From: Palleronia pontilimi
Lineage (GTDB): Bacteria > Pseudomonadota > Alphaproteobacteria > Rhodobacterales > Rhodobacteraceae
DNA length: 64,000 nucleotides
Assembly (NCBI RefSeq): GCF_016412875.1
Contig: NZ_JAEKPD010000002.1
Location: forward strand, 372,001 to 436,000
Direction of reading: 5' to 3'
Numbering within the stretch: position 1 is the first letter of the stretch; each line of letters starts with the position of its first letter. The notes under the pieces are model-generated. The model was not told the DNA's origin. It saw only the letters and a list, made by a program, of their open reading frames with translations, and did no database searches. Below, piece after piece: positions 1 to 64,000 of this stretch. Both the position numbers and the translations under genes were made by a program.

Positions 1-457
1 CCCAGGCGCGGTAGGCGGGCAGGAACATGAAGCCCAGGTTATAGCCGCCCTGCAGGGATTCGGGGATCGCGTAGGTTTCACCGGCGACGCCGTAAACCTG
101 GCGGAACAGCCCCTCCAGAAGCAGCGCCAGCCCGAAGGTCAGCAACAGCCCGTAAAGATGATCCAGATCGGCAATGCGGCGCAGCATGAACCGCTCGATC
201 AGCATGCCGAATATGCCCACGATGATCGGCGACAGCACCAGGGCGGGCCAGTAGCCGATGCCCAGGATATCGAGCAACAGGAACGCGACGAAGGCCCCGA
301 CCATGTAAAGCGCGCCGTGGGCGAAGTTGACGATGTTCAGCAGACCGAAAATCAGCGCAAGGCCAAGGCTCAGGACCGCGTAGAACGCCCCGTTGATCAG
401 GCCGATCAAGAGCTGTCCCATCAGGACGGGGACCGGAATGCCAAGAAGATCCATCAT
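1..457 (-). CDS. livH: Branched-chain amino acid-type ABC transporter permease, LivH family (3' end outside window)
   Basis: Inner-membrane permease of an ABC importer of the HAAT (branched-chain amino acid) type. The frame read from 457 downwards begins with a hydrophobic LivH-like segment (LIGLINGAFYAVLSLGLALI) followed by FGLLNIVNFAHGALYMVGAF, a typical first pair of membrane helices and EAA-like loop. The gene runs off the left edge, so only about 152 residues are seen. Two adjacent ATGs (457 and 454) could both start it. It lies downstream of the solute-binding protein gene on the same strand, separated by a hairpin; livM is expected just outside the window. Family assignment is secure. 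The true substrate may not be an amino acid, because the operon diverges from a catabolic cluster. Confidence 0.9.
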   Translation of the reverse strand, partial: MMDLLGIPVPVLMGQLLIGLINGAFYAVLSLGLALIFGLLNIVNFAHGALYMVGAFVAFLLLDILGIGYWPALVLSPIIVGIFGMLIERFMLRRIADLDHLYGLLLTFGLALLLEGLFRQVYGVAGETYAIPESLQGGYNLGFMFLPAYRAW

Positions 458-487
458 CGGTGGGGCCTCAATTCAGGGGATGTGGGC

Positions 488-513
488 GCGTGGCGGCGCA
501 GGTGCCGCCACGC
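488..513 (-). terminator. GC-rich hairpin between solute-binding protein and permease genes
   Basis: A perfect 10-bp inverted repeat (GCGTGGCGGC at 488-497, GCCGCCACGC at 504-513) with a 6-nt loop lies just after the solute-binding protein stop codon. No T-run follows on the minus strand, so it is more likely an attenuating or mRNA-stabilising hairpin than a full terminator. Such hairpins usually let the binding protein be made in excess over the membrane components. Confidence 0.6.
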
Positions 514-527
514 GTGGAAAGGGGGAC

Positions 528-1742
528 TTAACCCTTGATCGCTTCGCAGGTGCCATCCTCGAGCGAGCGGAACGCCTCGTCGCCGGGGATCGTGCGGATG
601 ATGTTGTAGTAGTCCCAGCGGCCTTCGCTTTCCTCGGGCGTCTTCACCTGGGCCAGGAACATGTCGTGCACCATCAGACCGTCCTCGCGCACGCGGCCGT
701 TGCGGGCGAAAGCGTCCTCGATCGGCATCTCTTTCAGCTGGGCGACGACCGTCTTGGCGTCATCGGTCCCGGCCTCCTGAACGGCCTTGAGGTAGTTCAG
801 CGCCGAGGAATACATCCCGGCCTGCACCATGGTGGGCTTGGCGCCGTGCCGCTCTTCGAAGCGGTTGCTCCATTCGCGGGCCGCGTCGTCCTGGTCCCAG
901 TAGAAGCCCGTGGTCAGGGTCAGGCCCTGCGCGGTGTCCAGTCCCAGCGCGTCCACGTCCGTCAGGAACAGCAGCAGCGACGCCAGCGATTGCCCGCTCT
1001 GGACCACGCCGAATTCCTGCGCCTGCTTGACCGAGTTCTGGGTGTCCGTGCCCGCGTTGGCCAGGCCGATCACCTGCGCACCCGAGGCCTGAGCCTGCAG
1101 GATGAAGGACGAAAAGTCCTGCGTCGGGAACGGGGCCGCGACGCTGCCCAGAACCTCGCCGCCATTGGCGGTGACCGCCTCGGCCGCGTTTTCTTCCAGC
1201 TTGTGGCCGAAGGTGTAGTCGGCGGTGATGAAATACCACGTCTCCTTGCCTTCCTTGACCATCGCGACCGCGGTGCCGTTGGCCAGCGCGTCGGTGTCAT
1301 AGGTCCAGTGAAGACCGGTCTCGGGGGCGCAGTTCTCGTTGGTCAGCGCGGCGGTCGCGGCACCGTTGTTGATATACGCGATTTCCTTTTCGCTGGTGAT
1401 GTCCTGCAGCGCGATGCCGACGCCCGAATTCGCGCCGCCGAGGATCATGTCGACGTTTTCCTGGTCGGCCCATTGGCGCGCCAGGTTCGAGCCGATATCG
1501 GCCTTGTTCTGGTGATCGGCGGTCAGCAGTTCGATGGGGGTGCCGTTGATCTCGCCACCCATCTCTTCGATCGCCATCTCGACGGCGGCGATCGAGCCTT
1601 GTCCGTCCAGCGCCGAATAGGCGCCCGACAGATCCAGGATCATCCCGATCTTCACGGTGTCGTCGCTGATCTCCTGGGCGCCCGCGGTGGTGGCAAGCAC
1701 GGTCGCGGCGCTGGCAAGTAGCGTGGCTTTGGTCTTGTTCAT
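528..1742 (-). CDS. ABC transporter substrate-binding protein (LivK-like, type 1 periplasmic fold)
   Basis: Periplasmic receptor of the adjacent HAAT-type importer, about 404 residues. Residues 1-22 form a signal peptide (MNKTKATLLASAATVLATTAGA). The mature protein starts with EISDDTVKIGMILDLSG, the usual first beta strand of peripla_BP_6 proteins, and ends with the conserved aromatic region WDYYNI. The start at 1742 is chosen over an in-frame ATG at 1748 because a GGGAG motif sits about 7 bases before 1742 and too close to 1748. The stop is followed by a hairpin and then livH. Ligand: proteins of this type near acyl-CoA gene clusters often bind short carboxylic or aromatic acids rather than leucine; here the neighbour is a Lva-like operon, so that ligand class is an inference. 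Confidence 0.9.
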   Translation of the reverse strand: MNKTKATLLASAATVLATTAGAQEISDDTVKIGMILDLSGAYSALDGQGSIAAVEMAIEEMGGEINGTPIELLTADHQNKADIGSNLARQWADQENVDMILGGANSGVGIALQDITSEKEIAYINNGAATAALTNENCAPETGLHWTYDTDALANGTAVAMVKEGKETWYFITADYTFGHKLEENAAEAVTANGGEVLGSVAAPFPTQDFSSFILQAQASGAQVIGLANAGTDTQNSVKQAQEFGVVQSGQSLASLLLFLTDVDALGLDTAQGLTLTTGFYWDQDDAAREWSNRFEERHGAKPTMVQAGMYSSALNYLKAVQEAGTDDAKTVVAQLKEMPIEDAFARNGRVREDGLMVHDMFLAQVKTPEESEGRWDYYNIIRTIPGDEAFRSLEDGTCEAIKG

Positions 1743-1782
1743 GGTCATTCTCCCTTTGGTTTTACTGCTATGGCAGTCCCGG

Positions 1783-2479
<697 letters not shown>

Positions 2480-2487
<8 letters not shown>

Positions 2488-3238
2488 CGGCCTCTCCCAT
2501 ATAGGCCGAACGCACGTCGGGATTTTTGCTGACTTCGTCGTAGGTGCCTTCGGCCAGGATCGCGCCCGCCTGAAGCACGCTGATCCGGTCCGAAAGCTCG
2601 GCCACGACGTTGAGATTGTGCTCGACCATCAGAACCGTGCGGTTCTTGGCCACCCGCCTGATGATATCGGCCACGCGTTTCACGTCCCCGGTGCCCATGC
2701 CCGCCATGGGCTCGTCCAGCAGCATCACCTTCGGCTCGAGCGCCAGCGTGGTGGCCAGCTCGAGCAGGCGCTTGCGCCCGTAAGGCAGCTCGGTCGCCAG
2801 GATATCTTCGGAATCGTCCAGTCCGACCTCGGCCAGGATCCTGCGGGCGTCTTCGTTCAGGGTGTCCAGCCGACGATCCGACGTCCAGAAGTTGAACGAG
2901 TTGTTCATCCGCTGCTGCAGCGAGACCCGGATATTGTCGAGCAGGCTCAGATGCGGAAACACCGACGAGATCTGGAAGGACCGGACGGCACCCTTGCGCG
3001 CGATCGCGGCCGGCTTGGCCGCGGTGACATCCTCGCCGTTCAGCAGGATCTTGCCCGCGGTCGGCTCCAGGAACTTGGTGATCAGGTTGAACATCGTGCT
3101 CTTGCCGGCCCCGTTCGGGCCGATGAGCGCATGAATCGTCCCGCGCTCGACTTGCAGGGACACGTTGTCGACCGCGGTGAATCCCGCGAACGTCTTTGTC
3201 AGGTTCGACGTCTCAATGGCGTATTCGGACTTCAACAT
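2480..3238 (-). CDS. livG: HAAT-type ABC transporter ATP-binding protein, LivG
   Basis: Cytoplasmic ATPase subunit, 252 residues. Walker A is GPNGAGKST. The region after it (FEPTAGKILLNGEDVTAAKP) and a shortened signature (LPYGRKRLLELA in place of LSGGQ) are LivG hallmarks, and Walker B is VMLLDEPMAGM. The reading frame is open further upstream to 3394, but homology begins at the ATG at 3238, which is therefore taken as the start. First gene of the minus-strand liv operon; its promoter lies in the 378-bp divergent intergenic region. Confidence 0.93.
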
Positions 3239-3616
3239 GGGCCTCCGTCGGTCAAGCTGCGCGCGGCGTGGTTGGGTGTCAATGGGCCGTGCGAGCGAAG
3301 CGCGCTCACCGGTCGAGTTAGGTCGGTGGGACGGGATGTGAACGGCAAGGCTCGCAGTGTCTTCCTCTGGTCGAGAGCTGAAGACGCATCGCATCGCGTC
3401 ACTTCGGTTGTCGGGGGGCGGTGGCGGCGCCAGGATGGTGCCAACCGTTTATTTTTTCCCCGAGCCATGAGAAGGGCAAATTGTTGCGCCTGCAAGCGGA
3501 AAATCGAAAGAATAGATGGCAGCCGCTGTCGCCCCTTGTTACACGACGTGACGCATCGCTCAGAAGACCGGGGCCGGGGCCCTGCATTGTACGGAAGAAG
3601 AAAAGGGGCTCGGCAC
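3239..3616. promoter_or_regulatory. Divergent intergenic region between liv operon and catabolic operon
   Basis: This 378-bp gene-free region separates two outward-facing operons and must hold both promoters. It contains an AT-rich patch at about 3449-3460 (tttattttttcc) inside otherwise GC-rich sequence and AT-richer sequence around 3478-3516. No regulator gene or confident operator palindrome is visible. Open frames here lack family signatures and were not called. Confidence 0.5.
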
Positions 3617-4762
3617 ATGAAGACACGGATCGCGCTATTGCGGGAAATGGGGCTGCCGCGGCCCTACACCGACAGCAAACCGCTCACGGTGGTGGAGGTC
3701 GATCTGGACGATCCGGGCCCGGGCGAGATGTGCGTCAAGATCGCCGCCGCGGGGCTTTGCCATTCGGACCTGTCGGTCATCAACGGCGACCGTCCCCGCG
3801 CCACGCCGCTGGCCCTGGGGCACGAGGCGGCGGGCGTGGTGGAAAGCGTCGGCGACGGGGTGACGCGGTTCGCGCCGGGCGATCACGTGGTGCTGGTCTT
3901 CGCGCCGTCCTGCGGACATTGCCTGCCCTGCGCGGAAGGCCGCCCCGCGCTGTGCGAGCCCGCTGCGGTCGCCGCCGGGGACGGCTCGCTTCTGTCGGGG
4001 GCGAAACGGATCACGCTCGACGGTCGGACCATCGACCACCATCTGGGCGTCTCGGCCTTTTCGGACCGGGTGGTCGTCGACCAGTGCAGCGCGGTCAAGA
4101 TCGACCCGGCGATTCCGTTGGAACAGGCGGCGCTTCTGGGCTGCGCGGTGCTGACCGGCGCGGGCGCCACGCTTCATTCGGGCGACCTGCGCCCGGGCCA
4201 GAGCTGCGCCATCGTGGGACTGGGCGGCGTCGGCCTGTCGGGCCTGATGGCGGCGCTGGCCGCAGGCGCCAACCCGGTGATCGCCGTCGATCTGGCGCAG
4301 GACAAGCGCGACTTCGCGATGAAGCTCGGCGCCCACCACGCCATCGATCCCACCGAGGACGGCGCGATCGAGCGCATCAAGGAACTGACGGGCGGTGGCG
4401 TCGATGTCGCGGTCGAGCTTGCGGGCGCGTCGGTGGCCCTGCGCTTCGCCTATGACATCGTCAAGCGCGGCGGCACGGCGGTGACCGCCGGACTGCCCCA
4501 TCCGTCCGACGACCTGTCGATCCCGGCCACGTCACTGACCGTCAGCGAAAAGACCCTGCGCGGCTCTTACGTGGGGTCCTGCGTGCCGGTGCGCGACATT
4601 CCCCGCTTCGCCCGGCTGATGCAGGCGGGGACGATGCCGATCGAGCAACTGATGACCCATCGCCTGAAGCTGGACGACATCAACCTCGGGTTCGAGCGTC
4701 TGGCGGCCGGGGACGCGATTCGCCAGGTCGTGCTCTTCGACGACGCGGAGCCGTCGGCTTGA
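3617..4762 (+). CDS. Zinc-dependent alcohol dehydrogenase (class III/MDR type)
   Basis: NAD(P)-dependent medium-chain dehydrogenase, 381 residues. Catalytic-zinc ligands are visible at C48 (GLCHSD), H69/E70 (GHEAAG) and C175 (LLGCAVLTG). Four structural-zinc cysteines are at about 99, 102, 105 and 113 (SCGHCLPC...LC). The Rossmann motif GLGGVG is at 200-205. The frame is open upstream, but protein-like sequence starts at the ATG at 3617. Its stop overlaps the TTG start of the next gene (TTGA), so it is the first gene of the operon. It probably oxidises a hydroxylated substrate, or reduces a carbonyl, in the Lva-like pathway. It has no counterpart I recognise in the classic lva set. Confidence 0.9.
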   Translation: MKTRIALLREMGLPRPYTDSKPLTVVEVDLDDPGPGEMCVKIAAAGLCHSDLSVINGDRPRATPLALGHEAAGVVESVGDGVTRFAPGDHVVLVFAPSCGHCLPCAEGRPALCEPAAVAAGDGSLLSGAKRITLDGRTIDHHLGVSAFSDRVVVDQCSAVKIDPAIPLEQAALLGCAVLTGAGATLHSGDLRPGQSCAIVGLGGVGLSGLMAALAAGANPVIAVDLAQDKRDFAMKLGAHHAIDPTEDGAIERIKELTGGGVDVAVELAGASVALRFAYDIVKRGGTAVTAGLPHPSDDLSIPATSLTVSEKTLRGSYVGSCVPVRDIPRFARLMQAGTMPIEQLMTHRLKLDDINLGFERLAAGDAIRQVVLFDDAEPSA

Positions 4763-5517
4763 CCGATCTGCAGCAGCGTCACGCGCTGGTGACCGGTGCC
4801 TCGTCCGGGCTGGGCCGCCACATGGCCAAGACCCTGGCCGCCCACGGCGCGCGGGTCACGGTGGCCGCCCGCCGGGTCGCAAAGCTCGAAACGCTGGTGG
4901 CCGAAATCGCGGATACCGGCGGGACGGCACAGGCCATCGAGATGGACGTGAGCGCCGCGGACGACATCCAGGCGGGCTTTACCGCCGCCGCGAAAGACTT
5001 CGGGCCAGTCGCGATCTGCGTCAACAACGCGGGCGTGTCGCACATGGACCGGGCCGAAACGCTGGATGTGGACACCTGGGACAAGGTAATCGACGTCAAT
5101 CTGCGCGGGGTCTTCCTGGTGGCGCAAGCCGCGGCTCGCCAGATGATCGACGCGGGCTCGGGCGGCAGCATCGTCAACATCGCGTCGATCCTGGGCGACC
5201 GGGTCGCGGGCGGCGTCGTCGCCTACGCCACGTCCAAGGCCGGCGTGTCGCACATGACCCGGGCGCTGGCCCTGGAATGGGCGCGCCACGATATCCGCGT
5301 GAACGCGCTGGCGCCCGGCTACATGCAGACCGAGCTGAACGACGATTTCTTCGCCTCGGATGCCGGGAAGGCCCTGATCCGCCGGATCCCCCAGCGGCGC
5401 CTGGGCCGACTGGACGAGCTGGACGGACCGCTGCTGCTTCTGGCGTCCGATGCCGGCAGTTTCATGACGGGCGCCGTGCTGCCCGTCGATGGCGGCCACC
5501 TGGTCGCAACGCTTTAA
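4759..5517 (+). CDS. SDR family oxidoreductase (LvaD-like position)
   Basis: Classical short-chain dehydrogenase, 252 residues. TGASSGLG (12-19) binds the nucleotide, NNAG is at 89-92, and the catalytic Ser/Tyr/Lys are S142, Y155 and K159 (YATSK). The start is read as TTG because it overlaps the preceding stop in TTGA and no ATG lies nearby. In the Lva pathway an SDR (LvaD) reduces the 4-oxo group of levulinyl-CoA to 4-hydroxyvaleryl-CoA; that role is suggested here only by the neighbouring genes. Followed by a strong AAGGAAGG ribosome-binding site for the next gene. Confidence 0.9.
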   Translation: MTDLQQRHALVTGASSGLGRHMAKTLAAHGARVTVAARRVAKLETLVAEIADTGGTAQAIEMDVSAADDIQAGFTAAAKDFGPVAICVNNAGVSHMDRAETLDVDTWDKVIDVNLRGVFLVAQAAARQMIDAGSGGSIVNIASILGDRVAGGVVAYATSKAGVSHMTRALALEWARHDIRVNALAPGYMQTELNDDFFASDAGKALIRRIPQRRLGRLDELDGPLLLLASDAGSFMTGAVLPVDGGHLVATL

Positions 5518-5530
5518 GGAAGGTAGAACC

Positions 5531-6742
5531 ATGGATTTCGCGCTCAGCCCCGAGGACGACGACCTCAGACGTCGCGTCGCCGCATTCGTCAACGACGAGA
5601 TATTGCCGGTCGAAGCCGACCGCGCCAACTGGGACGCGCACGAGAACATCGCCGACGCGCCGCTCGCCCGCCTGCAGCAAAAGGCCAAGGATGCGGGCCT
5701 CTGGGCGCCGCAGGTGCCGGTCGAATACGGCGGGCGGGCGCTCTCGACCGTGGCGATGGCCGCCGTCTACGAAGAGATGAACCGCTCGATCTTCGGCCCC
5801 GTCTGCTTCAACTGCGCCGCCCCCGACGACGGCAATATGTGGGTCCTGTCGAAGGTCGGCACCGAGGCGCAGAAGGAGGAATTCCTGAAGCCGATCGTGG
5901 ATGGCAGCGTGCGGTCGTCCTTCGCCATGACCGAACCCGATGGCGGGTGCGGCTCGGACCCGTCGCTGACCTACACGACCGCCACCCGCGACGGCGACAA
6001 GTGGATCATCAAGGGGCGCAAGTGGTGGACCACCGGCGCGGGCGTCGCGAAGCATTTCATCGTCATCGCGCGCACCTCCGACGACGATCGCAAGGGCCTG
6101 ACCGCGTTCCTGTTCCACGCCGACCAGCCGGGGTGGGAAATCGTGCGCCGGATTCCGATCATGGGCCCCGAAGAGCATGGCGGCCATTGCGAGCTGCGGT
6201 TCGACGGGCTCGAGATCCCCGATTCGAACCGCCTGCTGGAAGTGGGCGACGGGCTGAAAGTCACCCAGATCCGGCTGGGCAAGGCGCGGCTGACCCATTG
6301 CATGCGCTGGCTGGGCATGGCCAAGCGCGCGATGGAGCTTGGCATGGCCTACGTCGAGGATCGCGAAAGTTTCGGGCAGAAGCTGATCGACCGCGAAAGC
6401 GTGCAGCTGCAACTGGCCGAAGCCGCCATGGGCATCGAGATCGGGCGCTTGCTGACCATGAAGGCCGCCTGGATGATCGACCAGGGCGACTACGCCCGCA
6501 AGGAAATCTCCATGGCCAAGATCCAGGTCGCCGATATCCTGCACAAGGCCGTGGATACGTCCCTGCAACTCAATGGCGGGCTTGGATATTCCAAGGATAT
6601 CCCGCTCGAGTGGATGTATCGCTACGCGCGCCAGGCCCGGCTGGTCGACGGGGCATCCGAGGTGCACAAGATGGTCATCTCGCGCACGCTGCGCGACATG
6701 CGGCGGGACTTCTGGCACTGGGGCACCCCCGATGACACTTGA
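5531..6742 (+). CDS. Acyl-CoA dehydrogenase family protein (LvaC/ACAD10-11-like)
   Basis: FAD-dependent acyl-CoA dehydrogenase fold, 403 residues: N-terminal helical domain (1-120), middle beta domain containing FAMTEPDGG and GDKWIIKGRKWWTTGA, and C-terminal helical domain ending QLNGGLGYSKDIPLEWMYRYAR. The start at 5531 follows AAGGAAGG at a good distance. The immediate partnership with an APH-like kinase mirrors animal ACAD10/ACAD11, where dehydrogenase and kinase are fused, and LvaC of the levulinate pathway. There the enzyme acts on a 4-phosphoacyl-CoA to eliminate phosphate. Which reaction this copy performs is inferred from context. Confidence 0.92.
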   Translation: MDFALSPEDDDLRRRVAAFVNDEILPVEADRANWDAHENIADAPLARLQQKAKDAGLWAPQVPVEYGGRALSTVAMAAVYEEMNRSIFGPVCFNCAAPDDGNMWVLSKVGTEAQKEEFLKPIVDGSVRSSFAMTEPDGGCGSDPSLTYTTATRDGDKWIIKGRKWWTTGAGVAKHFIVIARTSDDDRKGLTAFLFHADQPGWEIVRRIPIMGPEEHGGHCELRFDGLEIPDSNRLLEVGDGLKVTQIRLGKARLTHCMRWLGMAKRAMELGMAYVEDRESFGQKLIDRESVQLQLAEAAMGIEIGRLLTMKAAWMIDQGDYARKEISMAKIQVADILHKAVDTSLQLNGGLGYSKDIPLEWMYRYARQARLVDGASEVHKMVISRTLRDMRRDFWHWGTPDDT

Positions 6743-7742
6743 AACCGCCGCGGTCGAGCGGTTCGTCGCCGAGGCCTGGAAGGCCGATGCGGTGACGGCG
6801 TCGGGCGCGTCGATGATGTCGGGCGGTGCCATCCAGGAAAACTGGGCGCTCGATCTCGCGGTGACGCGCGACGGTCGGACCGATCACCTGGAAACGGTGC
6901 TGCGCACCGATGCGCCGTCGTCGATCCCGCAAAGCCACGGCCGGGCCGAGGAATACGCCCTGTTTTCCGCCGCGCACGCGGCCGGGGTCGCGGTGCCGAA
7001 GCCGCTTCTGCTGGGACGGGACGTCGCGGGGATGGACCGCCCGTTCTTCCTGATGCAGCGCGTCGCCGGTCAGGCCGATCCGCGCAAGATCACCCGCGGC
7101 GACCTGACCGGGGCGCCGCTGGCCCGGGCGCTCGGGGCGGAACTGGCGCGGATCCATTCGATCACGCCCGGCGCCGAAGGGCTCGGGTTCCTGGACTTGC
7201 CCGATGAGTCGCCCGCCAAGGACCGCGTGGCCGAGTTTCGCGCCGCCCTGGATGCCAGCGAGCGGCCGCAGCCGGTGATCGAATGGGGCGTGCGCTGGCT
7301 GGAGCTGAACGCACCGCCTGCACCGGATGCGCTGGTGCTCTGCCACAACGATTTTCGGACCGGCAACTACATACTGGGGCCCGACGGCACGCCCGCGATC
7401 CTGGACTGGGAATTCGCGGGCTGGGGCGATCGCCACGCCGATCTGGGCTGGTTCTGCGCGAAATGCTGGCGTTTCGGCCAGGACGATCGCGAAGCGGGCG
7501 GGATCGGGCCGCGCGCCGAGTTCTACGCGGGCTACGAAGACATCGCGGGCCCCGTCATCGACCGCGACGCCGTGCCCTTCTGGGAAATGCTGGCGACCGT
7601 CCGCTGGGCCGTGATCGCGCTGCGCCAGGGGGATCGGTTCCTGCAGGACGGCGAGCGGTCGCTCGAACTCGCGTTGACCCGCCACGTGGTTCCGACCCTC
7701 GAGATCGACATCCTGGACCAGACCGGAGAGCTTCATGCGTGA
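6732..7742 (+). CDS. Phosphotransferase family protein (APH fold, LvaA/ACAD11 kinase-like)
   Basis: Aminoglycoside-phosphotransferase-fold kinase, 336 residues. The catalytic loop is HNDFRTGN (205-212) and the magnesium-binding aspartate is in LDWE (D225), both typical of the ACAD11-type subgroup. The start overlaps the acyl-CoA dehydrogenase stop by 11 bases and the end overlaps the DUF6285 gene by 8, indicating tight coupling. In the family, the kinase phosphorylates the 4-hydroxyl of a 4-hydroxyacyl-CoA so that it can be eliminated. It is unlikely to be a drug-resistance enzyme given this operon. Confidence 0.9.
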   Translation: MTLETAAVERFVAEAWKADAVTASGASMMSGGAIQENWALDLAVTRDGRTDHLETVLRTDAPSSIPQSHGRAEEYALFSAAHAAGVAVPKPLLLGRDVAGMDRPFFLMQRVAGQADPRKITRGDLTGAPLARALGAELARIHSITPGAEGLGFLDLPDESPAKDRVAEFRAALDASERPQPVIEWGVRWLELNAPPAPDALVLCHNDFRTGNYILGPDGTPAILDWEFAGWGDRHADLGWFCAKCWRFGQDDREAGGIGPRAEFYAGYEDIAGPVIDRDAVPFWEMLATVRWAVIALRQGDRFLQDGERSLELALTRHVVPTLEIDILDQTGELHA

Positions 7743-8124
7743 CGCCCCGTTCACCGCCGACCTGATCGCCACCGCCCGCGCGGAATTGAAGGCGGCGATC
7801 CTGCCCCAGCTTTCGGGCGATGCGGCCTACGCGGGCGCGATGGTGGCCAACGCCCTTGGCATCGCCCTGCGCGACCTGGAAGGCGACGACGGCGCGGACG
7901 CCGCCGAACGCGCGGCGTTGCGCGCCCTGCTGGACTGCGACACCGACGATCTGGCCAGGCTCAACGCCGATTTCGCCGACGGCTTGCGCCAGGGCCGTTT
8001 CGACCCCGGCCAGGACGGTCACGACGCCGCCCGCCGGATCCTGTGGATGCAGACCCGCGCGCGGCTGGCGCGCGTGAAACCCGCCGTGCTCGCGGCGCGC
8101 GACGAAACGTCCGCGGAGCGGTAA
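7735..8124 (+). CDS. DUF6285 family protein (LvaB-like kinase partner)
   Basis: A 129-residue helical, alanine-rich protein with the DUF6285 pattern: a helix pair LIATARAELKAAILPQL..AYAGAMVANALGIALRDLE and a conserved LNADFADGLRQGRFD segment. Proteins of this kind sit beside APH-like kinases of the LvaA/ACAD11 type. In the levulinate pathway the small partner (LvaB) is needed for kinase activity. The 8-base overlap with the kinase gene supports such a complex. No catalytic motif is visible. Confidence 0.85.
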   Translation: MRDAPFTADLIATARAELKAAILPQLSGDAAYAGAMVANALGIALRDLEGDDGADAAERAALRALLDCDTDDLARLNADFADGLRQGRFDPGQDGHDAARRILWMQTRARLARVKPAVLAARDETSAER

Positions 8125-8198
8125 GATGCGCCGCCGCACCGGGCCACGGCACCCGACCAACATCCCTGCACCCACGCCCCCCATCCAAGGAGATCCCC

Positions 8199-9836
8199 AT
8201 GTCCGATGATCTTTTCGCAGGGCTGGATAAATGCGCGGCGAATTTCGTGCCGCTGTCGCCCGTGTCGTTCCTGCAGCAGACCGCCCATACCCATGCCGAC
8301 CGGACCGCGATCGTCTACCATGACCTGCGGCTGAGCTATGCCCAGATGCACGACCGGGTGGCGCGCGTGACCTCGGCGCTGGCGGCGCGCGGTATCGGGG
8401 CTGGCGACGTGGTGTCGATCATGGCCCCGAACGTGCCCGCGATGCTGGAAGCCCATTACGCGGTGCCCGCCGCGGGCGCGGTGCTCAATCCGATCAACAT
8501 CCGGCTCGACGCGGCGACGGTGGCCTATATCCTCGGCCATTGCCGCGCGAAGCTGATCCTGGTCGATCCCGACTTCCTGGACGTGGTCGAGCAGGCCCGC
8601 GCCGCGATGGACGCCCCGCCCGATGTCGTCGTCGTCGCCGATCCCGCAGCCGGTGCCGGGGTGCCCGAAGGGGCCGTCACCTATGACGACCTGCTGCGGG
8701 AAGGCGATCCGGAAACAAGCCTGATGCTTCCCGCGGACGAATGGTCCCCCATCGCGATCAACTACACCTCCGGCACGACGGGCGACCCCAAGGGCGTCGT
8801 CTATTCCCATCGGGGCGCCTACCTGAACGCCACGGCCAATGCGCTGACCTTCGGGATGGACGCATGGACGAACTACCTGTGGATCCTGCCGATGTTCCAT
8901 TGCTCGGGCTGGTCCCACACCTGGGCCGTGACCCTGGCGGGCGGGACCCATATCTGCCTGCGCCAGGTCGCCGCGGCCGCGATCTTCGATTTGATCGTCG
9001 ACGAGCGCGTGACCCATTGCTGCGCCGCGCCCGTGGTGATGAACACCCTGATCCACGCCGACCCGTCCGTGATCCGCCGTCCCACGGCCCGGGTGAAGAT
9101 CGCCACCGGCGGTGCGCCGCCGTCCTCCACGGTCATCGCCGGGATGGAGGATCTGGGGTTTTCGGTCACCCACCTTTACGGGCTGACCGAAACCTACGGA
9201 CCCGCCACCATCAATGCACCGGACCCGGAATCGGACGCCCCCCTTGACGAACGCGCGCGGCAGATGGCCCGCCAGGGCATCGGTCACCCGCTGCTGACCG
9301 ACTATCGCATCGCATCGCCCGAAACTGGCGCGCCGGGTGCCCGGGACGGCGACGCGCTGGGGGAGATCCAGCTGCGCTCGAACACCGTGATGATGGGGTA
9401 TCTGCAAGACCCCGACGAGACCGCGCGCGCCTTCGCGGGGGGCTGGTTCCATTCCGGCGACCTGGCCGTGCACCATCCGGACGGGATGCTCGAGATCAAG
9501 GACCGCTTGAAGGACGTGATCATCTCGGGCGGCGAAAACATCAGTTCGGTCGAGATCGAAGAGATCCTGACCCGCCACGACGCGGTGATGGAAGCGGCGG
9601 TGGTCGCCGCACCGTCCGAGAAATGGGGCGAAACCCCCTGCGCGTTCGTCGCCCTGAAAGCGGGCGCGAAGGTCAGCGGCGACGACCTGGTGGACCATTG
9701 CCGGGCGCATATGGCCGGGTTCAAGGTGCCCGCGCGCGTCGTGGTGGTGGACGAGCTGCCCAAAAGCGCGACCGGCAAGATCCAGAAATACGAGCTCCGT
9801 CAGCGCGCGGCGGAAATGGTGGACGCGAAACCCTGA
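8199..9836 (+). CDS. Acyl-CoA synthetase (AMP-forming; LvaE-like position)
   Basis: AMP-binding acyl-CoA ligase, 545 residues. The P-loop YTSGTTGDPKG is near residue 190, the adenine motif YGLTE follows, then SGDLAVHHPDG (around 420), KDRLKDVIISGGENIS, and the C-terminal catalytic lysine in PKSATGKIQK. It converts a free acid to its CoA thioester, the entry step of the operon's pathway. The start at 8199 follows AAGGAGA. The chain length accepted cannot be read from sequence; overall resemblance is to medium/long-chain fatty-acid ligases, and the neighbours suggest a 4-oxo or 4-hydroxy acid. Last gene of the operon, converging on the histidine kinase gene 73 bases away. Confidence 0.93.
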   Translation: MSDDLFAGLDKCAANFVPLSPVSFLQQTAHTHADRTAIVYHDLRLSYAQMHDRVARVTSALAARGIGAGDVVSIMAPNVPAMLEAHYAVPAAGAVLNPINIRLDAATVAYILGHCRAKLILVDPDFLDVVEQARAAMDAPPDVVVVADPAAGAGVPEGAVTYDDLLREGDPETSLMLPADEWSPIAINYTSGTTGDPKGVVYSHRGAYLNATANALTFGMDAWTNYLWILPMFHCSGWSHTWAVTLAGGTHICLRQVAAAAIFDLIVDERVTHCCAAPVVMNTLIHADPSVIRRPTARVKIATGGAPPSSTVIAGMEDLGFSVTHLYGLTETYGPATINAPDPESDAPLDERARQMARQGIGHPLLTDYRIASPETGAPGARDGDALGEIQLRSNTVMMGYLQDPDETARAFAGGWFHSGDLAVHHPDGMLEIKDRLKDVIISGGENISSVEIEEILTRHDAVMEAAVVAAPSEKWGETPCAFVALKAGAKVSGDDLVDHCRAHMAGFKVPARVVVVDELPKSATGKIQKYELRQRAAEMVDAKP

Positions 9837-9909
9837 CCGCGCGCCTTCCCGAGCGTGCGAAACCCGATCCCCGCGGACCGCGATCCCCAGGTCACGGCGG
9901 CATGACCAT

Positions 9910-11784
9910 TCACGCTTTCTCGATCGTGAAACGAACACCCCCTTCATCGAACCGCAGGACCGACTGCCCGTCGAAATAACTCCCCGAGATCCTTTGCAGG
10001 ATGATGGATCCGAACCCCTCGTTTTCGGGCGCGGCGACCTTCGGCCCCCCGGATTCGATCCATTGAAACCGGAACCGGCCCCCGTCGTTCTGCCAGTCGA
10101 TCGCGACGGTGCCCACGTCGTTCGAGAACGCGCCGTATTTCGCGGCGTTCGTCGCAAGCTCGTGCAGCGCCAGGGTCAGTCCGATGACCTGCTGGGAATC
10201 CAGCGCACAGGACGGCCCCGTGATGCTGATGCGGGACCTGTCGGGAATATGCGGCGCAAGCGTCGTGTCGATCACCGAGCGGATGTCGGCGTCCTTTTCC
10301 TGCGACCGCGTCAGCACGTCCTGCGCGGATGCAAGCGCCATGAAGCGCGCCTCGATCGCCCGTTTCTGGTGTTCCACCCCCTTCACGCCGCGCAGGCTTT
10401 GCTTGACGACGATCTGCGCCATGGTCAGCACGTTCTTCATCCGATGCGCCAACTCCTCGGTCAGCGCGTCCCGCTCGGTCTCGAACCGCATGCGGTCGAT
10501 CGCGGCATAGGTCCGGTCGAACATCGCGCCGAGAAAGGTGATTTCCGCTTCCGTCCAGTGCCGGACAGAGGCATCGTTCACGAACATGACCGCCTTCAGC
10601 TTGCCATGCTCCATCAGTGGCAGGTTCACCAGCGACCCCACCCCCAGCTCGGCCAGAAGATCGGGGCGGTCGACGCGGGCATCGTTGGCTGCGTCATCTA
10701 TGATGACGTCGTGGCCCTGTCGCAGCGTCTCGGCGTATCTGCCGAAATCGCTGAGCGTGTGGCGCCCGGTCACGCTGACGCTGCGCGGCCCGTTCCAGTC
10801 GGCCTCGACGAAGATCGTGTCGCCGTCGTCGCCGACCAGCCCGTGCCCCACGCGATCCGCATAAATCGTCTCGGCAATGACGCGCGAGGCGAGTTTCGCG
10901 ATCTCGACACGGTCGGTGATGTCGCGCACGTGATCCGCGAATTCCAGCCGGGCCTCCTGCATCCGCAGATGTTCCCGCTGCTCGGTCACATCCACCACGA
11001 TGCCGATCAGGCGCTCGGGTTTGCCGTCTTCGCCGAACTGCACGGTGCCCTGGGACTGTATCCAGGTCGGCTTGGGTCCTTCGGTCGAGACGCGATAGGT
11101 CACGTCCACGTCCAGGCCCTCGTCCACGGCGGCGTCAAGGGCGCGCTGTGCTTTCGGGCGGTCCTCCTCGACGATGCCCTTCATGAAATCGGCCACCCTG
11201 GCGCCTTGTTCGGACAGGTCCACGTCCACCGAATGCAGGCGCGCGCAGGTCTCGTCGCCGACGATGATGTCCCGCTTCAGGTCGTTGTCGAAAACGCCCA
11301 CCGTGCCCGAGCGCCGCATCGCCAGGCGCGCGCGGTCCTGCAGCTTGGCGATGCGGCGGCTGGCTTCGCGCTCGGCGGTCCTGTCCCGGAAAATCTTCAC
11401 GAAACCGTCGATCTTGGCGGGGTTCTGAACCGCATCGCCGCCTACGTCGGTCTCTTTCAGAAGCGGCATCATCAGGCCGCTGCCCCAGAACTTCACGCCG
11501 TCCTTGCGCACGTGCCACCGCACGTCCTCGGCTCGGCCTTCCTCGAGCGCAAGGCGCATCTCGGTTTCGGCTCGGTTCCGTTCCGTGTCTTCATCCGTGA
11601 AGAACAGGTCGGCGGATTGTCCGACGATTTCCTCTTCGGACCAGCCGAGGATTCGCTCCGCCCCCTCGTTCCAACTGGTGATGATCCCGTTCGCATCCAG
11701 CGTCACGACCGCATGGTCGACGATCGATCGAAGAATGACCTTGTTCAGCGCGGCGATCTGCGCACTTTCATCGGTCTGGCTCAT
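9910..11784 (-). CDS. PAS-PAS-GAF HWE-type sensor histidine kinase
   Basis: Cytosolic sensor kinase of 624 residues with no membrane segment. A PAS domain (about 15-120) begins ILRSIVDHAVVTLDANGIIT. A second PAS-like domain lies at about 160-285, ending in a PAC motif (GIVVDVTEQRE), followed by a GAF domain (about 300-425). The phospho-acceptor box is AHRMKNVLTMAQ with the histidine near 446, then the N box (HELATNAAKYGAFS). The W-x-E motif (QWIESGGP) marks the HWE family. The start at 11784 is preferred to one 17 codons upstream because homology begins there. It diverges from a response regulator gene 184 bases away, its likely partner. The input signal is unknown; no heme or flavin motif is evident (no NCRFL). 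Confidence 0.92.
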   Translation of the reverse strand: MSQTDESAQIAALNKVILRSIVDHAVVTLDANGIITSWNEGAERILGWSEEEIVGQSADLFFTDEDTERNRAETEMRLALEEGRAEDVRWHVRKDGVKFWGSGLMMPLLKETDVGGDAVQNPAKIDGFVKIFRDRTAEREASRRIAKLQDRARLAMRRSGTVGVFDNDLKRDIIVGDETCARLHSVDVDLSEQGARVADFMKGIVEEDRPKAQRALDAAVDEGLDVDVTYRVSTEGPKPTWIQSQGTVQFGEDGKPERLIGIVVDVTEQREHLRMQEARLEFADHVRDITDRVEIAKLASRVIAETIYADRVGHGLVGDDGDTIFVEADWNGPRSVSVTGRHTLSDFGRYAETLRQGHDVIIDDAANDARVDRPDLLAELGVGSLVNLPLMEHGKLKAVMFVNDASVRHWTEAEITFLGAMFDRTYAAIDRMRFETERDALTEELAHRMKNVLTMAQIVVKQSLRGVKGVEHQKRAIEARFMALASAQDVLTRSQEKDADIRSVIDTTLAPHIPDRSRISITGPSCALDSQQVIGLTLALHELATNAAKYGAFSNDVGTVAIDWQNDGGRFRFQWIESGGPKVAAPENEGFGSIILQRISGSYFDGQSVLRFDEGGVRFTIEKA

Positions 11785-11968
11785 GTTTGCCTTCGGCACG
11801 CAGCGTGTCCCTTCAGGTGGGCGGGTCCCGGGCATCGCGAATGGGATTCACGTCGGGATGTAACCATTTGGCCCGTTGGCGCGTTGCCCACATAACAACC
11901 GTATCTCGGACACCGCAGAGTAAGGCAGTTTGTCCTGCAGTTGCCAGACCTTGTCGAAGGAAACGACC

Positions 11969-12340
11969 ATGACCCTCCAGGGGGCGAAAATCCTGTTGAT
12001 CGAGGACGAACCCTTGATCGCGCTCGATGTGATCGAGACGCTGCATGCCGCCGGTGCGACCGTTGAGGGTCCGGTGCGCTCGCGGGCCGATGCCCTGAGG
12101 CTGATAGACAGCGCGGCCCAGGGCGAAGGCTGGGATGCGGTCGTGCTGGATTACAGCCTGACCGACGGGACGACCGAGCCCGTCGCCGCAGGGCTGAAGC
12201 AGCAGGAGATCCCGTTCATCCTGCATTCCGGGCTTTCGGAAAAGCTGCGGCCCTTCGCGCGGCGGCTGGACGTGCAACTGATCGCCAAGCCCGCACCGGA
12301 AGAGGTCCTTATCCAGGCGATCCACGACGCGATGGACTGA
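11969..12340 (+). CDS. Single-domain response regulator (receiver only)
   Basis: CheY-like receiver of 123 residues with no output domain. The acidic pair is E12/D13 (IEDEP), the phosphorylated residue D61 (LDYSL), switch serine S87 (ILHSG) and K107 (AKP). It is divergent from the HWE kinase and preceded by GAAGG. In alphaproteobacteria, HWE kinases often work with stand-alone receivers that act by protein contact or phosphate sinking; the target here is not apparent. Confidence 0.9.
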   Translation: MTLQGAKILLIEDEPLIALDVIETLHAAGATVEGPVRSRADALRLIDSAAQGEGWDAVVLDYSLTDGTTEPVAAGLKQQEIPFILHSGLSEKLRPFARRLDVQLIAKPAPEEVLIQAIHDAMD

Positions 12341-12490
12341 CCCAGCTCCGGACACGGGCGTCTGCCAGCGCGATTCCAGCGCGAAAAGTCCAACGCATTT
12401 GCCCGGTCCGTACGGCGCGACGCCGCCAGGCCCGAACCGTTCGGCGTTCCCCGGCGTTTCCCCGATTCGGGTCCGACGTCCTTTGCCGGA

Positions 12491-13060
12491 TCAGTCGAGC
12501 ACGCCCGGCACCTTCCAGCGCGTTTCGCCGGTAACGTTGCCTGCGATGCGCTGTACGGCGGAGACCAGCTCGTGGTCGTAGATGCGACCATAGTCGGGGC
12601 CGGTCACCGCGCGCAGTTCCGTGCGGCCATTCGCGACCTCCATGGTCTTGATCTGCTCGGTCCGGTGGTTGGTCAGGCGGTGTTGTAGGTTGATGCCCGC
12701 CAGTGGTGCAGGCAGTCGGAGCAGATAGTCCGCAGGAGCGCCCTCGAGGCTCGAGAGTTGGGCGAAGGACCAATGTGTCGAGGCAATGGGTTCGTCAGTG
12801 TCCGGCAGGATCAGACCCAGCCGCTCCGGATTGTCGCGATGCGCTTCGACCCGGATCGCGGCACTTGCAACGGTGCGCGTCCGGCTCTGCTCAGCGCGGG
12901 TTTTCACCGAGGCGAACAGATCATAGAGCGACAGATACCGTTCGTCGTCCGGTCGCGAGAACCATTCGGACGACACGCGGTCCACGTTCGCCCTGCGCGA
13001 CACATCCACCTTGTAGCCGCCGCTCATGGCACGCCCGGCATCGATGATTTCGGTGTTCAT
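12491..13060 (-). pseudogene. Truncated DUF932 (phage/plasmid-like) protein gene
   Basis: The first 189 residues match the N-terminal half of DUF932 proteins as I know them from alphaproteobacterial plasmids and islands: SGGYKVDVSRRANVDRVSSEWFSRP, then a core with INLQHRLTNHRTEQIKTM and GPDYGRIYDHELVSAVQRIAG. Full members continue for well over 100 more residues after WKVPGVLD. Here that point is followed at once by TGA, and none of the three downstream frames resumes the family. It is therefore a truncated remnant, not a complete small gene, although the remaining frame is intact and could still be translated. It lies next to a broken integrase, consistent with a decayed mobile element. DUF932 function is unknown. 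Confidence 0.75.
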
Positions 13061-13149
13061 TTGGAAACCTCCGCGACGGGCGTCCGGGAGCCTCTCTCTC
13101 GACCTCCAAACCCGTCAGGGGCCGGGACGGCGTCCCTTTGACTCTCCGT

Positions 13150-14284
13150 TCACTCGGCCGCGAGGTTCCCGGACGGGAATGGCGCGCGCGAGGCGGCCAG
13201 CCTATGCAGGGCTTCAGGCCTGATATGCGTGTAGCGGCACAGCATCTTCCAGTCCTTGTGACCGGTGACAAGGGCGACCTGTTCGATGGCAATACGGGCG
13301 TTAGGATGACCGTTGGCTATAGGTACATTGTACGGGTACGCTGATGCAAAAATAGGAGCGAGCGGATGAGTGGAGTGAAAATGATCGAGGTCAACGTCTT
13401 CGAAATTGATCGTGACGAACCCGACCAGATCAAGACTAACTTTGGAATGAAGACGTTTGGGTTCCTGACTGTCCCTGGTAAGGGCGAGCAAGTAGAACTG
13501 GAAACAGCCGAAATTGGCCGGACTGGATTATACCATGTTGAAACAGTTCGGCATCGAGGGCGAACATCTAATGCTCCGCGTGCTGCTCAGGCCGAAATTA
13601 CCCTCTATGTTTCGCTTATCAGACACTTGCGAGAGTACGTCTGAGCCAAAAATTGTCCGCGAACTTCACGATCCGCGTCATGGGTGTCGTCAGGCGTTCG
13701 TTGTCATCGAAGCAACGGAACAGGCGGTTCAATTCGTCCGTATTAGGGCGCCGATCCCTCTCCGTGCCCTTGCCGATCAGCCCCAGCCTCTTCAGCGCGA
13801 TATGCGCCAGATCGACGGGCTCCGGAGAGATATCGAGGCCATGCACAGCCGCCGCATGGGTGATGATCATCTTGATCACGCCGATGTCGATCCCGAGCGT
13901 CACCAAACCGTTCGGCGCTCAGATCGGTCCCCCGAACCGATTTGCAGGACGCGCCTCACCTAACTCCGCGCGCATCTTCCCGTAGTCGATAAGCTTCTGC
14001 CGATCGAGGTGCCCGATCTTCTCCTTGCCGAGATCGCGCTTGAGCGTCGTGAGCGTGGCGGCCTTGCTGCGACGCGGCGGTTTCCCTACCTCGCACATAT
14101 CGGTTATATGAAGGTCGATGAGGTCGCCAAAGGTCTGGAGGCGGGAAACGGACGACTTGTTCGGCGCCAGCCCCTGATCGACCCGGGTCTCCGGCTGCCG
14201 GGCCAAGCGATGGGCGTCGTCGCGGCGGAGGAACTCCCTCTCGACTAGCGGCCCTTTCGTCTGATCTGGACGCAGGTCAGGCAC
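13150..14284 (-). pseudogene. Broken tyrosine site-specific integrase (three fragments)
   Basis: Three minus-strand pieces line up with one tyrosine recombinase. The N-terminal piece is 13919-14284 (RQPETRVDQGLAP, TFGDLIDLHITDM, RRSKAATLTTLKRDLG). The core-binding piece is 13619-13906 (VTLGIDIGVIKMIITHAAAVHGL, then KGTERDRRP, ending TRIVKFA). The extreme C-terminus lies at about 13150-13297 (IAIEQVALVTGHKDWKMLCRYTHIRPEALH), including the nucleophilic tyrosine. The first two are split by a frameshift with extra sequence near 13895-13935. Between TRIVKFA and IAIEQ, the segment that should hold the catalytic Arg and His-x-x-Arg is gone, replaced by unrelated DNA (about 13297-13658). The enzyme cannot be active. 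Its N-terminus points towards the dusA attachment site 175 bases away. Confidence 0.85.
13366..13644 (+). CDS. Hypothetical protein inside the disrupted integrase
   Basis: A 92-residue protein on the strand opposite to the integrase, lying wholly inside the foreign segment that replaces the integrase catalytic centre. AGGAG sits seven bases before the ATG. The composition looks protein-like, with alternating beta-type stretches (KMIEVNVFEID, FGFLTVPGKGEQVELE, TGLYHVETVRHRG, AEITLYVSL) and few low-complexity runs. I do not recognise the family. The local sequence is less GC-rich than the chromosome, suggesting transfer from elsewhere. No attC-like or insertion-sequence ends were identified around it. 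Confidence 0.6.
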   Translation: MSGVKMIEVNVFEIDRDEPDQIKTNFGMKTFGFLTVPGKGEQVELETAEIGRTGLYHVETVRHRGRTSNAPRAAQAEITLYVSLIRHLREYV

Positions 14285-14425
14285 CGGAGGGGAGCTTGGT
14301 TATGGAGGCCATTTTCGTGTGCGCTGTGTGTGCAATGAGTCGTCGTAGAGGGGCAAATTCGGGGATATTGGGGCGTATTCCAGCGTAGCAGCATCCGCCG
14401 CCAACAGTTTGAAGATACACAAAAA

Positions 14426-14527
14426 ATGCAAATAAATCAACACGCTAGATTATCCTGTGCCCCTATGATGGATGGAACAGGTAGTTCGAATTTCCCGTTT
14501 TGTTCTGAAGGCTTTGCCAGGGCCTGA
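14426..14527 (+). pseudogene. dusA: Displaced 5' end of dusA (native N-terminus cut off by the island)
   Basis: A short frame reads MQINQHARLSCAPMMD and then leaves the DusA family, running into GTGSSNF and a stop at 14525. ARLS-APMMDWTDRHCR is the normal DusA N-terminus. The continuation WTDRHCRVFHR is found 22.7 kb away at 37148, directly after the same 15-bp sequence. This fragment is thus the left-hand leftover of dusA after insertion of a genomic island. Confidence 0.85.
14459..14473 (+). repeat. Left attachment repeat of the dusA island (attL core)
   Basis: GCCCCTATGATGGAT, identical to 37133-37147. It encodes APMMD of DusA. Just outside the core the two ends also share a near match (tcctgt versus tcttgc), as expected for a crossover within a longer att site. 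Confidence 0.85.
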
Positions 14528-14970
14528 TAGGGCATGTTGTAAAAAATGTTGTAACTTTCGGACGCCGGTTTGCCGGCCCGCTACTCTACTCAGACATGCG
14601 AGCGCTTTCGCCTCTGTATCCCTCGATCCTCCGGCCGCTGACCAAGGACGGTATAGCAGCCACTTTTTCTGGTGATCGGACCCCAGTGCGCCGCTTCTTC
14701 TGGGGCGGTTCTGCACGAGAAGGTACATCGGTTCCCTGAAGCCGTCGTTCGTTCAAACTGCGACGAATTCGTACTATGAGCCCAATTTGACCAATGCCGC
14801 AGATCGTGCGGGTGTCTGTATTGCGCGCCAAAGCCGACATATTCCAGCGAGCCAAAGTCTGTCCAATGGTTGGCGATTGGATTCAATAACAACGCCCAAG
14901 GACAAATTGATCAGTTGAGCAAGCTGCCTTGGATGCCCTGAGGGCGTGTTTCTGCAGGCGGCTCGGGTTT
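14528..14970. other. Left end of the island, no confident gene
   Basis: AT-richer sequence between the left attachment site and the first cargo gene. Two tandem TGTTGTAA motifs occur at 14535 and 14547. A minus-strand frame at 14590-14892 starts with residues reading DFGSLEYVGFG, faintly like some methyltransferase-type proteins, but the similarity fades quickly and neither neighbouring frame continues it. At best this is a decayed gene. I see no integrase here. Confidence 0.45.
14535..14554 (+). repeat. Tandem TGTTGTAA motifs near island left end
   Basis: TGTTGTAA occurs at 14535-14542 and again at 14547-14554, start points 12 bases apart, about 60 bases inside the left attachment core. The same octamer occurs at 36994-37001 near the right end. 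The placement suits integrase arm-binding or excisionase sites, but this is inferred from position only. Confidence 0.5.
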
Positions 14971-16476
14971 TCAGGCGGGCACTCTCTCGCGGCGCCAGCG
15001 CGCCGGGCCGATCTTGTGGATCGAGTTGCCTTGCGTGTCGACCGCGACCGTGACCGGCATGTCCTGGACGCGCAGCTTGTAGATCGCCTCCATCCCCAGG
15101 TCCTGAAAGGCCACCGGACGGGCTTCGCGGATCGCCTTGGACACCAGATAGGCGGCGCCGCCCACGGCGATCAGGTAGGCGGCCTGGTGCCGGGCGATGG
15201 CCTCGATGGCCTCGGGGCCGCGCTCGGCCTTGCCGATCATCAGTTTGAGCCCGGTTTCGGCCAGGATGCGGTCGGTGAACTTGTCCATGCGGGTCGAGGT
15301 GGTGGGTCCGGCGGGACCGATCACTTCGACACCCACGGCATCGACCGGCCCGACGTAATAGATCGCCCGGCCCCTCAGGTTGACGGGCAGAGGCTCGTCC
15401 TTGTCGAGCATCGCCGCCATGCGTTTGTGCGCCGCGTCGCGGCCGGTGTAGAGTGTTCCATTGAGTAGGATCGTTTCGCCCGGGGTCAGCGAGGCGATAA
15501 CTTCGTCGCTCAGGTTGTCGAGGTCGATGCGCCGCGACCCGGCTCCGGCCATGTCGAGCAGGATCTCGGGCCAGTCGGACAAATCGGGCGGATCGAGCTG
15601 GGCAGGGCCGGAACCGTCGAGCGCGAAATGGACGTGCCGGGTGGCGGCGCAGTTTGGGATCAGGCCGACGGGCAGGCTGGCGGCGTGGGTCGGGAAGCTA
15701 CGTATCTTCACATCGAGCACGGTGGTGACGCCGCCCAGGCCCTGCGCGCCGATGCCAAGCGCGTTGATCCGGTCGTGGATTTCCAGCCGCAGCTCTTCGG
15801 TACGGTCGTGCGGGCCGCGGCGGCGCAGGTCGGCCATGTCGATGGGGTCGTTCAAAGCCTTCTTGGCCAGGGCCATCGCCTTGTCCGCCGAGCCGCCGAC
15901 GCCTATGCCGAGGATACCGGGCGGGCACCAGCCGGCGCCCAGGCCCTCGACCGTTTTCACGACCCAGTCCGCAATCGAATCCGACGGGTTCAGCACCGCG
16001 AACTTCGCCTTGTTCTCGGACCCACCGCCCTTGGCCGAGACATGGACCTCGACGGTGTCGCCCTCGGCCAGCTCGACCGAGAGCATCGCCGGCGTGTTGT
16101 CGCCGGAGTTCTTGCGCGTGCCCAGCGGGTCCACAACGACCGACGCGCGCAGTGGGTTGCTGTCGAGCATGTAGGCCAGCCGCGTCGCCTCGTCGACGAC
16201 CTCCTGCAGCGGCCGCGACAGGTCGAGCCGCGCGCGGTGCCCGATCTTGATGAATACGTTGGCAGTCCCGGTGTCCTGGCAGATGGGGCGGCGGCCGAGC
16301 GCAGCCATGCGCGAGTTCACCAGGATCTGCGCCATCGCGTCCTTGGCCCCCCGGCTTTCCTCGCGCTCCCAGGCGGCGGCCATGGCTCGGATGAAATTGG
16401 GCGGGTGGTAGTACGAGACGAATTGAAGCGCATCCGCAATGCTGTCGATCAAGTCGGCTTCGCGGATCACGGTCAT
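14971..16476 (-). CDS. Class I (Fe-S) fumarate hydratase family protein, probable mesaconase
   Basis: Oxygen-sensitive [4Fe-4S] hydro-lyase of the FumA/FumB type, 501 residues, with alpha and beta domains fused. Three likely cluster ligands are visible: C66 (RPICQDTG), C184 (GAGWCPPG) and C276 (IPNCAATRH). The beta half contains GPTTSTRMDKF and AVGGAAYLV. The start at 16476 is 5 bases after the CitF-like gene stop. Class I enzymes of this group hydrate fumarate and, in several bacteria, mesaconate to (S)-citramalate. Being co-encoded with a CoA-transferase and a CitE-like lyase, rather than with Krebs-cycle genes, favours the mesaconase role. A plain fumarase or a methyl-substituted tartrate dehydratase cannot be excluded. 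Confidence 0.88.
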   Translation of the reverse strand: MTVIREADLIDSIADALQFVSYYHPPNFIRAMAAAWEREESRGAKDAMAQILVNSRMAALGRRPICQDTGTANVFIKIGHRARLDLSRPLQEVVDEATRLAYMLDSNPLRASVVVDPLGTRKNSGDNTPAMLSVELAEGDTVEVHVSAKGGGSENKAKFAVLNPSDSIADWVVKTVEGLGAGWCPPGILGIGVGGSADKAMALAKKALNDPIDMADLRRRGPHDRTEELRLEIHDRINALGIGAQGLGGVTTVLDVKIRSFPTHAASLPVGLIPNCAATRHVHFALDGSGPAQLDPPDLSDWPEILLDMAGAGSRRIDLDNLSDEVIASLTPGETILLNGTLYTGRDAAHKRMAAMLDKDEPLPVNLRGRAIYYVGPVDAVGVEVIGPAGPTTSTRMDKFTDRILAETGLKLMIGKAERGPEAIEAIARHQAAYLIAVGGAAYLVSKAIREARPVAFQDLGMEAIYKLRVQDMPVTVAVDTQGNSIHKIGPARWRRERVPA

Positions 16477-16481
16477 TGCCC

Positions 16482-17981
16482 TCACTCCTCGATCTGGCGC
16501 ACAACGTCGGTCACGCTGCCGTCGCGGTACTCCGAGACGGCGACCACCCGGCCGGTCGCCCGCGGCGGCGTCGGGCGCGTCGCGGTGGCCGCAGCCTGCG
16601 CCGCCAGCGCGTCGATTGCCACCACCGGCAGCCCGGCCCCGCGCAGCCGCTGAGCCAGATCGGCGCGCAGCGGGTTCACGGCGATGCCGGCATCGGTCAC
16701 CACAACGTCCACCGTCGCGCCGGGTGTCGTCAAGGTGCCGACGGCCGGAACTATCTTCGCGTAGCCCGCGGCGGTCAGCCGCGTCGTGACGATGGTCAGT
16801 CGGGCGCCGGCCGCTACGTCTGCATGCCCGCCCGAACCGCCAATGATCTCGCCGCCGGCCTTGGTGGTGACGTTGACGTTGAAGTCGAGATCGACCTCGG
16901 TCGCGCCCAGGATTACTGCGTCGACCCGATCGACCACCGCGCCGCCGACATGCGGACCGGCATAGATTGCGGCGGACATGGCCTGGTGGCGCGGGTCCGT
17001 CTGGTAGGATCGCACGGCCGCGAGGTCGAAGCACTGCACATCCATCAGCGTCCGGAACAGGCCCGCGTTGAGCATGTCGACGTGGAACCCGGTGATGCCG
17101 CCCGCGCAGAAGCTGCCGGTCACGCCTTTGGTCGCCATTTCCTGTCTCACGGCGGAGGCTGTGGCCAGCGAGACCCCGCCGGCGCCGGTCTGGAACGAGA
17201 AGCCTTCCCTCAGCAGACCGCTTGCCGAAATGGCGGCGGCGGCATGTTCGCCGATAGCCAGGCTCACCTTGTCTTCGGCCGGTTTCGTCGTGCCGGAGGC
17301 GATGCCGTTCGCGTCGCCGATCCGGTCAATCGCCACGACGAAATCGACCTTGCCCTGCGGGATGTCGATTGGCTGAGCCGGGAACGGAACCAGGCTGTCG
17401 GTCACGGCGACGACGTTGCGGGCAACCTCGACGTCGGCCATCGGGTATCCCAGCGTACCGCACGCAGTCCGGCCGGTGCGGCCAGAGATGTTGCCAAGCT
17501 CGTCTGCGGCCGGCGCGGCAACGAAGGCGGCATCCACCTTCAACTCGCCCTGATCCAGCACGCGGGCGCGGCCGCCATGAGTGCGCAGCACCACCGGCTC
17601 GGCAAGGGCGCCGCGGGCGACGGCCTCGCCCACGGGTCCGGAGATGAAGCTTGCGGAAATCCGGCCCACCGTTCCGTTTTCGATATGACCTACCAAGGGC
17701 GCATGCACCGGGAAGATCGAGGTGGCGGCCACGTGCAGGTTCTTCAGCCCGCGCCGCGCCAGCGCCTCCATCACCAGGTTCAGCACTTCGTCACCGTTAC
17801 GCAAATGGTGGTGAAACGAGACCGTCGCGCCGTCTTTCAGCTCGCAGGCGTCGATGGCGGCGCCCAGGTCGGGGAGCAGCTTGGACCGGCGGGCGACTTT
17901 GCCGGTCTGTGGCGCGGCGTCCGCCGCGCGGTACGCGCGGATCGTGCCGTAACCCTCGATTTTTGCGGGAAGATCGAGCAT
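16482..17981 (-). CDS. CitF-type CoA-transferase (citrate lyase alpha subunit family)
   Basis: 499 residues, full length for the citrate lyase alpha subunit, with the sequence FHHHLRNGDEVLN near the N-terminus, GGHADVAAGA and the C-terminal VVTDAGIAVNP. In citrate lyase this subunit swaps acetyl-ACP for citryl-ACP. No citD (acyl carrier), citG, citX or citC gene lies here, so it more probably acts on free CoA esters, for example succinyl-CoA or acetyl-CoA plus citramalate to citramalyl-CoA. It is flanked by the CitE-like and mesaconase-like genes on the same strand with gaps of 9 and 5 bases. The exact acceptor acid is inferred. Confidence 0.9.
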   Translation of the reverse strand: MLDLPAKIEGYGTIRAYRAADAAPQTGKVARRSKLLPDLGAAIDACELKDGATVSFHHHLRNGDEVLNLVMEALARRGLKNLHVAATSIFPVHAPLVGHIENGTVGRISASFISGPVGEAVARGALAEPVVLRTHGGRARVLDQGELKVDAAFVAAPAADELGNISGRTGRTACGTLGYPMADVEVARNVVAVTDSLVPFPAQPIDIPQGKVDFVVAIDRIGDANGIASGTTKPAEDKVSLAIGEHAAAAISASGLLREGFSFQTGAGGVSLATASAVRQEMATKGVTGSFCAGGITGFHVDMLNAGLFRTLMDVQCFDLAAVRSYQTDPRHQAMSAAIYAGPHVGGAVVDRVDAVILGATEVDLDFNVNVTTKAGGEIIGGSGGHADVAAGARLTIVTTRLTAAGYAKIVPAVGTLTTPGATVDVVVTDAGIAVNPLRADLAQRLRGAGLPVVAIDALAAQAAATATRPTPPRATGRVVAVSEYRDGSVTDVVRQIEE

Positions 17982-17990
17982 TGGGGGCTC

Positions 17991-18794
17991 CTACAGGGTT
18001 TGCGCTTGGGAAAGTATGCGCCGGGCGGCATCTTCCACGGGTTTGTCGATCATGCGGCCGTCGAGCGCCACAGCGCCCTTTCCACCGGCCTCGAGCGTCT
18101 CGATCACGCGTCGTGCCCAGGCAAGCTGATCCGCATCAGGCGAAAAAGCCGCCCTGACCGGCCCAATCTGGTTCGGATGGATCAGCAGCTTGCCGCCGAA
18201 GCCGAGCGCACGTGCGGCCTCGGCCTCGCGCCGGGTCGTGTCTTTGTCGAGTTCCGGGGTGACGCTATCGACTGGCGCGGCCCGGCCCGCGACACGCGAC
18301 CGCCAGACGAGGTGCTGCCGCGCAAGGCTCAGACTGTCCCAATCCGTGGCAGAGCCCATGTCGAGCGCGAAATCGAGATGCCCGAATGCAACCCGGCGCA
18401 CGCCCGGCGCGGAAAGCAGGGCATCGACCCCGTCGAGACCTCGGGCGGTCTCGATCTGCGGCAGGATTTCGATGTCCCGGCCGATCCGCCTGCGCGCGTC
18501 GCCCAGATCCTCTGTCCGCTCTGCCTTCGGCACGATCACGGCCGCTGCGCCGGTCTTCGCCACCGCCTGCAGGTCGTCCGACCAGAAGGCCGAGCCGGCC
18601 GGGTTGACCCGCACCGCCACCCGGGTCCAGTCCAGGTCTGCCGCCACCAGCGCCTGACGCGCGGCTGGCTTGGCTTCGGGGCGCACCGCATCTTCCAGGT
18701 CGAGGATCGCCATGTCGGCGCCCGAACTCAGCGCCTTGGCGAAGCGGTCGGGCCGGTCGGCGGGCACGAAAAGATATGTGACGGGCAAGTCCAT
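17991..18794 (-). CDS. CitE-like lyase, probable citramalyl-CoA lyase
   Basis: TIM-barrel HpcH/HpaI-CitE family member, 267 residues. It starts TYLFVPADRPDRFAKAL, then ILDLEDAV (metal-binding acidic region), PKAE, PQIETARG and GHLDFALDMG, ending with IHPNQIGPV. These are standard for citryl/malyl/citramalyl-CoA lyases, which cleave the CoA ester to an oxo acid plus acetyl-CoA in a Mg-dependent way. The start at 18794 is where homology begins. Together with its two downstream neighbours it could complete mesaconate to citramalate to citramalyl-CoA to pyruvate plus acetyl-CoA. Confidence 0.9.
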   Translation of the reverse strand: MDLPVTYLFVPADRPDRFAKALSSGADMAILDLEDAVRPEAKPAARQALVAADLDWTRVAVRVNPAGSAFWSDDLQAVAKTGAAAVIVPKAERTEDLGDARRRIGRDIEILPQIETARGLDGVDALLSAPGVRRVAFGHLDFALDMGSATDWDSLSLARQHLVWRSRVAGRAAPVDSVTPELDKDTTRREAEAARALGFGGKLLIHPNQIGPVRAAFSPDADQLAWARRVIETLEAGGKGAVALDGRMIDKPVEDAARRILSQAQTL

Positions 18795-18798
18795 CGGC

Positions 18799-19548
18799 CT
18801 AGATCGTTCGCCCCCCGTCCACCTCCAGCACGACGCCGGTGATGAACTCGGCCTCGTCCGAGGCAAGGTAGAGGCAAGCCCCGGCCACGTCCTTCGGCTC
18901 GGCCAGGCGGCCCAGCGGCACGGTTGAGATGAATTTCGCGCGGTTCTCAGGGGTATCGGGCATTCCCATGAAGGACTCCAGAAGCCCCGTCGCCCCCATC
19001 ACCGGCGCGACGCAGTTGACGCGGATGCGATCGGGCGCCAGTTCCACCGCCATCGAGCGGCTCAGCAGATTCACCGCACCCTTGGTGGAGTTGTACCAGG
19101 TGAGGCCCGGTCGCGGGCGGATGCCGGCAGTAGAGCCGATGTTGATCATCACCCCTCCGCCCTGCGCCCGCATCACCGGCACCGCGGCGTTGGTCATGTG
19201 GTAGAGCGACTTGACGTTGATCGCGTAGACCCGGTCGAATTCCTCTTCGGTCACGTCGAGGATCGGCTTGTTGCGATGCGTCCAGCCGGCGTTGTTCACG
19301 ACGATGTCGAGACGGCCGCCGAACTCCTTCGCCGCATTCACCGCCTTCTCGATGTCGCCCGCGCGCGTCACGTCGCCGGTCACGGCGCGGGCGGCGTCGC
19401 CGACCTCCTTCGCCGTCGCCTCGGCGGCCTCGCCGTTCAGGTCGAGGATCACCACCTTCGCGCCTTCGCGGGCGAAACTGCGGACGATCTCGGCCCCGAA
19501 CCCCGCGCCGCCGCCGGTCACCAGGGCAGTCTTGCCTTTCAGACGCAT
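18799..19548 (-). CDS. SDR family oxidoreductase
   Basis: Classical SDR of 249 residues: TGGGAGFG (10-17) for the cofactor, NNAG, an IGSTAG serine, and YNSTK with the catalytic Tyr and Lys. The D after the second strand (VVILDLNG) favours NAD over NADP. The gene stands 4 bases before the CitE-like gene, so it belongs to the same operon. With the nearby glutathione transferase it may oxidise a hydroxylated, possibly glutathionylated, intermediate. The substrate cannot be read from sequence. Confidence 0.9.
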   Translation of the reverse strand: MRLKGKTALVTGGGAGFGAEIVRSFAREGAKVVILDLNGEAAEATAKEVGDAARAVTGDVTRAGDIEKAVNAAKEFGGRLDIVVNNAGWTHRNKPILDVTEEEFDRVYAINVKSLYHMTNAAVPVMRAQGGGVMINIGSTAGIRPRPGLTWYNSTKGAVNLLSRSMAVELAPDRIRVNCVAPVMGATGLLESFMGMPDTPENRAKFISTVPLGRLAEPKDVAGACLYLASDEAEFITGVVLEVDGGRTI

Positions 19549-19561
19549 CGCGATGTTCTCC

Positions 19562-19981
19562 TTACGAGGGCAATAGGCCGATCTGCTGCTGCAGACCGAT
19601 GTTGTCGATGGCCGGCCACTGCTCGGCAATTTTGCCGTTCTCCATGCGGAACAGGTCCAGCACCATCACGTCGAAGCGCTTGTTCGAGGCCGGGTAGTCG
19701 CCGAACGCGCCGGAATGCACGCCGCGGAACTGCAGCCGCACCAGCACCTTGTCGCCCTCGGCCACGGTGTCCTGGATGTCGAGGTCGATCTCCGAGAACG
19801 CGCCCAACAGCAGGTCGCCCAGCTGCAGAACGCCGTCGGGGCCCTTGACTTCGAACGGCAGGTTGGTGTCACGGCGCACGTAGCTTTTCGCCACGTTCTT
19901 CTCCAGCCAGTCGGCGTCCTTGGTGGCGAAGGCCTTGAAATAGTCCTTGGCGCGCTGGCGGTTGGCTTCGATGTCGGTCAT
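19562..19981 (-). CDS. SnoaL-like / NTF2-fold protein
   Basis: 139 residues with the SnoaL-like ester cyclase pattern: an N-terminal helix (RQRAKDYFKAFATKD), a beta-rich middle (DIQDTVAEGDKVLVRLQFRGVHSG) and the closing FRMENGKIAEQWPAIDNIGLQQQIG. Members include polyketide cyclases, isomerases and many small-molecule-binding proteins. Position between an SDR and a GST in the island operon suggests an isomerase or cyclase step in the same pathway. No signal peptide. Confidence 0.88.
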   Translation of the reverse strand: MTDIEANRQRAKDYFKAFATKDADWLEKNVAKSYVRRDTNLPFEVKGPDGVLQLGDLLLGAFSEIDLDIQDTVAEGDKVLVRLQFRGVHSGAFGDYPASNKRFDVMVLDLFRMENGKIAEQWPAIDNIGLQQQIGLLPS

Positions 19982-20006
19982 GGGCTTCTCCTTGATTTCG
20001 GGCGTT

Positions 20007-20954
20007 TCAGGCGGCGCTGCGGGCGGTGGCGGCGGCCGCCAGCACCTCGAAGCCCGCGCGCGGAAAGTGGACGTGGACGGTGCCGGTCTCGGCGCTGTCG
20101 CGGGCGATCACGATCTCCTGCGCATCCGCCGCGACCAGCCTGCCCTCGACCGCGACCCGCGCGTTGTCGTTGGGGGTCACGGTGACGCGCGCGCCCGGGT
20201 TCAGGCCGGTCGGGTCGGCGTCTGCGGCGAAGCTGTCGGCGGGTTCGGCGGCCCTGGCGGCGGCCAGCGCCTCTTCCGGCGTCATGTCGCTGAATTGCCC
20301 GTGACCGACGGCGGCGATCCGGCCCATCCAGGCGGTGACCGCCGGGCTGAGCCGAAGCTGCGCGTCGATGGCCTCGGCGCCGCAATTGGCGCGCAGCAGC
20401 CACAGGGAGTGATGGCAGGTCAGGTCCGCCGCGCTAAGCTTGCCGCCGGTCAGGTAGTCGCCGTTTTCCGCCAGCATCGAGTCGAGCCATTCGGCGAAGG
20501 CCGTCATCTGCTGCACGTAGGCCGGCAGCATCGGCGCCATCGCGTCCTTGGAGATGTCGTAGCCCAGGTAGCTTTCCTTGCGGTCCTTCAGAAAGGCCTC
20601 GGGCAGGTGCTCGCCGATATAGTCGACCAGGATGCCGATGGCGGGCTTCCAGGTGGCGCGGTCCCACCAGTGCGACAGCGCCTTGGCCACACCCTCGCCC
20701 GAGGGGTAGAGCGTCGGCGCGGGCTGCAGCCGCTCGAGCGCGCGAAAGATCACCTCGCTGTCGCAATAGACGTCGGCGCCGATCTGCAGCACCGGGACCC
20801 GGCGGTAGCCGCCGGTCAGCGCGTCGAGCATCGGGCGCGGCGGCACCGCGTCGACCTTGACGGACTTCCAGGGCAGGCCCTTGAAGCCTAGTGCCAGCCG
20901 GATCTTTTCGGAGAACGGCGACAGGTCGTAGTGGTGCAGGATGATCTCGGTCAT
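20007..20954 (-). CDS. Glutathione S-transferase family protein with C-terminal extension
   Basis: 315 residues, longer than usual bacterial GSTs (200-230). The thioredoxin-like N-domain starts HHYDLSPFSEKIRLALGFKG, with a serine as candidate glutathione-activating residue, and contains RRVPVLQIG and DSEVI. The helical C-domain extends to about residue 235. The last 70-80 residues (GLNPGARVTVTPNDNARVAVEGRL...) look like a separate beta domain. First gene of the minus-strand operon, divergent from LysR. Glutathione-dependent ether cleavage, epoxide opening or isomerisation are all possible; the SDR and ALDH partners fit a catabolic role. Confidence 0.88.
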   Translation of the reverse strand: MTEIILHHYDLSPFSEKIRLALGFKGLPWKSVKVDAVPPRPMLDALTGGYRRVPVLQIGADVYCDSEVIFRALERLQPAPTLYPSGEGVAKALSHWWDRATWKPAIGILVDYIGEHLPEAFLKDRKESYLGYDISKDAMAPMLPAYVQQMTAFAEWLDSMLAENGDYLTGGKLSAADLTCHHSLWLLRANCGAEAIDAQLRLSPAVTAWMGRIAAVGHGQFSDMTPEEALAAARAAEPADSFAADADPTGLNPGARVTVTPNDNARVAVEGRLVAADAQEIVIARDSAETGTVHVHFPRAGFEVLAAAATARSAA

Positions 20955-21048
20955 GGCTTGTTGTCCTCCGCTGGGTTGCCCTGGTGATAGCAGGGGCGCG
21001 AACGGGCGCGGAAAGAGGCATTCGGTCCAAGGGCTAGAGCGAAACGCT

Positions 21049-21066
21049 ATGACGCGGGGGCGTCAT
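21049..21066. promoter_or_regulatory. Inverted repeat in the GST-lysR divergent region (candidate operator)
   Basis: A perfect 7-bp inverted repeat, ATGACGC (21049-21055) and GCGTCAT (21060-21066), with a GGGG loop lies in the 215-bp gap between the GST operon and the lysR gene. The position fits LysR-type control of the divergent operon. The loop is short for a classic LysR box (T-N11-A), so the true site may instead be the AT-rich part at about 21131-21152, where ATGAT recurs. Confidence 0.4.
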
Positions 21067-21169
21067 GAGGATTGTGCGGTGCGACTCGGGCCGATTTGCT
21101 CAGCAGATTAGGGGACTTTGCCAAGTTGCCAGATGATTCTATTATGATGATCCAGGGAGGCCGCGCCGC

Positions 21170-22120
21170 GTGGATATCCGCCAGCTTCGATATTTCGTCG
21201 CCATTGCCGAGGAGGGCTCGCTCTCGGCTGCTGCGCTGCGCGTGAACGTGGCGCAGCCCTCGCTCAGCCAACATGTCATCGCGCTGGAACGCGAGCTTGA
21301 CGTGACCCTGCTCGACCGCTCGCCGAGGGGCGTGTCGCTGACCCAGTCGGGCGAAGTGCTGCTGAGCCATGCGCGCGAGGTCATCGCCGCCCTTGACCAA
21401 GCCCGCGAGGCGGTGCGGCAATCGGGCAGCGAGCCGCTGGGCGAAGTGACCTTTGGCCTGCCAAGTTCCATCGCCATGGTGCTGTCGGTGCCGCTGGCCG
21501 AGACCGTGCGGTTGGAACTGCCCAAGGTCAGGCTGCGCGCCATCGACGCGATGAGCGGGTTCATCAAGGAATGGCTCGAGGATCAGTCGGTCGACCTCGG
21601 GATGCTTTACGACATCAGTGCGGTGCGGCACCTAAGCCATCGCCAGTTGATGACCGAGGAACTGCATTTCTTCTCGGCCCCCGACGCCTGGCCTTTTGAA
21701 ACGCGCGCCGGATCGCCGGTGCCGGTAACCGACCTGCCAAAGGCGGAGCTGGTGCTGCCCTCGCCACATCACGGGCTGCGTGTGATGATCGACCGCTCGA
21801 TCAAGCCGCACGGGGTAGTGCTGAACGTCGCCACCGAGATGGACGGGCTGGGCCAGATCAAGACCATGGTGGCGCGCGGCAGCGGCTACACCATCCTCGC
21901 GCCGGCCGCCGCCATCGACTATGTCGAACGCGGCGAACTGATCATGGCGCCGATCGTCGAGCCCGCGCTGGTGCGCCCGGTCTACCTGGTGCGCAACCCG
22001 GCCAAGCCGGTGACCCGGGCCAGTCAGGAGGTCGAGCGGATCACGTTGGAGGTGATCCGCGACCTCGTCGCGCGTGGCATCTGGCAGGCACTGGATCAGC
22101 CGGAGATCGCGGCCGGTTGA
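21170..22120 (+). CDS. LysR family transcriptional regulator
   Basis: 316 residues with GTG start, preceded by GGGAGG. The N-terminal winged helix-turn-helix reads MDIRQLRYFVAIAEEGSLSAAALRVNVAQPSLSQHVIALE, and the effector domain follows from about residue 90 (GEVTFGLPSSIAMVLSVPLAE), resembling the Nac/CynR-like branch. Transcribed away from the mesaconase-GST operon; by the usual LysR arrangement it probably activates that operon with a pathway intermediate as inducer. It is the only regulator seen in the island. Confidence 0.93.
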   Translation: MDIRQLRYFVAIAEEGSLSAAALRVNVAQPSLSQHVIALERELDVTLLDRSPRGVSLTQSGEVLLSHAREVIAALDQAREAVRQSGSEPLGEVTFGLPSSIAMVLSVPLAETVRLELPKVRLRAIDAMSGFIKEWLEDQSVDLGMLYDISAVRHLSHRQLMTEELHFFSAPDAWPFETRAGSPVPVTDLPKAELVLPSPHHGLRVMIDRSIKPHGVVLNVATEMDGLGQIKTMVARGSGYTILAPAAAIDYVERGELIMAPIVEPALVRPVYLVRNPAKPVTRASQEVERITLEVIRDLVARGIWQALDQPEIAAG

Positions 22121-22122
22121 CC

Positions 22123-22533
22123 TCACTGCCCGTGCGTATGGCCGCCGGCGTCTTCCGCCGCTTCCTTTGGTGGAAAGTCTTGGTGCAGGATAACCACGTC
22201 ACGCCGCGGGTCGGTGATCTCCAGCCGCAGGGTCCAGCGTCCGTCCATCTCCAGCTGCAACGGTACCCGGTAGCTGCCAGGTTCTTCGGCGGCTTCGGCG
22301 GGAACTGGTCGGACGTTGTGGGCCATGGGCATCTCGGGCATGTCGGCCTTGACCTCTAAGACCGCGCCCTCGACCGGCGCGTCGCCTGCGGACAGGCGGA
22401 TCACGCAATCGTATGCCAACGCGATGTCAGTGGCGGCACAGACCGCCTCGGCGTCGAAGCGCTGCGCGAGTGCGGGAGCGGCGGCGCAGAGCAGGACGAG
22501 CGGGGCGAGGATGCGTTTCATGCGTTTCAGCAT
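22123..22533 (-). CDS. Periplasmic FixH/YtkA-like protein
   Basis: 136 residues with a signal peptide (RILAPLVLLCAAAPALA). The mature part has a beta-sandwich pattern with MPEMPMAHNVRPV and a GSYRVPLQLEMDGRWTLRLEI strand pair, typical of YtkA-like/FixH domains, and a His-rich tail (GGHTHGQ) that could bind metal. It overlaps the end of the LivF-type gene by a few bases, so it is co-transcribed with the first transporter set. It is not a type 1 solute-binding protein. Its role in that transporter, if any, is unknown. Confidence 0.75.
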   Translation of the reverse strand: MLKRMKRILAPLVLLCAAAPALAQRFDAEAVCAATDIALAYDCVIRLSAGDAPVEGAVLEVKADMPEMPMAHNVRPVPAEAAEEPGSYRVPLQLEMDGRWTLRLEITDPRRDVVILHQDFPPKEAAEDAGGHTHGQ

Positions 22534-23246
22534 ATGAGTTGCTCCTGTTCGGTGTCAGCGATCAGCAAGTCCTCAAGGCGTCGGGCGTCAGGCATTGACG
22601 CCGCCGGACCCTGGCCGATGGCGCGACCGTGTCGCAGCAGCAAGACCCGGTCGGCGAGGCCGAGGGACAGGTGCAGATCCTGCTCGACTACAAGCAGCCC
22701 CAGTCCGTCACGCCGCAGCGCAGCCAGCATCTCGAACACCCGGGCGGCGGCGGCGGGCGACAGGCCCAGCGTCGGTTCGTCAAGCAGCAGCAGCCGTGGC
22801 GTGGCCATCAGCGCGCGCGCCAGAGCCAGCATCGTCGCCTCGCCGCCACTCAGCGTGCCAGCGCGCTGGTTCAGGCGCTGGCCCAGCGCCGGGAAACGGT
22901 CGAGCACCTCTGTCCGGCGCGCGTCAAGTTCTCTGGCTCTCACGCGGCCCGCGCCCAGTCGCAGCGTCTCGGCCACGGTCAGCGAAGGCGCCAGCACGCG
23001 TCCCTCGGGCACCAGCGCCACACCGTCGAGCGCGTACAGTGGATGCCCGGTGATGTCCCGACCCTCGAACGTCACCCGCCCCGCAGCCACTGGCGACAGG
23101 CCGCAGATCGCGCGTACGAGGCTCGACTTGCCGGCGCCGTTCAGCCCGGCAACGGCGAGCACCTCGTCGTGGCCCAGTGTCAGCGAAACCTCCTCAAGCG
23201 CGCGGACGCGGCCATAGCGGATCGAAAGAGCCTCTACCGCTAGCAT
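22527..23246 (-). CDS. HAAT-type ABC transporter ATP-binding protein, LivF-like (set 1)
   Basis: 239 residues. Walker A is GLNGAGKSS, the signature LSGGEATML, Walker B LLLLDEPTLGLSP, and the LivF motif VALVPEGRVLAPSLTV is present. It overlaps the LivG-like gene by 7 bases. Last ATPase of transporter set 1 in the island (order H-M-G-F). More divergent from the other LivF proteins in the window than they are from each other (for example GLNGAGKS rather than GRNGAGKT or GPNGAGKT), suggesting a separate origin. Confidence 0.92.
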   Translation of the reverse strand: MLAVEALSIRYGRVRALEEVSLTLGHDEVLAVAGLNGAGKSSLVRAICGLSPVAAGRVTFEGRDITGHPLYALDGVALVPEGRVLAPSLTVAETLRLGAGRVRARELDARRTEVLDRFPALGQRLNQRAGTLSGGEATMLALARALMATPRLLLLDEPTLGLSPAAAARVFEMLAALRRDGLGLLVVEQDLHLSLGLADRVLLLRHGRAIGQGPAASMPDARRLEDLLIADTEQEQLIC

Positions 23247-23992
23247 GAAGCCGCCCCAAAGTAGCTGCGCCGCACCTCACCCTGCCCCAGCACCGCGGCC
23301 GCCGGCCCGTCGGCGATCTTGCGGCCCGCGTCCAGTACCGCGATACGCGGACACAGCGCGGTGACGAGTTGCACCTTGTGCTCGATCACGATGGCGCTGC
23401 GGCCCGGCAGCAGATGCTCGGCGATGGCCCTGATGATTCGGTCGGTCTCGGCCGGAGTCATCCCCGCCGCCGGTTCGTCCAGCAGCACCAGCTTCGGCGC
23501 TGCGGCGAGGACGCGGGCAATCTCCAGTTGCCGCATCTCCACCAGGGTCAGCGCCTCGGGCATTTCGTGCGTCTTGCTTGCAAGCCCGAACAGCGCCAGC
23601 AGCGAAATCATCGCATCCTGTTCGCGCCGCCGGGCCGCGGGCGTTTGCCAAAGCGCCTCCCGCCAGGGGGCCCGCGCGTGCCGGGCGGCGCGCAGGTTCT
23701 CGTAGACCGACAGGCGGCGCAACAGCCGCAGGTTCTGGAAGGTCCGCGCAACGCCAAGCGCAGCGATCCGAGGCGGCGGCAGTCCGGCGGTCTCATTGCC
23801 ATCAAGCCGGACGGATCCGGCATCCGGCGCGTGATGGCCGGTCAGCACGTTGAACAGGCTGGTCTTGCCCGAGCCGTTCGGCCCGATCAGCCCAATCGCC
23901 TCGCCCGGCTTCAGCGCCAGATCCAGAGCGTTCAGCGCCGTCAGCCCGCCGAAACGCAAGGACAGCCCCGCGATTTCTAGCGCCGCAGCCAT
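23240..23992 (-). CDS. HAAT-type ABC transporter ATP-binding protein, LivG-like (set 1)
   Basis: 250 residues. Walker A GPNGSGKTS, GVARTFQNLRLLRRLSV (a LivG hallmark), signature replaced by LTLVEMRQLEIA, and Walker B LVLLDEPAAGM. The start at 23992 overlaps the LivM-like gene end by 16 bases. Upstream frame extension lacks homology and was not used. Confidence 0.92.
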   Translation of the reverse strand: MAAALEIAGLSLRFGGLTALNALDLALKPGEAIGLIGPNGSGKTSLFNVLTGHHAPDAGSVRLDGNETAGLPPPRIAALGVARTFQNLRLLRRLSVYENLRAARHARAPWREALWQTPAARRREQDAMISLLALFGLASKTHEMPEALTLVEMRQLEIARVLAAAPKLVLLDEPAAGMTPAETDRIIRAIAEHLLPGRSAIVIEHKVQLVTALCPRIAVLDAGRKIADGPAAAVLGQGEVRRSYFGAASC

Positions 23993-24867
23993 GCCTGTAC
24001 CCTGCGCATTGTCGGCTCGTCCAGCAACCCCCGGGGCCGGACAATCAGCACCAGCACCACCAGCCCGCCGAACACGATCATCCGGTAGCCGGCGAAGACG
24101 CGAAGCGACTCCAGCAGGCCGATGTCGATCAGAACGCCCAGGATCGGCCCCAAGACCGTGCCCAGCCCGCCGATCAGACCGTAAGCCAGCGCGTGCACGC
24201 CGGTCATCACGCTGAACTGCGCGGGCTCGATATAGGTGGCCAGATGCGCGTAGAGCGCCCCGCCCAGGGCGGCGATGCCGCCCGCCAGCGACGCGGCGGC
24301 GATCTTCGTGCGGGTGACCGAAAGCCCCTGCATCGCGGCGAGGATCGGGTCCTCTCCCACGATCCGCAGCCGCGCCATGCCGCGCCCATACGACATCAGC
24401 GCCACCAGCCCGATCACCGCGCCGAGGCATCCGGCAATGATCGCGAGGTAGGCCCCGGGCTCGATCCCCGCCTCGTAGACCCAGCGAATGTCGCCGAAGC
24501 CGTTGGCCCCGTCCGGCCCTGTGGCGAAGCCCTCAATGTCGCGGCGGTAGGTGAAGACGTTGAGCGAGGCGCGGGTAAGCTCGGCGAAGGCCAGCGTCGC
24601 GATGGCGTAGTGCAGGCCCGAAAGCCGCATCGTGGGCCAGGCGACCAGCGCGCCGACTGCGGCACCCAGCGCCACGGCGATGACCACCCCCGCGGCGAAG
24701 GGCCATTGCCAGACCGCCGTGGCGATGCCCCCCGAATAGGCGCCGATGGCGAAATAGGCCTGCTGTCCGAAACTGATCTCGCCCGCGATCAGCAGGATCC
24801 AGGCCGAGATGGCGAGAAAGGCGAAAAGCCCGATATTGGACAGAACCGAGATCGTGTAGCCGTCCAT
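23977..24867 (-). CDS. HAAT-type ABC transporter permease, LivM-like (set 1)
   Basis: 296-residue integral membrane protein with about eight hydrophobic segments. Typical LivM features are LLIAGEISFGQQAYFAIGAY near the N-terminus, RLSGLHYAIATLAFAEL and the EAA-loop region ALAYGLIGGLGTVLGPILG. The start at 24867 shares one base with the stop of the LivH-like gene (TGATG), so permease subunits are coupled. Confidence 0.92.
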   Translation of the reverse strand: MDGYTISVLSNIGLFAFLAISAWILLIAGEISFGQQAYFAIGAYSGGIATAVWQWPFAAGVVIAVALGAAVGALVAWPTMRLSGLHYAIATLAFAELTRASLNVFTYRRDIEGFATGPDGANGFGDIRWVYEAGIEPGAYLAIIAGCLGAVIGLVALMSYGRGMARLRIVGEDPILAAMQGLSVTRTKIAAASLAGGIAALGGALYAHLATYIEPAQFSVMTGVHALAYGLIGGLGTVLGPILGVLIDIGLLESLRVFAGYRMIVFGGLVVLVLIVRPRGLLDEPTMRRVQAWLRR

Positions 24868-25766
24868 CAAAGCCTCCGCCCAGCCTCGGCCCGCGCCCCG
24901 GTCTCGGCCCCTCCGGCGAGCCCAACGGGCAGAAGGATCAGTGCGACGAAGAGCAACGCGAAGGTGGTAATCTCGCGCCCCGAGGCGCCCAGGTACCATT
25001 GCGCCTGCGCCTCGACGACGCCCAGTGCCAGCCCGCCGATCAGCGCCCCGCGCATCGATCCCAGCCCGCCGATCACCATGGCGATCAGCCCCTTCATCGT
25101 GGCCCACATCCCCAGCTTGGTGCTGATCTGCCCGTCGGTGGCGGCGATAAGAAAGCCCGCGACGCCGCCGATCGCGGCGGCCAGGAGGAAAGTCAGCAAG
25201 GCGACCTGCGCGACGTTGACGCCCGAGACGCGGGCGGCCTCGCGATTGTCGGACAGTGTACGCAGGTGCAGACCGAACAGCGTGCGCGTCAGGATCACTT
25301 GCAGCCCCGCGACCAGCGCGGCGGCGGTCAGGAACATGACCAGGTATTCGGGCCGCAGGAACAGCGGCCCAAGCTCCAGCATCGGCAGGCCTTCGAAGGT
25401 CGGAAAGGCATACGTGCGCTGCGGAAACACTCGCGCCACGGCCTCTTCCAACTGCATCCAAAGCGCGAAGCTCGACGCCATCGAAGCCAGGGCCGCGTCG
25501 CCCCGGATCGCGGCAAACGACAGGCGCTCGACATAGGCCGAGGCGATGACTGCGCCGGCGAGGGTAGCAAGGAACACCGGGATCATCCCCGCCGACCAGT
25601 GCGAATGCAGCCAGGCACCGGCGAAGATGCCCACCAGGATCGACGGCCCGAACGCCATATTGAGCCGCCGCATCACCCCGAAGATCAGAGTGAAGCCAAG
25701 CGCCAGAAGGCCATAGGCCGAGCCGATGGCGAGCCCGTCCAGAGTGTTCTGAACGAAATCGATCAT
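24867..25766 (-). CDS. HAAT-type ABC transporter permease, LivH-like (set 1)
   Basis: 299-residue integral membrane protein. The N-terminus (DGLAIGSAYGLLALGFTLIFGVMRRLNMAFG) and the C-terminal EAA region (MWATMKGLIAMVIGGLGSMRGALIGGLALG) are diagnostic for LivH. First gene of set 1, 15 bases downstream of the LivF-like gene of set 2, so both sets could form one long transcript. No solute-binding protein gene accompanies set 1. Confidence 0.92.
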   Translation of the reverse strand: MIDFVQNTLDGLAIGSAYGLLALGFTLIFGVMRRLNMAFGPSILVGIFAGAWLHSHWSAGMIPVFLATLAGAVIASAYVERLSFAAIRGDAALASMASSFALWMQLEEAVARVFPQRTYAFPTFEGLPMLELGPLFLRPEYLVMFLTAAALVAGLQVILTRTLFGLHLRTLSDNREAARVSGVNVAQVALLTFLLAAAIGGVAGFLIAATDGQISTKLGMWATMKGLIAMVIGGLGSMRGALIGGLALGVVEAQAQWYLGASGREITTFALLFVALILLPVGLAGGAETGARAEAGRRL

Positions 25767-25781
25767 CGGCCCGGCACGACC

Positions 25782-26501
25782 TCAGCTTGCCTTGCGCGCG
25801 CCGAGATAGGCGCGGGCGATCAGCTCGTCGTGGTCGACCTCGCCGGGCTGGCCGCCGAACGTCACATGCCCCTGTTCCAGCAGGTAGAAGTGGTCGGCAT
25901 AGTCGAGCGCCAGGTTGGCGTTCTGCTCGACGAGGAAGATCGTGCGACCCTCGTCGCGCAGCTTGCCGATGATCTCGAAGATTTCCTCGACGATGATCGG
26001 CGCCAGCCCGGTCGACGGCTCGTCCATCAGCAGGATCTTCGGTCGCGCCATCAGCGCCCGGCCGACCGCCAGCATCTGCTGCTCGCCGCCCGAAAGCGTG
26101 CCCGCCTCCTGGTTGGCCCGCTCGCGCAGGCGCGGGAAGCGGTCGAGAACGGATTCGAGGTCCTCCTCCACTCCGCCCTTCGCCTTGCGGCGCGAGAAGG
26201 CGCCGACGATCAGGTTGTCCTTGACGGTCATCTCCGGAAAGACCAGCCGGTTTTCCGGCACCGTCACCACGCCTTTTTCGACGATCTGGTGCGGCTTCAG
26301 CCCCGCCAGTTCCTCGCCCGCCAGCTTCATCGAGCCGGACTGCGCCTTCAAGATGCCGGAGATCGTCCAGATCAGGGTGGTCTTGCCGGCACCGTTCGGC
26401 CCCAGAAGGCAGGTCAGCCCGCCCTCGCGGATGTCGAGCGAAACGCCCTTGAGCGCGGCGATCTTGCCGTAGGTGGTCTTGATGTCACGGATCTCAAGCA
26501 T
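25782..26501 (-). CDS. HAAT-type ABC transporter ATP-binding protein, LivF-like (set 2)
   Basis: 239 residues with Walker A GPNGAGKTT, VVTVPENRLVFPEMTV, LSGGEQQML, and ILLMDEPSTGLAP. It overlaps the LivG-like gene by 8 bases. Closest in style to classic LivF proteins. ATPase of transporter set 2, which has its own binding protein gene upstream. Confidence 0.93.
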   Translation of the reverse strand: MLEIRDIKTTYGKIAALKGVSLDIREGGLTCLLGPNGAGKTTLIWTISGILKAQSGSMKLAGEELAGLKPHQIVEKGVVTVPENRLVFPEMTVKDNLIVGAFSRRKAKGGVEEDLESVLDRFPRLRERANQEAGTLSGGEQQMLAVGRALMARPKILLMDEPSTGLAPIIVEEIFEIIGKLRDEGRTIFLVEQNANLALDYADHFYLLEQGHVTFGGQPGEVDHDELIARAYLGARKAS

Positions 26502-27261
26502 GGATCAGTTCCTCATCCTTGTGCTTGCTGCCCAGATAGGCGGCGCGCACGTCGCTGTTGGCCTGCACCTCGGCAGGAGAGCCCTCGGCGATCTTGCGGC
26601 CGAAGTTCAGCACGGCGATGCGGTCGGAGATGCCCATGACCAGCTCCATCATGTGCTCGATCAGCAGCACCGTCACCCCCCGGTCGCGCACATCGCGGAT
26701 GCGCTCAGCCAGAAGCTGCCCGTCCTCCAGGCTGGCGCCCGCCGCCGGCTCGTCCAGCAGCAGCACGCGCGGATTCGAGGCCAGCGCGCGCGCCATCTCC
26801 AGCCGCCGCATCTCGCCGAAGCTCAACGCGCTGGCGGGCAGGTCGCGCTTGGAATGCAGGCGCGAGAACTTTAGCAGCTCGTCGATGTCCGGGCTGTGCT
26901 CGCCACCCGCCTTGAACCAGCGCGGCAGGAAATGCGCGCGCCGCTGCTCGTGGCCGTTCTGGGCGACCCAGAGGTTCTGCGCCACGGTCAGGTTGCCGAA
27001 CAGGCGGATGTTCTGGAACGTGCGCGCCACGCCCATTGCCGTGCGCTCGTGCTGCGCCATGGCGGTCAGGTCGTATCCGTCCAGCGTCACTGTCCCGGTG
27101 GTGGGCGCGTAGAGCCCGGTGATCAGGTTCACCGTGGTCGACTTGCCCGAGCCGTTGGGACCGATCAGGCCGAAGATTTCGCCTTCGTGGATCGTCAGGC
27201 TCACTCCGTCCACGGCGTGGACGCCGCCGAAGTGCTTGGAGAGGTTTTCGAGGGTCAGCAT
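26494..27261 (-). CDS. HAAT-type ABC transporter ATP-binding protein, LivG-like (set 2)
   Basis: 255 residues. Walker A GPNGSGKST, GVARTFQNIRLFGNLTV, shortened signature LSFGEMRRLEMA, Walker B VLLLDEPAAGASL. The start ATG shares its first base with the preceding gene's stop codon (27261), again a coupled pair. Confidence 0.93.
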   Translation of the reverse strand: MLTLENLSKHFGGVHAVDGVSLTIHEGEIFGLIGPNGSGKSTTVNLITGLYAPTTGTVTLDGYDLTAMAQHERTAMGVARTFQNIRLFGNLTVAQNLWVAQNGHEQRRAHFLPRWFKAGGEHSPDIDELLKFSRLHSKRDLPASALSFGEMRRLEMARALASNPRVLLLDEPAAGASLEDGQLLAERIRDVRDRGVTVLLIEHMMELVMGISDRIAVLNFGRKIAEGSPAEVQANSDVRAAYLGSKHKDEELIHA

Positions 27262-28190
27262 CAGTTGGCTTCCTTCGATTCTAGGGTTTCGGTTTTCCGG
27301 CCGCGCAGGCCGAGCAGGTGTTTCATGCGCGGGGCGTGCTCGCCCAGCAGGCCGGTGGGCCGCAGGTTCATCGCCAGGACGATCAGCGCGCCGAACAGCA
27401 GCGACCGCCAGTCGCCCATGAAGCGCAGGCCCTCGATCAGGAAGCCCTGGATGAACAGGACCGCGATCAGGGTGCCGAAGACCGTGCCGAGGCCGCCCAG
27501 GATCGGGTAGGCGATGGCGAAGGTTGCCAGCAGCACGCCGAAGACGCCGTGCTCGATATGGGTCACGGTATGGGCGTAGATGCCGCCGCCGAGCCCCGCG
27601 ATGAAGCCGCCCGCGGTCATGGCGCCGACCTTCACGGCGGTCAGGTTGAGCCCAATCGACTGGGCCGCGATCTCGTCATGGCCCACCGCGCGCAGCACGG
27701 CGCCGGCGCGGGAGCGGTCCATCCACCAGAGCGCGGCCATGACCACGGCCACCACGATCCAGATGAACACGGTGACGTGCCAGACTTCCCAGCCGTTCTG
27801 CGGGAAGTAGCGGATTGCGCGGAACCCCTCGGCGCCGTTCGGGCCGACCAGTTCGCCGTTCCGCTCCACCTGCCAGGTGAGGTTGAAGAAGAACAGCCGC
27901 ACCATTTCCCCGAAGGCCAGCGTCGCCACCACCAGCATCAGCCCCTTCACGCGCAAAGCCGGGAAGCCGACGATGCAGGCGATACCGGCACTGACGAGGC
28001 CGGCGATGACGATGGCGGGCAGGATGTGCAGCCCGAACATCGCTGTCATCGCGCCGGGGGTATAGGCGCCGATTGCGTAGAAGCCGGCCTGCGCCATGCT
28101 GACCTGTCCGGTCAGCAGAACCACGTAGGCCGAGAGCCCCAGCAGCGTGTGAACACCGATGATCTGGGCAAGTCCGAAATAGAAGTCCAT
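27261..28190 (-). CDS. HAAT-type ABC transporter permease, LivM-like (set 2)
   Basis: 309-residue integral membrane protein: LLTGQVSMAQAGFYAIGAYTPG near the N-terminus, FPALRVKGLMLVVATLAFGEMVRL, and ATFAIAYPILGGLGTVFGTLI as EAA-type loop. The charged C-terminus (GRKTETLESKEAN) is cytoplasmic. Fifteen bases separate it from the LivH-like gene. Confidence 0.92.
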   Translation of the reverse strand: MDFYFGLAQIIGVHTLLGLSAYVVLLTGQVSMAQAGFYAIGAYTPGAMTAMFGLHILPAIVIAGLVSAGIACIVGFPALRVKGLMLVVATLAFGEMVRLFFFNLTWQVERNGELVGPNGAEGFRAIRYFPQNGWEVWHVTVFIWIVVAVVMAALWWMDRSRAGAVLRAVGHDEIAAQSIGLNLTAVKVGAMTAGGFIAGLGGGIYAHTVTHIEHGVFGVLLATFAIAYPILGGLGTVFGTLIAVLFIQGFLIEGLRFMGDWRSLLFGALIVLAMNLRPTGLLGEHAPRMKHLLGLRGRKTETLESKEAN

Positions 28191-28205
28191 TGTTGTGACC
28201 TCCTG

Positions 28206-29096
28206 TCAGTCGCGGCCAGCGGACGAGCCGAACAGGCCGCCGGGACGCAGGGTGAGGAAAAGGAAGAGCAGCAGCATCACGTAGATGTCGCGCTCGGTGA
28301 CGCCGCGCAGCAGCAGGAACACGTTCTCCGCCGCGCCGACCAGAAGCCCGCCGATGATCGCGCCGGGGATCGAGCCAAGCCCGCCGATAACGACGGCGAT
28401 CAGGCCCTTCACGGTCAGGCCCATGGCGATGATCGGGCTGATCACGCCCACCGCGGCGGCGGTCATCGCCCCGGCGATGCCGCCCAGGATGCCGGCGATG
28501 CCGAAGGTCAGCAGGTTGACGCGGGTTGGATCGATGCCGCACAGCGCGGCGGCGCGGGGCTGCTGAGACACGGCGCGCGTGGCCAGGCCCAGCGGCGTGC
28601 GGTAGAGCAGCCAGAACAGCACCGCCATCGCCACCACGCAGATGCCGAAGACGAACAGCAGGTCGCCGCGGATCCAGACGTCGCCCAGTTCGATGGTCGC
28701 GTCGCGGAAGACGGACGGATAGGGGAACGGCATGCCGTGGCTGGCATGGATCACCACCTCGTCGATGAACAGCAGCATGCCGACCGAGGCCAGCAGCGAG
28801 GCCATCGGGTAATGTGTGGGCGTGAAGCGGAAGCAGCAGTAATAGACCAGGATGCCGATCACGCCCGAGCCCAGTGCCGACAGCAGGAACACCAGCGGCG
28901 GCGGGGCGTCGAAGGCCAGCGAGGCGGCGACGCCGATATAGGTGCCGGCCAGCGCCGCGGCGCCGTAGGCCAGGTTCAGCTTGCGCATCACGCCGAAGAT
29001 CAGGGTAAAGCCGATGCCGATCAGGGCGTAGGTGGTTCCGAACAGCAGCCCGTCCACGAGCGACTGCAGGAAGTCGATGATAAAGAAATAGTCCAT
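28206..29096 (-). CDS. HAAT-type ABC transporter permease, LivH-like (set 2)
   Basis: 296-residue integral membrane protein with LivH features: FGTTYALIGIGFTLIFGVMRKLNLAYGAAALAG at the N-terminus and MGLTVKGLIAVVIGGLGSIPGAIIGGLLVG as cytoplasmic loop. It follows the binding-protein gene after a 107-base gap that holds a strong hairpin. Confidence 0.92.
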   Translation of the reverse strand: MDYFFIIDFLQSLVDGLLFGTTYALIGIGFTLIFGVMRKLNLAYGAAALAGTYIGVAASLAFDAPPPLVFLLSALGSGVIGILVYYCCFRFTPTHYPMASLLASVGMLLFIDEVVIHASHGMPFPYPSVFRDATIELGDVWIRGDLLFVFGICVVAMAVLFWLLYRTPLGLATRAVSQQPRAAALCGIDPTRVNLLTFGIAGILGGIAGAMTAAAVGVISPIIAMGLTVKGLIAVVIGGLGSIPGAIIGGLLVGAAENVFLLLRGVTERDIYVMLLLFLFLTLRPGGLFGSSAGRD

Positions 29097-29166
29097 GGAT
29101 GGCTCGCCTTGGCTGTCCCGCGGCCATTCCCTGCGGAAGACCGGTTGCGGTTCGGGGTGTCAGGAA

Positions 29167-29194
29167 GGGGCGCGGCCTTGATCGGCCGCGCCCC
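29167..29194 (-). terminator. Strong hairpin between solute-binding protein and permease genes of the island
   Basis: Perfect 11-bp inverted repeat (GGGGCGCGGCC at 29167-29177, GGCCGCGCCCC at 29184-29194) with a 6-nt loop, starting 9 bases after the binding-protein stop codon. No T-run, so partial attenuation or 3'-end protection is likelier than full termination. It parallels the hairpin at 488-513 in the other liv operon. Confidence 0.65.
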
Positions 29195-29203
29195 GGTCTC
29201 GGC

Positions 29204-30403
29204 TTAGCTCGAAGGCTCGTGCAGCACTTCCCAGCCCTTGTCCTTCGCATGCACGAAGACGTAGGGCTTCACCGCCTCGCCGTCGGGCATCCGCTTGTTC
29301 TGGCCCAGCAGGCCGGGGGCCTCGGTCAGCTGCGCCAGGGCGTCGCGGATCTTGCGGCGGTCTTCCTCCAGCGATTCGGCCGTGCCCTCGATCCCGGCGG
29401 CGTTGATCACGTCGCGCAGGATGAACGCGTTCTCCCAGGCCGATGCACTGTGCAGGTCCATCTGCCCGCCCTTGGCGACGACCGCCTCGGCGGCCTCGAT
29501 GGCCTCTTGGTTGACCGGCGCGAAGGAGGTCGGGATGGTCAGGCCCTGGGCCTCGGCAGCGCAGCCCGAGATGGTCTCGAGCGACGAGGACGAGGTCAGA
29601 CCGACCAGCACCTCGGGCTCGATCTTCTGCCGCGCCATTTCGCGCAGCATGCCGCAGGTGGTGAACGGGTGGGCCGAGATCGCGACAACGTTCGGCTCGG
29701 CCCGGCGCATGCCGCGGGCCTGGTTCGAGAAGTTGGTATCGGACAGCAGCCACTGGGCCTCGCCGACCACCTCGAAGCCGTTGGCCTCGGCCGCCTTCTT
29801 CATCACTTCGTACCAGGTGAAGCGGGAATGGGCGAAGTCTTCCTCGACGCCGCCGTAGATGGTCTTCAGCTCGGGATGGGTCTGACGGATCCAGGCGAAT
29901 AGGCTGTCGTACATCGTCGCCTCGGAGGGCGTGTTGCGGAACACCCATTCAGATATGCCGGCCAGGCCGCCCTTGATCGCCACGTCGGTGAAGACCGGGA
30001 ACTGCAGCCCGGTGTCGCCGCCGTCGTCGACCTTCGCCTGCAGGATGCCGAACAGCGGTTCGGCCACGTTCGAGCAGGTCGGGCCGATGGCGACCAGCGC
30101 GTCGGTCGAGGCGATCCGGCGCAGGACCGAGATGCCTTCCTCGGCGTTGCAGCGGTCGTCATAATACTCGGTGACGATCTTCGCCTGCGAGCCGTCAGCC
30201 AGCGTCACGCCGCCTGCCTCGTTGATCTTTTCGAAAGCGGCCTGCATCGCCGCGCTCGAGTTCTGGCCGAAGATGCCGACGACGCCCGAGCTGGCGCCGA
30301 AGCCGACGATGCGGATGGTCTTGTCCTGCGCGGCGGCCGCGGTGGCCAGCGCCAAGGTCGAGACGCCCAGCAGTCCGGCGGCGAGAAGCGATTTCAGTTT
30401 CAT
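29204..30403 (-). CDS. ABC transporter substrate-binding protein (HAAT type)
   Basis: 399 residues with a signal peptide (MKLKSLLAAGLLGVSTLALA, cleavage near ATAAAAQ). The mature protein begins KTIRIVGFGASSGVVGIFGQNSSAAMQAAFEKIN and carries YYDDRCNAEEGISVLRRI, typical of peripla_BP_6 receptors. The start at 30403 is where the signal peptide begins, though the frame is open further upstream. Only binding protein found in the island; it presumably serves set 2 and perhaps also set 1. Receptors with this N-terminus are frequent in clusters for aromatic or organic-acid uptake, so a non-amino-acid ligand is plausible. Confidence 0.92.
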   Translation of the reverse strand: MKLKSLLAAGLLGVSTLALATAAAAQDKTIRIVGFGASSGVVGIFGQNSSAAMQAAFEKINEAGGVTLADGSQAKIVTEYYDDRCNAEEGISVLRRIASTDALVAIGPTCSNVAEPLFGILQAKVDDGGDTGLQFPVFTDVAIKGGLAGISEWVFRNTPSEATMYDSLFAWIRQTHPELKTIYGGVEEDFAHSRFTWYEVMKKAAEANGFEVVGEAQWLLSDTNFSNQARGMRRAEPNVVAISAHPFTTCGMLREMARQKIEPEVLVGLTSSSSLETISGCAAEAQGLTIPTSFAPVNQEAIEAAEAVVAKGGQMDLHSASAWENAFILRDVINAAGIEGTAESLEEDRRKIRDALAQLTEAPGLLGQNKRMPDGEAVKPYVFVHAKDKGWEVLHEPSS

Positions 30404-30751
30404 GTGTTTTCTCCGTTGAGCTTTTCGGGACCGGTCCGGCGGAAGAAGCATCCTTCGGTGCCCAGCCCACGATCCGGCGCGTTGAAGATGCCGGAAAACG
30501 GTGCCGCTGGGGAAAGACGGAATTTCCATCCCAGCTATATGTTTTCTCTATATCGCCGCCAGGATCGGGCGACGAAAAGAACTAACACCGCGTACAGTTT
30601 GGAGAAAATTGGATTCCCGCCGACAGGCGTCACGCCGAGGATCTTGTGCTAGAAGGTCTTCCTATCGCCCATAGAGCCGCTTGGTATTTGTATCTTGTTC
30701 GGCTTTCGGTTCAGTTTGCGGCAAATCGAAACGCGGGATGGAGACAGGCAC
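30404..30751. promoter_or_regulatory. Divergent promoter region between transporter and SDR-ALDH operons
   Basis: A 348-bp gene-free region. It contains an AT-rich patch with CTATAT at 30535 and 30548 (13 bases apart) that could be a minus-strand promoter element for the binding-protein gene, and further AT-rich sequence at about 30575-30620. No regulator gene adjoins it. A LysR-type site could lie here, but no convincing dyad was found. Confidence 0.5.
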
Positions 30752-31549
30752 ATGGCTGACCGTCTGAAGGACAAGGTGGTATTCTTTTCGGGCGCGGGCT
30801 CGATCGGGCCTGGCTGGGGCAACGGCAAGGCCGCCGCCGTGGCAATGGCGCGCGAGGGCGCGAAGATCTTCGCGCTGGACGTCAACGGCGACGCCGTCGA
30901 GGAAACCGCGAAGGTGATCCGCGAGGAAGGCGGCGCGGTGGAAACCACCACCTGCGACGTCTCCAAGGCCGACCAGGTCGAAGCGGCGGTCAAGAAGTGC
31001 ATGGACGCCTTCGGCCGCATCGACGTGCTGGACAACAACGTCGGCATCATCGACCCGGGCGGCCCCGAGGAACTGAGCGAGGAACAGTGGGACCGGCTGA
31101 TGGCGATCAACGTCAAGTCGATCTACCTGACCTGCCGGCACATCCTGCCGATCATGACCAAGCAGGGCGGCGGCTCGATCATCAACATCTCGTCGATCGC
31201 CTCGACCCATTCGCTGGGCTATAGCTGCATCAGCTACTCCGCCTCGAAGGGCGCGGTGAACGCGTTCACCCGTGACATCGCGCTCAATTACGGGCCGAAG
31301 GGCGTGCGCTGCAACACGATCCTGCCGGGCCTGATGAACACGCCGCTGATCCACAGGGGCAACGTCACCTCCGTCTACGGCTCGACCGAGGCGATGGTGA
31401 AGGCGCGCGACGCGCTGGTGCCGCTGAGCAAGATGGGCGACGGCTGGGACGTGGCCTGGGCCAGCGTGTTCCTGGCCTCGGACGAAGCCAAGCACATCAC
31501 CGGCATCGAGCTGGTGGTCGATGGCGGCATCACGCTGAAGGTGAAATGA
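30752..31549 (+). CDS. SDR family oxidoreductase
   Basis: 265-residue classical SDR: FSGAGSIGPG near residues 12-21 replaces the usual TGxxxGxG with a longer glycine loop, the NAG motif is altered to DNNVG, and the catalytic region is NISSIAS...YSASKGA. ALDVNG after the second strand favours NAD. Similar variants act on aromatic or steroid alcohols. First gene of the plus-strand cargo operon; the stop overlaps the next start (ATGA). Confidence 0.9.
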   Translation: MADRLKDKVVFFSGAGSIGPGWGNGKAAAVAMAREGAKIFALDVNGDAVEETAKVIREEGGAVETTTCDVSKADQVEAAVKKCMDAFGRIDVLDNNVGIIDPGGPEELSEEQWDRLMAINVKSIYLTCRHILPIMTKQGGGSIINISSIASTHSLGYSCISYSASKGAVNAFTRDIALNYGPKGVRCNTILPGLMNTPLIHRGNVTSVYGSTEAMVKARDALVPLSKMGDGWDVAWASVFLASDEAKHITGIELVVDGGITLKVK

Positions 31550-32148
31550 CCATGAAGCTCTACGTCAACACCACCTCGCCCTTCGTCCGCCTGGTCCGTC
31601 TGGCCATCGAGGAAAAGGGCCTTTCCGACCGCGTCGAGCTGGAGATCGTCGACCCCTGGGCCGACCCCAAGGCGTTCCTCGCGGCCAACCCGGCGGGCCG
31701 GGTGCCCACGCTGATCACTGACGAGGGCCACGCCATCGCCGAGGCGCAGCTGATCCTGCGCTATCTCGACCAGATCGCGCAGCCTTCGGTGTTTCCCGCC
31801 GACGATCTTGCCGAGACGCTGGCCATCGCAGCCCCCGCCATCGGCGCGACCGAGGCCTCGACCGCGATTATCATTGGCCGCAAGTCCTTGCCGAACTTCG
31901 ACACCGACATGGTCGGCTCGAAGCGGTTCCGCAGCATCGCCGAAGGGCTCAAGCGTCTGGACGGCAACCTGCCGCGCGACTTCGCCGACCGCCCGGACAT
32001 CGCCAACTTCGCCGCGGTGACGCTGCTCGACTACGTCCTGTTCCGCTTCACCGACCGTGACTGGCTGAAGGACCTGCCCGCCTTGCGCGACTGGCGCGAG
32101 CGGCAGAAAGGCCATCCTTCCGTCGAAGCGACCATGCCCTACATCTGA
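31546..32148 (+). CDS. Glutathione S-transferase family protein
   Basis: 200 residues. The N-domain begins MKLYVNTTSPFVRLVRLAIEEKGL, with Ser in the SPF motif as likely catalytic residue, followed by NPAGRVPTL and EAQLILRYLD, standard for bacterial GSTs. The C-domain is helical. ATGs at 31546 and 31552 are both possible starts; the first overlaps the SDR stop. Pairing of an SDR and a GST resembles the beta-aryl-ether (Lig) and isoprene (Iso) glutathione pathways, but key partner genes of those (monooxygenase, several Lig enzymes) are missing. Confidence 0.9.
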   Translation: MTMKLYVNTTSPFVRLVRLAIEEKGLSDRVELEIVDPWADPKAFLAANPAGRVPTLITDEGHAIAEAQLILRYLDQIAQPSVFPADDLAETLAIAAPAIGATEASTAIIIGRKSLPNFDTDMVGSKRFRSIAEGLKRLDGNLPRDFADRPDIANFAAVTLLDYVLFRFTDRDWLKDLPALRDWRERQKGHPSVEATMPYI

Positions 32149-32176
32149 TCCGCGACCCGACCTTCCGGAGGCACCC

Positions 32177-33628
32177 ATGTCCCACCAAGCAACCCTGTCC
32201 CGCACCGATCTGAAGGCACTCGATCACTGGATCGACGGCGCCTCGGCCAAACCCGCGGGCGGCAAGTACCTCGAAACCGCCAACCCGATGACCGGCCAGC
32301 CGCATATGCGCGTGGCCGCTGGCAGCGCCGAGGATGTCGAGAGCGCCGTCAAGGCTGCGGTCGAGGCCCGCGACGGCTGGCGCCGCTATGTCGCCGCCGA
32401 GCGTGGCCGCCTGATGCTGCGGCTCGCCCAGGCGATCCGCGACAACAAGGACAAGCTGGCCGAGATGGAGCGCACCGATTCGGGCAAGCCGATGGCGGGC
32501 GCCCTGGCCGAGATCGAAGGCAGCGCGCATTATTTCGAGTTCTACGGCAGCCTCGTCTACCTGCCCCAGGGTGATGTCATCGACGTCGCCCCCGACCAGC
32601 ACGTCTTCACTAAGCGCGAGCCCTACGGCGTGATCGGCGTCATCACGCCGTGGAACCTACCGCTGAACCAGGCCGCGCGCGCCATCGCTCCCGCGCTGGT
32701 CGCCGGCAACGTGGTGGTGGCAAAACCGTCCGAGATCACCTCGCAGACCACCATCGAAATGGCGCGGCTGGCCAGCGAAGTCGGCTTTCCCAAGGGCGTC
32801 ATCAACATCGTGCTGGGCACCGGGATCGACGTGGGCGAGGCCATCGTGCGCCATGACGAGGTGCGCAAGGTGGCCTTCACCGGCTCGGTCGGGGTTGGAC
32901 GCGCCATCGGCAAGATTGCCGCCGAGCGCATTATCCCGCTGACGCTGGAGCTGGGCGGAAAATCCGCCAACATCGTCTTCGAGGACGCAGATCTCGACGT
33001 CGCCGCCGCCGAGGCCGTCAAGGGCTTCACCCTGAACGCCGGCCAGGTCTGCTCGGCCGGCACGCGCATCCTGGTGCAACGCTCGATCTACGAGGAATTC
33101 ACGCAGAAACTCGCCGCCGAGACCGCCAAGATCAAGCCGGGCGAGAACCTCGGCCCGATCATCACGCCGGCGCAGTTCCAGCGCGTGCAGAGCTATTTCA
33201 AGGTGGCCGAAGAAGACGGCGCGCGGGTACTCGCGGGCGGCAAGGTGGCAAAGGTGAAGGGCCAGGAAGAGGGCTTCTACGTCGAACCCACCGTCTATGC
33301 CGATGTCGACAACGCCATGCGCATCGCCCAAGAGGAAGTCTTTGGACCGGTCGGCGTCGCGATCCCCTTCGACACCGAGGAGGACGCAATCCGCATCGCC
33401 AACGACAGCGACTACGGCCTGATCGGCACGCTCTGGTCGCGCGACATTTCCCGCGCGCTGCGGGTCGCTGACCGGATCGAGGCGGGGCAGATCTTCGTCA
33501 ATATCTGGAACACGATGTCGGTCCAGACGCCCTTCGGTGGCCACAAGAATTCCGGCTACGGGCGCGAGAAGGGGATCGAGGCGATCCACCACTACTCGCA
33601 CCTCAAGACCGTAACGGTTAAAATCTGA
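32177..33628 (+). CDS. NAD(P)-dependent aldehyde dehydrogenase
   Basis: 483 residues, full ALDH superfamily length. PWNLPLNQAARAIAPALVAGN, cofactor motif FTGSVGVG, catalytic E258 (LELGGKS) and C292 (GQVCSAG) are all present, and it ends with the PFGGHKNSGYGREKG motif. Oxidises an aldehyde to an acid. It sits 28 bases after the GST gene. The second ALDH of the operon is distinctly different, so the two probably act on different aldehydes. Confidence 0.93.
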   Translation: MSHQATLSRTDLKALDHWIDGASAKPAGGKYLETANPMTGQPHMRVAAGSAEDVESAVKAAVEARDGWRRYVAAERGRLMLRLAQAIRDNKDKLAEMERTDSGKPMAGALAEIEGSAHYFEFYGSLVYLPQGDVIDVAPDQHVFTKREPYGVIGVITPWNLPLNQAARAIAPALVAGNVVVAKPSEITSQTTIEMARLASEVGFPKGVINIVLGTGIDVGEAIVRHDEVRKVAFTGSVGVGRAIGKIAAERIIPLTLELGGKSANIVFEDADLDVAAAEAVKGFTLNAGQVCSAGTRILVQRSIYEEFTQKLAAETAKIKPGENLGPIITPAQFQRVQSYFKVAEEDGARVLAGGKVAKVKGQEEGFYVEPTVYADVDNAMRIAQEEVFGPVGVAIPFDTEEDAIRIANDSDYGLIGTLWSRDISRALRVADRIEAGQIFVNIWNTMSVQTPFGGHKNSGYGREKGIEAIHHYSHLKTVTVKI

Positions 33629-33685
33629 CGCAATCGAATTGGCCGGACCCGCATGGGGGCCAGCCGCCGGATGAGGAGACCGTGC

Positions 33686-34660
33686 ATGGCCTACGCAATC
33701 TTTGCCCCCGAACCCGGCGGCGCAAATGTTCTTCAGCGGCGCGACATCGAGCCGCCGACGCCCAAGTCGGGCGAGGTCCTGATCCGGCACACGGCCATCG
33801 GGGTGAACTATCTCGACATCTATTTCCGCACCGGGACCTATCCCTGGCCGGTCGAGCGGGACCTGATCCTGGGCTCGGAAGGCGCGGGCGTGGTCGAGGC
33901 GGTTGGCGAGGGCGTGGGCGGCTTCGCCAAGGGTAACCGCGTCGCCTATACCGTGGCCAATGGCGCCTATGCCTCGCACCGGATCGTCCCGGCGGCGATG
34001 CTGGTCCACCTGCCGGACGCCGTGACCGACGCGCAGGCGGCGGGCGCAATGCTGAAAGGGCTGACCGTCCACTACCTGATCCACCATTCCTATGCGGTGC
34101 AGTCTGGCGACACCGTGCTGGTCCATGCCGCCGCGGGCGGTGTCGGCCAGATCGCGGGGCAATGGCTGAAGGCCAGGGGGGTACGCGCCATCGGCACCGC
34201 AGGCGGGGCCGACAAATGCGCCCGCGCCAGGCAGAACGGCTATGCCGAGGTGATCGATTACAGCCAGGGCGACTGGGTGGAGGCGGTGAAATCCCTCACC
34301 GACGGCGCCGGCGTGGCCGCGGTCTATGACGGGGTCGGGCGCGATACGATCCTGGGCTCGGCGCAATGCTTGCGCCGCTTCGGCACGCTCGTCAGCTTTG
34401 GCCAGGCCTCGGGCGCGCCGGACCAGTTCCGCATCGCGCATCTGGCGCCGAATTCGCTGCGCCTGACCCGGCCGACGCTGTTCCACCACACCGCCTCGCG
34501 CGACTGGTACGCCAGCGCAGCCGCCGACCTCTTCGCCGCCATCGCCGACGGCAGCATCGTGATCGAGACCGGCACGCCGCAGCCGCTGGAGGAGGTGGCC
34601 GAAGTGCACCGATCGCTCGAATCGCGCAAGACCACCGGCTCGGTGATCCTTACGCCCTAG
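33686..34660 (+). CDS. Quinone oxidoreductase (zeta-crystallin-like, QorA family)
   Basis: 324 residues, zinc-free medium-chain reductase: GVNYLDIYFRTGTYPWP, LGSEGAGVVEAVG, and the NADPH-binding AAAGGVGQIAGQWLKA. The start at 33686 follows GAGGAGA. Such enzymes reduce quinones or alkenals with NADPH and may protect against reactive products, or reduce an enone in the pathway. Confidence 0.93.
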   Translation: MAYAIFAPEPGGANVLQRRDIEPPTPKSGEVLIRHTAIGVNYLDIYFRTGTYPWPVERDLILGSEGAGVVEAVGEGVGGFAKGNRVAYTVANGAYASHRIVPAAMLVHLPDAVTDAQAAGAMLKGLTVHYLIHHSYAVQSGDTVLVHAAAGGVGQIAGQWLKARGVRAIGTAGGADKCARARQNGYAEVIDYSQGDWVEAVKSLTDGAGVAAVYDGVGRDTILGSAQCLRRFGTLVSFGQASGAPDQFRIAHLAPNSLRLTRPTLFHHTASRDWYASAAADLFAAIADGSIVIETGTPQPLEEVAEVHRSLESRKTTGSVILTP

Positions 34661-34690
34661 GCTGGACCCTCGGACCCAGGGAGAGCAGGC

Positions 34691-36166
34691 ATGAACCTTG
34701 AAAGCGTTCCTCCGATCGCTGCCGCATCCGTCCCCTGCGGGGTCTTCGTCGACAATGCCTGGCGGCCCGCTGCTTCGGGCAAAACACTCGAGATGGTCGA
34801 GCCGGCGACCGGCGCTCCGTTCGCGCGCATCGCCGCCGGAGACGCGCGCGACGTCGACGCCGCGGTTCGCGCCGCGCGCCGCGCGCTGGAGGGCAGCTGG
34901 GGGCGGCTCGACGCCACAGAGCGAGGCCGCCTGCTGACCCGGCTGGGCGCGCTGATCGAAAACCAACGCGACACGCTCGCCGTGCTTGAGGCACGCGACA
35001 CTGGCAAGCCCCTGAGCCAGGCGCGAACCGACATCGACGCCGCCGCGCGGTACTTCGAGTTCTACGGCGGCGCCGCCGACAAGGTCCTTGGCGCGACCAT
35101 CCCCTATAGGCCCGGCAAGCTCGCCCTGACCGAGCGCGTGCCGCATGGCGTCACCGGGCACATCATCCCCTGGAACTACCCCGCCCAGATGTTTGGCCGC
35201 ACGCTGGCGCCAGCGCTGGCCATGGGCAATGCCTGCGTATTGAAACCCGCCGAGGATGCCTGTCTGACCGTGTTGCACCTGGCTGAACTATCGCGCGAGG
35301 CCGGCTTTCCGCCCGGCGCGATAAACGTCGTGCCGGGACGCGGTGAGGTCGCCGGCGCGGCGTTGTCTGCGCATTCCGGCGTCGACTTCCTGTCCTTCAC
35401 CGGCAGCCCCGAGGTTGGCACTCTGGTGCAGATCGCCGCCGCCCGTCGGCACGCGGGCTGCACGCTGGAGCTGGGCGGTAAGTCGCCGCAGATCGTCTTT
35501 GGCGATGCCGACCTCGACGCCGCGGTTCCGGTGATCATCGCCGCCATCGCGCAGAACGCCGGGCAGACTTGCTCGGCCGGATCGCGAGTCCTGGCCGAGG
35601 AAGGCATCGCCAAGGACCTTTCCGCGCGCCTCGCCGACGCCTTTGCCGCCCTGCGCGCCGGCCCGCCCGAGGCCGATCTCGATCTCGGCCCGGTCATCAA
35701 CCCCACTCAGAAGCGTCGGGTCGAGCGGTTCTGCGGTCTCGCCGATGCAGCCGGGGTGCCGCTGATCGCCGAGGGCCGCATCGACCCCGGCGCCGTACCG
35801 CACGGCTGTTACGTCACGCCCCGCCTCTATGGCCCGGTACCGCGCGACCATCCGGTGGCGCAGCAGGAAATTTTCGGGCCCGTCCTGGCGCTGACGATCT
35901 TCGGGGATGAGGACGACGCCGTTTGCCTCGCCAACGGCACCGAGTACGGGCTGGTCGCGGGCGTCTGGTCGCGCGATGCTGCCCGCGCGGTCCGGGTGGC
36001 CCGCCGCATAGGCGCCGGCCAGGTTCACATCAACGGCTACGCCGCAGGCGGCGAGGTCGAGCTGCCTTTCGGCGGCATCAGGAAATCCGGTCATGGTCGC
36101 GAGAAGGGCCTTGCCGCGCTCGACGAGTTTTCAACAACCCTTACCCTGGTCCTCAACCACGCCTGA
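34691..36166 (+). CDS. Aldehyde dehydrogenase family protein (betaine/hydroxybenzaldehyde-type)
   Basis: 491 residues with IIPWNYPAQMFGRTLAPALAMGN, FTGSPEVG, catalytic E260 (LELGGKS) and C294 (GQTCSAG), and PFGGIRKSGHGREKG near the end. Slightly more GC-rich and arginine-rich than the first ALDH. Substrate not readable. Confidence 0.92.
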   Translation: MNLESVPPIAAASVPCGVFVDNAWRPAASGKTLEMVEPATGAPFARIAAGDARDVDAAVRAARRALEGSWGRLDATERGRLLTRLGALIENQRDTLAVLEARDTGKPLSQARTDIDAAARYFEFYGGAADKVLGATIPYRPGKLALTERVPHGVTGHIIPWNYPAQMFGRTLAPALAMGNACVLKPAEDACLTVLHLAELSREAGFPPGAINVVPGRGEVAGAALSAHSGVDFLSFTGSPEVGTLVQIAAARRHAGCTLELGGKSPQIVFGDADLDAAVPVIIAAIAQNAGQTCSAGSRVLAEEGIAKDLSARLADAFAALRAGPPEADLDLGPVINPTQKRRVERFCGLADAAGVPLIAEGRIDPGAVPHGCYVTPRLYGPVPRDHPVAQQEIFGPVLALTIFGDEDDAVCLANGTEYGLVAGVWSRDAARAVRVARRIGAGQVHINGYAAGGEVELPFGGIRKSGHGREKGLAALDEFSTTLTLVLNHA

Positions 36167-36182
36167 AACCGGAAGCACCGCC

Positions 36183-36713
36183 ATGACACCGCAAACCGTC
36201 CCTGACGCCACCTTTCACACCCGCGTGCGCAACCCCGCCCTGGGCGGCGACAATCCGTTCGAATGGAAAGACGTCACCACCGCCGACGTCTTCTCGGGCA
36301 AACGGATCGTCGCCTTCGCTCTGCCCGGCGCCTTCACCCCGGCCTGCTCGGACAGCCACCTGCCGGGATACGAGCGGCTGCACGATGACTTTCTCGCGGC
36401 GGGCGTCGACCGTGTCGTCTGCCTGTCGGTCAACGACGCCTTCGTGATGTTTCAGTGGGCCCGCTCGCGGAACATCGAGAAGGTTCACATGCTGCCCGAC
36501 GGCAATGGCGAGTTCACTCGCAAGATGGGCATGCTTGTCGACCGCTCGGCGCAGGGCATGGGTATGCGCAGCTGGCGCTATTCAATGCTGGTCGAGGACC
36601 TCGAGATCGTGAAGCTGTTCGCCGAGCCCGGCTTCCGTGACAACCCGCCAGGCGTTCCGCTTGAACATTCCGGGGCCGAGACGATGCTGGAATTTGTAAG
36701 GCCCCGAAGCTGA
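36183..36713 (+). CDS. Peroxiredoxin (Prx5 type)
   Basis: 176 residues. The peroxidatic cysteine is C55 in PGAFTPACSDSHLPGY, with a second cysteine at position 80 (RVVCLSVND) as possible resolving residue; C-terminal FAEPGFRDNPPGVPLEHSGAETML is typical of Prx5. No glutaredoxin domain is fused, so glutathione and an external glutaredoxin would reduce it. As the last cargo gene, it probably removes peroxide generated in the pathway. Confidence 0.93.
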   Translation: MTPQTVPDATFHTRVRNPALGGDNPFEWKDVTTADVFSGKRIVAFALPGAFTPACSDSHLPGYERLHDDFLAAGVDRVVCLSVNDAFVMFQWARSRNIEKVHMLPDGNGEFTRKMGMLVDRSAQGMGMRSWRYSMLVEDLEIVKLFAEPGFRDNPPGVPLEHSGAETMLEFVRPRS

Positions 36714-37087
36714 TCCTGATGGTTTTGCGGTGCAGCAACCCTGGAACCGATAGGGCGGGGTGACCCGTCCGAATTTTTTGACCTTCGGTGCACTGGCGGG
36801 AGAACGTCTGCAAGAAAGAGAAAGCGGACCTCTGCCTCACGACCTTTAATGGCAGCTTCGTCCGCATTCTGCCAGTTCACGCGCGGCGCAGCGAATGGCG
36901 GCAAACTTGCTCGCACGGATTGGAACCTATCACCCAAAGACGAACGGAGAGGGGTAGGGCCGAGCTACAACATCGCGATTTAGGCGCAACATTTGTTGTA
37001 ACTTGATCGAAAACGGGCTCGGACGAGCAATAAACGGGCCTGAAACATGCTCTGGCGGGACTGCCCAAGCTGCGATAAACGTCAGCA
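36714..37087. other. Right end of the island, no confident gene
   Basis: 374 bp between the peroxiredoxin gene and the dusA start, AT-richer than the cargo. It contains CAACATTTGTTG (perfect inverted repeat) and a TGTTGTAA motif at about 36987-37001. A plus-strand stretch near 36889-36980 translates as protein-like (ARTDWNLSPKDERRG) but is short and unassignable. No integrase or excisionase gene visible. Confidence 0.45.
36987..37001. repeat. Palindrome with TGTTGTAA motif near island right end
   Basis: CAACATTTGTTG (36987-36998) is a perfect inverted repeat with TT centre, running into TGTTGTAA (36994-37001), the octamer found twice near the left end. Candidate integrase or excisionase binding site. 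Confidence 0.5.
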
Positions 37088-38089
37088 ATGAAAAGAAAAT
37101 CGCACAATATCGTACCTTGGCGTATGTCTTGCGCCCCTATGATGGATTGGACGGACCGGCATTGCCGGGTGTTTCATCGGGCGATGTCGTCGAAGGCGTT
37201 GCTTTACACGGAAATGGTGACGGCGCCCGCATTGGTGCGGGGCAGGGCGCGGCATCTGCTGGACTTCGATGGGGCCGAACATCCCGTCGCGCTGCAACTG
37301 GGGGGATCGGATCCGCAGGAATTGGCCCAGGCTGCGCGGATGGGGGCCGATCACGGGTACGACGAGATCAACCTGAACGTGGGCTGCCCGTCGGACCGGG
37401 TGCAGTCGGGATGTTTCGGCGCGGTCCTGATGGAACAACCCGCGTTGGTGGCCGACTGCTGTGCCGCGATGATCGGCGCTCAGCCAAAACCGGTCACAGT
37501 CAAGTGCCGGATCGGCGTGGACGATCAGGAACCCGCGGCGGTACTGCCCGATTTCCTTGCGCAAATTCGCGATGCCGGGGTGCGTCGCGTCGCGATCCAC
37601 GCACGCAAGGCATGGCTTCAGGGGCTCAGCCCGAAAGAGAACCGCGATATCCCGCCGCTCGATTATCCGCTGGTCCACGCGATGAAAGCCGAATTCCCCG
37701 ACCTGCACCTGTCGATCAATGGCGGGATCACCGATCTCGATCAGGTGGAAGCGCATCTGCGCGCTGGCCTCGACGGCGTCATGGTCGGACGCGCGGCCTA
37801 TCACGATCCTGCGGCGATCCTGCTCGACGCAGATCGGCGCATATTCGGTCAGGATCGCGCACCCTTGTCGCGGGCCGAGGTCGTGGAAGCGATGCTGCCC
37901 TATATCGACCGGCACATTGCCGCAGGCGGCAAGCTGGGGCAGGTCACCCGGCATATGCTGGGTCTGTTCGCCGGGCAACCGGGTGCCCGGGCATGGCGGC
38001 GGATCCTGTCCGAAGGCGCGCACCGGCCCGGGGCGGGTCGCGGCCTGCTGCTCGATGCGCTGGACGCGACCCAGGCCGCCGCTGCGTGA
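37088..38089 (+). CDS. dusA: tRNA-dihydrouridine(20/20a) synthase DusA, with N-terminus supplied by the island
   Basis: Flavin enzyme that reduces U20/U20a in tRNA D-loops, 333 residues. CAPMMDWTDRHCR begins the TIM barrel; the catalytic cysteine is C100 (NVGCPSDRVQSG), followed by VKCRIGVDD and INGGITDL and FMN-contacting GVMVGRAAY. The first 13 residues (MKRKSHNIVPWRM) come from island DNA and differ from the native start left at 14426. An in-frame ATG at 37124 (MSCAPMMD) is an alternative start. The stop overlaps a GTG start of the next gene. The protein looks complete and functional. Confidence 0.95.
   Translation: MKRKSHNIVPWRMSCAPMMDWTDRHCRVFHRAMSSKALLYTEMVTAPALVRGRARHLLDFDGAEHPVALQLGGSDPQELAQAARMGADHGYDEINLNVGCPSDRVQSGCFGAVLMEQPALVADCCAAMIGAQPKPVTVKCRIGVDDQEPAAVLPDFLAQIRDAGVRRVAIHARKAWLQGLSPKENRDIPPLDYPLVHAMKAEFPDLHLSINGGITDLDQVEAHLRAGLDGVMVGRAAYHDPAAILLDADRRIFGQDRAPLSRAEVVEAMLPYIDRHIAAGGKLGQVTRHMLGLFAGQPGARAWRRILSEGAHRPGAGRGLLLDALDATQAAAA
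37133..37147 (+). repeat. Right attachment repeat of the dusA island (attR core)
   Basis: GCCCCTATGATGGAT, identical to 14459-14473, within the coding sequence for APMMD of DusA. The right-hand copy is joined to the rest of dusA. Confidence 0.85.
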
Positions 38090-38829
38090 GCGATACGGAG
38101 GATCGCGGCTGGCGGTTCTTCGCGCCCGATGCGGCCCTGCGGCGCTGGGGCAATGCTGCCTTGGGGCCCGCCAAGGCGGCCCTCGATGCATCCGGCGACT
38201 GGCGCTGTGGCGGCACGTGGTGTCCCGGCGTCGACGCTTTGCCCAATACAGTCGATGGCGCCATCGCGGGCGTCCCGCTGGAGGGCGCCGCGATCCGCGC
38301 CACCGGGTGGACAGGGCCGTGGCATCGCGCGCAGCTTTCATGCTGCCTGCCGGGCTATCCGTTGCAGGACGCGGACGAGAGCGACGCGCAACACCGCTAC
38401 CGCATCCGCCGCGACAGCGCCCATCTGGACGGGCTGCTGCCCTTCGGACCGCGGCGCCGCCGGATGCTGCGCGAGCCCCATGCCTTCGTTCTGGGCATCG
38501 GGCTGGCAGGGCAGGGACCCGGTGCCGCACCCTTGGTGGTGTGGGAGGGCAGCCAGCATATTCTTGGCCCGGCCCTCAGCGCCGTGCTGCGTCGGCACGA
38601 CCCGGCCACATGGTCCGACGTCGATCTGACGGATCTCTACCAGGCCACTCGTCGCGAGATTTTCGACCGCTGCACCCGCGTCGAGGTGCCGCTGACCGAA
38701 GGCGGTGCCGTCCTGCTGCATCGCCACCTGCTGCACGGCATCTCGCCCTGGCGCTCGGATCAGGCCGCGCCACGCACCATCGCTTATTTCCGGCCGCTTC
38801 TTGACGACATCGCCGACTGGGCTGCCTGA
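38086..38829 (+). CDS. Phytanoyl-CoA dioxygenase (PhyH)-like Fe(II)/2-oxoglutarate enzyme
   Basis: 247 residues, GTG start inside the dusA stop (GTGA). Metal-binding pattern: H-x-D in SAHLDGL (about residue 107), distal H in LLHRHLLHGISPW, and the 2-oxoglutarate arginine in RTIAYFRP. No classical homolog could be named; overall it resembles small PhyH-like hydroxylases. Tight coupling to dusA raises the possibility of action on tRNA or flavin metabolism, but that is inference. Could also act on a small metabolite. Confidence 0.78.
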   Translation: MSDTEDRGWRFFAPDAALRRWGNAALGPAKAALDASGDWRCGGTWCPGVDALPNTVDGAIAGVPLEGAAIRATGWTGPWHRAQLSCCLPGYPLQDADESDAQHRYRIRRDSAHLDGLLPFGPRRRRMLREPHAFVLGIGLAGQGPGAAPLVVWEGSQHILGPALSAVLRRHDPATWSDVDLTDLYQATRREIFDRCTRVEVPLTEGGAVLLHRHLLHGISPWRSDQAAPRTIAYFRPLLDDIADWAA

Positions 38830-38914
38830 GGCCGTAACCGCGACCCGCTGGCACTGGCCATTTGCGGGCGGGGCGTCTATTTCGCGTCTGAACAGTCGAC
38901 AGGCAAGGCGCGCG

Positions 38915-40021
38915 ATGACCGATACGACCCACTATTCCGATGCGATTTCGTCGATCGAAGAAATCATCGACGACGCGCGCAACGGGCGCATGTTCATATT
39001 GGTCGACCACGAGGATCGCGAAAACGAGGGCGACCTGGTCATCCCCGCGCAGATGGCCACGCCGGATGCGATCAACTTCATGGCGACCCACGGGCGCGGG
39101 TTGATCTGCCTGAGCCTGACCGGCGAGCGGTGCGATGCGCTGGGGCTGCAACTGATGGCGTCGCACAATTCGTCGCGGCACGAGACCAACTTCACCATCT
39201 CGATCGAGGCGCGCGAGGGCGTCAGCACCGGCATCTCGGCCCACGACCGCGCCCGCACCGTGTCCGTGGCGATCGACAGCGCCGCGACCGGGGCCGACAT
39301 CGCCACGCCCGGCCACGTCTTCCCGCTGCGCGCCCGCAAGGGTGGCGTGCTGGTGCGGGCGGGCCATACCGAGGCGGGCGTCGACATTTCGCGGCTGGCG
39401 GGCCTGAACCCGTCGAGCGTGATCTGCGAGATCATGAACGACGACGGCTCGATGGCGCGTCTGCCCGACCTCGTGGCGTTTGCTCAGCGGCACGGGCTGA
39501 AGATCGGCACCATCAGCGACCTGATCGCCTATCGCCGTCGCAACGACAACCTGGTGCGGATGCAGGACGAGCGGACCATCACGTCCGAATTCGGCGGCGA
39601 ATGGAAGATGCGGATCTACACCGACGAAACCCACGGCGCCGAGCATATCGTGCTGGTCAAGGGCGACGTGACCAGCGACGAGCCGGTGCTGGTGCGGATG
39701 CACGCGATGGACCCGATGCTGGACGTGGTGGGCACCGGCGGCAAGGGCCGCGCACGCGAATTCGGCGACGCGATGAAGCTGATCGCCGAGGAAGGCCGCG
39801 GCGTGCTGGTTCTTCTGCGTGATGTGACCATGAAGATCGCGGCCCATGACGACGTGTCGCCCCAGACGCTGCGGCAATACGGGCTGGGCGCGCAGATCCT
39901 CAGCTCGCTGGGGTTGCACAAGCTGGTGCTGCTGACCAATTCCCCCAGACCGAAGGTCGTTGGGCTGGAAGCCTACGGACTTGAAATCACGGACACCCGC
40001 AAAATATCGGAGATCGGCTGA
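38915..40021 (+). CDS. ribB: 3,4-dihydroxy-2-butanone 4-phosphate synthase with degenerate GTP cyclohydrolase II domain
   Basis: 368 residues. The N-terminal RibB domain (1-210) has RENEGDL, TGISAHDRARTV and RAGHTEAGVDI, so it makes the four-carbon riboflavin precursor. The C-terminal half keeps the RibA-like fold (EPVLVRMHAMDP, AEEGRGVLVLLRD, LVLLTNSPRPK) but lacks the zinc cysteines of active GTP cyclohydrolase II (HSE-C...RCDCG is replaced by HAMDPMLDVVGTGG). It is therefore RibB plus a non-catalytic RibA-like domain. The stop overlaps the ribH start (TGATG). Confidence 0.93.
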   Translation: MTDTTHYSDAISSIEEIIDDARNGRMFILVDHEDRENEGDLVIPAQMATPDAINFMATHGRGLICLSLTGERCDALGLQLMASHNSSRHETNFTISIEAREGVSTGISAHDRARTVSVAIDSAATGADIATPGHVFPLRARKGGVLVRAGHTEAGVDISRLAGLNPSSVICEIMNDDGSMARLPDLVAFAQRHGLKIGTISDLIAYRRRNDNLVRMQDERTITSEFGGEWKMRIYTDETHGAEHIVLVKGDVTSDEPVLVRMHAMDPMLDVVGTGGKGRAREFGDAMKLIAEEGRGVLVLLRDVTMKIAAHDDVSPQTLRQYGLGAQILSSLGLHKLVLLTNSPRPKVVGLEAYGLEITDTRKISEIG

Positions 40022-40536
40022 TGTCAGGCGCATCCCACCATACCCCCGAAATGCCATCCTTCGATAAGCCGGTAAAACTGCTGATCGTGGTGGCACCTTA
40101 CTACAAGGACATCGCCGATGACCTGGTGGCCGGTGCCAAGGCGCAGATCGAAGCTGTCGGCGGCACCTGGGAGCTGGTCGAAGTGCCCGGCGCGCTGGAG
40201 GTTCCGACCGCGATCCGTATCGCGCAGCGCACCAGCAATTTCGACGGCTTCGTGGCGCTCGGCTGCGTCATCCGGGGCGAGACGACCCATTACGACACGG
40301 TCTGCAACGACAGCAGCCGCGCGCTGACGCTTCTGGGCCTCGATGGCTGCTGCATCGGCAACGGCATCCTGACGGTCGAGACCCACGAACAGGCCGTCGT
40401 GCGCGCGGGCGATCAGAATAAGGGCGGGGGGGCCGCCGCCGCCGCGCTGCACCTCGTGGCCCTGTCGCGCAAATGGTCCGGCGCGGGCAAGGGGATCGGC
40501 TTCCGCCCCTACGGCGAAGACACGCTGCTGGCATGA
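40021..40536 (+). CDS. ribH: 6,7-dimethyl-8-ribityllumazine synthase
   Basis: 171 residues, penultimate riboflavin enzyme, self-assembling. VVAPYYKDIADDLVAGA, VPGALEVPTAI, GCVIRGETTHYD (phosphate site and catalytic His) and NGILTVETHEQA are diagnostic. Overlaps ribB by one base and nusB by 4 (ATGA). Confidence 0.96.
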   Translation: MSGASHHTPEMPSFDKPVKLLIVVAPYYKDIADDLVAGAKAQIEAVGGTWELVEVPGALEVPTAIRIAQRTSNFDGFVALGCVIRGETTHYDTVCNDSSRALTLLGLDGCCIGNGILTVETHEQAVVRAGDQNKGGGAAAAALHLVALSRKWSGAGKGIGFRPYGEDTLLA

Positions 40537-40991
40537 GCGACAAGCGGCAAATGAAGGCTGCGGCCCGGCTTTATGCCGTGCAGGCGCTGTTCCAGATGGA
40601 GCATTCGAGCCTTTCCATCGACCGTGTCCGGGTGGAATTCGAAGACCATCGCTTCGGCGCCATCTACGACGAAGGCGAGATGGCCGAAGCCGACGTGGAC
40701 CTCTTCCGCCGGATCCTGGAAGACGCGGTGAACGAGCAGGCGAAGATCGACCAGATGACCGACCGCGCGCTGGTCGCCAAATGGCCCATCGACCGGATCG
40801 ATCCGACCCTGCGCGCCACCTTCCGCGCCGCCGGGGCCGAGCTGGTGGCCAGGAAGGCGCCGCCCAAGGTGGTTATCAGCGAATATGTCGACGTGGCGAA
40901 GGCCTTCTTCCCAGAGGGACGCGAGCCGAAATTCGTGAACGCCGTCCTCGACCACATGGCGCGCGAGGCGCGACCGGACGCCTTCGCATGA
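40533..40991 (+). CDS. nusB: Transcription antitermination factor NusB
   Basis: 152 residues, all-helical RNA-binding factor for rRNA antitermination. Core motifs: ARLYAVQALFQME, WPIDRIDPTLRATFRAAGAEL, and PPKVVISEYVDVAKAFFPEGREPKFVNAVLD. Coupled to ribH by ATGA and to the next small gene by the same arrangement. Confidence 0.96.
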   Translation: MSDKRQMKAAARLYAVQALFQMEHSSLSIDRVRVEFEDHRFGAIYDEGEMAEADVDLFRRILEDAVNEQAKIDQMTDRALVAKWPIDRIDPTLRATFRAAGAELVARKAPPKVVISEYVDVAKAFFPEGREPKFVNAVLDHMAREARPDAFA

Positions 40992-41221
40992 GTCGCCGCA
41001 GCCGCGATCCGCTGGCGACGTTCAACGAACGCGTGAAGATGACGGCGATGTTCATCAATACCGTCGCTCTGGGCATCGTTGGCTTCGCCGTTTTGCGGCC
41101 TTTGACCGAATCTTTGGCAAATTGGTCGGCAAAAACCACGTGGTGGTTGATGGCGGGGCTGGTTTTGCACGCGTTTGCGCACTATATTCTTAGATACCTG
41201 CATAAGGAGGACGCGACATGA
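40988..41221 (+). CDS. Small two-helix membrane protein
   Basis: 77 residues with two hydrophobic segments (MFINTVALGIVGFAVLRPL at about 21-39 and TTWWLMAGLVLHAFAHYIL at about 50-68). It follows nusB with ATGA overlap and overlaps the next gene the same way. Family unknown to me; likely conserved in roseobacters at this place. Confidence 0.8.
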   Translation: MSRRSRDPLATFNERVKMTAMFINTVALGIVGFAVLRPLTESLANWSAKTTWWLMAGLVLHAFAHYILRYLHKEDAT

Positions 41222-41349
41222 CCTTCTACGAGTTCAGCCTGCCGCTTGTTTTCATCGGCCTTGCCTGGATTGGCGTGCAATATATTCGCTACGAGGAACG
41301 CAAGCTCGACCGCAAGCTGGCCGAGCAGCGCAACCATCCGTCCAAGTAG
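41218..41349 (+). CDS. Very small single-pass membrane protein (43 residues)
   Basis: Begins with MTFYEFSLPLVFIGLAWIGV (one transmembrane helix), then a charged tail (YEERKLDRKLAEQRNH). Strong AAGGAGGA ribosome-binding site and ATGA overlap with the previous gene support translation. Could be an accessory subunit of a membrane complex; no family recognised. Confidence 0.7.
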   Translation: MTFYEFSLPLVFIGLAWIGVQYIRYEERKLDRKLAEQRNHPSK

Positions 41350-42114
41350 TCACTCGGCGACCGGCTCGATCATTCCGTAGTCCCGCAATTCGTCGGGCAG
41401 CAGGATATATATCTCGTTTGGCGGCGTCAGCAGCGCAGGCTGCATGATCCGCGGATCAATCCCCATCTCGACCAGATACTCCATCACCTGACCCTGTCCG
41501 CGCTGGATGTCTTCGACAGCCATGAAGGCGGGCTGCACGCTGCTTTGGCCGAAGTAATGCTGGTGCACGCCGACCGACGCGGCCTCGTCTATCTCGCGCG
41601 TCGCGCCACCCGCCAGAAGATAGGGGCAGGCGGACAGGCAGACGTCGCCTTCGGCCAGGGCGGTGGCGATGCCTTCGTCGCGAAGAAAACGCCCCAAGTC
41701 GAGCGCGTCCAGCACCGATCCACCCGGCGAGTGCAGATAGACGCGGCGGGGCGCGTCGGCGTCCTCAAATCGTTCCGCCAGCTTCTCGGCCACCCGCGCG
41801 CCGTCTCCGGCGGCGATCCGGCCCACCAGCCGCAGCGCATCGGATCCACCGATGCTGACATCGCTTAGCACCAGGCGCGCGGGCATGTCGCCGGTGGGCG
41901 GGAAGGGGGCACCAGGGGCACCCGGGCCGAGGTCGCGCGGGCGATACCGGCGCGTCTGGTCGCCGGGCGCGACCGGCTGGTCGAGCCGGGGCGCCGAAGG
42001 TCCCAGCCGCAGCCCTTGCCAAGCGGGCGCGGCATCGCCAGCCACCAGCAGCACGCCCAGCCCGATCTGCACGCCCAGGATGATCTTCAGAATCGCGCTT
42101 GGGGACAGGCTCAT
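41350..42114 (-). CDS. ClpP/crotonase-fold periplasmic protein (COG3904-like)
   Basis: 254 residues. One N-terminal membrane anchor (ILKIILGVQIGLGVLLVAG) places the rest in the periplasm. The ClpP-like core reads RRVYLHSPGGSVLDALDLGRFLRDEGIATAL, then CLSACPYLLAGG (candidate catalytic Ser) and VGVHQHYFG (candidate His). No chaperone or SppA-type tandem domain. It overlaps the downstream-start membrane gene by 4 bases, so the two are co-transcribed. Probable protease or degenerate protease. Confidence 0.78.
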   Translation of the reverse strand: MSLSPSAILKIILGVQIGLGVLLVAGDAAPAWQGLRLGPSAPRLDQPVAPGDQTRRYRPRDLGPGAPGAPFPPTGDMPARLVLSDVSIGGSDALRLVGRIAAGDGARVAEKLAERFEDADAPRRVYLHSPGGSVLDALDLGRFLRDEGIATALAEGDVCLSACPYLLAGGATREIDEAASVGVHQHYFGQSSVQPAFMAVEDIQRGQGQVMEYLVEMGIDPRIMQPALLTPPNEIYILLPDELRDYGMIEPVAE

Positions 42115-43361
42115 TCCGCGGGCTCGCGCAGGGGTGTCGGCCGCGAAAGGGGCGGCTCGGGCGGAAGCTCGCCCTCGACCTCGCGCAGGGCGTGGACGGC
42201 GGCGCGCAGTTCCGCCAGGGTCAGGCTGTCTTCGATCGGCACGCGATCGCGGCTGTCGCGGATCGCTGCTTGCGTGACCGCAAGGATCAGGACGAGTACG
42301 GCGGGCAGAAGATCGATGGCGATGGCGCCCGCCCAGCTGGGCACGAAATTCCCGGCGTAACGGATCACCGCATCCGCCGCGGAAATCGGCGTGTAGGACA
42401 CGTCTGTCGGCAGCGCCATCGACGCGACCGCCGCGGCCGCATCGTCCAGCGTGGCCGCGCGCTGGCCCAGAACGTCCAGCACCGAGCTGATCGTGGCCTG
42501 CTGGCCCGCCGCCGTGGTCGCATCGGTGTTGAGCGTGGGCAGCACCACCGACGCGGCCAGGTCCTGAGCCGCGCGGCTGACCAGCGGCGCCACCGACAGC
42601 TGCCGCAACTGGGTGATCAGGCCCGCCAGGCGCACCGCTTCTTCGCTGAACTCGACGCTGCGCGCCTCGACGGGCCCCGGCTCGACCGTCAGCGCGCGCA
42701 TCCGGCTGAGGATCGCGTTGCCCTCGGCGAAGCTTTGCTCGACCGCCGGTCCCTGCGCGGCGATCTGCGCCTCGAGCGATTGCAGCTCTTCGGCCTTCTG
42801 GCGCAAAACGCGGAAGACCGCGCCACGCCCGGCGATGCCGGACAGATCACCCGTCGCCTCCTGTTCGCTGAGATCCTGGAAGGATTGGCGCACGCGGGCC
42901 ACGTCCCGTTCCAGCGCCTGCGCCGCGACGGCGACGGTGTGGGCGCGTTCCAGCGCCCCTTGGTAGTCCTGCACCGTGCGCGCCAGGTGCTGCTCGACAG
43001 CCGCCGACCCGGCCAGGGCAGCCGCGTTCAGCCAGGACGACATGGCGATGATCGCCAGCGATCCCAACACCATCGCCCCGGTCAGCCCCAGCCGTGCGCG
43101 GGCCGTGCGCATGGCGGGCAGCAGGCGCAGAAGGTAGGTCCAGAAGACGAAGATGCCGACGCTGACGGCGATGGAATAGGCCAGCGCGGCAAAGACGGAC
43201 AGCGCGCCCTCGTTGTCCAGAAGCGAGCGGACGCCCAGGTAAGTGTAGATCCCCGATGCCGCCGACAGCACCCCCAGCGCGGTGCCGGACAAGGTGTCGA
43301 GCACGCCAAGATGGCCTTCCAGTTCGCGGACGTGATGGGGATTGGGGGATTGATCCGACAT
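42111..43361 (-). CDS. Membrane protein with long periplasmic coiled-coil region
   Basis: 416 residues with three hydrophobic segments near the N-terminus (about 25-120), a long polar, Ala/Gln/Glu-rich helical region (120-300: ARTVQDYQGALERAHTVA..., LRQKAEELQSLEAQIAAQ) and a fourth hydrophobic segment at about 345-365 (WAGAIAIDLLPAVLVLILAV). The start at 43361 (MSDQSPNPHH) is preferred. Family unknown. Coupled to the ClpP-like gene, so a membrane-stress or proteolysis role is possible but not shown. Confidence 0.7.
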   Translation of the reverse strand: MSDQSPNPHHVRELEGHLGVLDTLSGTALGVLSAASGIYTYLGVRSLLDNEGALSVFAALAYSIAVSVGIFVFWTYLLRLLPAMRTARARLGLTGAMVLGSLAIIAMSSWLNAAALAGSAAVEQHLARTVQDYQGALERAHTVAVAAQALERDVARVRQSFQDLSEQEATGDLSGIAGRGAVFRVLRQKAEELQSLEAQIAAQGPAVEQSFAEGNAILSRMRALTVEPGPVEARSVEFSEEAVRLAGLITQLRQLSVAPLVSRAAQDLAASVVLPTLNTDATTAAGQQATISSVLDVLGQRAATLDDAAAAVASMALPTDVSYTPISAADAVIRYAGNFVPSWAGAIAIDLLPAVLVLILAVTQAAIRDSRDRVPIEDSLTLAELRAAVHALREVEGELPPEPPLSRPTPLREPAE

Positions 43362-43439
43362 TGCCAGCGCTCCGGTTTGCACGAAGGGCGATTATGGCGA
43401 CGCGAGGTGCGAAAGCCAAATCACCGCAATGTCAGAATA

Positions 43440-43610
43440 TCGGCGGGACCACCACGACCGTAAGGGTACGTAATTCCCGAGAACCTGTATACACAGGTGG
43501 GCGCCAGGTAGTCGAACCACGGTCCGGCCAGAGCCAGCTCCCTCGGAATTATTTAAGGCCACCGGAATTTGACCCCGGCACGAGAAGGGCAGTACCCGCC
43601 TGTTGATGCA
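43440..43610 (-). ncRNA. ssrS: Candidate 6S RNA (ssrS)
   Basis: In a 325-bp gene-free region, the minus strand folds into a long rod. A terminal stem AATTCCGAG/CTCGGGAATT joins 43550-43542 with 43481-43472. The 3' side of the internal bubble holds a small hairpin CCTGT-GTAT-ACAGG (43497-43484), directly followed by TTCTCGGGAA. An apical stem (GCCGG...CTGGC with GTGG/CTAC around a TTCGA loop) closes the top. A long hairpin with a central bubble, a small hairpin in its 3' strand and a UCUCGGGA stretch is the layout I associate with alphaproteobacterial 6S RNA, the RNA-polymerase-binding regulator. Ends are approximate. It is not SRP RNA, tmRNA or RNase P (no conserved core of any of these). Confidence 0.55.
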
Positions 43611-43686
43611 GATAAGCCGCCCCCCGCCGGGCGGCAAGGGGACATTTCGTCTTGATTTACGTTTACCTTATGTTCACATTTGACAG

Positions 43687-44160
43687 ATGCCCGACGATTT
43701 CCTTTCCACCGACGTGACCGGCCCGGTCCTGAAGCCCGGCCAGCTTCTGGCGCGCGGCGTCTGCCGCCATCTGGCCAGCCACGGCTTCGCCTGCGTCGAG
43801 GAACTCGTGCCCAGCCCTGGCCTGCGCGTGGACGTCATGGCGCTGGGGCCGCGGGACGAGATCTGGGTGGTCGAATGCAAGTCCAGCCGCGCCGATTTCA
43901 CGTCCGACGGCAAGTGGCAGGGGTATCTTGAGTGGTGCGACCGCTATTTCTGGGCGGTGGACGAGGCCTTTCCCACCGATCTGCTGCCCGACGAGACGGG
44001 CCTGATCATCGCCGACGCCTACGACGCCGAAATCCTGTCCATCGGGCCCGAAACCAAGCTCGCCCCCGCGCGGCGCAAGGTGATAATGCGCAAATTCGCC
44101 TTCCACGCGGCGCGCCGGTTGCACTGTCTGCGCGATCCGGGCCTGTCACTGGCCTTCTAG
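43687..44160 (+). CDS. mmcB: MmcB family DNA repair protein (PD-(D/E)xK-like)
   Basis: 157 residues. Nuclease-like core: D in GLRVDVMAL, then VVECKSSRADF (E-x-K) and DGKWQGYLEWCDRYFW, matching MmcB, a putative endonuclease of alphaproteobacteria linked to the DNA damage response. Converges with the DUF6324 gene; stops overlap by 4 bases. Confidence 0.88.
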   Translation: MPDDFLSTDVTGPVLKPGQLLARGVCRHLASHGFACVEELVPSPGLRVDVMALGPRDEIWVVECKSSRADFTSDGKWQGYLEWCDRYFWAVDEAFPTDLLPDETGLIIADAYDAEILSIGPETKLAPARRKVIMRKFAFHAARRLHCLRDPGLSLAF

Positions 44161-44357
44161 CGCGCCTTGCCGCCCATCTGTCGCGCGCGGGCGGCGGCGG
44201 CGCGGATTTCTTCGGCGATCTCATCGGCCTCTTCGGGCTCGAAATCCATCGGCACCTCGACCCCGCCATCGGCCTCGATATAAAGGCGCACCATGCCCGC
44301 ATCGGTGGGCCCGATCTGCAGGTTCGCACTGGTGTCGGACGGATCGTTGATACCCAT
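44157..44357 (-). CDS. DUF6324 family protein
   Basis: 66-residue acidic protein (SANLQIGPTDAGMVRLYIEADGGVEV, then PEEADEIAEEIRAAAARAR). The start at 44357 (MGINDPSD) is chosen because upstream residues lack the family pattern. Commonly adjacent to mmcB in the Rhodobacteraceae. Function unknown. Confidence 0.8.
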   Translation of the reverse strand: MGINDPSDTSANLQIGPTDAGMVRLYIEADGGVEVPMDFEPEEADEIAEEIRAAAARARQMGGKAR

Positions 44358-44418
44358 GACGTGGCCTTTCGCTGACTGCGGCTCGTGGTAACCTGGCGCA
44401 AGCGAAGGGGCAAGCGCG

Positions 44419-44910
44419 GTGAAGTTCGGCATATCGCAGATCCAGGGGTCGGACCGCGATTGGGTGATCGACGCCCATGCGGACCATTATGCGCGGGTCG
44501 AGCGGTTCGACGGGACCTTCCCGATCGCGGTCGCGGCGGCCTTCGATGCCTGCCTGGCGGCGCCCGAAGGCATCGGCTGGATCGCGCGAACGGACGGTCG
44601 GCGCTGCGGCTCGCTGCTGTTGACGCCGCTGGGCCGCGACGCGCTGCAGATCCGGCTGTTCCTAGTGGTCGAAGACGCGCGCGGCCGGGGGCTCGGGCGC
44701 CGTCTGCTGACCACCGCCCGCGACGAAGGACGGGCGCGGGGTGCGCGTCGCCTGACCGTTGCCACCTTCGCCGAACACAGGGACGCCTGCGCGCTCTACT
44801 CCGCGTTTGGCTTCACCTTAGACAGCAGAGCGCCTGCCCGTGCGTTTGGGCGGGATCTGACGCTTCAGACCTGGTCCTATCCTCTTGCAATCGCGGAATC
44901 GGATCGTTAG
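44419..44910 (+). CDS. GNAT family N-acetyltransferase
   Basis: 163 residues with GTG start. The acetyl-CoA-binding segment is LVVEDARGRGLGRRLL (R-G-x-G-x-G type), followed by ACALYSAFGFTLDS, the usual GNAT C-terminal motif. An N-terminal MarR-like region is absent. Substrate unknown. The tRNA-His gene follows 14 bases later. Confidence 0.88.
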   Translation: MKFGISQIQGSDRDWVIDAHADHYARVERFDGTFPIAVAAAFDACLAAPEGIGWIARTDGRRCGSLLLTPLGRDALQIRLFLVVEDARGRGLGRRLLTTARDEGRARGARRLTVATFAEHRDACALYSAFGFTLDSRAPARAFGRDLTLQTWSYPLAIAESDR

Positions 44911-44924
44911 GAACCAGCCCGAGT

Positions 44925-45001
44925 GCCGCCGTAGCTCAGTTGGTTAGAGCGCCTGATTGTGGATCAGGAGGTCCCCCGTTCGAGCCGGGGCGGTGGTACC
45001 A
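44925..45001 (+). tRNA. tRNA-His (anticodon GTG)
   Basis: 77 bases including encoded CCA. Acceptor 5' strand GCCGCCG (44925-44931), D-stem GCTC/GAGC, anticodon stem CCTGA/TCAGG around GTG, T-arm CCCCG-TTCGAGC-CGGGG, then CGGTGGT, A73 and CCA. The base before the first G is T, so no G-1 is encoded, and the discriminator is A not C; the acceptor has G1:U72 and G4:U69 wobbles. This matches the unusual tRNA-His known from several alphaproteobacteria. Confidence 0.96.
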
Positions 45002-45067
45002 TATCCTCGACTTCGACGTTGCGCCGAGGCTGCCGAGCTCGATAGGCATATTTCCAACGGTGAAGGC

Positions 45068-45364
45068 CTAATCGGCGTCGATTCGGATGCGCTGGCGCAG
45101 CGTCGTGCCGTCGGGATCATAGATCAGGATTTCGTCGGCGTCGGTGACGACCGCCAACCAGCCCGCGCCGCGGGTGAAGGCGGTGGGCGTCGTGCCGTCG
45201 GGCAGGGTGATCCGCTCGGGCAGGGGCGGCGTGGAGCTGGGAAAGCGGGTCACGAACAGCGTCACCAGCGTCACCAGTCCCACAAGCATGGTTGCGGTCA
45301 GCGCGATCACCAGCCATTTCAAAAGCGTTAGCGCCCCCTCGGGGGGTGGAGGAGTGTCATCCAT
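45068..45364 (-). CDS. DUF6476 family small membrane protein
   Basis: 98 residues: short Pro-rich cytoplasmic start (MDDTPPPPEG), one transmembrane helix (WLVIALTATMLVGLVTLVTLFV) and a periplasmic beta-type domain (PERITLPDGTTPTAFTRGAGWLAVVTDADEILIYD). Its ATG (45364-45362) overlaps the ATG of the divergent pseudouridine synthase gene (45363) by two bases, so the two starts and leaders lie inside each other's coding sequences. Function unknown. Confidence 0.8.
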   Translation of the reverse strand: MDDTPPPPEGALTLLKWLVIALTATMLVGLVTLVTLFVTRFPSSTPPLPERITLPDGTTPTAFTRGAGWLAVVTDADEILIYDPDGTTLRQRIRIDAD

Positions 45365-46373
45365 GCCTGCCAGCCTTGTCACCGTGATCCTTGGCGACGA
45401 TCCGCCGCCGCGCCTTGATAAGGCCTTGGCCCGCGACGTGCCAGAGGACGCGCATCTCAGCCGCTCGCGCCTTGCGAAACTGATCGAGGCTGGCGCAGTC
45501 AGCCGGGGCGGCGTCGTCCTGGACAGCCCGAAGGTCAAGGTGGCCGCGGGCGACACGCTTGTCGTCGAAGTGCCGCAGGAAGCCGACAGCCACATGGCGC
45601 CCGAACCGATGGGGCTGGCGATCGTGTACGAGGACGACGATCTTGCCGTGGTCGATAAGCCAGCGGGACTGGTCGTCCACCCCGCACCCGGCACACCGTC
45701 CGGCACGCTGGTGAACGGCCTGCTGGCACATTTCGGCGACGATCTGTCTGGTGTGGGCGGCGCGAAGCGACCCGGCATCGTCCACCGCATCGACAAGGAC
45801 ACCAGCGGCCTGCTGGTCGTGGCGAAGTCCGACCGGGCGCACCACGGACTGGCCGCGCAATTCGCCACCCACAGCGTCGAGCGTCAGTACCTGGCAATCT
45901 GCCACGGGGTGCCCGACCCGGCCGATCCGCGGCTGCGCGGCACGCCCGGCATCAGCGTCGAGCCTGGCGGGACCGTCAAGATCACCACCGGACTTGCGCG
46001 CCACCGCACCGACCGCCAGCGCCAGGCGGTGACGTTCCAGGGCGGCCGTCACGCGATCACCCGCATCCAGGTTCAACGCGTCCTTGGCGAGGCGGCGGCG
46101 CTTGTGTCGTGTCGTCTCGAGACCGGTCGCACGCATCAGATTCGCGTTCACATGCGTCACGCAGGCCATGGGTTGATCGGCGATCCGGTCTACGGCGGCG
46201 GGCGCAAGATATCTCCGAAGCTGCCCGGTGCGCAGCTGGCGATGGATTTCCCCCGACAGGCGCTGCACGCCGCGACTTTGGGCTTCCTGCATCCGGCCTC
46301 GGGCGAGAAAATGAAATTTTCCAGCGATTTGCCGAGCGATCTTGCAGCGCTCGTCGCCGCGCTGTCGGGCTGA
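45363..46373 (+). CDS. RluA family pseudouridine synthase (RluD-like)
   Basis: 336 residues: N-terminal S4 RNA-binding domain (RLDKALARDV...LSRSRLAKLIEAGAV), then the catalytic motif HRIDKDTSGLLVVAK with the nucleophilic Asp, and LETGRTHQIRVHMRHAGHGLIGDPVYGG. Length and S4 domain fit RluD, which modifies 23S rRNA helix 69. The frame is open further upstream but the homology begins at the ATG at 45363. Confidence 0.93.
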   Translation: MPASLVTVILGDDPPPRLDKALARDVPEDAHLSRSRLAKLIEAGAVSRGGVVLDSPKVKVAAGDTLVVEVPQEADSHMAPEPMGLAIVYEDDDLAVVDKPAGLVVHPAPGTPSGTLVNGLLAHFGDDLSGVGGAKRPGIVHRIDKDTSGLLVVAKSDRAHHGLAAQFATHSVERQYLAICHGVPDPADPRLRGTPGISVEPGGTVKITTGLARHRTDRQRQAVTFQGGRHAITRIQVQRVLGEAAALVSCRLETGRTHQIRVHMRHAGHGLIGDPVYGGGRKISPKLPGAQLAMDFPRQALHAATLGFLHPASGEKMKFSSDLPSDLAALVAALSG

Positions 46374-46477
46374 AACACATCGCACGATGCCGCGAGACAT
46401 GGAAAGTTGACTGGACCCGTGCCCGGGCGCGGGCGTTTGTTGGATGAATGAAGGGGCGACAGGTTCGCGCTTTACCC

Positions 46478-46507
46478 CTTGAACTAAACCGATCGGTTTA
46501 CCATTTA
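46478..46507 (+). promoter_or_regulatory. Candidate rpoH promoter with palindrome between -35 and -10
   Basis: CTTGAA (46478-46483) and CCATTTA (46501-46507) are 17 bases apart and resemble an alphaproteobacterial RpoH- or housekeeping-type promoter about 45 bases before the rpoH start. The spacer contains a perfect 16-bp palindrome, TAAACCGATCGGTTTA (46485-46500), a shape typical of TetR-family or other dimeric repressor operators. Confidence 0.55.
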
Positions 46508-46551
46508 TTTAACAACAGGGCGCATAGCGCCTGCAGGAGGGACCAGAGGAC

Positions 46552-47448
46552 ATGGCGACTTACGCAAATCTACCGGCACCGTCCCCCGAACAGGGATTGA
46601 ACCGTTACCTTCAGGAAATCCGGCGTTTTCCGATGCTGGAACCGGAGGAAGAATTCATGCTGGCCAAGCGCTGGGTGGATCACGAAGACACCGAAGCGGC
46701 CCACAAGATGGTCACGTCGCACCTGCGGCTCGCGGCCAAGATCGCCATGGGCTACCGCGGCTACGGGCTGCCCCAGGCCGAGGTTATCTCGGAAGCGAAT
46801 GTCGGCCTCATGCAGGCCGTGAAGCGGTTCGACCCCGACAAGGGTTTCCGTTTAGCGACCTATGCCATGTGGTGGATCCGGGCGTCGATCCAGGAATATA
46901 TCCTGCGGTCCTGGAGCTTGGTGAAGCTCGGCACGACCAGCGCGCAGAAGAAGCTGTTTTTCAACCTGCGCAAGGCCAAGAACCGCATCGGCGCGCTCGA
47001 GGACGGCGATATGCGTCCCGAAAACGTGCAACGGATCGCCACCGACCTGGGCGTGACCGAGGCGGAAGTCGTCTCGATGAACCGGCGGATGTCGGGCGGC
47101 GACGCGTCGCTGAACGCGACGATCAGCGCGGATGGCGAAGGGTCGGCCCAATGGCAGGACTGGCTTGAGGACGAAGATGCGGACCAGGCTTCGGATTACG
47201 CCGAGAAGGACGAACTGCAGATCCGCCGCACCCTGCTGACCAAAGCGATGGATGTTCTGAATGACCGCGAGAAGGATATCCTGACCCAGCGCCGCTTGCA
47301 GGATCAGCCGATCACGCTGGAAGAGTTGAGCGGACAATACAACGTCAGCCGCGAACGGATCCGCCAGATCGAGGTGCGCGCCTTCGAAAAACTGCAAGAG
47401 CGCATGACCGAGCTTGCGGCCGAAAAGGGCATGCTTGAAGACGCCTGA
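46552..47448 (+). CDS. rpoH: RNA polymerase heat-shock sigma factor RpoH (sigma-32)
   Basis: 298 residues with sigma-70 regions 1.2 to 4.2. Region 2 includes VTSHLRLAAKIAMGYRGYGLP, GLMQAVKRFDPDKGFRLATYAMWWIRASIQEYIL; the RpoH box is AQKKLFFNLRKAK; region 4.2 ends ELSGQYNVSRERIRQIEVRAFEKLQ. The ribosome-binding site is CAGGAGGG. Alphaproteobacteria often have two rpoH copies; this resembles the RpoHI type, uncertainly. Followed by a rho-independent terminator. Confidence 0.95.
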   Translation: MATYANLPAPSPEQGLNRYLQEIRRFPMLEPEEEFMLAKRWVDHEDTEAAHKMVTSHLRLAAKIAMGYRGYGLPQAEVISEANVGLMQAVKRFDPDKGFRLATYAMWWIRASIQEYILRSWSLVKLGTTSAQKKLFFNLRKAKNRIGALEDGDMRPENVQRIATDLGVTEAEVVSMNRRMSGGDASLNATISADGEGSAQWQDWLEDEDADQASDYAEKDELQIRRTLLTKAMDVLNDREKDILTQRRLQDQPITLEELSGQYNVSRERIRQIEVRAFEKLQERMTELAAEKGMLEDA

Positions 47449-47470
47449 TCGTCGGGACGAGACGACGACA

Positions 47471-47500
47471 GGCCGGGCCCCTCGGGGGTCCGGCCTTTTT
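47471..47500 (+). terminator. Rho-independent terminator of rpoH
   Basis: GGCCGGGCCC (47471-47480), loop CTCGG, GGGTCCGGCC (47486-47495), then TTTTT. Ten-pair stem with one G:U, 22 bases after the rpoH stop. Confidence 0.9.
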
Positions 47501-47558
47501 GCTGGGCGGGGACACGGACTGCCGTTAGCCTGTGCGCAATGGCACTTGGGGGCTGGGC

Positions 47559-48539
47559 ATGGGCGACATCTTGAATTTCGGTATTCTGGGCGCATCGAGC
47601 TTCGCGCTCGACCAGATGGCGCCGGCGATCCACATGGCGCGCGGGGCGCGACTGGCGGGACTGGCGACCCGTTCGCCCGGGAAGGCGGCCCCGTTTCGCG
47701 ATATCGCCCCGGACCTTGCGGTATTCGACAGCTACGATGCCTTGCTCGCATCCGACGCGATAGACGCGGTCTATATCCCGCTTCCCAATCACCTGCATCT
47801 GGACTGGAGCTTGAAGGCAATGGCGGCTGGCAGACACGTGCTCTGCGAAAAGCCGATGGCCCCGTCGGCAGAGGATTACGCGCCATTGATCGCCGCGCGG
47901 GACGCATCGGGACGGCTTGCCGCAGAAGCCTACATGATCGTGCATCACCCCCAATGGCGCATGGTCCGGGATCTGCTGGCCGACGGCACGATCGGTGATC
48001 TGCGGCACGTGAACGCGCTGTTTTGCTACAACAACGAGGACGAGCCCGAGAATATCCGCAACCAGCGGGGTATGGGCGGCGGGGGCTTGCGCGATATCGG
48101 GGTCTATACCTTTGGCTGCACCCGTTTCGCCACGGGGCAAGAGCCGTTGCGGCTGAGCGCGCGGCTGCAGACCGAACGTGATTACGACACCTATGCCCGC
48201 ATCGACGCAGAGTTTCCCGGCTTCGGGTATCAGGCAATGGTTTCCATGCGCATGGCGCGGCATCAGTCCGTCAGCTTTCACGGCAGCGCCGGGACGATCC
48301 TGCTGAACGCGCCCTTCAACGGCGGCGCATACGACCAGGCCGAAATCACCATCGAGCCTTCGGGGACCGAGCGGCGCGTGATCCGCTTCCCGGAGGTCAA
48401 TCAATACGTCTTGCAGGTGGAAGCGTTCTGCCGCTCGGCTTCTACCGGTGAGCCCTATGATTGGCCGTTGGAGCAGGCGCGCGGCACCCAGGCCATGATC
48501 GACGCGGCCCTGAAGGGCGATCAGACTGCGACCAGCTGA
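47559..48539 (+). CDS. Gfo/Idh/MocA family oxidoreductase
   Basis: 326 residues. N-terminal Rossmann domain (FGILGASSFALDQMAPAI; VYIPLPNHLHLDWSLKAMAAGRHVLCEKPMA, with the EKP motif) and a C-terminal beta-sheet domain with GGGLRDIGVYTFG. It oxidises or reduces a sugar or cyclitol with NAD(P). Start at 47559 (MGDILNFG). The last 19 bases overlap the convergent RTX gene. Confidence 0.92.
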   Translation: MGDILNFGILGASSFALDQMAPAIHMARGARLAGLATRSPGKAAPFRDIAPDLAVFDSYDALLASDAIDAVYIPLPNHLHLDWSLKAMAAGRHVLCEKPMAPSAEDYAPLIAARDASGRLAAEAYMIVHHPQWRMVRDLLADGTIGDLRHVNALFCYNNEDEPENIRNQRGMGGGGLRDIGVYTFGCTRFATGQEPLRLSARLQTERDYDTYARIDAEFPGFGYQAMVSMRMARHQSVSFHGSAGTILLNAPFNGGAYDQAEITIEPSGTERRVIRFPEVNQYVLQVEAFCRSASTGEPYDWPLEQARGTQAMIDAALKGDQTATS

Positions 48540-49483
48540 ATATCATCGGGGCTCAGCCCGTCGCCGCCATTGACGATCGCGACCGCGGCGCCGCCGAAGA
48601 TTACGGTGACGCCGCTGCCGTCCTCGAGTGGCGTCAGCGTGACCTCGCCGGGATCTGTCCCGGCCTCGTATTCGATGCTCAGCACATCTTCGCCCAGGGT
48701 GAAATCGGTGATCCGCGGGGGTCCACTTTCAATGGCGGGATCCTGGGCCTGCTGGGCCACGTATTCGTCCACGACAAAGGCGTCCACGCCCGCGCCGCCC
48801 GTGGCCACGTCGTCGCTTCCAAGGATCAGCCTGTCGTCGCCGTCGCCGCCGTCCAGCGTGTCGTCCAGATCGATATCGACCGTGCGCGAGCGCGTGGTGT
48901 CATCGTAAAGACCGTTCAGCGTGTCGTTGCCCGCGCCGCCCAGCAGCGTGTCGCTGCCTTCGCCGCCGTTCAGGATATCGGCGCCGTCGCCGCCATCCAG
49001 CAGGTCCTGATCCTTGCCGCCCGACAGGGTGTCGTCGCCCGCGCCCCCGGTTAGGCTGTCGTCGCCGGACTCGCCTAAGGCGCGGTCGTTGCCCGCATCG
49101 CCCGCGATGGTGTCGTCGCCGAAGCCGCCCAACCCGGTGTCATCGCCGTCGCCCAGGCTCACCAGATCATCGCCCACCCGCGCCAGCACGCTGTCATCGC
49201 CCGCACCGGCCGCGATGGTGTCGTCGAAGATCGTGGCATCCAGCGTATCGTCGCCGCCCAGAAGCTGGAAATTCCCCGGCGCATCATCGTCGGCAAGGAT
49301 GTCGTCCGGCCCCTCGGTCCCGAAGATATCCCGGATCGGGGGCGTGGTCTGGGGCGTATCGGCGACACTGTCATCCTCGTCGTCATCGGACGACGAGAAC
49401 AGATCGCCGATATCCAGAAAGCTCGAGCCGAAGACGGCCGCGAACAGCGCGGCATTGCCCACGAAAAGCGGATCGAACAACAT
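48521..49483 (-). CDS. RTX-repeat calcium-binding protein
   Basis: 320 residues, very acidic. About a dozen GGxGxDxLx nonapeptide-type repeats lie between residues 75 and 230 (for example GGAGDDTLSGGKDQDLLDGG), followed by a beta-rich C-terminal end (ITDFTLGEDVLSIEYEAG...LSPDDIQLVAV). It has no catalytic domain. The N-terminus (MLFDPLFVGNAALFAAVFG) is hydrophobic but lacks a clear cleavage site; RTX proteins are usually exported by a type I system using the C-terminus. No type I transporter genes are in this window. Confidence 0.85.
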   Translation of the reverse strand: MLFDPLFVGNAALFAAVFGSSFLDIGDLFSSSDDDEDDSVADTPQTTPPIRDIFGTEGPDDILADDDAPGNFQLLGGDDTLDATIFDDTIAAGAGDDSVLARVGDDLVSLGDGDDTGLGGFGDDTIAGDAGNDRALGESGDDSLTGGAGDDTLSGGKDQDLLDGGDGADILNGGEGSDTLLGGAGNDTLNGLYDDTTRSRTVDIDLDDTLDGGDGDDRLILGSDDVATGGAGVDAFVVDEYVAQQAQDPAIESGPPRITDFTLGEDVLSIEYEAGTDPGEVTLTPLEDGSGVTVIFGGAAVAIVNGGDGLSPDDIQLVAV

Positions 49484-49567
49484 TTTGGTGCCCTTGTTTC
49501 GAATACTCAGACAGTTTTATCCGAAACAAGGTTTACAGACCCTTTATGGCACGAAAGGGACCGGAAT

Positions 49568-51388
49568 TCAGTCTTCCATGGACTCCAATTCGTCGATCAT
49601 GGCTTCGATCATCGACAAGCCCTTCTGCCAGAACGCCGGGTCCGTCGCGTCCAGCCCGAACGGCTTCAGAAGCTCCGAATGATGCTTCGAGCCGCCGGCT
49701 TTCAGCATGTCGAAATACTTGTCCTGGAAGTCCGGCGTCCCGTCCCGATAGGCCGCGTAAAGCGCGTTCACCAGCCCGTCGCCGAAGGCATAGGCATAGA
49801 CGTAGAACGGCGAGTGGACGAAATGGGGAATGTAGCTCCAGAAGGTTTGGTAGTCGTCCATGAAATCGAACGCGGGCCCCAGGCTTTCGGCCTGCACGCT
49901 CATCCACAGCGCGTTGATGGCATCGGGCGTCAACTCGCCGTTGCGGCGGGCGGCGTGCAGCTTGCATTCGAAATCGTAGAACGCGATTTGCCGGACGACC
50001 GTGTTGATCATGTCCTCGACCTTGCCCGCCAGCAGAACCTTGCGCTCGGCCTGGTCCTTCGCACCCGCCAGCAGCTTCTGGAAGGTCAGCATCTCGCCGA
50101 AGACCGATGCGGTTTCGGCCAGCGTCAGCGGGGTCGAGGCCAGCATTTCGCCCTGGGCGGCGGCCAGGCGTTGGTGCACGCCATGGCCCAGTTCATGGGC
50201 CAGCGTCATCACATCGCGCGGTTTGCCAAGGTAGTTCAGCATGACGTAAGGATGCACATCCGTCACCGTGGGGTGCGCGAAGGCCCCGGGCGCTTTGCCG
50301 GGGGTTACGGCCGCGTCGATCCAGCCCTTGTCGAAGAACGGCTCAGCCAGCTCCGCCAGCTGCGGTGAGAAGTCGCCGTAAGCATCCATCACCATGCCGC
50401 GCGCGGCGGGCCAGTCGATCACCCGGTCGCTGTCCATGGGAAGTGGCGCGTTGCGGTCCCAGACCTGCATCCGGTCGAGCCCAAGCCACTTGCGCTTCAG
50501 CTCGTAGTAGCGGTGCGACAGGCGCGGGTAGGCGTCGACGACCGCGTTGCGCAGCGCCTCGACCACCTCGGGCTCAACGTCGTTGGACAGGTGACGCCCG
50601 GTCTGTGGAGTGGGCATCTTGCGCCAGCGATCCTCGACCTCCTTCTCTTTGACCAGCGTATTATGAACGCGCGCGAAGGTTTTGACGTTGCTGGCAAAAA
50701 CCTCGCCCAGCGCGCGGGCCGCGGCTTCACGCCGGTCACGATCGCGGTCGGTCAGCAGGTTCAGCGTGGCCTCGATGCCCAGCGGTTCGCCGTCGACGTC
50801 GAAGGTCAGTCCGGCGATGGTCTCGTCGAAGAGCTTGTTCCACGCGGTCGCGCCCACCACCGACTGGTCGTGCAGAAACTGTTCCAACTCGTCGCTCAAC
50901 TGGTAGGGCCGCATGGCGCGCAGCCGGTCGAAGACGGGCTTGTAGCGCGCGATCTGGTCATTGGCCGCGAAGACCGCGTCGAGCTGGTCGTCGGGGATGC
51001 GGTTGATTTCGAGGCTGAAGAACACTAGCGGCGTCGTGAAGCCGGTGATCTTGTCCTGGCAATCGCTCAGGAACGCCGCGCGCTCGGCGTCGGTGGTCTG
51101 CTGGTAATAGCGCAGCCCCGCGAAGGACATGATGCGCCCGCCGATGCCTTCGATCTTCTCGTACCGCGCGATGCATTCCAGCCAGCCATCGGCGTTCAGG
51201 TCGGCAAGCTTGCCTTGGTAATCGGCAGCGAAATCTGCGCAAGCGCCCTCGAGCCAGGCCATGTCGCGGGTCAGCTCCGGCGCGTCGGTGGCGGTGTAAA
51301 GATCCGTCAGATCCCACTCGGGCAGATCGCCCAGATCTTTGCCCTTGGCGGGTGCGGCGGCATCGAAGACGGGGCGGGGGAAGAACAT
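49568..51388 (-). CDS. pepF: M3 family oligoendopeptidase F
   Basis: 606 residues, zinc metallopeptidase of the PepF group. The zinc motif HELGH lies at about 395 (MTLAHELGHGVHQRLA) with the third ligand glutamate in LAETASVFGE. PYVMLNYLGKPRD and FYVYAYAFGDGLVNALY are PepF features. The start at 51388 follows AGGAG at 6 bases. The frame is open far upstream over the ligase gene, but that part has no homology. Confidence 0.93.
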   Translation of the reverse strand: MFFPRPVFDAAAPAKGKDLGDLPEWDLTDLYTATDAPELTRDMAWLEGACADFAADYQGKLADLNADGWLECIARYEKIEGIGGRIMSFAGLRYYQQTTDAERAAFLSDCQDKITGFTTPLVFFSLEINRIPDDQLDAVFAANDQIARYKPVFDRLRAMRPYQLSDELEQFLHDQSVVGATAWNKLFDETIAGLTFDVDGEPLGIEATLNLLTDRDRDRREAAARALGEVFASNVKTFARVHNTLVKEKEVEDRWRKMPTPQTGRHLSNDVEPEVVEALRNAVVDAYPRLSHRYYELKRKWLGLDRMQVWDRNAPLPMDSDRVIDWPAARGMVMDAYGDFSPQLAELAEPFFDKGWIDAAVTPGKAPGAFAHPTVTDVHPYVMLNYLGKPRDVMTLAHELGHGVHQRLAAAQGEMLASTPLTLAETASVFGEMLTFQKLLAGAKDQAERKVLLAGKVEDMINTVVRQIAFYDFECKLHAARRNGELTPDAINALWMSVQAESLGPAFDFMDDYQTFWSYIPHFVHSPFYVYAYAFGDGLVNALYAAYRDGTPDFQDKYFDMLKAGGSKHHSELLKPFGLDATDPAFWQKGLSMIEAMIDELESMED

Positions 51389-51501
51389 GCAGGGCTCCTG
51401 GCGAATTGGCGTCCGGTCAGACATATGGGCTCGGGGCACGGGGCGAAAGGGGTTCGCTTGCACCGGGCGGCCAAGGCGGTTGGCGTCGAAGCACCCGCCG
51501 G

Positions 51502-53106
51502 TCAGCCGTAGGCCGCCAACATATCCTTCAGGTCGGCAAGCGTGTTGGCTTCCGAGAGCGGCTTGTCCTGGCGCCATCGGCTCATCCGCGGGAAGCGCAG
51601 TGCGACGCCGGACTTGTGGCGGGGGCTTTCCTGGATGCCTTCGAAGGCGATTTCGAACACGTGCTCGGGACGAACCTGGCGCACGGGGCCGTAACGCTCC
51701 AGCGTGTTCTTGCGCACCCAAGCGGTGATCTTGCGGAACTCGGCGTCGGTCAGACCCGAATACGCCTTGGTAAACGGCACCAATGCATCGCCGTCCCACA
51801 CCGCGAAGGTGAAATCGGTGAACAGGTTGGCGCGCCGCCCGTGGCCTTGCTGGGCATAGATCATCACCGCGTCGATGGTCAGCGGATCGACCTTCCACTT
51901 CCACCAGTCGCCTTTCTTGCGCCCGTCGCGGTAGGGGCTGTCGCGCCGCTTCAGCATGATCCCTTCGCTGGCGTGATCCCGCGACGCGTCGCGCGCCTCT
52001 GCGAGCTGCTCCCAGTCGTCGAAGCGAACCAGGGGCGACACGCGCATGGGCATGGCATCCGGCACGGACTTGGCGATTTGTTCCAGCAGATCGCGGCGCT
52101 CGGCGAAGGGGCGCGCGCGGATGTCGGTGCCCTGCCATTCCAGCAGGTCATAGGCGTAAAGGATCACCGGCGCCTCGGTCAGCAGCTTCTTCGGCACAGT
52201 CTTGCGCCCGATCCGCTTTTGCAGCGCGTTGAAGGGCAGGGGGCGCTCGTCCCGCCAGGCCAGGACCTCGCCGTCGATCACGGTGCCGGGCGGGACGTGG
52301 TCGATCAGGCGCGCGAGCTCGGGGAAACGATCGGTCATCAGCTCTTCGCCGCGCGACCACAGGTAATGGTTGGCACCCCGCAGGATCAGCTGGCCGCGGA
52401 TGCCGTCCCACTTGCGCTCGGCGGCCCAGTCGGCGGGTGGCGTCTCCAGCGTTTCGGGTCCCCCGTCGAGCTGGTAGGCTAGGTAGAATGGATAGGGTTT
52501 CGACAGGTCCGCTTCGGGATCGTGGGTCAGGATCAGGGACTCGAAACTGGTCGTGTCGGGATGCCAGTCGCCCATCAGCCGGTGCGCCAGGTCCGGCTCG
52601 TCGATGCCGGTGGCGCGGCTCAGGGCGCGGGTCATCAGCTTCTGGCTGACCCCCATGCGAAAGCCGCCGGTGATCAGCTTGTTGAAGACGAATCGCTCGG
52701 TCTTGGGCAGTTGGTCCCAGATATCCAGGATGCGCGCGCGCTTTTCGTCGTCTTCAAGGCCCGCCAGGGCGCGGATCTCGTCGATCCAGTGGGTCAGGGT
52801 TTGGTCCGTGTCGCGCGCCGCGTCCGGCAGGATCAGCGCGATGGTCTCGGCCAGGTCGCCCACGATGGGGTAGCATTCCTCGAAGAGCCACAGCGGCAGC
52901 CCGGCGCGGTCGGCCGCCCATTCGCGCAGCCGGGTGGCGATGACGGTCCGTTTCGGACGCCGCCCCGACAGAAGGGCGATGGTCCAGAGCTTGTCGTGTT
53001 CCGGCGCTTCGGCGAAATAGCTGGCCAGCGCGTCGACCTTCAGCGTGGTCTTCGTCGTCTGGTCGAGCGCGGTGAAGAGGGCAGCGAACCGTTTCACGTC
53101 CGGCAC
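51502..53106 (-). CDS. ATP-dependent DNA ligase
   Basis: 534 residues: N-terminal DNA-binding domain (1-200), nucleotidyltransferase domain with catalytic K232 (AERKWDGIRGQ), VIDGEVLAW, SEGIMLKR and WWKWK (motifs III-V), and a C-terminal OB fold ending RFPRMSRWRQDK. It is the B-type cellular ATP ligase found in many proteobacteria alongside the NAD-dependent LigA. The neighbouring exonuclease gene is 31 bases upstream; the two form a known repair pair. Confidence 0.94.
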   Translation of the reverse strand: MPDVKRFAALFTALDQTTKTTLKVDALASYFAEAPEHDKLWTIALLSGRRPKRTVIATRLREWAADRAGLPLWLFEECYPIVGDLAETIALILPDAARDTDQTLTHWIDEIRALAGLEDDEKRARILDIWDQLPKTERFVFNKLITGGFRMGVSQKLMTRALSRATGIDEPDLAHRLMGDWHPDTTSFESLILTHDPEADLSKPYPFYLAYQLDGGPETLETPPADWAAERKWDGIRGQLILRGANHYLWSRGEELMTDRFPELARLIDHVPPGTVIDGEVLAWRDERPLPFNALQKRIGRKTVPKKLLTEAPVILYAYDLLEWQGTDIRARPFAERRDLLEQIAKSVPDAMPMRVSPLVRFDDWEQLAEARDASRDHASEGIMLKRRDSPYRDGRKKGDWWKWKVDPLTIDAVMIYAQQGHGRRANLFTDFTFAVWDGDALVPFTKAYSGLTDAEFRKITAWVRKNTLERYGPVRQVRPEHVFEIAFEGIQESPRHKSGVALRFPRMSRWRQDKPLSEANTLADLKDMLAAYG

Positions 53107-53137
53107 CCTATTTTTCGGCGAAAAATCGTCCCCCCGG

Positions 53138-54157
53138 TCATGCCGCGTCCTCGGGCTCGTCGCGGTCCAGGCTTTCGCCTTCGTACTCGGTTTCGACGAT
53201 GGCCGCGTCGTAGCCCTGGTCTTCCAGCCAGCGCCGGAAGATCGAGGTGTAGCCGTGGGTGACGAATATCCGCTCGGCCCCGGTTTCGCGGATCGCCGTA
53301 TTCAGCCCGTCCCAATCCGCATGATCCGAGATCACGAAGCCCCGATCCGCCGCGCGCCGTCGCCGCACGCCGCGCAGCGCCATCCATCCGCTGGCGAAGG
53401 CGGTCGAAGACCGGCCGAACCTGCGCGCCCAGGGGGTGCCCAGCGCCGAAGGCGTGGCCACCACCAACGCGCCCTTGATGGATTTCAGGTCCGTGTCGGG
53501 CGTCACCCGGATCGTGTCGGGCAACGAGATGCCTTGCGCGCGCATCACCGCATTTGTGTTTTCCACGGCGCCATGGGTCAGGATCGGTCCGATGTCTGGG
53601 TCGACACTTGTCAGCAGGCGCTGTGCCTTGCCCAGCGCGTAGGCGCCAATGATCGACGTCTTGCCGTCGGCCGCGTTCTTGCGCCACCACGCGTTCAGAT
53701 CGGCGCGCACATCGGCTTCGGGGGCCCACTTGAACACCGGCAGCCCGAACGTGCATTCGGTGATGAAGGCGTGGCAGGCCACCGGCTCGAACGGCTCGGA
53801 CAGGCCATCGGGGCTGACCTTGTAATCGCCCGACACCACCCAGACCTCGCCGCGATGCGCGACCCGGATCTGCGCGGATCCCGGCACGTGGCCCGCAGGA
53901 TGAAAGCTGACCTCGACCCCGCCCACGTCACGAGTCTCGCCGTAGCGTACGGTATCGATCGCGATATCGCCCAGGCGGTGGCGCATCACCGGCGCGGCCG
54001 CGTCGGTCGCCAGGTAGCGGCCCATGCCGGGGCGCGAATGGTCGGCGTGGCCATGGGTAATCAACGCCCGGTCCACGGGGCGCCAGGGATCGATGTAGAA
54101 ATCCCCCCGCGCGCAGTAGATGCCGCGGTCGGTGAAGCTGAGAAGCGGGTCGGCCAT
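53138..54157 (-). CDS. Ligase-associated DNA exonuclease (metallo-beta-lactamase/beta-CASP fold)
   Basis: 339 residues. Metal ligands HGHADH (35-40), HPAGHVPGSAQI and SGDYK are typical of the MBL fold, and IIGAYALGKAQRLL plus the late SDHADW motif mark the ligase-associated exonuclease family. The start at 54157 is the first residue of the domain. Usually encoded with the ATP-dependent ligase, an Lhr-like helicase and a phosphoesterase; only the ligase is present here. Confidence 0.92.
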   Translation of the reverse strand: MADPLLSFTDRGIYCARGDFYIDPWRPVDRALITHGHADHSRPGMGRYLATDAAAPVMRHRLGDIAIDTVRYGETRDVGGVEVSFHPAGHVPGSAQIRVAHRGEVWVVSGDYKVSPDGLSEPFEPVACHAFITECTFGLPVFKWAPEADVRADLNAWWRKNAADGKTSIIGAYALGKAQRLLTSVDPDIGPILTHGAVENTNAVMRAQGISLPDTIRVTPDTDLKSIKGALVVATPSALGTPWARRFGRSSTAFASGWMALRGVRRRRAADRGFVISDHADWDGLNTAIRETGAERIFVTHGYTSIFRRWLEDQGYDAAIVETEYEGESLDRDEPEDAA

Positions 54158-54378
54158 GCCCCTGAGGTAAGGCGCAGCGGACGCATTCCAAGATGGGCGT
54201 ATCGGGCGCATCTTGCGCTGGGGCTTGGGCGTTTGCAGAAAGGGGAAGCAGGGCGACGTTGCCCGGTGCCGCAATCTTGGGCATGTTGCCCATCGGGGTC
54301 GCGCGGGCTCGTCCGATTGGTTGCGCCTGCCCCCAACGCCCCTAGGATGGCGGCGACCGATCAAAGGATCTCCACACG

Positions 54379-55794
54379 ATGGCCGACAACTTCAACGAGA
54401 TGTACGAAAACGGAACGGTGCGCCCGCCTTACCAGGGGCTCGAGGCCTGGGCCCGCGACATGCCCGCCGATCTCCGCGGCATGAAGCAGTCCGAGGCCGA
54501 GGCCCTGTTCCGCCGCATCGGCATAACCTTCGCCGTTTATGGCGAAGGGGGAAGTCCAGACCGCCTGATCCCGTTCGACATGTTTCCGCGCGTCTTCTCG
54601 GCCGATGAATGGGCGCGACTGGAGCGCGGGATCAAGCAGCGCGCCCGCGCGCTGAACGCCTTCCTTTCGGATATGTACAACCGCGGCGAGATGGTGCGGG
54701 CGGGCAAGATCCCGGCCCATCTGGTTTATCAGAACGACGCCTACGAGATCGCGGTGGCGGGCTTCACCCCGCCCGGCGGCGTCTTCAGCCATATCGTGGG
54801 CATCGACCTGGTCTGCACGGGGCCGGGCGAGTTCTTCGTGCTGGAAGACAATTGCCGCACGCCCTCGGGTGTCAGCTACATGCTGCAGAACCGCGAGATC
54901 ATGATGCGGATGTTTCCGCAGCTGTTCCAACAGAACCGCATCGCGCCTGTCGAGAACTACCCGACCTTGCTGAAAAAGACCCTGGCCTCGGTCGCGCCGA
55001 AGAAATGCGACGGCGATCCGCGCGTGGTGATCCTGACCCCGGGCAGCTACAACAGCGCCTATTACGAGCACAGCTTCCTTGCCGACATGATGGGGGTCGA
55101 GCTGGTAGAGGGGCACGACCTGTTCGTGGCCGGTGATTTCGTCTGGATGCGCACCACCGAGGGTCCGAAAAAGGTGGACGTGATCTATCGCCGCCTCGAC
55201 GACGCGTTCATCGACCCGTTGTGTTTCCGGCCCGACAGCATGCTGGGCGTGCCTGGCTTGATGAACGTCTATCGCTCGGGCGGGGTCTCGATCGCCAGCG
55301 CGCCCGGCGCGGGCGTGGCCGACGACAAGGCGATCTACACCTACGTGCCCGAGATGATCCGGTTCTACCTGGGCGAAGAGCCGATCCTGAAGAACGTGCC
55401 GACCTACCAGTGCGCCAAGGCCAATGACTGCCAATACGTGCTGGAAAACCTGCCCGAGCTGGTGGTGAAGGAAGTGCACGGCTCGGGCGGTTACGGGATG
55501 CTGGTGGGCCCGAAATCCACCAAGTCGGAAATCGAGGCCTTCGACGCCAAGATCCGCGAGAATCCGGAAAATTACATCGCCCAGCCGACGCTGAGCCTGT
55601 CGAGTTGCCCGACCTTCGTCGACGAAGGCGTGGCGCCACGACACGTGGACCTGCGGCCCTATTGCCTGGTGGGCCAGGACGTGAACCTGGTGCCCGGCGG
55701 TCTGACGCGGGTGGCCATGACGGAAGGCTCGCTGGTGGTGAACTCGTCCCAGGGCGGCGGCGTGAAGGACACTTGGGTCATGGTGGGGAACTAG
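54379..55794 (+). CDS. Circularly permuted ATP-grasp family protein
   Basis: 471 residues with the CP_ATPgrasp pattern: FPRVFSADEWARLERGIKQRARALNAFLSDMY, the nucleotide-binding ELVVKEVHGSGGYGMLVGP, VDLRPYCL near the end and VNSSQGGGVKDTWV. Predicted peptide- or amide-bond-forming ligase. First of four genes in the order ATP-grasp, alpha-E, transglutaminase, Anbu. The alpha-E gene is 4 bases downstream. Confidence 0.93.
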   Translation: MADNFNEMYENGTVRPPYQGLEAWARDMPADLRGMKQSEAEALFRRIGITFAVYGEGGSPDRLIPFDMFPRVFSADEWARLERGIKQRARALNAFLSDMYNRGEMVRAGKIPAHLVYQNDAYEIAVAGFTPPGGVFSHIVGIDLVCTGPGEFFVLEDNCRTPSGVSYMLQNREIMMRMFPQLFQQNRIAPVENYPTLLKKTLASVAPKKCDGDPRVVILTPGSYNSAYYEHSFLADMMGVELVEGHDLFVAGDFVWMRTTEGPKKVDVIYRRLDDAFIDPLCFRPDSMLGVPGLMNVYRSGGVSIASAPGAGVADDKAIYTYVPEMIRFYLGEEPILKNVPTYQCAKANDCQYVLENLPELVVKEVHGSGGYGMLVGPKSTKSEIEAFDAKIRENPENYIAQPTLSLSSCPTFVDEGVAPRHVDLRPYCLVGQDVNLVPGGLTRVAMTEGSLVVNSSQGGGVKDTWVMVGN

Positions 55795-55798
55795 GACA

Positions 55799-56752
55799 AT
55801 GCTTAGCAGAACCGCAGACAACCTTTACTGGATCGCCCGCTTCATCGAGCGGGCCGAAACCAACGCGCGCCTTCTGGAAGTGGGCGCGCGCAATGCCATG
55901 CTGCCCGATACCGCGGGCGGCAACCGCAACGAATGGGAATCGGTGCTGATGGCATCGGGCACCAAGCAGGCCTTCGATGCGAAATACGGCCAAGCCGTCG
56001 AGCGCAATGTGGAAACGCACCTGTTTTTCGACCAGGACAACCCGTCGTCGGTGGCCAGCTGCCTGTCTGGCGCGCGCGAGAACGGGCGCATCGTGCGCAC
56101 CGCGCTGACCACGCAAGTCTGGGAGGCGCTGAACACCGCGCATTCCGAACTGGCGGACCTGGCGCGGACCGAACGCTCGCAGCTGTCGACCACGGACCTG
56201 ATCGACTGGACGCTTCGGACCTGTAGCCTGATCCGCGGTGCGGGGCTGGCCACGCAGCTCAGGAACGATGGCTACGACTTCACCAATATCGGCCACTACC
56301 TGGAACGCGCCGATAGCACTGCGCGCATTCTCGACGTGAAATACTACGTGCTGCTGCCCGACGTGGCCTTCGTGGGTTCGGGACTGGACAATTACCAGTG
56401 GCGCACGGTGCTGCGCGCCATGAACGCCACGCGAGCCTTTCACTGGGTCTATGGCGGCGAGGTGAATGCCACCAAGATCGTGGACTTCCTTGTGTTGAAC
56501 CGGCAGGCGCCGCGCTCGCTCATCAACGCGGCCGACGGGGTGCAGTCGCATCTGGACCGGCTGGCGAAGAACTACGGCAAGCGCACCGATGCTCAGGATC
56601 GCGCCGATGCGTTGGTCGGCAAGCTTGACACAGCCACCACGGAAAGGATCTTCGACGAAGGCCTGCACGAGTTCCTGCGGGGCGTGATCCGAGACGTGAA
56701 CGCCCTGGGCCAGTCGGTCCACGAAAATTACCTGAGCGGGGACGCAAGATGA
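55799..56752 (+). CDS. Alpha-E domain-containing protein
   Basis: 317-residue all-helical protein beginning MLSRTADNLYWIARFIERAETNARLLEV, diagnostic for alpha-E (DUF403). Often fused or adjacent to ATP-grasp proteins, so it probably assists the same ligation reaction. It ends inside the start of the transglutaminase gene (ATGA). Confidence 0.93.
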   Translation: MLSRTADNLYWIARFIERAETNARLLEVGARNAMLPDTAGGNRNEWESVLMASGTKQAFDAKYGQAVERNVETHLFFDQDNPSSVASCLSGARENGRIVRTALTTQVWEALNTAHSELADLARTERSQLSTTDLIDWTLRTCSLIRGAGLATQLRNDGYDFTNIGHYLERADSTARILDVKYYVLLPDVAFVGSGLDNYQWRTVLRAMNATRAFHWVYGGEVNATKIVDFLVLNRQAPRSLINAADGVQSHLDRLAKNYGKRTDAQDRADALVGKLDTATTERIFDEGLHEFLRGVIRDVNALGQSVHENYLSGDAR

Positions 56753-57573
56753 GACTGACCATCACCCACCGGACCCGCTATCGCTTCGACACGCCGAAAC
56801 GCAGCCTGACGCAAAGCCTGCGGCTCTGGCCCACCGAATTCGACGGCCAAAGCGTCGAGCATTGGTCGATCGACGTCGAAGGCCACATGGCCGAGCGCGG
56901 CGCGGCCTTCCGTGACGGTGCAGGCGACTGGGTCGAAACTCTGTCCATGCGGGGCGTCAGCGACGTGACGCTGAAGGTCCACGGTACGGTCGAGACGAAG
57001 GACCTGACGGGCTTCGTGAAGGGCCTGCGCGAAAAGGTGTCGCCCATCGCCTATCTGCGGCCATCGCCCATGACCCGGCTGGACGACGCCTTGCGCGACC
57101 TGTCGGCCGACGCCGTGGCGGGCATCGACAACGCGCTGGACCGCGGCCACGCGCTGGCCCGCGCCGTCACCCAGGCGATCGCCTACACCCCCGGCAGCAC
57201 CGAATCCGACACGACCGCCGCGCAGGCGCTGGAGCAGGGGCAGGGGGTCTGCCAGGACCAGACCCACGCACTGATCGCGCTGGCGCGGGCCGCGGGCATG
57301 CCCGGCCGCTACGTGACCGGCTACCTTCACGCCAGCGCTGACGGCGCCGCACACGAGGCGAGCCACGCCTGGGCCGAGCTTTGGATCGACGACATGGGCT
57401 GGGTCGGATTCGACGCGGCAAATTCGTGCTGCCCGGACGACAAGTACGTGCGTGTCGGCTCGGGGCTGGATGCGGTGGCGGCCGCCCCGATCCGCGGCAT
57501 GGCCATCGGCGGCGGCACCGAGCAGCTGGACGTGGACGTCTCGGTGCAGGACGCCGGGCAGCAACAGCAGTGA
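56749..57573 (+). CDS. Transglutaminase-like cysteine peptidase family protein
   Basis: 274 residues. N-terminal beta domain (MRLTITHRTRYRFDTPKRS), then the papain-like core with catalytic C168 (GQGVCQDQTHALIAL), H206 (ASHAWAELW) and D222 (GWVGFDAAN). Cytoplasmic, no signal peptide. Probably hydrolyses or transfers the amide bond made by the ATP-grasp partner. Downstream Anbu is separated by 150 bases. Confidence 0.92.
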   Translation: MRLTITHRTRYRFDTPKRSLTQSLRLWPTEFDGQSVEHWSIDVEGHMAERGAAFRDGAGDWVETLSMRGVSDVTLKVHGTVETKDLTGFVKGLREKVSPIAYLRPSPMTRLDDALRDLSADAVAGIDNALDRGHALARAVTQAIAYTPGSTESDTTAAQALEQGQGVCQDQTHALIALARAAGMPGRYVTGYLHASADGAAHEASHAWAELWIDDMGWVGFDAANSCCPDDKYVRVGSGLDAVAAAPIRGMAIGGGTEQLDVDVSVQDAGQQQQ

Positions 57574-57580
57574 CCTGCGC

Positions 57581-57603
57581 CGTGGCGACGTAGCGTCGCC
57601 ACG
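57581..57603. terminator. Perfect hairpin between transglutaminase and anbu genes
   Basis: CGTGGCGACG (57581-57590), loop TAG, CGTCGCCACG (57594-57603). A 10-bp perfect stem, 8 bases after the transglutaminase stop. No T-run; possibly a terminator without one, or an mRNA-end hairpin that gives Anbu separate expression. Confidence 0.6.
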
Positions 57604-57723
57604 GGCCCGATCTTGCGGCGAGCGCGCGAAAAATGATGCGCCCGCCCGGGAATGAGAGTAGGGAACCCGCCGCAAGGGGGCCGCGTTCTAGCGCCCTCTG
57701 ACATGATCTGAATCGAGTGCCCC

Positions 57724-58458
57724 ATGACCTACTGCGTTGGACTATTGCTGAATGCCGGCATGGTGCTTCTGTCCGACACCCGCACCAATGCGGGAATCGA
57801 CAATATTTCGACCTATCGCAAGATGTTCACCTTCGAAGAGCCGGGCGAACGCGTAATCGCCATTCTGACCGCAGGTTCGCTCAGCACCACCCAGACCACC
57901 ATCGCCCGGCTGGAAGAGGCGATCAACGATCCCGACGCGCCGTCGATCATGACCGCGGGGACGATGCTGAACGTGGCGGAGATGGTCGGCGATACGCTTT
58001 CCGACGTCAGCAGCAAGGTCGCCGACAAGCTGGGCAGCAAGGCACAATCGGCGCGCGCGTCGATGATCGTCGCGGGCCAGCGGCGCGACGGGGCGCCGCG
58101 GATGTTCCTGGTCTATTCCGAGGGAAACTTCATCGAGGCGACGAGCGACACGCCGTTCCTGCAGATCGGCGAGCACAAGTACGGCAAGCCCATCCTTGAC
58201 CGCGTGGTGAAGCCCAACACGTCTTTGGCCGAAGCGCAGAAGGCGGCGCTGCTGTCGATGGACTCGACGCTGCGCTCGAACCTGTCCGTGGGACTGCCGC
58301 TGGACCTTGCGGTGATCGAGACGGACGCATGTCGCGTGACGCGCCAGCGCCGTATTGAAGCCGATGACGAGGTCTATCAGAAGATGTCGGCGGACTGGTC
58401 CATCGCATTGCGCGAATCCTTCGCCAATATCGAGATCGAAGGCGCGCCCGGCGACTGA
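57724..58458 (+). CDS. Anbu proteasome-like peptidase (ancestral beta subunit)
   Basis: 244 residues, Ntn-hydrolase fold. After removal of Met, Thr1 of MTYCVGL becomes the nucleophile; counted from it D17 (VLLSD) and K32 (YRK) match the Anbu catalytic triad. ILTAGSLSTTQTT and FLVYSEGNFIEATSDTPFLQIGEHKYGKPIL are Anbu-specific. It forms an open-spiral assembly with weak peptidase activity in studied species; the true substrate is unresolved. Lies in the conserved ATP-grasp/alpha-E/transglutaminase cluster. Confidence 0.93.
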   Translation: MTYCVGLLLNAGMVLLSDTRTNAGIDNISTYRKMFTFEEPGERVIAILTAGSLSTTQTTIARLEEAINDPDAPSIMTAGTMLNVAEMVGDTLSDVSSKVADKLGSKAQSARASMIVAGQRRDGAPRMFLVYSEGNFIEATSDTPFLQIGEHKYGKPILDRVVKPNTSLAEAQKAALLSMDSTLRSNLSVGLPLDLAVIETDACRVTRQRRIEADDEVYQKMSADWSIALRESFANIEIEGAPGD

Positions 58459-58473
58459 CAGCCACCTGCGGCG

Positions 58474-59409
58474 TCAGCTATGGGCTGCGAAGTGGTCGCG
58501 AAACGCGTCAAAGACGCGGCTGCGACGCTCGGCGGTTTCCATCATGGTTTCGTGTCGGCCGTTTTCGATCATCAACAACTCGCCCTGCGGCCAGTCCGCC
58601 ATGCGCGCCCGGATCGCGTCCGGATCGACGATCCTTTCGTCGGTGCCGAGCACCGTCAGGCAGGGCAGCTTTGGCGATTCTAACACGGACAACCCTTTGC
58701 ATTCGCGCAAAGCCTCGTTCAGCCAGCGCAGGGACGGGCCGCCAAGGCCTAGCTCGGGGTGGGCATCGACCTGCCGCGCCATCCAGTTGAACTGGTCGCG
58801 GTCGCAGGTCAGCATATTGCCGTCGAAACCCACGGCGTTGGGATAGGACGCGCCCGAGGTTCCCGGCGCGTAGATATGGTCGAGCGCCACCTGCCGCGCC
58901 ATCCAGCTCAGGCTCCAGGCCATCGGACGCAGGGTGGGCGACATCTGGATGCCCCACATGGGCGACGAAAACGCGCAAGATGCGACATCGAGCCCTTCGA
59001 TCAGCGCCCGCAAGGCGATGCAACCGCCCATCGAGTGGCCCAAGACATGCCACGGACGCGGCAGGTCCAGTTGCGCGGCCGTTTGCAGCATGGCCACCAG
59101 GTCTTTCTGGAAGTCGCGGAACTCCAGGACGTGACCGCCCATCCTGTCCGCAAGCATCCGGTCAGCCAAGCCTTGCCCGCGCCAATCGATCGCGGCCATC
59201 GCGAAGCCCGCCTTCGCGAACTCGCCCGCCGCGGGGCCGTATTTCTCGACATATTCGGTGCGGCCCGGCAGCATCAGCACCGTGCCGCGCCCGCCTTCGC
59301 ACCGCCAATGGGCCACGCGCAGACGCACGCTGTCCGACGCGTACACCCAATGGGCCAGACCGCCCTCGGGCGCGTCTGCGACATCTTCGAAAAGCGGCGC
59401 GCGCTCCAC
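58474..59409 (-). CDS. Alpha/beta hydrolase (monoacylglycerol lipase/lysophospholipase-like)
   Basis: 311 residues. Nucleophile elbow GHSMGG (Ser about 126) follows VLMLPGRTEYVEKYGPAAG (oxyanion region, typical of the PldB-like branch) and AIDWRGQG. Acid and base: D in VLGTDERIVD and H in NGRHETMMET. Likely hydrolyses lysophospholipid or monoglyceride esters. The SCP2-domain gene is 2 bases upstream. Confidence 0.9.
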   Translation of the reverse strand: MERAPLFEDVADAPEGGLAHWVYASDSVRLRVAHWRCEGGRGTVLMLPGRTEYVEKYGPAAGEFAKAGFAMAAIDWRGQGLADRMLADRMGGHVLEFRDFQKDLVAMLQTAAQLDLPRPWHVLGHSMGGCIALRALIEGLDVASCAFSSPMWGIQMSPTLRPMAWSLSWMARQVALDHIYAPGTSGASYPNAVGFDGNMLTCDRDQFNWMARQVDAHPELGLGGPSLRWLNEALRECKGLSVLESPKLPCLTVLGTDERIVDPDAIRARMADWPQGELLMIENGRHETMMETAERRSRVFDAFRDHFAAHS

Positions 59410-59411
59410 CG

Positions 59412-59696
59412 TTACAGGACGGTGGCCAGTTTCATCGCCTGGCCCATGTCGCCATCGACCTTCAGCTTGCCGGTCATGAAGGCGGTCGTCGGGTTCAGCT
59501 CGCCGTCGAGGATGGACTTGAACGTGTCCGCGTCCGCGGTCATCGTCACATCCGTTTCTTCATCGGCGGCGCGTGCGCCTGCATCATCCATCACGATCGT
59601 GCCTTCGCCTTCGATGACGAACTTGGCCGAGCCGTCGAAAGAGCCGCCGATCTTTTCGTTCAGTTGCGTGACGGCTTCGGAAATGACGTCGCTCAT
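59412..59696 (-). CDS. SCP2 sterol-binding domain protein
   Basis: 94 residues, single SCP2 domain: KFVIEGEGTIVMDDAGARAADEETDVTMTADADTFKSILDGELNPTTAFMTGKLKVDGDMGQAMKLATVL. Lipid-carrying fold. Co-transcribed with the alpha/beta hydrolase, which suggests presentation of acyl lipids to it. Start at 59696 (MSDVIS) where the domain begins. Confidence 0.92.
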   Translation of the reverse strand: MSDVISEAVTQLNEKIGGSFDGSAKFVIEGEGTIVMDDAGARAADEETDVTMTADADTFKSILDGELNPTTAFMTGKLKVDGDMGQAMKLATVL

Positions 59697-59784
59697 GGTG
59701 ATCTTCCCTTCATTGTGAGCCCGCGCGGGGGTGTGTTCCCCGACGGGCCGCGCTAATCTTTCAGCACAGTATATGGAGCGTTGA

Positions 59785-60333
59785 ATGCGGAACCTCAAAT
59801 CTGTCGTTGCGGCACTCCTGCTGATCTGCGCCAGCCCCTCCTTCGCGCAGGACAATGGCGACGGGCTGGACGATCTGTTCACCGCGCTTGCCACCGCCGA
59901 AGGCGCGGATGCCGAAAAGATCGCCGCAAAGATTTCCAGCGAATGGTCGCAATCGGGCTCGCCCGCGATGGACGTTTTGCTGTCGCGCGGCGGCGAAGCC
60001 ATGGAAGCGGGCGAGTATCGCGTCGCGGTCGAACATCTGAGCGCGCTGATCGATCATGCCCCCGAATTCCCCGAGGCGTATCATCTGCGCGCCACGGCCT
60101 ATTTCAACCAACGCCGCCTGGGCCTTGCTTTGGACGATTTGCGCGTCGTCCTGGCGCTGAACCCGCGCCATTTCGGGGCCCTCTCGGGGCTTGGGGTCAT
60201 CCTCGAAGAAATCGAGCGGCCCGAACAGGCCTTGCAGGCATGGCGCGAAGTCGCGCGCCTGTTTCCCGCCCACCCCGAGGCCGAGCGCGCCATCGCGCGG
60301 CTTGAACGCTTGGTCGAGGGAAGCGCGCTCTAG
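59785..60333 (+). CDS. Periplasmic TPR-repeat protein
   Basis: 182 residues with a signal peptide (MRNLKSVVAALLLICASPSFA, cleavage before QDNG) and three TPR-type repeats at about 65-165 (GEAMEAGEYRVAVEHLSALIDHAPEFPEAYHLRATAYFNQRRLGLALDDL...). Acts as a protein-protein scaffold in the periplasm. It diverges from the SCP2 gene by 88 bases. Confidence 0.88.
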   Translation: MRNLKSVVAALLLICASPSFAQDNGDGLDDLFTALATAEGADAEKIAAKISSEWSQSGSPAMDVLLSRGGEAMEAGEYRVAVEHLSALIDHAPEFPEAYHLRATAYFNQRRLGLALDDLRVVLALNPRHFGALSGLGVILEEIERPEQALQAWREVARLFPAHPEAERAIARLERLVEGSAL

Positions 60334-60462
60334 CCGCGTCTGACGCACGCCGGTCACAGGTCGCGGCCGAGGCCGCCCGCAGGATTGACCGAAACGGCTT
60401 GCCGGAACACAAAGACTCGAGCCCGAACGAATACGGGCAGAGGCAGTGTTCAAGGAGCAGTC

Positions 60463-61200
60463 ATGATACTGTGGAAATATTCGGGCGCGGCATGCGTCCT
60501 GGCGATGTCGACCGGAATGGCGTCAGCGGTCGAAGTCACGGGCGGCGAGGTCGGATTGTCCTATTCCCGCTTTTTCGAGGATGTCGAGATCGACGGCGAC
60601 GATGAAGCCGTTGCCAAGACCAGCCTGTCCGGCCAGGTCGAGATCGGTTTCAACCGCAACTTTGCCCTGCAGGCCGACCTGGCCCATCACAAGTTCAGTG
60701 CCAGCGACGAAGACGGCACGACGCTGACTCTGCACGGCATTTTGCACTACAACGACACCTTGTCGTTCGGTGCCTTCATCGGCCGCGATTCCGGCGACGG
60801 CGACGATCTGGACTTCTACGGCATCGAGATCGGTCAGGAATTCGAGCGGTTCGACGTGGAAGCCTATCTTTCGGACGGCGACATCGACGATATCTCTTCG
60901 GGCCTGATCTACGGGGTTTCCGGCCGCTACGTCGTCAATGACGCGCTCGAGGTCGGGCTGGACTTCGATGCGGTCGATCTGGACGAAGGCGCGGATCTGC
61001 GCCGGATCGGACTAGTCGCCGATTACAGTTTTGGGCCGTCGACCAACGTTTACGGCGAAATCGGAACGTCCGAACTCGAAAGTTCCTTCGGATCGGACAG
61101 CGAGGAATACGTCGAGCTGGGCGCGAAGTTCATGTTCGGCGCCGAGCGCGGTGCGACCTTCGACAAGCGCGGCTTCTTCTCGGTGCTGCCCGGTTTGTGA
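60463..61200 (+). CDS. Outer-membrane beta-barrel (porin-like) protein
   Basis: 245 residues with signal peptide (ACVLAMSTGMASA). The mature part alternates aromatic and polar residues in about ten beta strands (VEVTGGEVGLSYSRFF, QVEIGFNRNFALQADLAHHKFS, LHGILHYNDTLSFGAFIGR, GLIYGVSGRYVVNDALEVGLDF, VELGAKFMFG), with acidic loops, as in small opacity-type porins. Start at 60463 after AAGGAG; it may also be the product of a longer frame from 60385, but no homology there. Confidence 0.78.
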   Translation: MILWKYSGAACVLAMSTGMASAVEVTGGEVGLSYSRFFEDVEIDGDDEAVAKTSLSGQVEIGFNRNFALQADLAHHKFSASDEDGTTLTLHGILHYNDTLSFGAFIGRDSGDGDDLDFYGIEIGQEFERFDVEAYLSDGDIDDISSGLIYGVSGRYVVNDALEVGLDFDAVDLDEGADLRRIGLVADYSFGPSTNVYGEIGTSELESSFGSDSEEYVELGAKFMFGAERGATFDKRGFFSVLPGL

Positions 61201-61211
61201 TCTTTGCGGCA

Positions 61212-61250
61212 CGGCGCCGGGCGGGATGCGCCCGCTTGGCGCCGGGCTTT
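61212..61250 (+). terminator. Terminator-like hairpin after the outer-membrane protein gene
   Basis: CGGCGCC (61212-61218) pairs with GGCGCCG (61238-61244), with an inner GGGCG/CGCCC extension, followed by GGCTTT. Strong stem with a short T stretch; likely terminates the outer-membrane protein transcript. Confidence 0.65.
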
Positions 61251-61344
61251 GTCGCTGGTGATCCCGTGCACTTGAACAGGCGGGGGTTGCCTGCCCGGGC
61301 CTGTGCCGCCATGTAAAGGCCGACACTTTCTCGGGGCACAGGCG

Positions 61345-64000
<2,656 letters not shown>

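Follow-up and report, generated by a model that had tools for sequence, protein, structure and literature searches.

A probable integrase-less, CIME-like island beside a decayed integrase-bearing element at dusA of Palleronia pontilimi

We analysed a 64,000-nucleotide stretch of the Palleronia pontilimi genome (the window; positions 372,001 to 436,000 of contig NZ_JAEKPD010000002.1) that contains dusA. At the 5' end of this gene two 15-bp cores bound a unit of 22,674 bp. Sequence comparison suggests that this unit is probably an integrase-less, accreted, CIME-like dusA island that entered the site beside a decayed, integrase-bearing element. Its end modules, about 325 and 290 bp long, recur in other Rhodobacteraceae around unrelated cargo. 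The features of the locus are collected in Table 1.

Table 1. Features of the dusA locus, in window coordinates.
Feature	Position	Strand	Basis or remark
Gene fragment, 189 aa of a ~398-aa protein, unknown family	12491..13060	-	remains of the upstream element; counterpart adjoins integrases elsewhere
Broken dusA-type tyrosine integrase (family A)	13153..14312	-	tblastn with the G035 and G003 integrases; start coordinate worked out from the alignment
Replacement dusA start MQINQHARLSC	14426..14458	+	from the upstream element; same layout before dusA in G001, G003, G035
Left core (attachment-site repeat)	14459..14473	+	junction of upstream element and unit
Left end module	14459..14783	+	GTTGTAA arm pair, 63 and 75 bases beyond the core
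Class I fumarase-type Fe-S hydratase (fumarase or mesaconase)	14971..16476	-	Pfam Fumerase and Fumerase_C; NCBIfam
CitF-type CoA-transferase (citrate/citramalate lyase alpha)	16482..17981	-	TIGR01584 525.3 bits, cut-off 501.45; PDB 2hj0, 1xr4
CitE/HpcH-type acyl-CoA lyase	17991..18794	-	Pfam; PDB 8khl, 9nzb
SDR oxidoreductase, SnoaL-like protein, GST-like protein	18799..20954	-	
LysR regulator	21170..22120	+	
YtkA-like protein, two branched-chain-type ABC transporter gene sets, substrate-binding protein	22123..30529	-	
SDR, GST, aldehyde dehydrogenase, zinc-type reductase, second aldehyde dehydrogenase, redoxin	30695..36713	+	
Right end module	36857..37147	+	GCAACATTTGTTGTAAC arm and replacement dusA start
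dusA	37088..38089	+	first 15 codons (MKRKSHNIVPWRMSC) from the unit
Right core	37133..37147	+	second exact 15-bp copy

The core GCCCCTATGATGGAT occurs in two exact copies of the same orientation, in agreement with the original prediction. At up to two mismatches these were the only matches in the window (0.14 expected). The family pattern GCNCCNATGATGGAY was found at exactly two places in the 3.72-Mb assembly (98.98% complete, 64 contigs), namely the two cores, against none for the reversed control; with two mismatches allowed, four further matches appeared genome-wide against two for the reversed control. A third core was not found in the assembly, so that the true native left junction is lost, diverged or unassembled; it was found neither on contig C12 from 260001 nor elsewhere in the assembly. 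Relatives were also searched for a conserved native gene upstream of dusA that would mark the true left limit; the upstream genes differ widely, and none was found.

The right core continues, as had been predicted, as a complete DusA (NCBIfam DusA equivalog 487.7 bits against a cut-off of 269; Pfam Dus). The DusA proteins of most relatives align from about residue 11-12. The 5' end of the gene is supplied by the unit, and in Paracoccus maritimus the same 5' end stands on a different dusA body. No sigma-70-like promoter was seen in 36714-37147.

The left core had been taken to end a native-looking DusA N-terminus. The reading itself, MQINQHARLSCAPMMD followed by GTGSSN, is as described, but the DNA is not native dusA: it aligns with the end of an element present in the relatives G001, G003 and G035. 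Positions 13659-14476 align to G003 and G035 DNA at 72.5% and 73.9%, respectively, the latter over 821 bp directly left of the left core and in another genus, and 13677-14473 aligns to G001 at 82%. In G003 and G035 a dusA-type integrase is encoded in the aligned DNA, immediately before dusA. In the window the matches to this family-A integrase fall in three different frames and include a stop, and some 364 bp (13294-13657) within it are non-integrase sequence. The segments of the G035 integrase that contain the catalytic Arg and HxxR (MRLDE at 252 and HDLRHEG at 345, both inside the missing 248-359) would fall in that stretch. The gene fragment further upstream is 67.6% identical to the G003 protein that adjoins the dusA integrase of that genome and 70% to a protein of G000:C26; neither Pfam nor NCBIfam matched the fragment, and Pfam did not match the full C26 protein. 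The DNA homology of the upstream element to relatives ends at 12489. C26 itself, where an integrase lies beside a tRNA-like end (named by eye), was rejected as the same element, its integrase being only 21-27% identical to dusA integrases. Judged by these alignments, the left core belongs to a different dusA element, now decayed, and forms the end of it that faces dusA and carries a replacement start codon. The locus thus consists of two elements in tandem, a decayed one with an integrase and a unit with none.

Joining the flanks of the unit (13659-14473 and 37148-38089) gave a sequence that aligned across the junction as a single piece to the unit-free loci of G001 (1668 bp, 77.6%), G003 (1736 bp, 72.3%) and G035 (1743 bp, 71.0%). 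The expectation that the locus is continuous without the island was thereby borne out, and the pattern named as speaking against an insertion, relatives that all carry the cargo at dusA with no empty site or an ancestral gene order running across a junction, was not seen. In G007, which has another integrase before dusA, the joined flanks aligned on the dusA side only. The core copies, the intact DusA on the right and the continuous joined locus would also suit a single conventional genomic island in a native dusA start, as originally pictured, and in G007 a similarly styled, native-looking start (MNIDQHARLSV) stands before a 40.6-kb integrase-bearing element. We consider this picture very improbable, given that the sequence adjoining the left core on the left is the end of an integrase-bearing element conserved in another genus (G035) and that the unit has no integrase inside. 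What stands of it is the insertion in dusA with the two 15-bp copies as limits; the left copy ends another element.

Among the 23 called genes of the unit, all searched with Pfam, there is no integrase, relaxase or transposase. PF00589 had no match on contig C12, and tblastn with the G035 and G003 integrases found none between the cores. A match at 37097-37474 is not integrase: the G003 query frame also runs antisense over dusA, and it is the dusA strand that it matches there. The genome has eight PF00589 loci, four with local matches of 21-38% to dusA integrases and four with none; a close relative of integrase B was not found among them. An integrase was likewise not detected in 6/6 complete units bounded by a core on each side (window, P. 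maritimus, G314, G142, G178 and G020), a count of units found by similarity to the ends of the window unit, a search that favours its own kind, in which G178 had no genome-wide PF00589 search and has a right end of another type, and the diverged cores of G020 were placed by eye. In G257 and G020 integrase B lies directly left of the left module; the right end of G257 is unassembled. Autonomous elements with the same left module and an integrase at the right may exist. The original picture took no account of the lack of an integrase in the unit.

Comparison with other Rhodobacteraceae brought a surprise, the recurrence of the end modules around unrelated cargo. The P. maritimus locus has the same order as the window: broken integrase A, core, left module, a different cargo, right module, core and dusA, with an interior of 5.8 kb that is unrelated to the window cargo. 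Identity is 91.4% (181/198) in the 200 bases left of the core, 97.8% (318/325) in the left module, where homology ends at 14783, 98.5% (266/270) in the right module from 36863, and 66% (624/945) over core and dusA. Ends that are about 98% identical around wholly different cargo in two species indicate that the ends were recently mobile and that the interior is exchangeable. Against G257 the left module is 79.6% identical, with homology ending at 14781, and against L248 the right module is 88.7% identical from 36857. Despite unrelated cargo, the inner boundaries are thus common to the window, P. maritimus and G257 on the left (14781-14783) and to the window, P. maritimus and L248 on the right (36857-36863). 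The inner edge of the right module falls in a ~50-bp repeat that is dispersed in Rhodobacteraceae. The left module is also present in G314, G142, G020 and G178, the right one in G314, G207, G287 and G142. In L248 unit and integrase-A remnant stand in the opposite order, and overall units follow family-A, family-B and native-looking dusA starts.

The searches that found the end modules in relatives scored only two candidate places per genome. For the congeners as many as 39 and 34 places in a genome were scored, and neither module was found in 13/13. Plasmids gave no match to the end modules, nor phages to the left one. In viral contigs the left pattern was absent, and the right pattern occurred in three stretches, whose DusA starts resemble those of Comamonadaceae. 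A wide pattern scan returned 84 loci, mostly with betaproteobacterial titles; six titles name Rhodobacteraceae or its genera (L195, L196, L211, L221, L231 and L248).

The arm heptamer GTTGTAA/TTACAAC was found in 6/7 left and 6/8 right modules, with 0.01-0.03 expected in each from shuffles; the heptamer was picked after viewing the ends and the ends are interrelated, so these counts are not independent trials. Four copies each occur at the integrase-B ends of G033 and G009, compared with 0/8 at integrase-A and -C ends. The exact arm is absent from the integrase-B ends of G257 and G020; among the modules it is missing on the right in G207 and G142 and on the left in G178.

These features, all of them comparative, suggest a unit mobilised in trans. 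A dusA-type tyrosine integrase supplied from elsewhere would recognise the cores and the GTTGTAA arms and insert or remove the unit, and the right module would give dusA a new start codon, such that the gene stays intact. Behind the fixed ends the interior would be exchanged, perhaps, as their position hints, with short dispersed repeats at the inner edges of the modules as sites of homologous recombination.

Decay in place would account for the locus differently: every unit started as an autonomous dusA island and later lost its integrase by deletion (a plain CIME), the shared ends are those of a single family of islands, and the differences in cargo are ordinary variation. CIME formation by decay and tandem accretion is well described (PMC5704250), the adjoining family-A integrase is broken both here and in P. 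maritimus, and variable cargo is described as the rule in dusA islands (PMC4482086). Nevertheless we regard this course as unlikely: the ends persist in all six complete units without a detected integrase, the near-identity of the ends in one species pair implies recent movement without integrase, unrelated cargos have common inner boundaries, and repeated independent loss at the same place is less economical.

Rhodobacterales are known for gene transfer agents. The repeats could then be passive, with homologous recombination alone, after natural transformation or transfer by such agents, using end modules and flanks as homology arms to replace what lies between. The flank does offer homology, as identity just outside the left core falls to 91% and not to zero. 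The shifts in identity, however, lie at the cores on both sides (left 91.4% to 97.8%, right 98.5% to 66%), and units follow three kinds of dusA start, as site-specific insertion predicts. We therefore hold recombination alone to be improbable, less credible still than decay in place.

Beyond the single locus, trans-mobilisation can be extended, tentatively and at somewhat less than even likelihood, to a Rhodobacteraceae dusA family of non-autonomous cargo units. Their two fixed ends of ~300 bp would bind integrase through the arms, whole clusters (catabolic, peptide uptake, TIR-type defence-like and MACPF) would be swapped at the defined inner boundaries, and the units would travel on the integrases of other dusA elements, amounting to a cassette system that handles 6-23 kb blocks.

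The cargo of the window unit is a conserved, pre-existing catabolic cluster that was captured. The stretches retrieved from G393, G407, G328 and G033 contain it but no dusA, and it was for this reason rejected as the key to mobility. The fumarase, CitF and CitE types might fit a breakdown of mesaconate or citramalate to acetyl-CoA and pyruvate, the assignment in which we have the lowest confidence; for the lyase at 17991-18794 the best NCBIfam model was RipC, with 150.7 bits below its cut-off of 375. The cargo had been thought novel at this site. Metabolic cargo in dusA islands is already published, namely the arginine succinyltransferase and rut pathways (PMC4482086). For this particular cargo we found no paper (dusA with citrate lyase; the matches listed were unrelated by title), nor any that combines dusA, Rhodobacteraceae and genomic island.

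Integrase-less islands are easily written off as remnants, and surveys that start from the integrase miss them. If the trans mechanism holds, sizeable metabolic or defence blocks would be exchanged at dusA in cassette fashion, and the pair of end modules would provide a simple search key for such units.

Among known systems, the dusA-specific islands described by Farrugia et al. (2015, PMC4482086) share with the unit the dusA 5' end as target, direct repeats, an island-supplied dusA 5' end and diverse cargo, including metabolic. Their sole feature common to all 94 is the integrase gene; the window unit carries no dusA-associated integrase, and it is its ends, not its interior, that are common with the units of relatives. 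Neither an integrase of its own nor mobilization or conjugation genes, the marks of an IME or ICE, are among its 23 called genes. Like the CIMEs described in PMC5704250 it has retained attL and attR, is devoid of genes for integration and transfer (Pfam, 23/23 genes) and stands in tandem with a same-site element. The integrase of that element is broken, which touches the CIME trait of cis mobilisation after accretion. That review presents CIMEs as ICEs or IMEs that have decayed, whereas here fixed ends recur around unrelated cargos in several genera, which would add an exchange behind the ends. Tandem insertion at dusA is also described for Vibrio elements including the IME VchUSA3 (PMC8409611); those carry integrases, and VchUSA3 has rdfN and is mobilised by IncC plasmids. 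The E. coli microcin H47 island (PMC3191183, PMC5426353) is similar in being mobile without a recombinase of its own, in its direct repeats and in its "parasitic" mobility. It differs in repeats and cargo, and the abstracts of both papers make no mention of conserved ends with exchanged cargo.

The 15-bp core repeat occurs as two exact copies that bound a 22,674-bp segment, the unit (see table), and even its degenerate form was found in the whole 3.72-Mb assembly only at these two places. An intact dusA lies to the right of the second copy. None of the 23 called genes between the copies had a Pfam match to an integrase, relaxase or transposase. Only one dusA-type integrase was found in the window; it is broken and sits beyond the unit, to the left of the left core copy.

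Features of the dusA locus and of the complete units (window coordinates; G numbers are genomes of relatives)
Feature	Where	Position	Size	Strand	Content or remark
Second catabolic block	window	3647-9836			ADH, SDR, acyl-CoA dehydrogenase, APH-type kinase, DUF6285, acyl-CoA ligase
Gene fragment	window	12491-13060			family unknown; counterpart adjoins integrase in G003 and on contig C26 of the own assembly
Disrupted integrase homologue	window	13153-14312			
Left core copy	window	14459-14473	15 bp		
Left module	window	14459-14783			
Dispersed repeat	window	36840-36905	~50 bp		near GGCAGCTTCGTCCGCATTCTGCCAGTTCRCGCGCGGCGCAGCGAATGGCGGC
Right module	window	36857-37147			
Right core copy	window	37133-37147	15 bp		
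Fumarase-to-GST block	unit			minus	class I fumarase type, CitF type, CitE type, SDR, SnoaL-like, GST-like
Following genes	unit				LysR regulator, YtkA-like protein, two branched-chain-type ABC sets and binding protein
Further genes	unit			plus	SDR, GST, aldehyde dehydrogenase, zinc-type reductase, aldehyde dehydrogenase, redoxin
Complete unit	window		22.7 kb		
Complete unit	G314		8.4 kb		radical SAM genes
Complete unit	G142		6.0 kb		MACPF protein
Complete unit	G178		6.4 kb		peptide ABC
Complete unit	G020		~17.3 kb		TIR proteins; cores diverged
Complete unit	Paracoccus maritimus		5.8 kb		LysR, GNAT, two ChaC-like proteins, M19 dipeptidase (Pfam)

The original prediction read the left junction as the native start of dusA. 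The native look was confirmed, as a start codon and MQINQHARLSC precede the core, but the assignment to dusA was not: 13659-14476 aligns with integrase-bearing DNA immediately upstream of dusA in the congener G003 (72.5%) and in G035 from another genus (73.9%), and 13677-14473 does so in the congener G001 (82%). On its minus strand, the matched DNA encodes an integrase of the tyrosine type. Its homologue in the window lacks the stretch that in G035 bears motifs which we take to be catalytic. By these alignments, the left core copy is the end of another element. Because the left-flank DNA comprises a disrupted integrase and a companion gene fragment, with homology to relatives ending at 12489, the locus is a tandem in which the remnant of an integrase-A element (A, B and C denote groups of dusA-type integrases) is followed by the 22.7-kb unit and then by dusA. 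A native left junction was found neither on the own contig (C12) nor in the whole assembly. Integrase-bearing dusA elements are common among the relatives, with a dusA-type integrase match at most 1.8 kb upstream in 12 of 28 oriented dusA loci. The small contig C26 (1-3371) contains, next to a tRNA-like end, an integrase whose frame is open, as well as a gene that matches the fragment at 12491-13060 at 70%.

Continuity of dusA without the unit, as predicted, was borne out by joining the flanks (13659-14473 plus 37148-38089). The joined sequence aligned in one piece over the join to G001 (1668 bp, 77.6%), G003 (1736 bp, 72.3%) and G035 (1743 bp, 71.0%); for the relatives G007 and G034 the alignment was confined to the dusA side or reached little past it. 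Among 14 genomes of the genus the end modules were found in the window's own only, and a fumarase segment had a lengthy match in 5 of 13 congeners, each time on a contig that does not bear dusA. The outcome named beforehand as refuting an insertion, close relatives all carrying the cargo beside dusA in the same order or a contiguous ancestral order, was thus not seen among the relatives compared.

We surveyed 394 family genomes, approximately one per genus, scoring two candidate places per genome such that all counts are lower bounds. Left-end DNA was matched in at least 18 genomes: past the core in at least five besides the own (G257, G314, G020, G142, G178), over core and dusA start only in at least 10, and over just 25-28 bases at the inner edge in two (G221, G307). 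Right-end DNA was matched in at least 26, adjoining a core in at least four besides the own (G314, G207, G287, G142) and limited in at least 20 to the dispersed repeat at the inner edge, which occurs at unrelated places in about 20 Rhodobacteraceae genomes (L133-L157); G385 matched 37 bases elsewhere in the module. A pattern scan of an 84,980-species collection returned 84 loci, six of them Rhodobacteraceae by title, including P. maritimus (L195) and the MAGs L211 and L248. The supplied DusA start M(E/K)..S(Q/H)NIVPWRMS(C/I)APMMD is shared by the window, P. maritimus, both MAGs (L211, L248) and the genomes G207 and G287; G314 and G142 have variants of it. Comamonadaceae have dusA insertions too, with starts PWRMS(V/I)APMMD resembling that of the right module; in Comamonas, Acidovorax and Giesbergeria (L189, L205, L214, L256, L259) a DusA-type start and core are followed by non-dusA sequence.

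The units share their ends and differ in cargo. P. maritimus has the order of the window: a broken integrase A precedes the first core (6527 in L314), after which left module, cargo and right module lead to the second core (12312) and dusA. Identical bases amount to 318/325 in the left and 266/270 in the right module, compared with 181/198 over the 200-base stretch that adjoins the core on its left and just 624/945 in core plus dusA. Its cargo has nothing in common with the window genes apart from a weak LysR match, and BLAST homology stops at 14783 and resumes at 36863. Similar alignment ends were obtained for G257 (FecCD iron-type ABC cargo), which departs from the left module at 14781, and for L248 (amidohydrolase and GntR/UTRA regulator), which enters the right module at 36857 and has unit and integrase-A remnant in reverse order. 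No integrase was detected between the cores in any of six complete units (tblastn with seven dusA integrase frames, Pfam on every called gene); PF00589 was searched genome-wide for the window, G314, G142, G020 and P. maritimus. G207 and G287, with neither a left core nor an integrase match in ~74 kb upstream, were left out of this count. In G314 (L158, reverse complement) three consecutive cores at 4720, 13126 and 14687 bound two units, the second of 1.56 kb with a glyoxalase-type and a GNAT gene; the next 44 kb contained no additional core and no dusA. The dusA-type unit of G020 (L162, 1322-18658) encodes TIR-domain, SLOG, patatin and WD40 proteins in a row, and looks like a defence island.

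The window's fumarase-to-GST block with the LysR, YtkA-like and ABC genes recurs in the same order in G407 at 43-80% identity. G393 keeps the gene order of the window cargo over the matched contig stretch, also at 43-80%, with no fumarase match there, and parts of the block recur in G328 and G033; the fetched stretches around these cargo relatives contained no dusA. CitF scored above its NCBIfam cut-off; the CitE-like protein scored below and fits acyl-CoA lyases best. PMC4682846 describes a mesaconate route of mesaconase (a class I fumarase), citramalate CoA-transferase and citramalyl-CoA lyase. By analogy, our guess is that the fumarase/CitF/CitE block may encode this route, the glutathione part excluded. 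In the second catabolic block, a branched-chain-type ABC set lies left of the ADH-to-ligase genes.

The heptamer GTTGTAA, chosen after the ends had been inspected, lies at similar distance beyond the core in 6/7 left modules (paired at ~63 and ~75 in five) and 6/8 right modules. Of the integrase-B ends, those of G033 and G009 contain four copies each, and those of G257 and G020 lack the heptamer, as do all eight integrase-A and -C ends. Group-B integrases, or some of them, would act in trans on the integrase-less units. Since the window's genome has no close group-B integrase, the unit may at present be stranded. The right module's inner edge falls within the dispersed repeat, a position that suggests cargo exchange by homologous recombination there.

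In Vibrio, an element at dusA provides promoter and N-terminus, according to PMC8409611. Here the unit likewise gives dusA its start codon, but its DNA before dusA showed no recognisable sigma-70-like promoter. In the literature searched we found no description of units that lack an integrase, keep fixed end modules, have inner boundaries in common and carry interchangeable cargo. By its anatomy the unit works like a CIME, an element with att sites and without integration or transfer genes, at the dusA site; CIMEs and insertions at dusA are both already known kinds.
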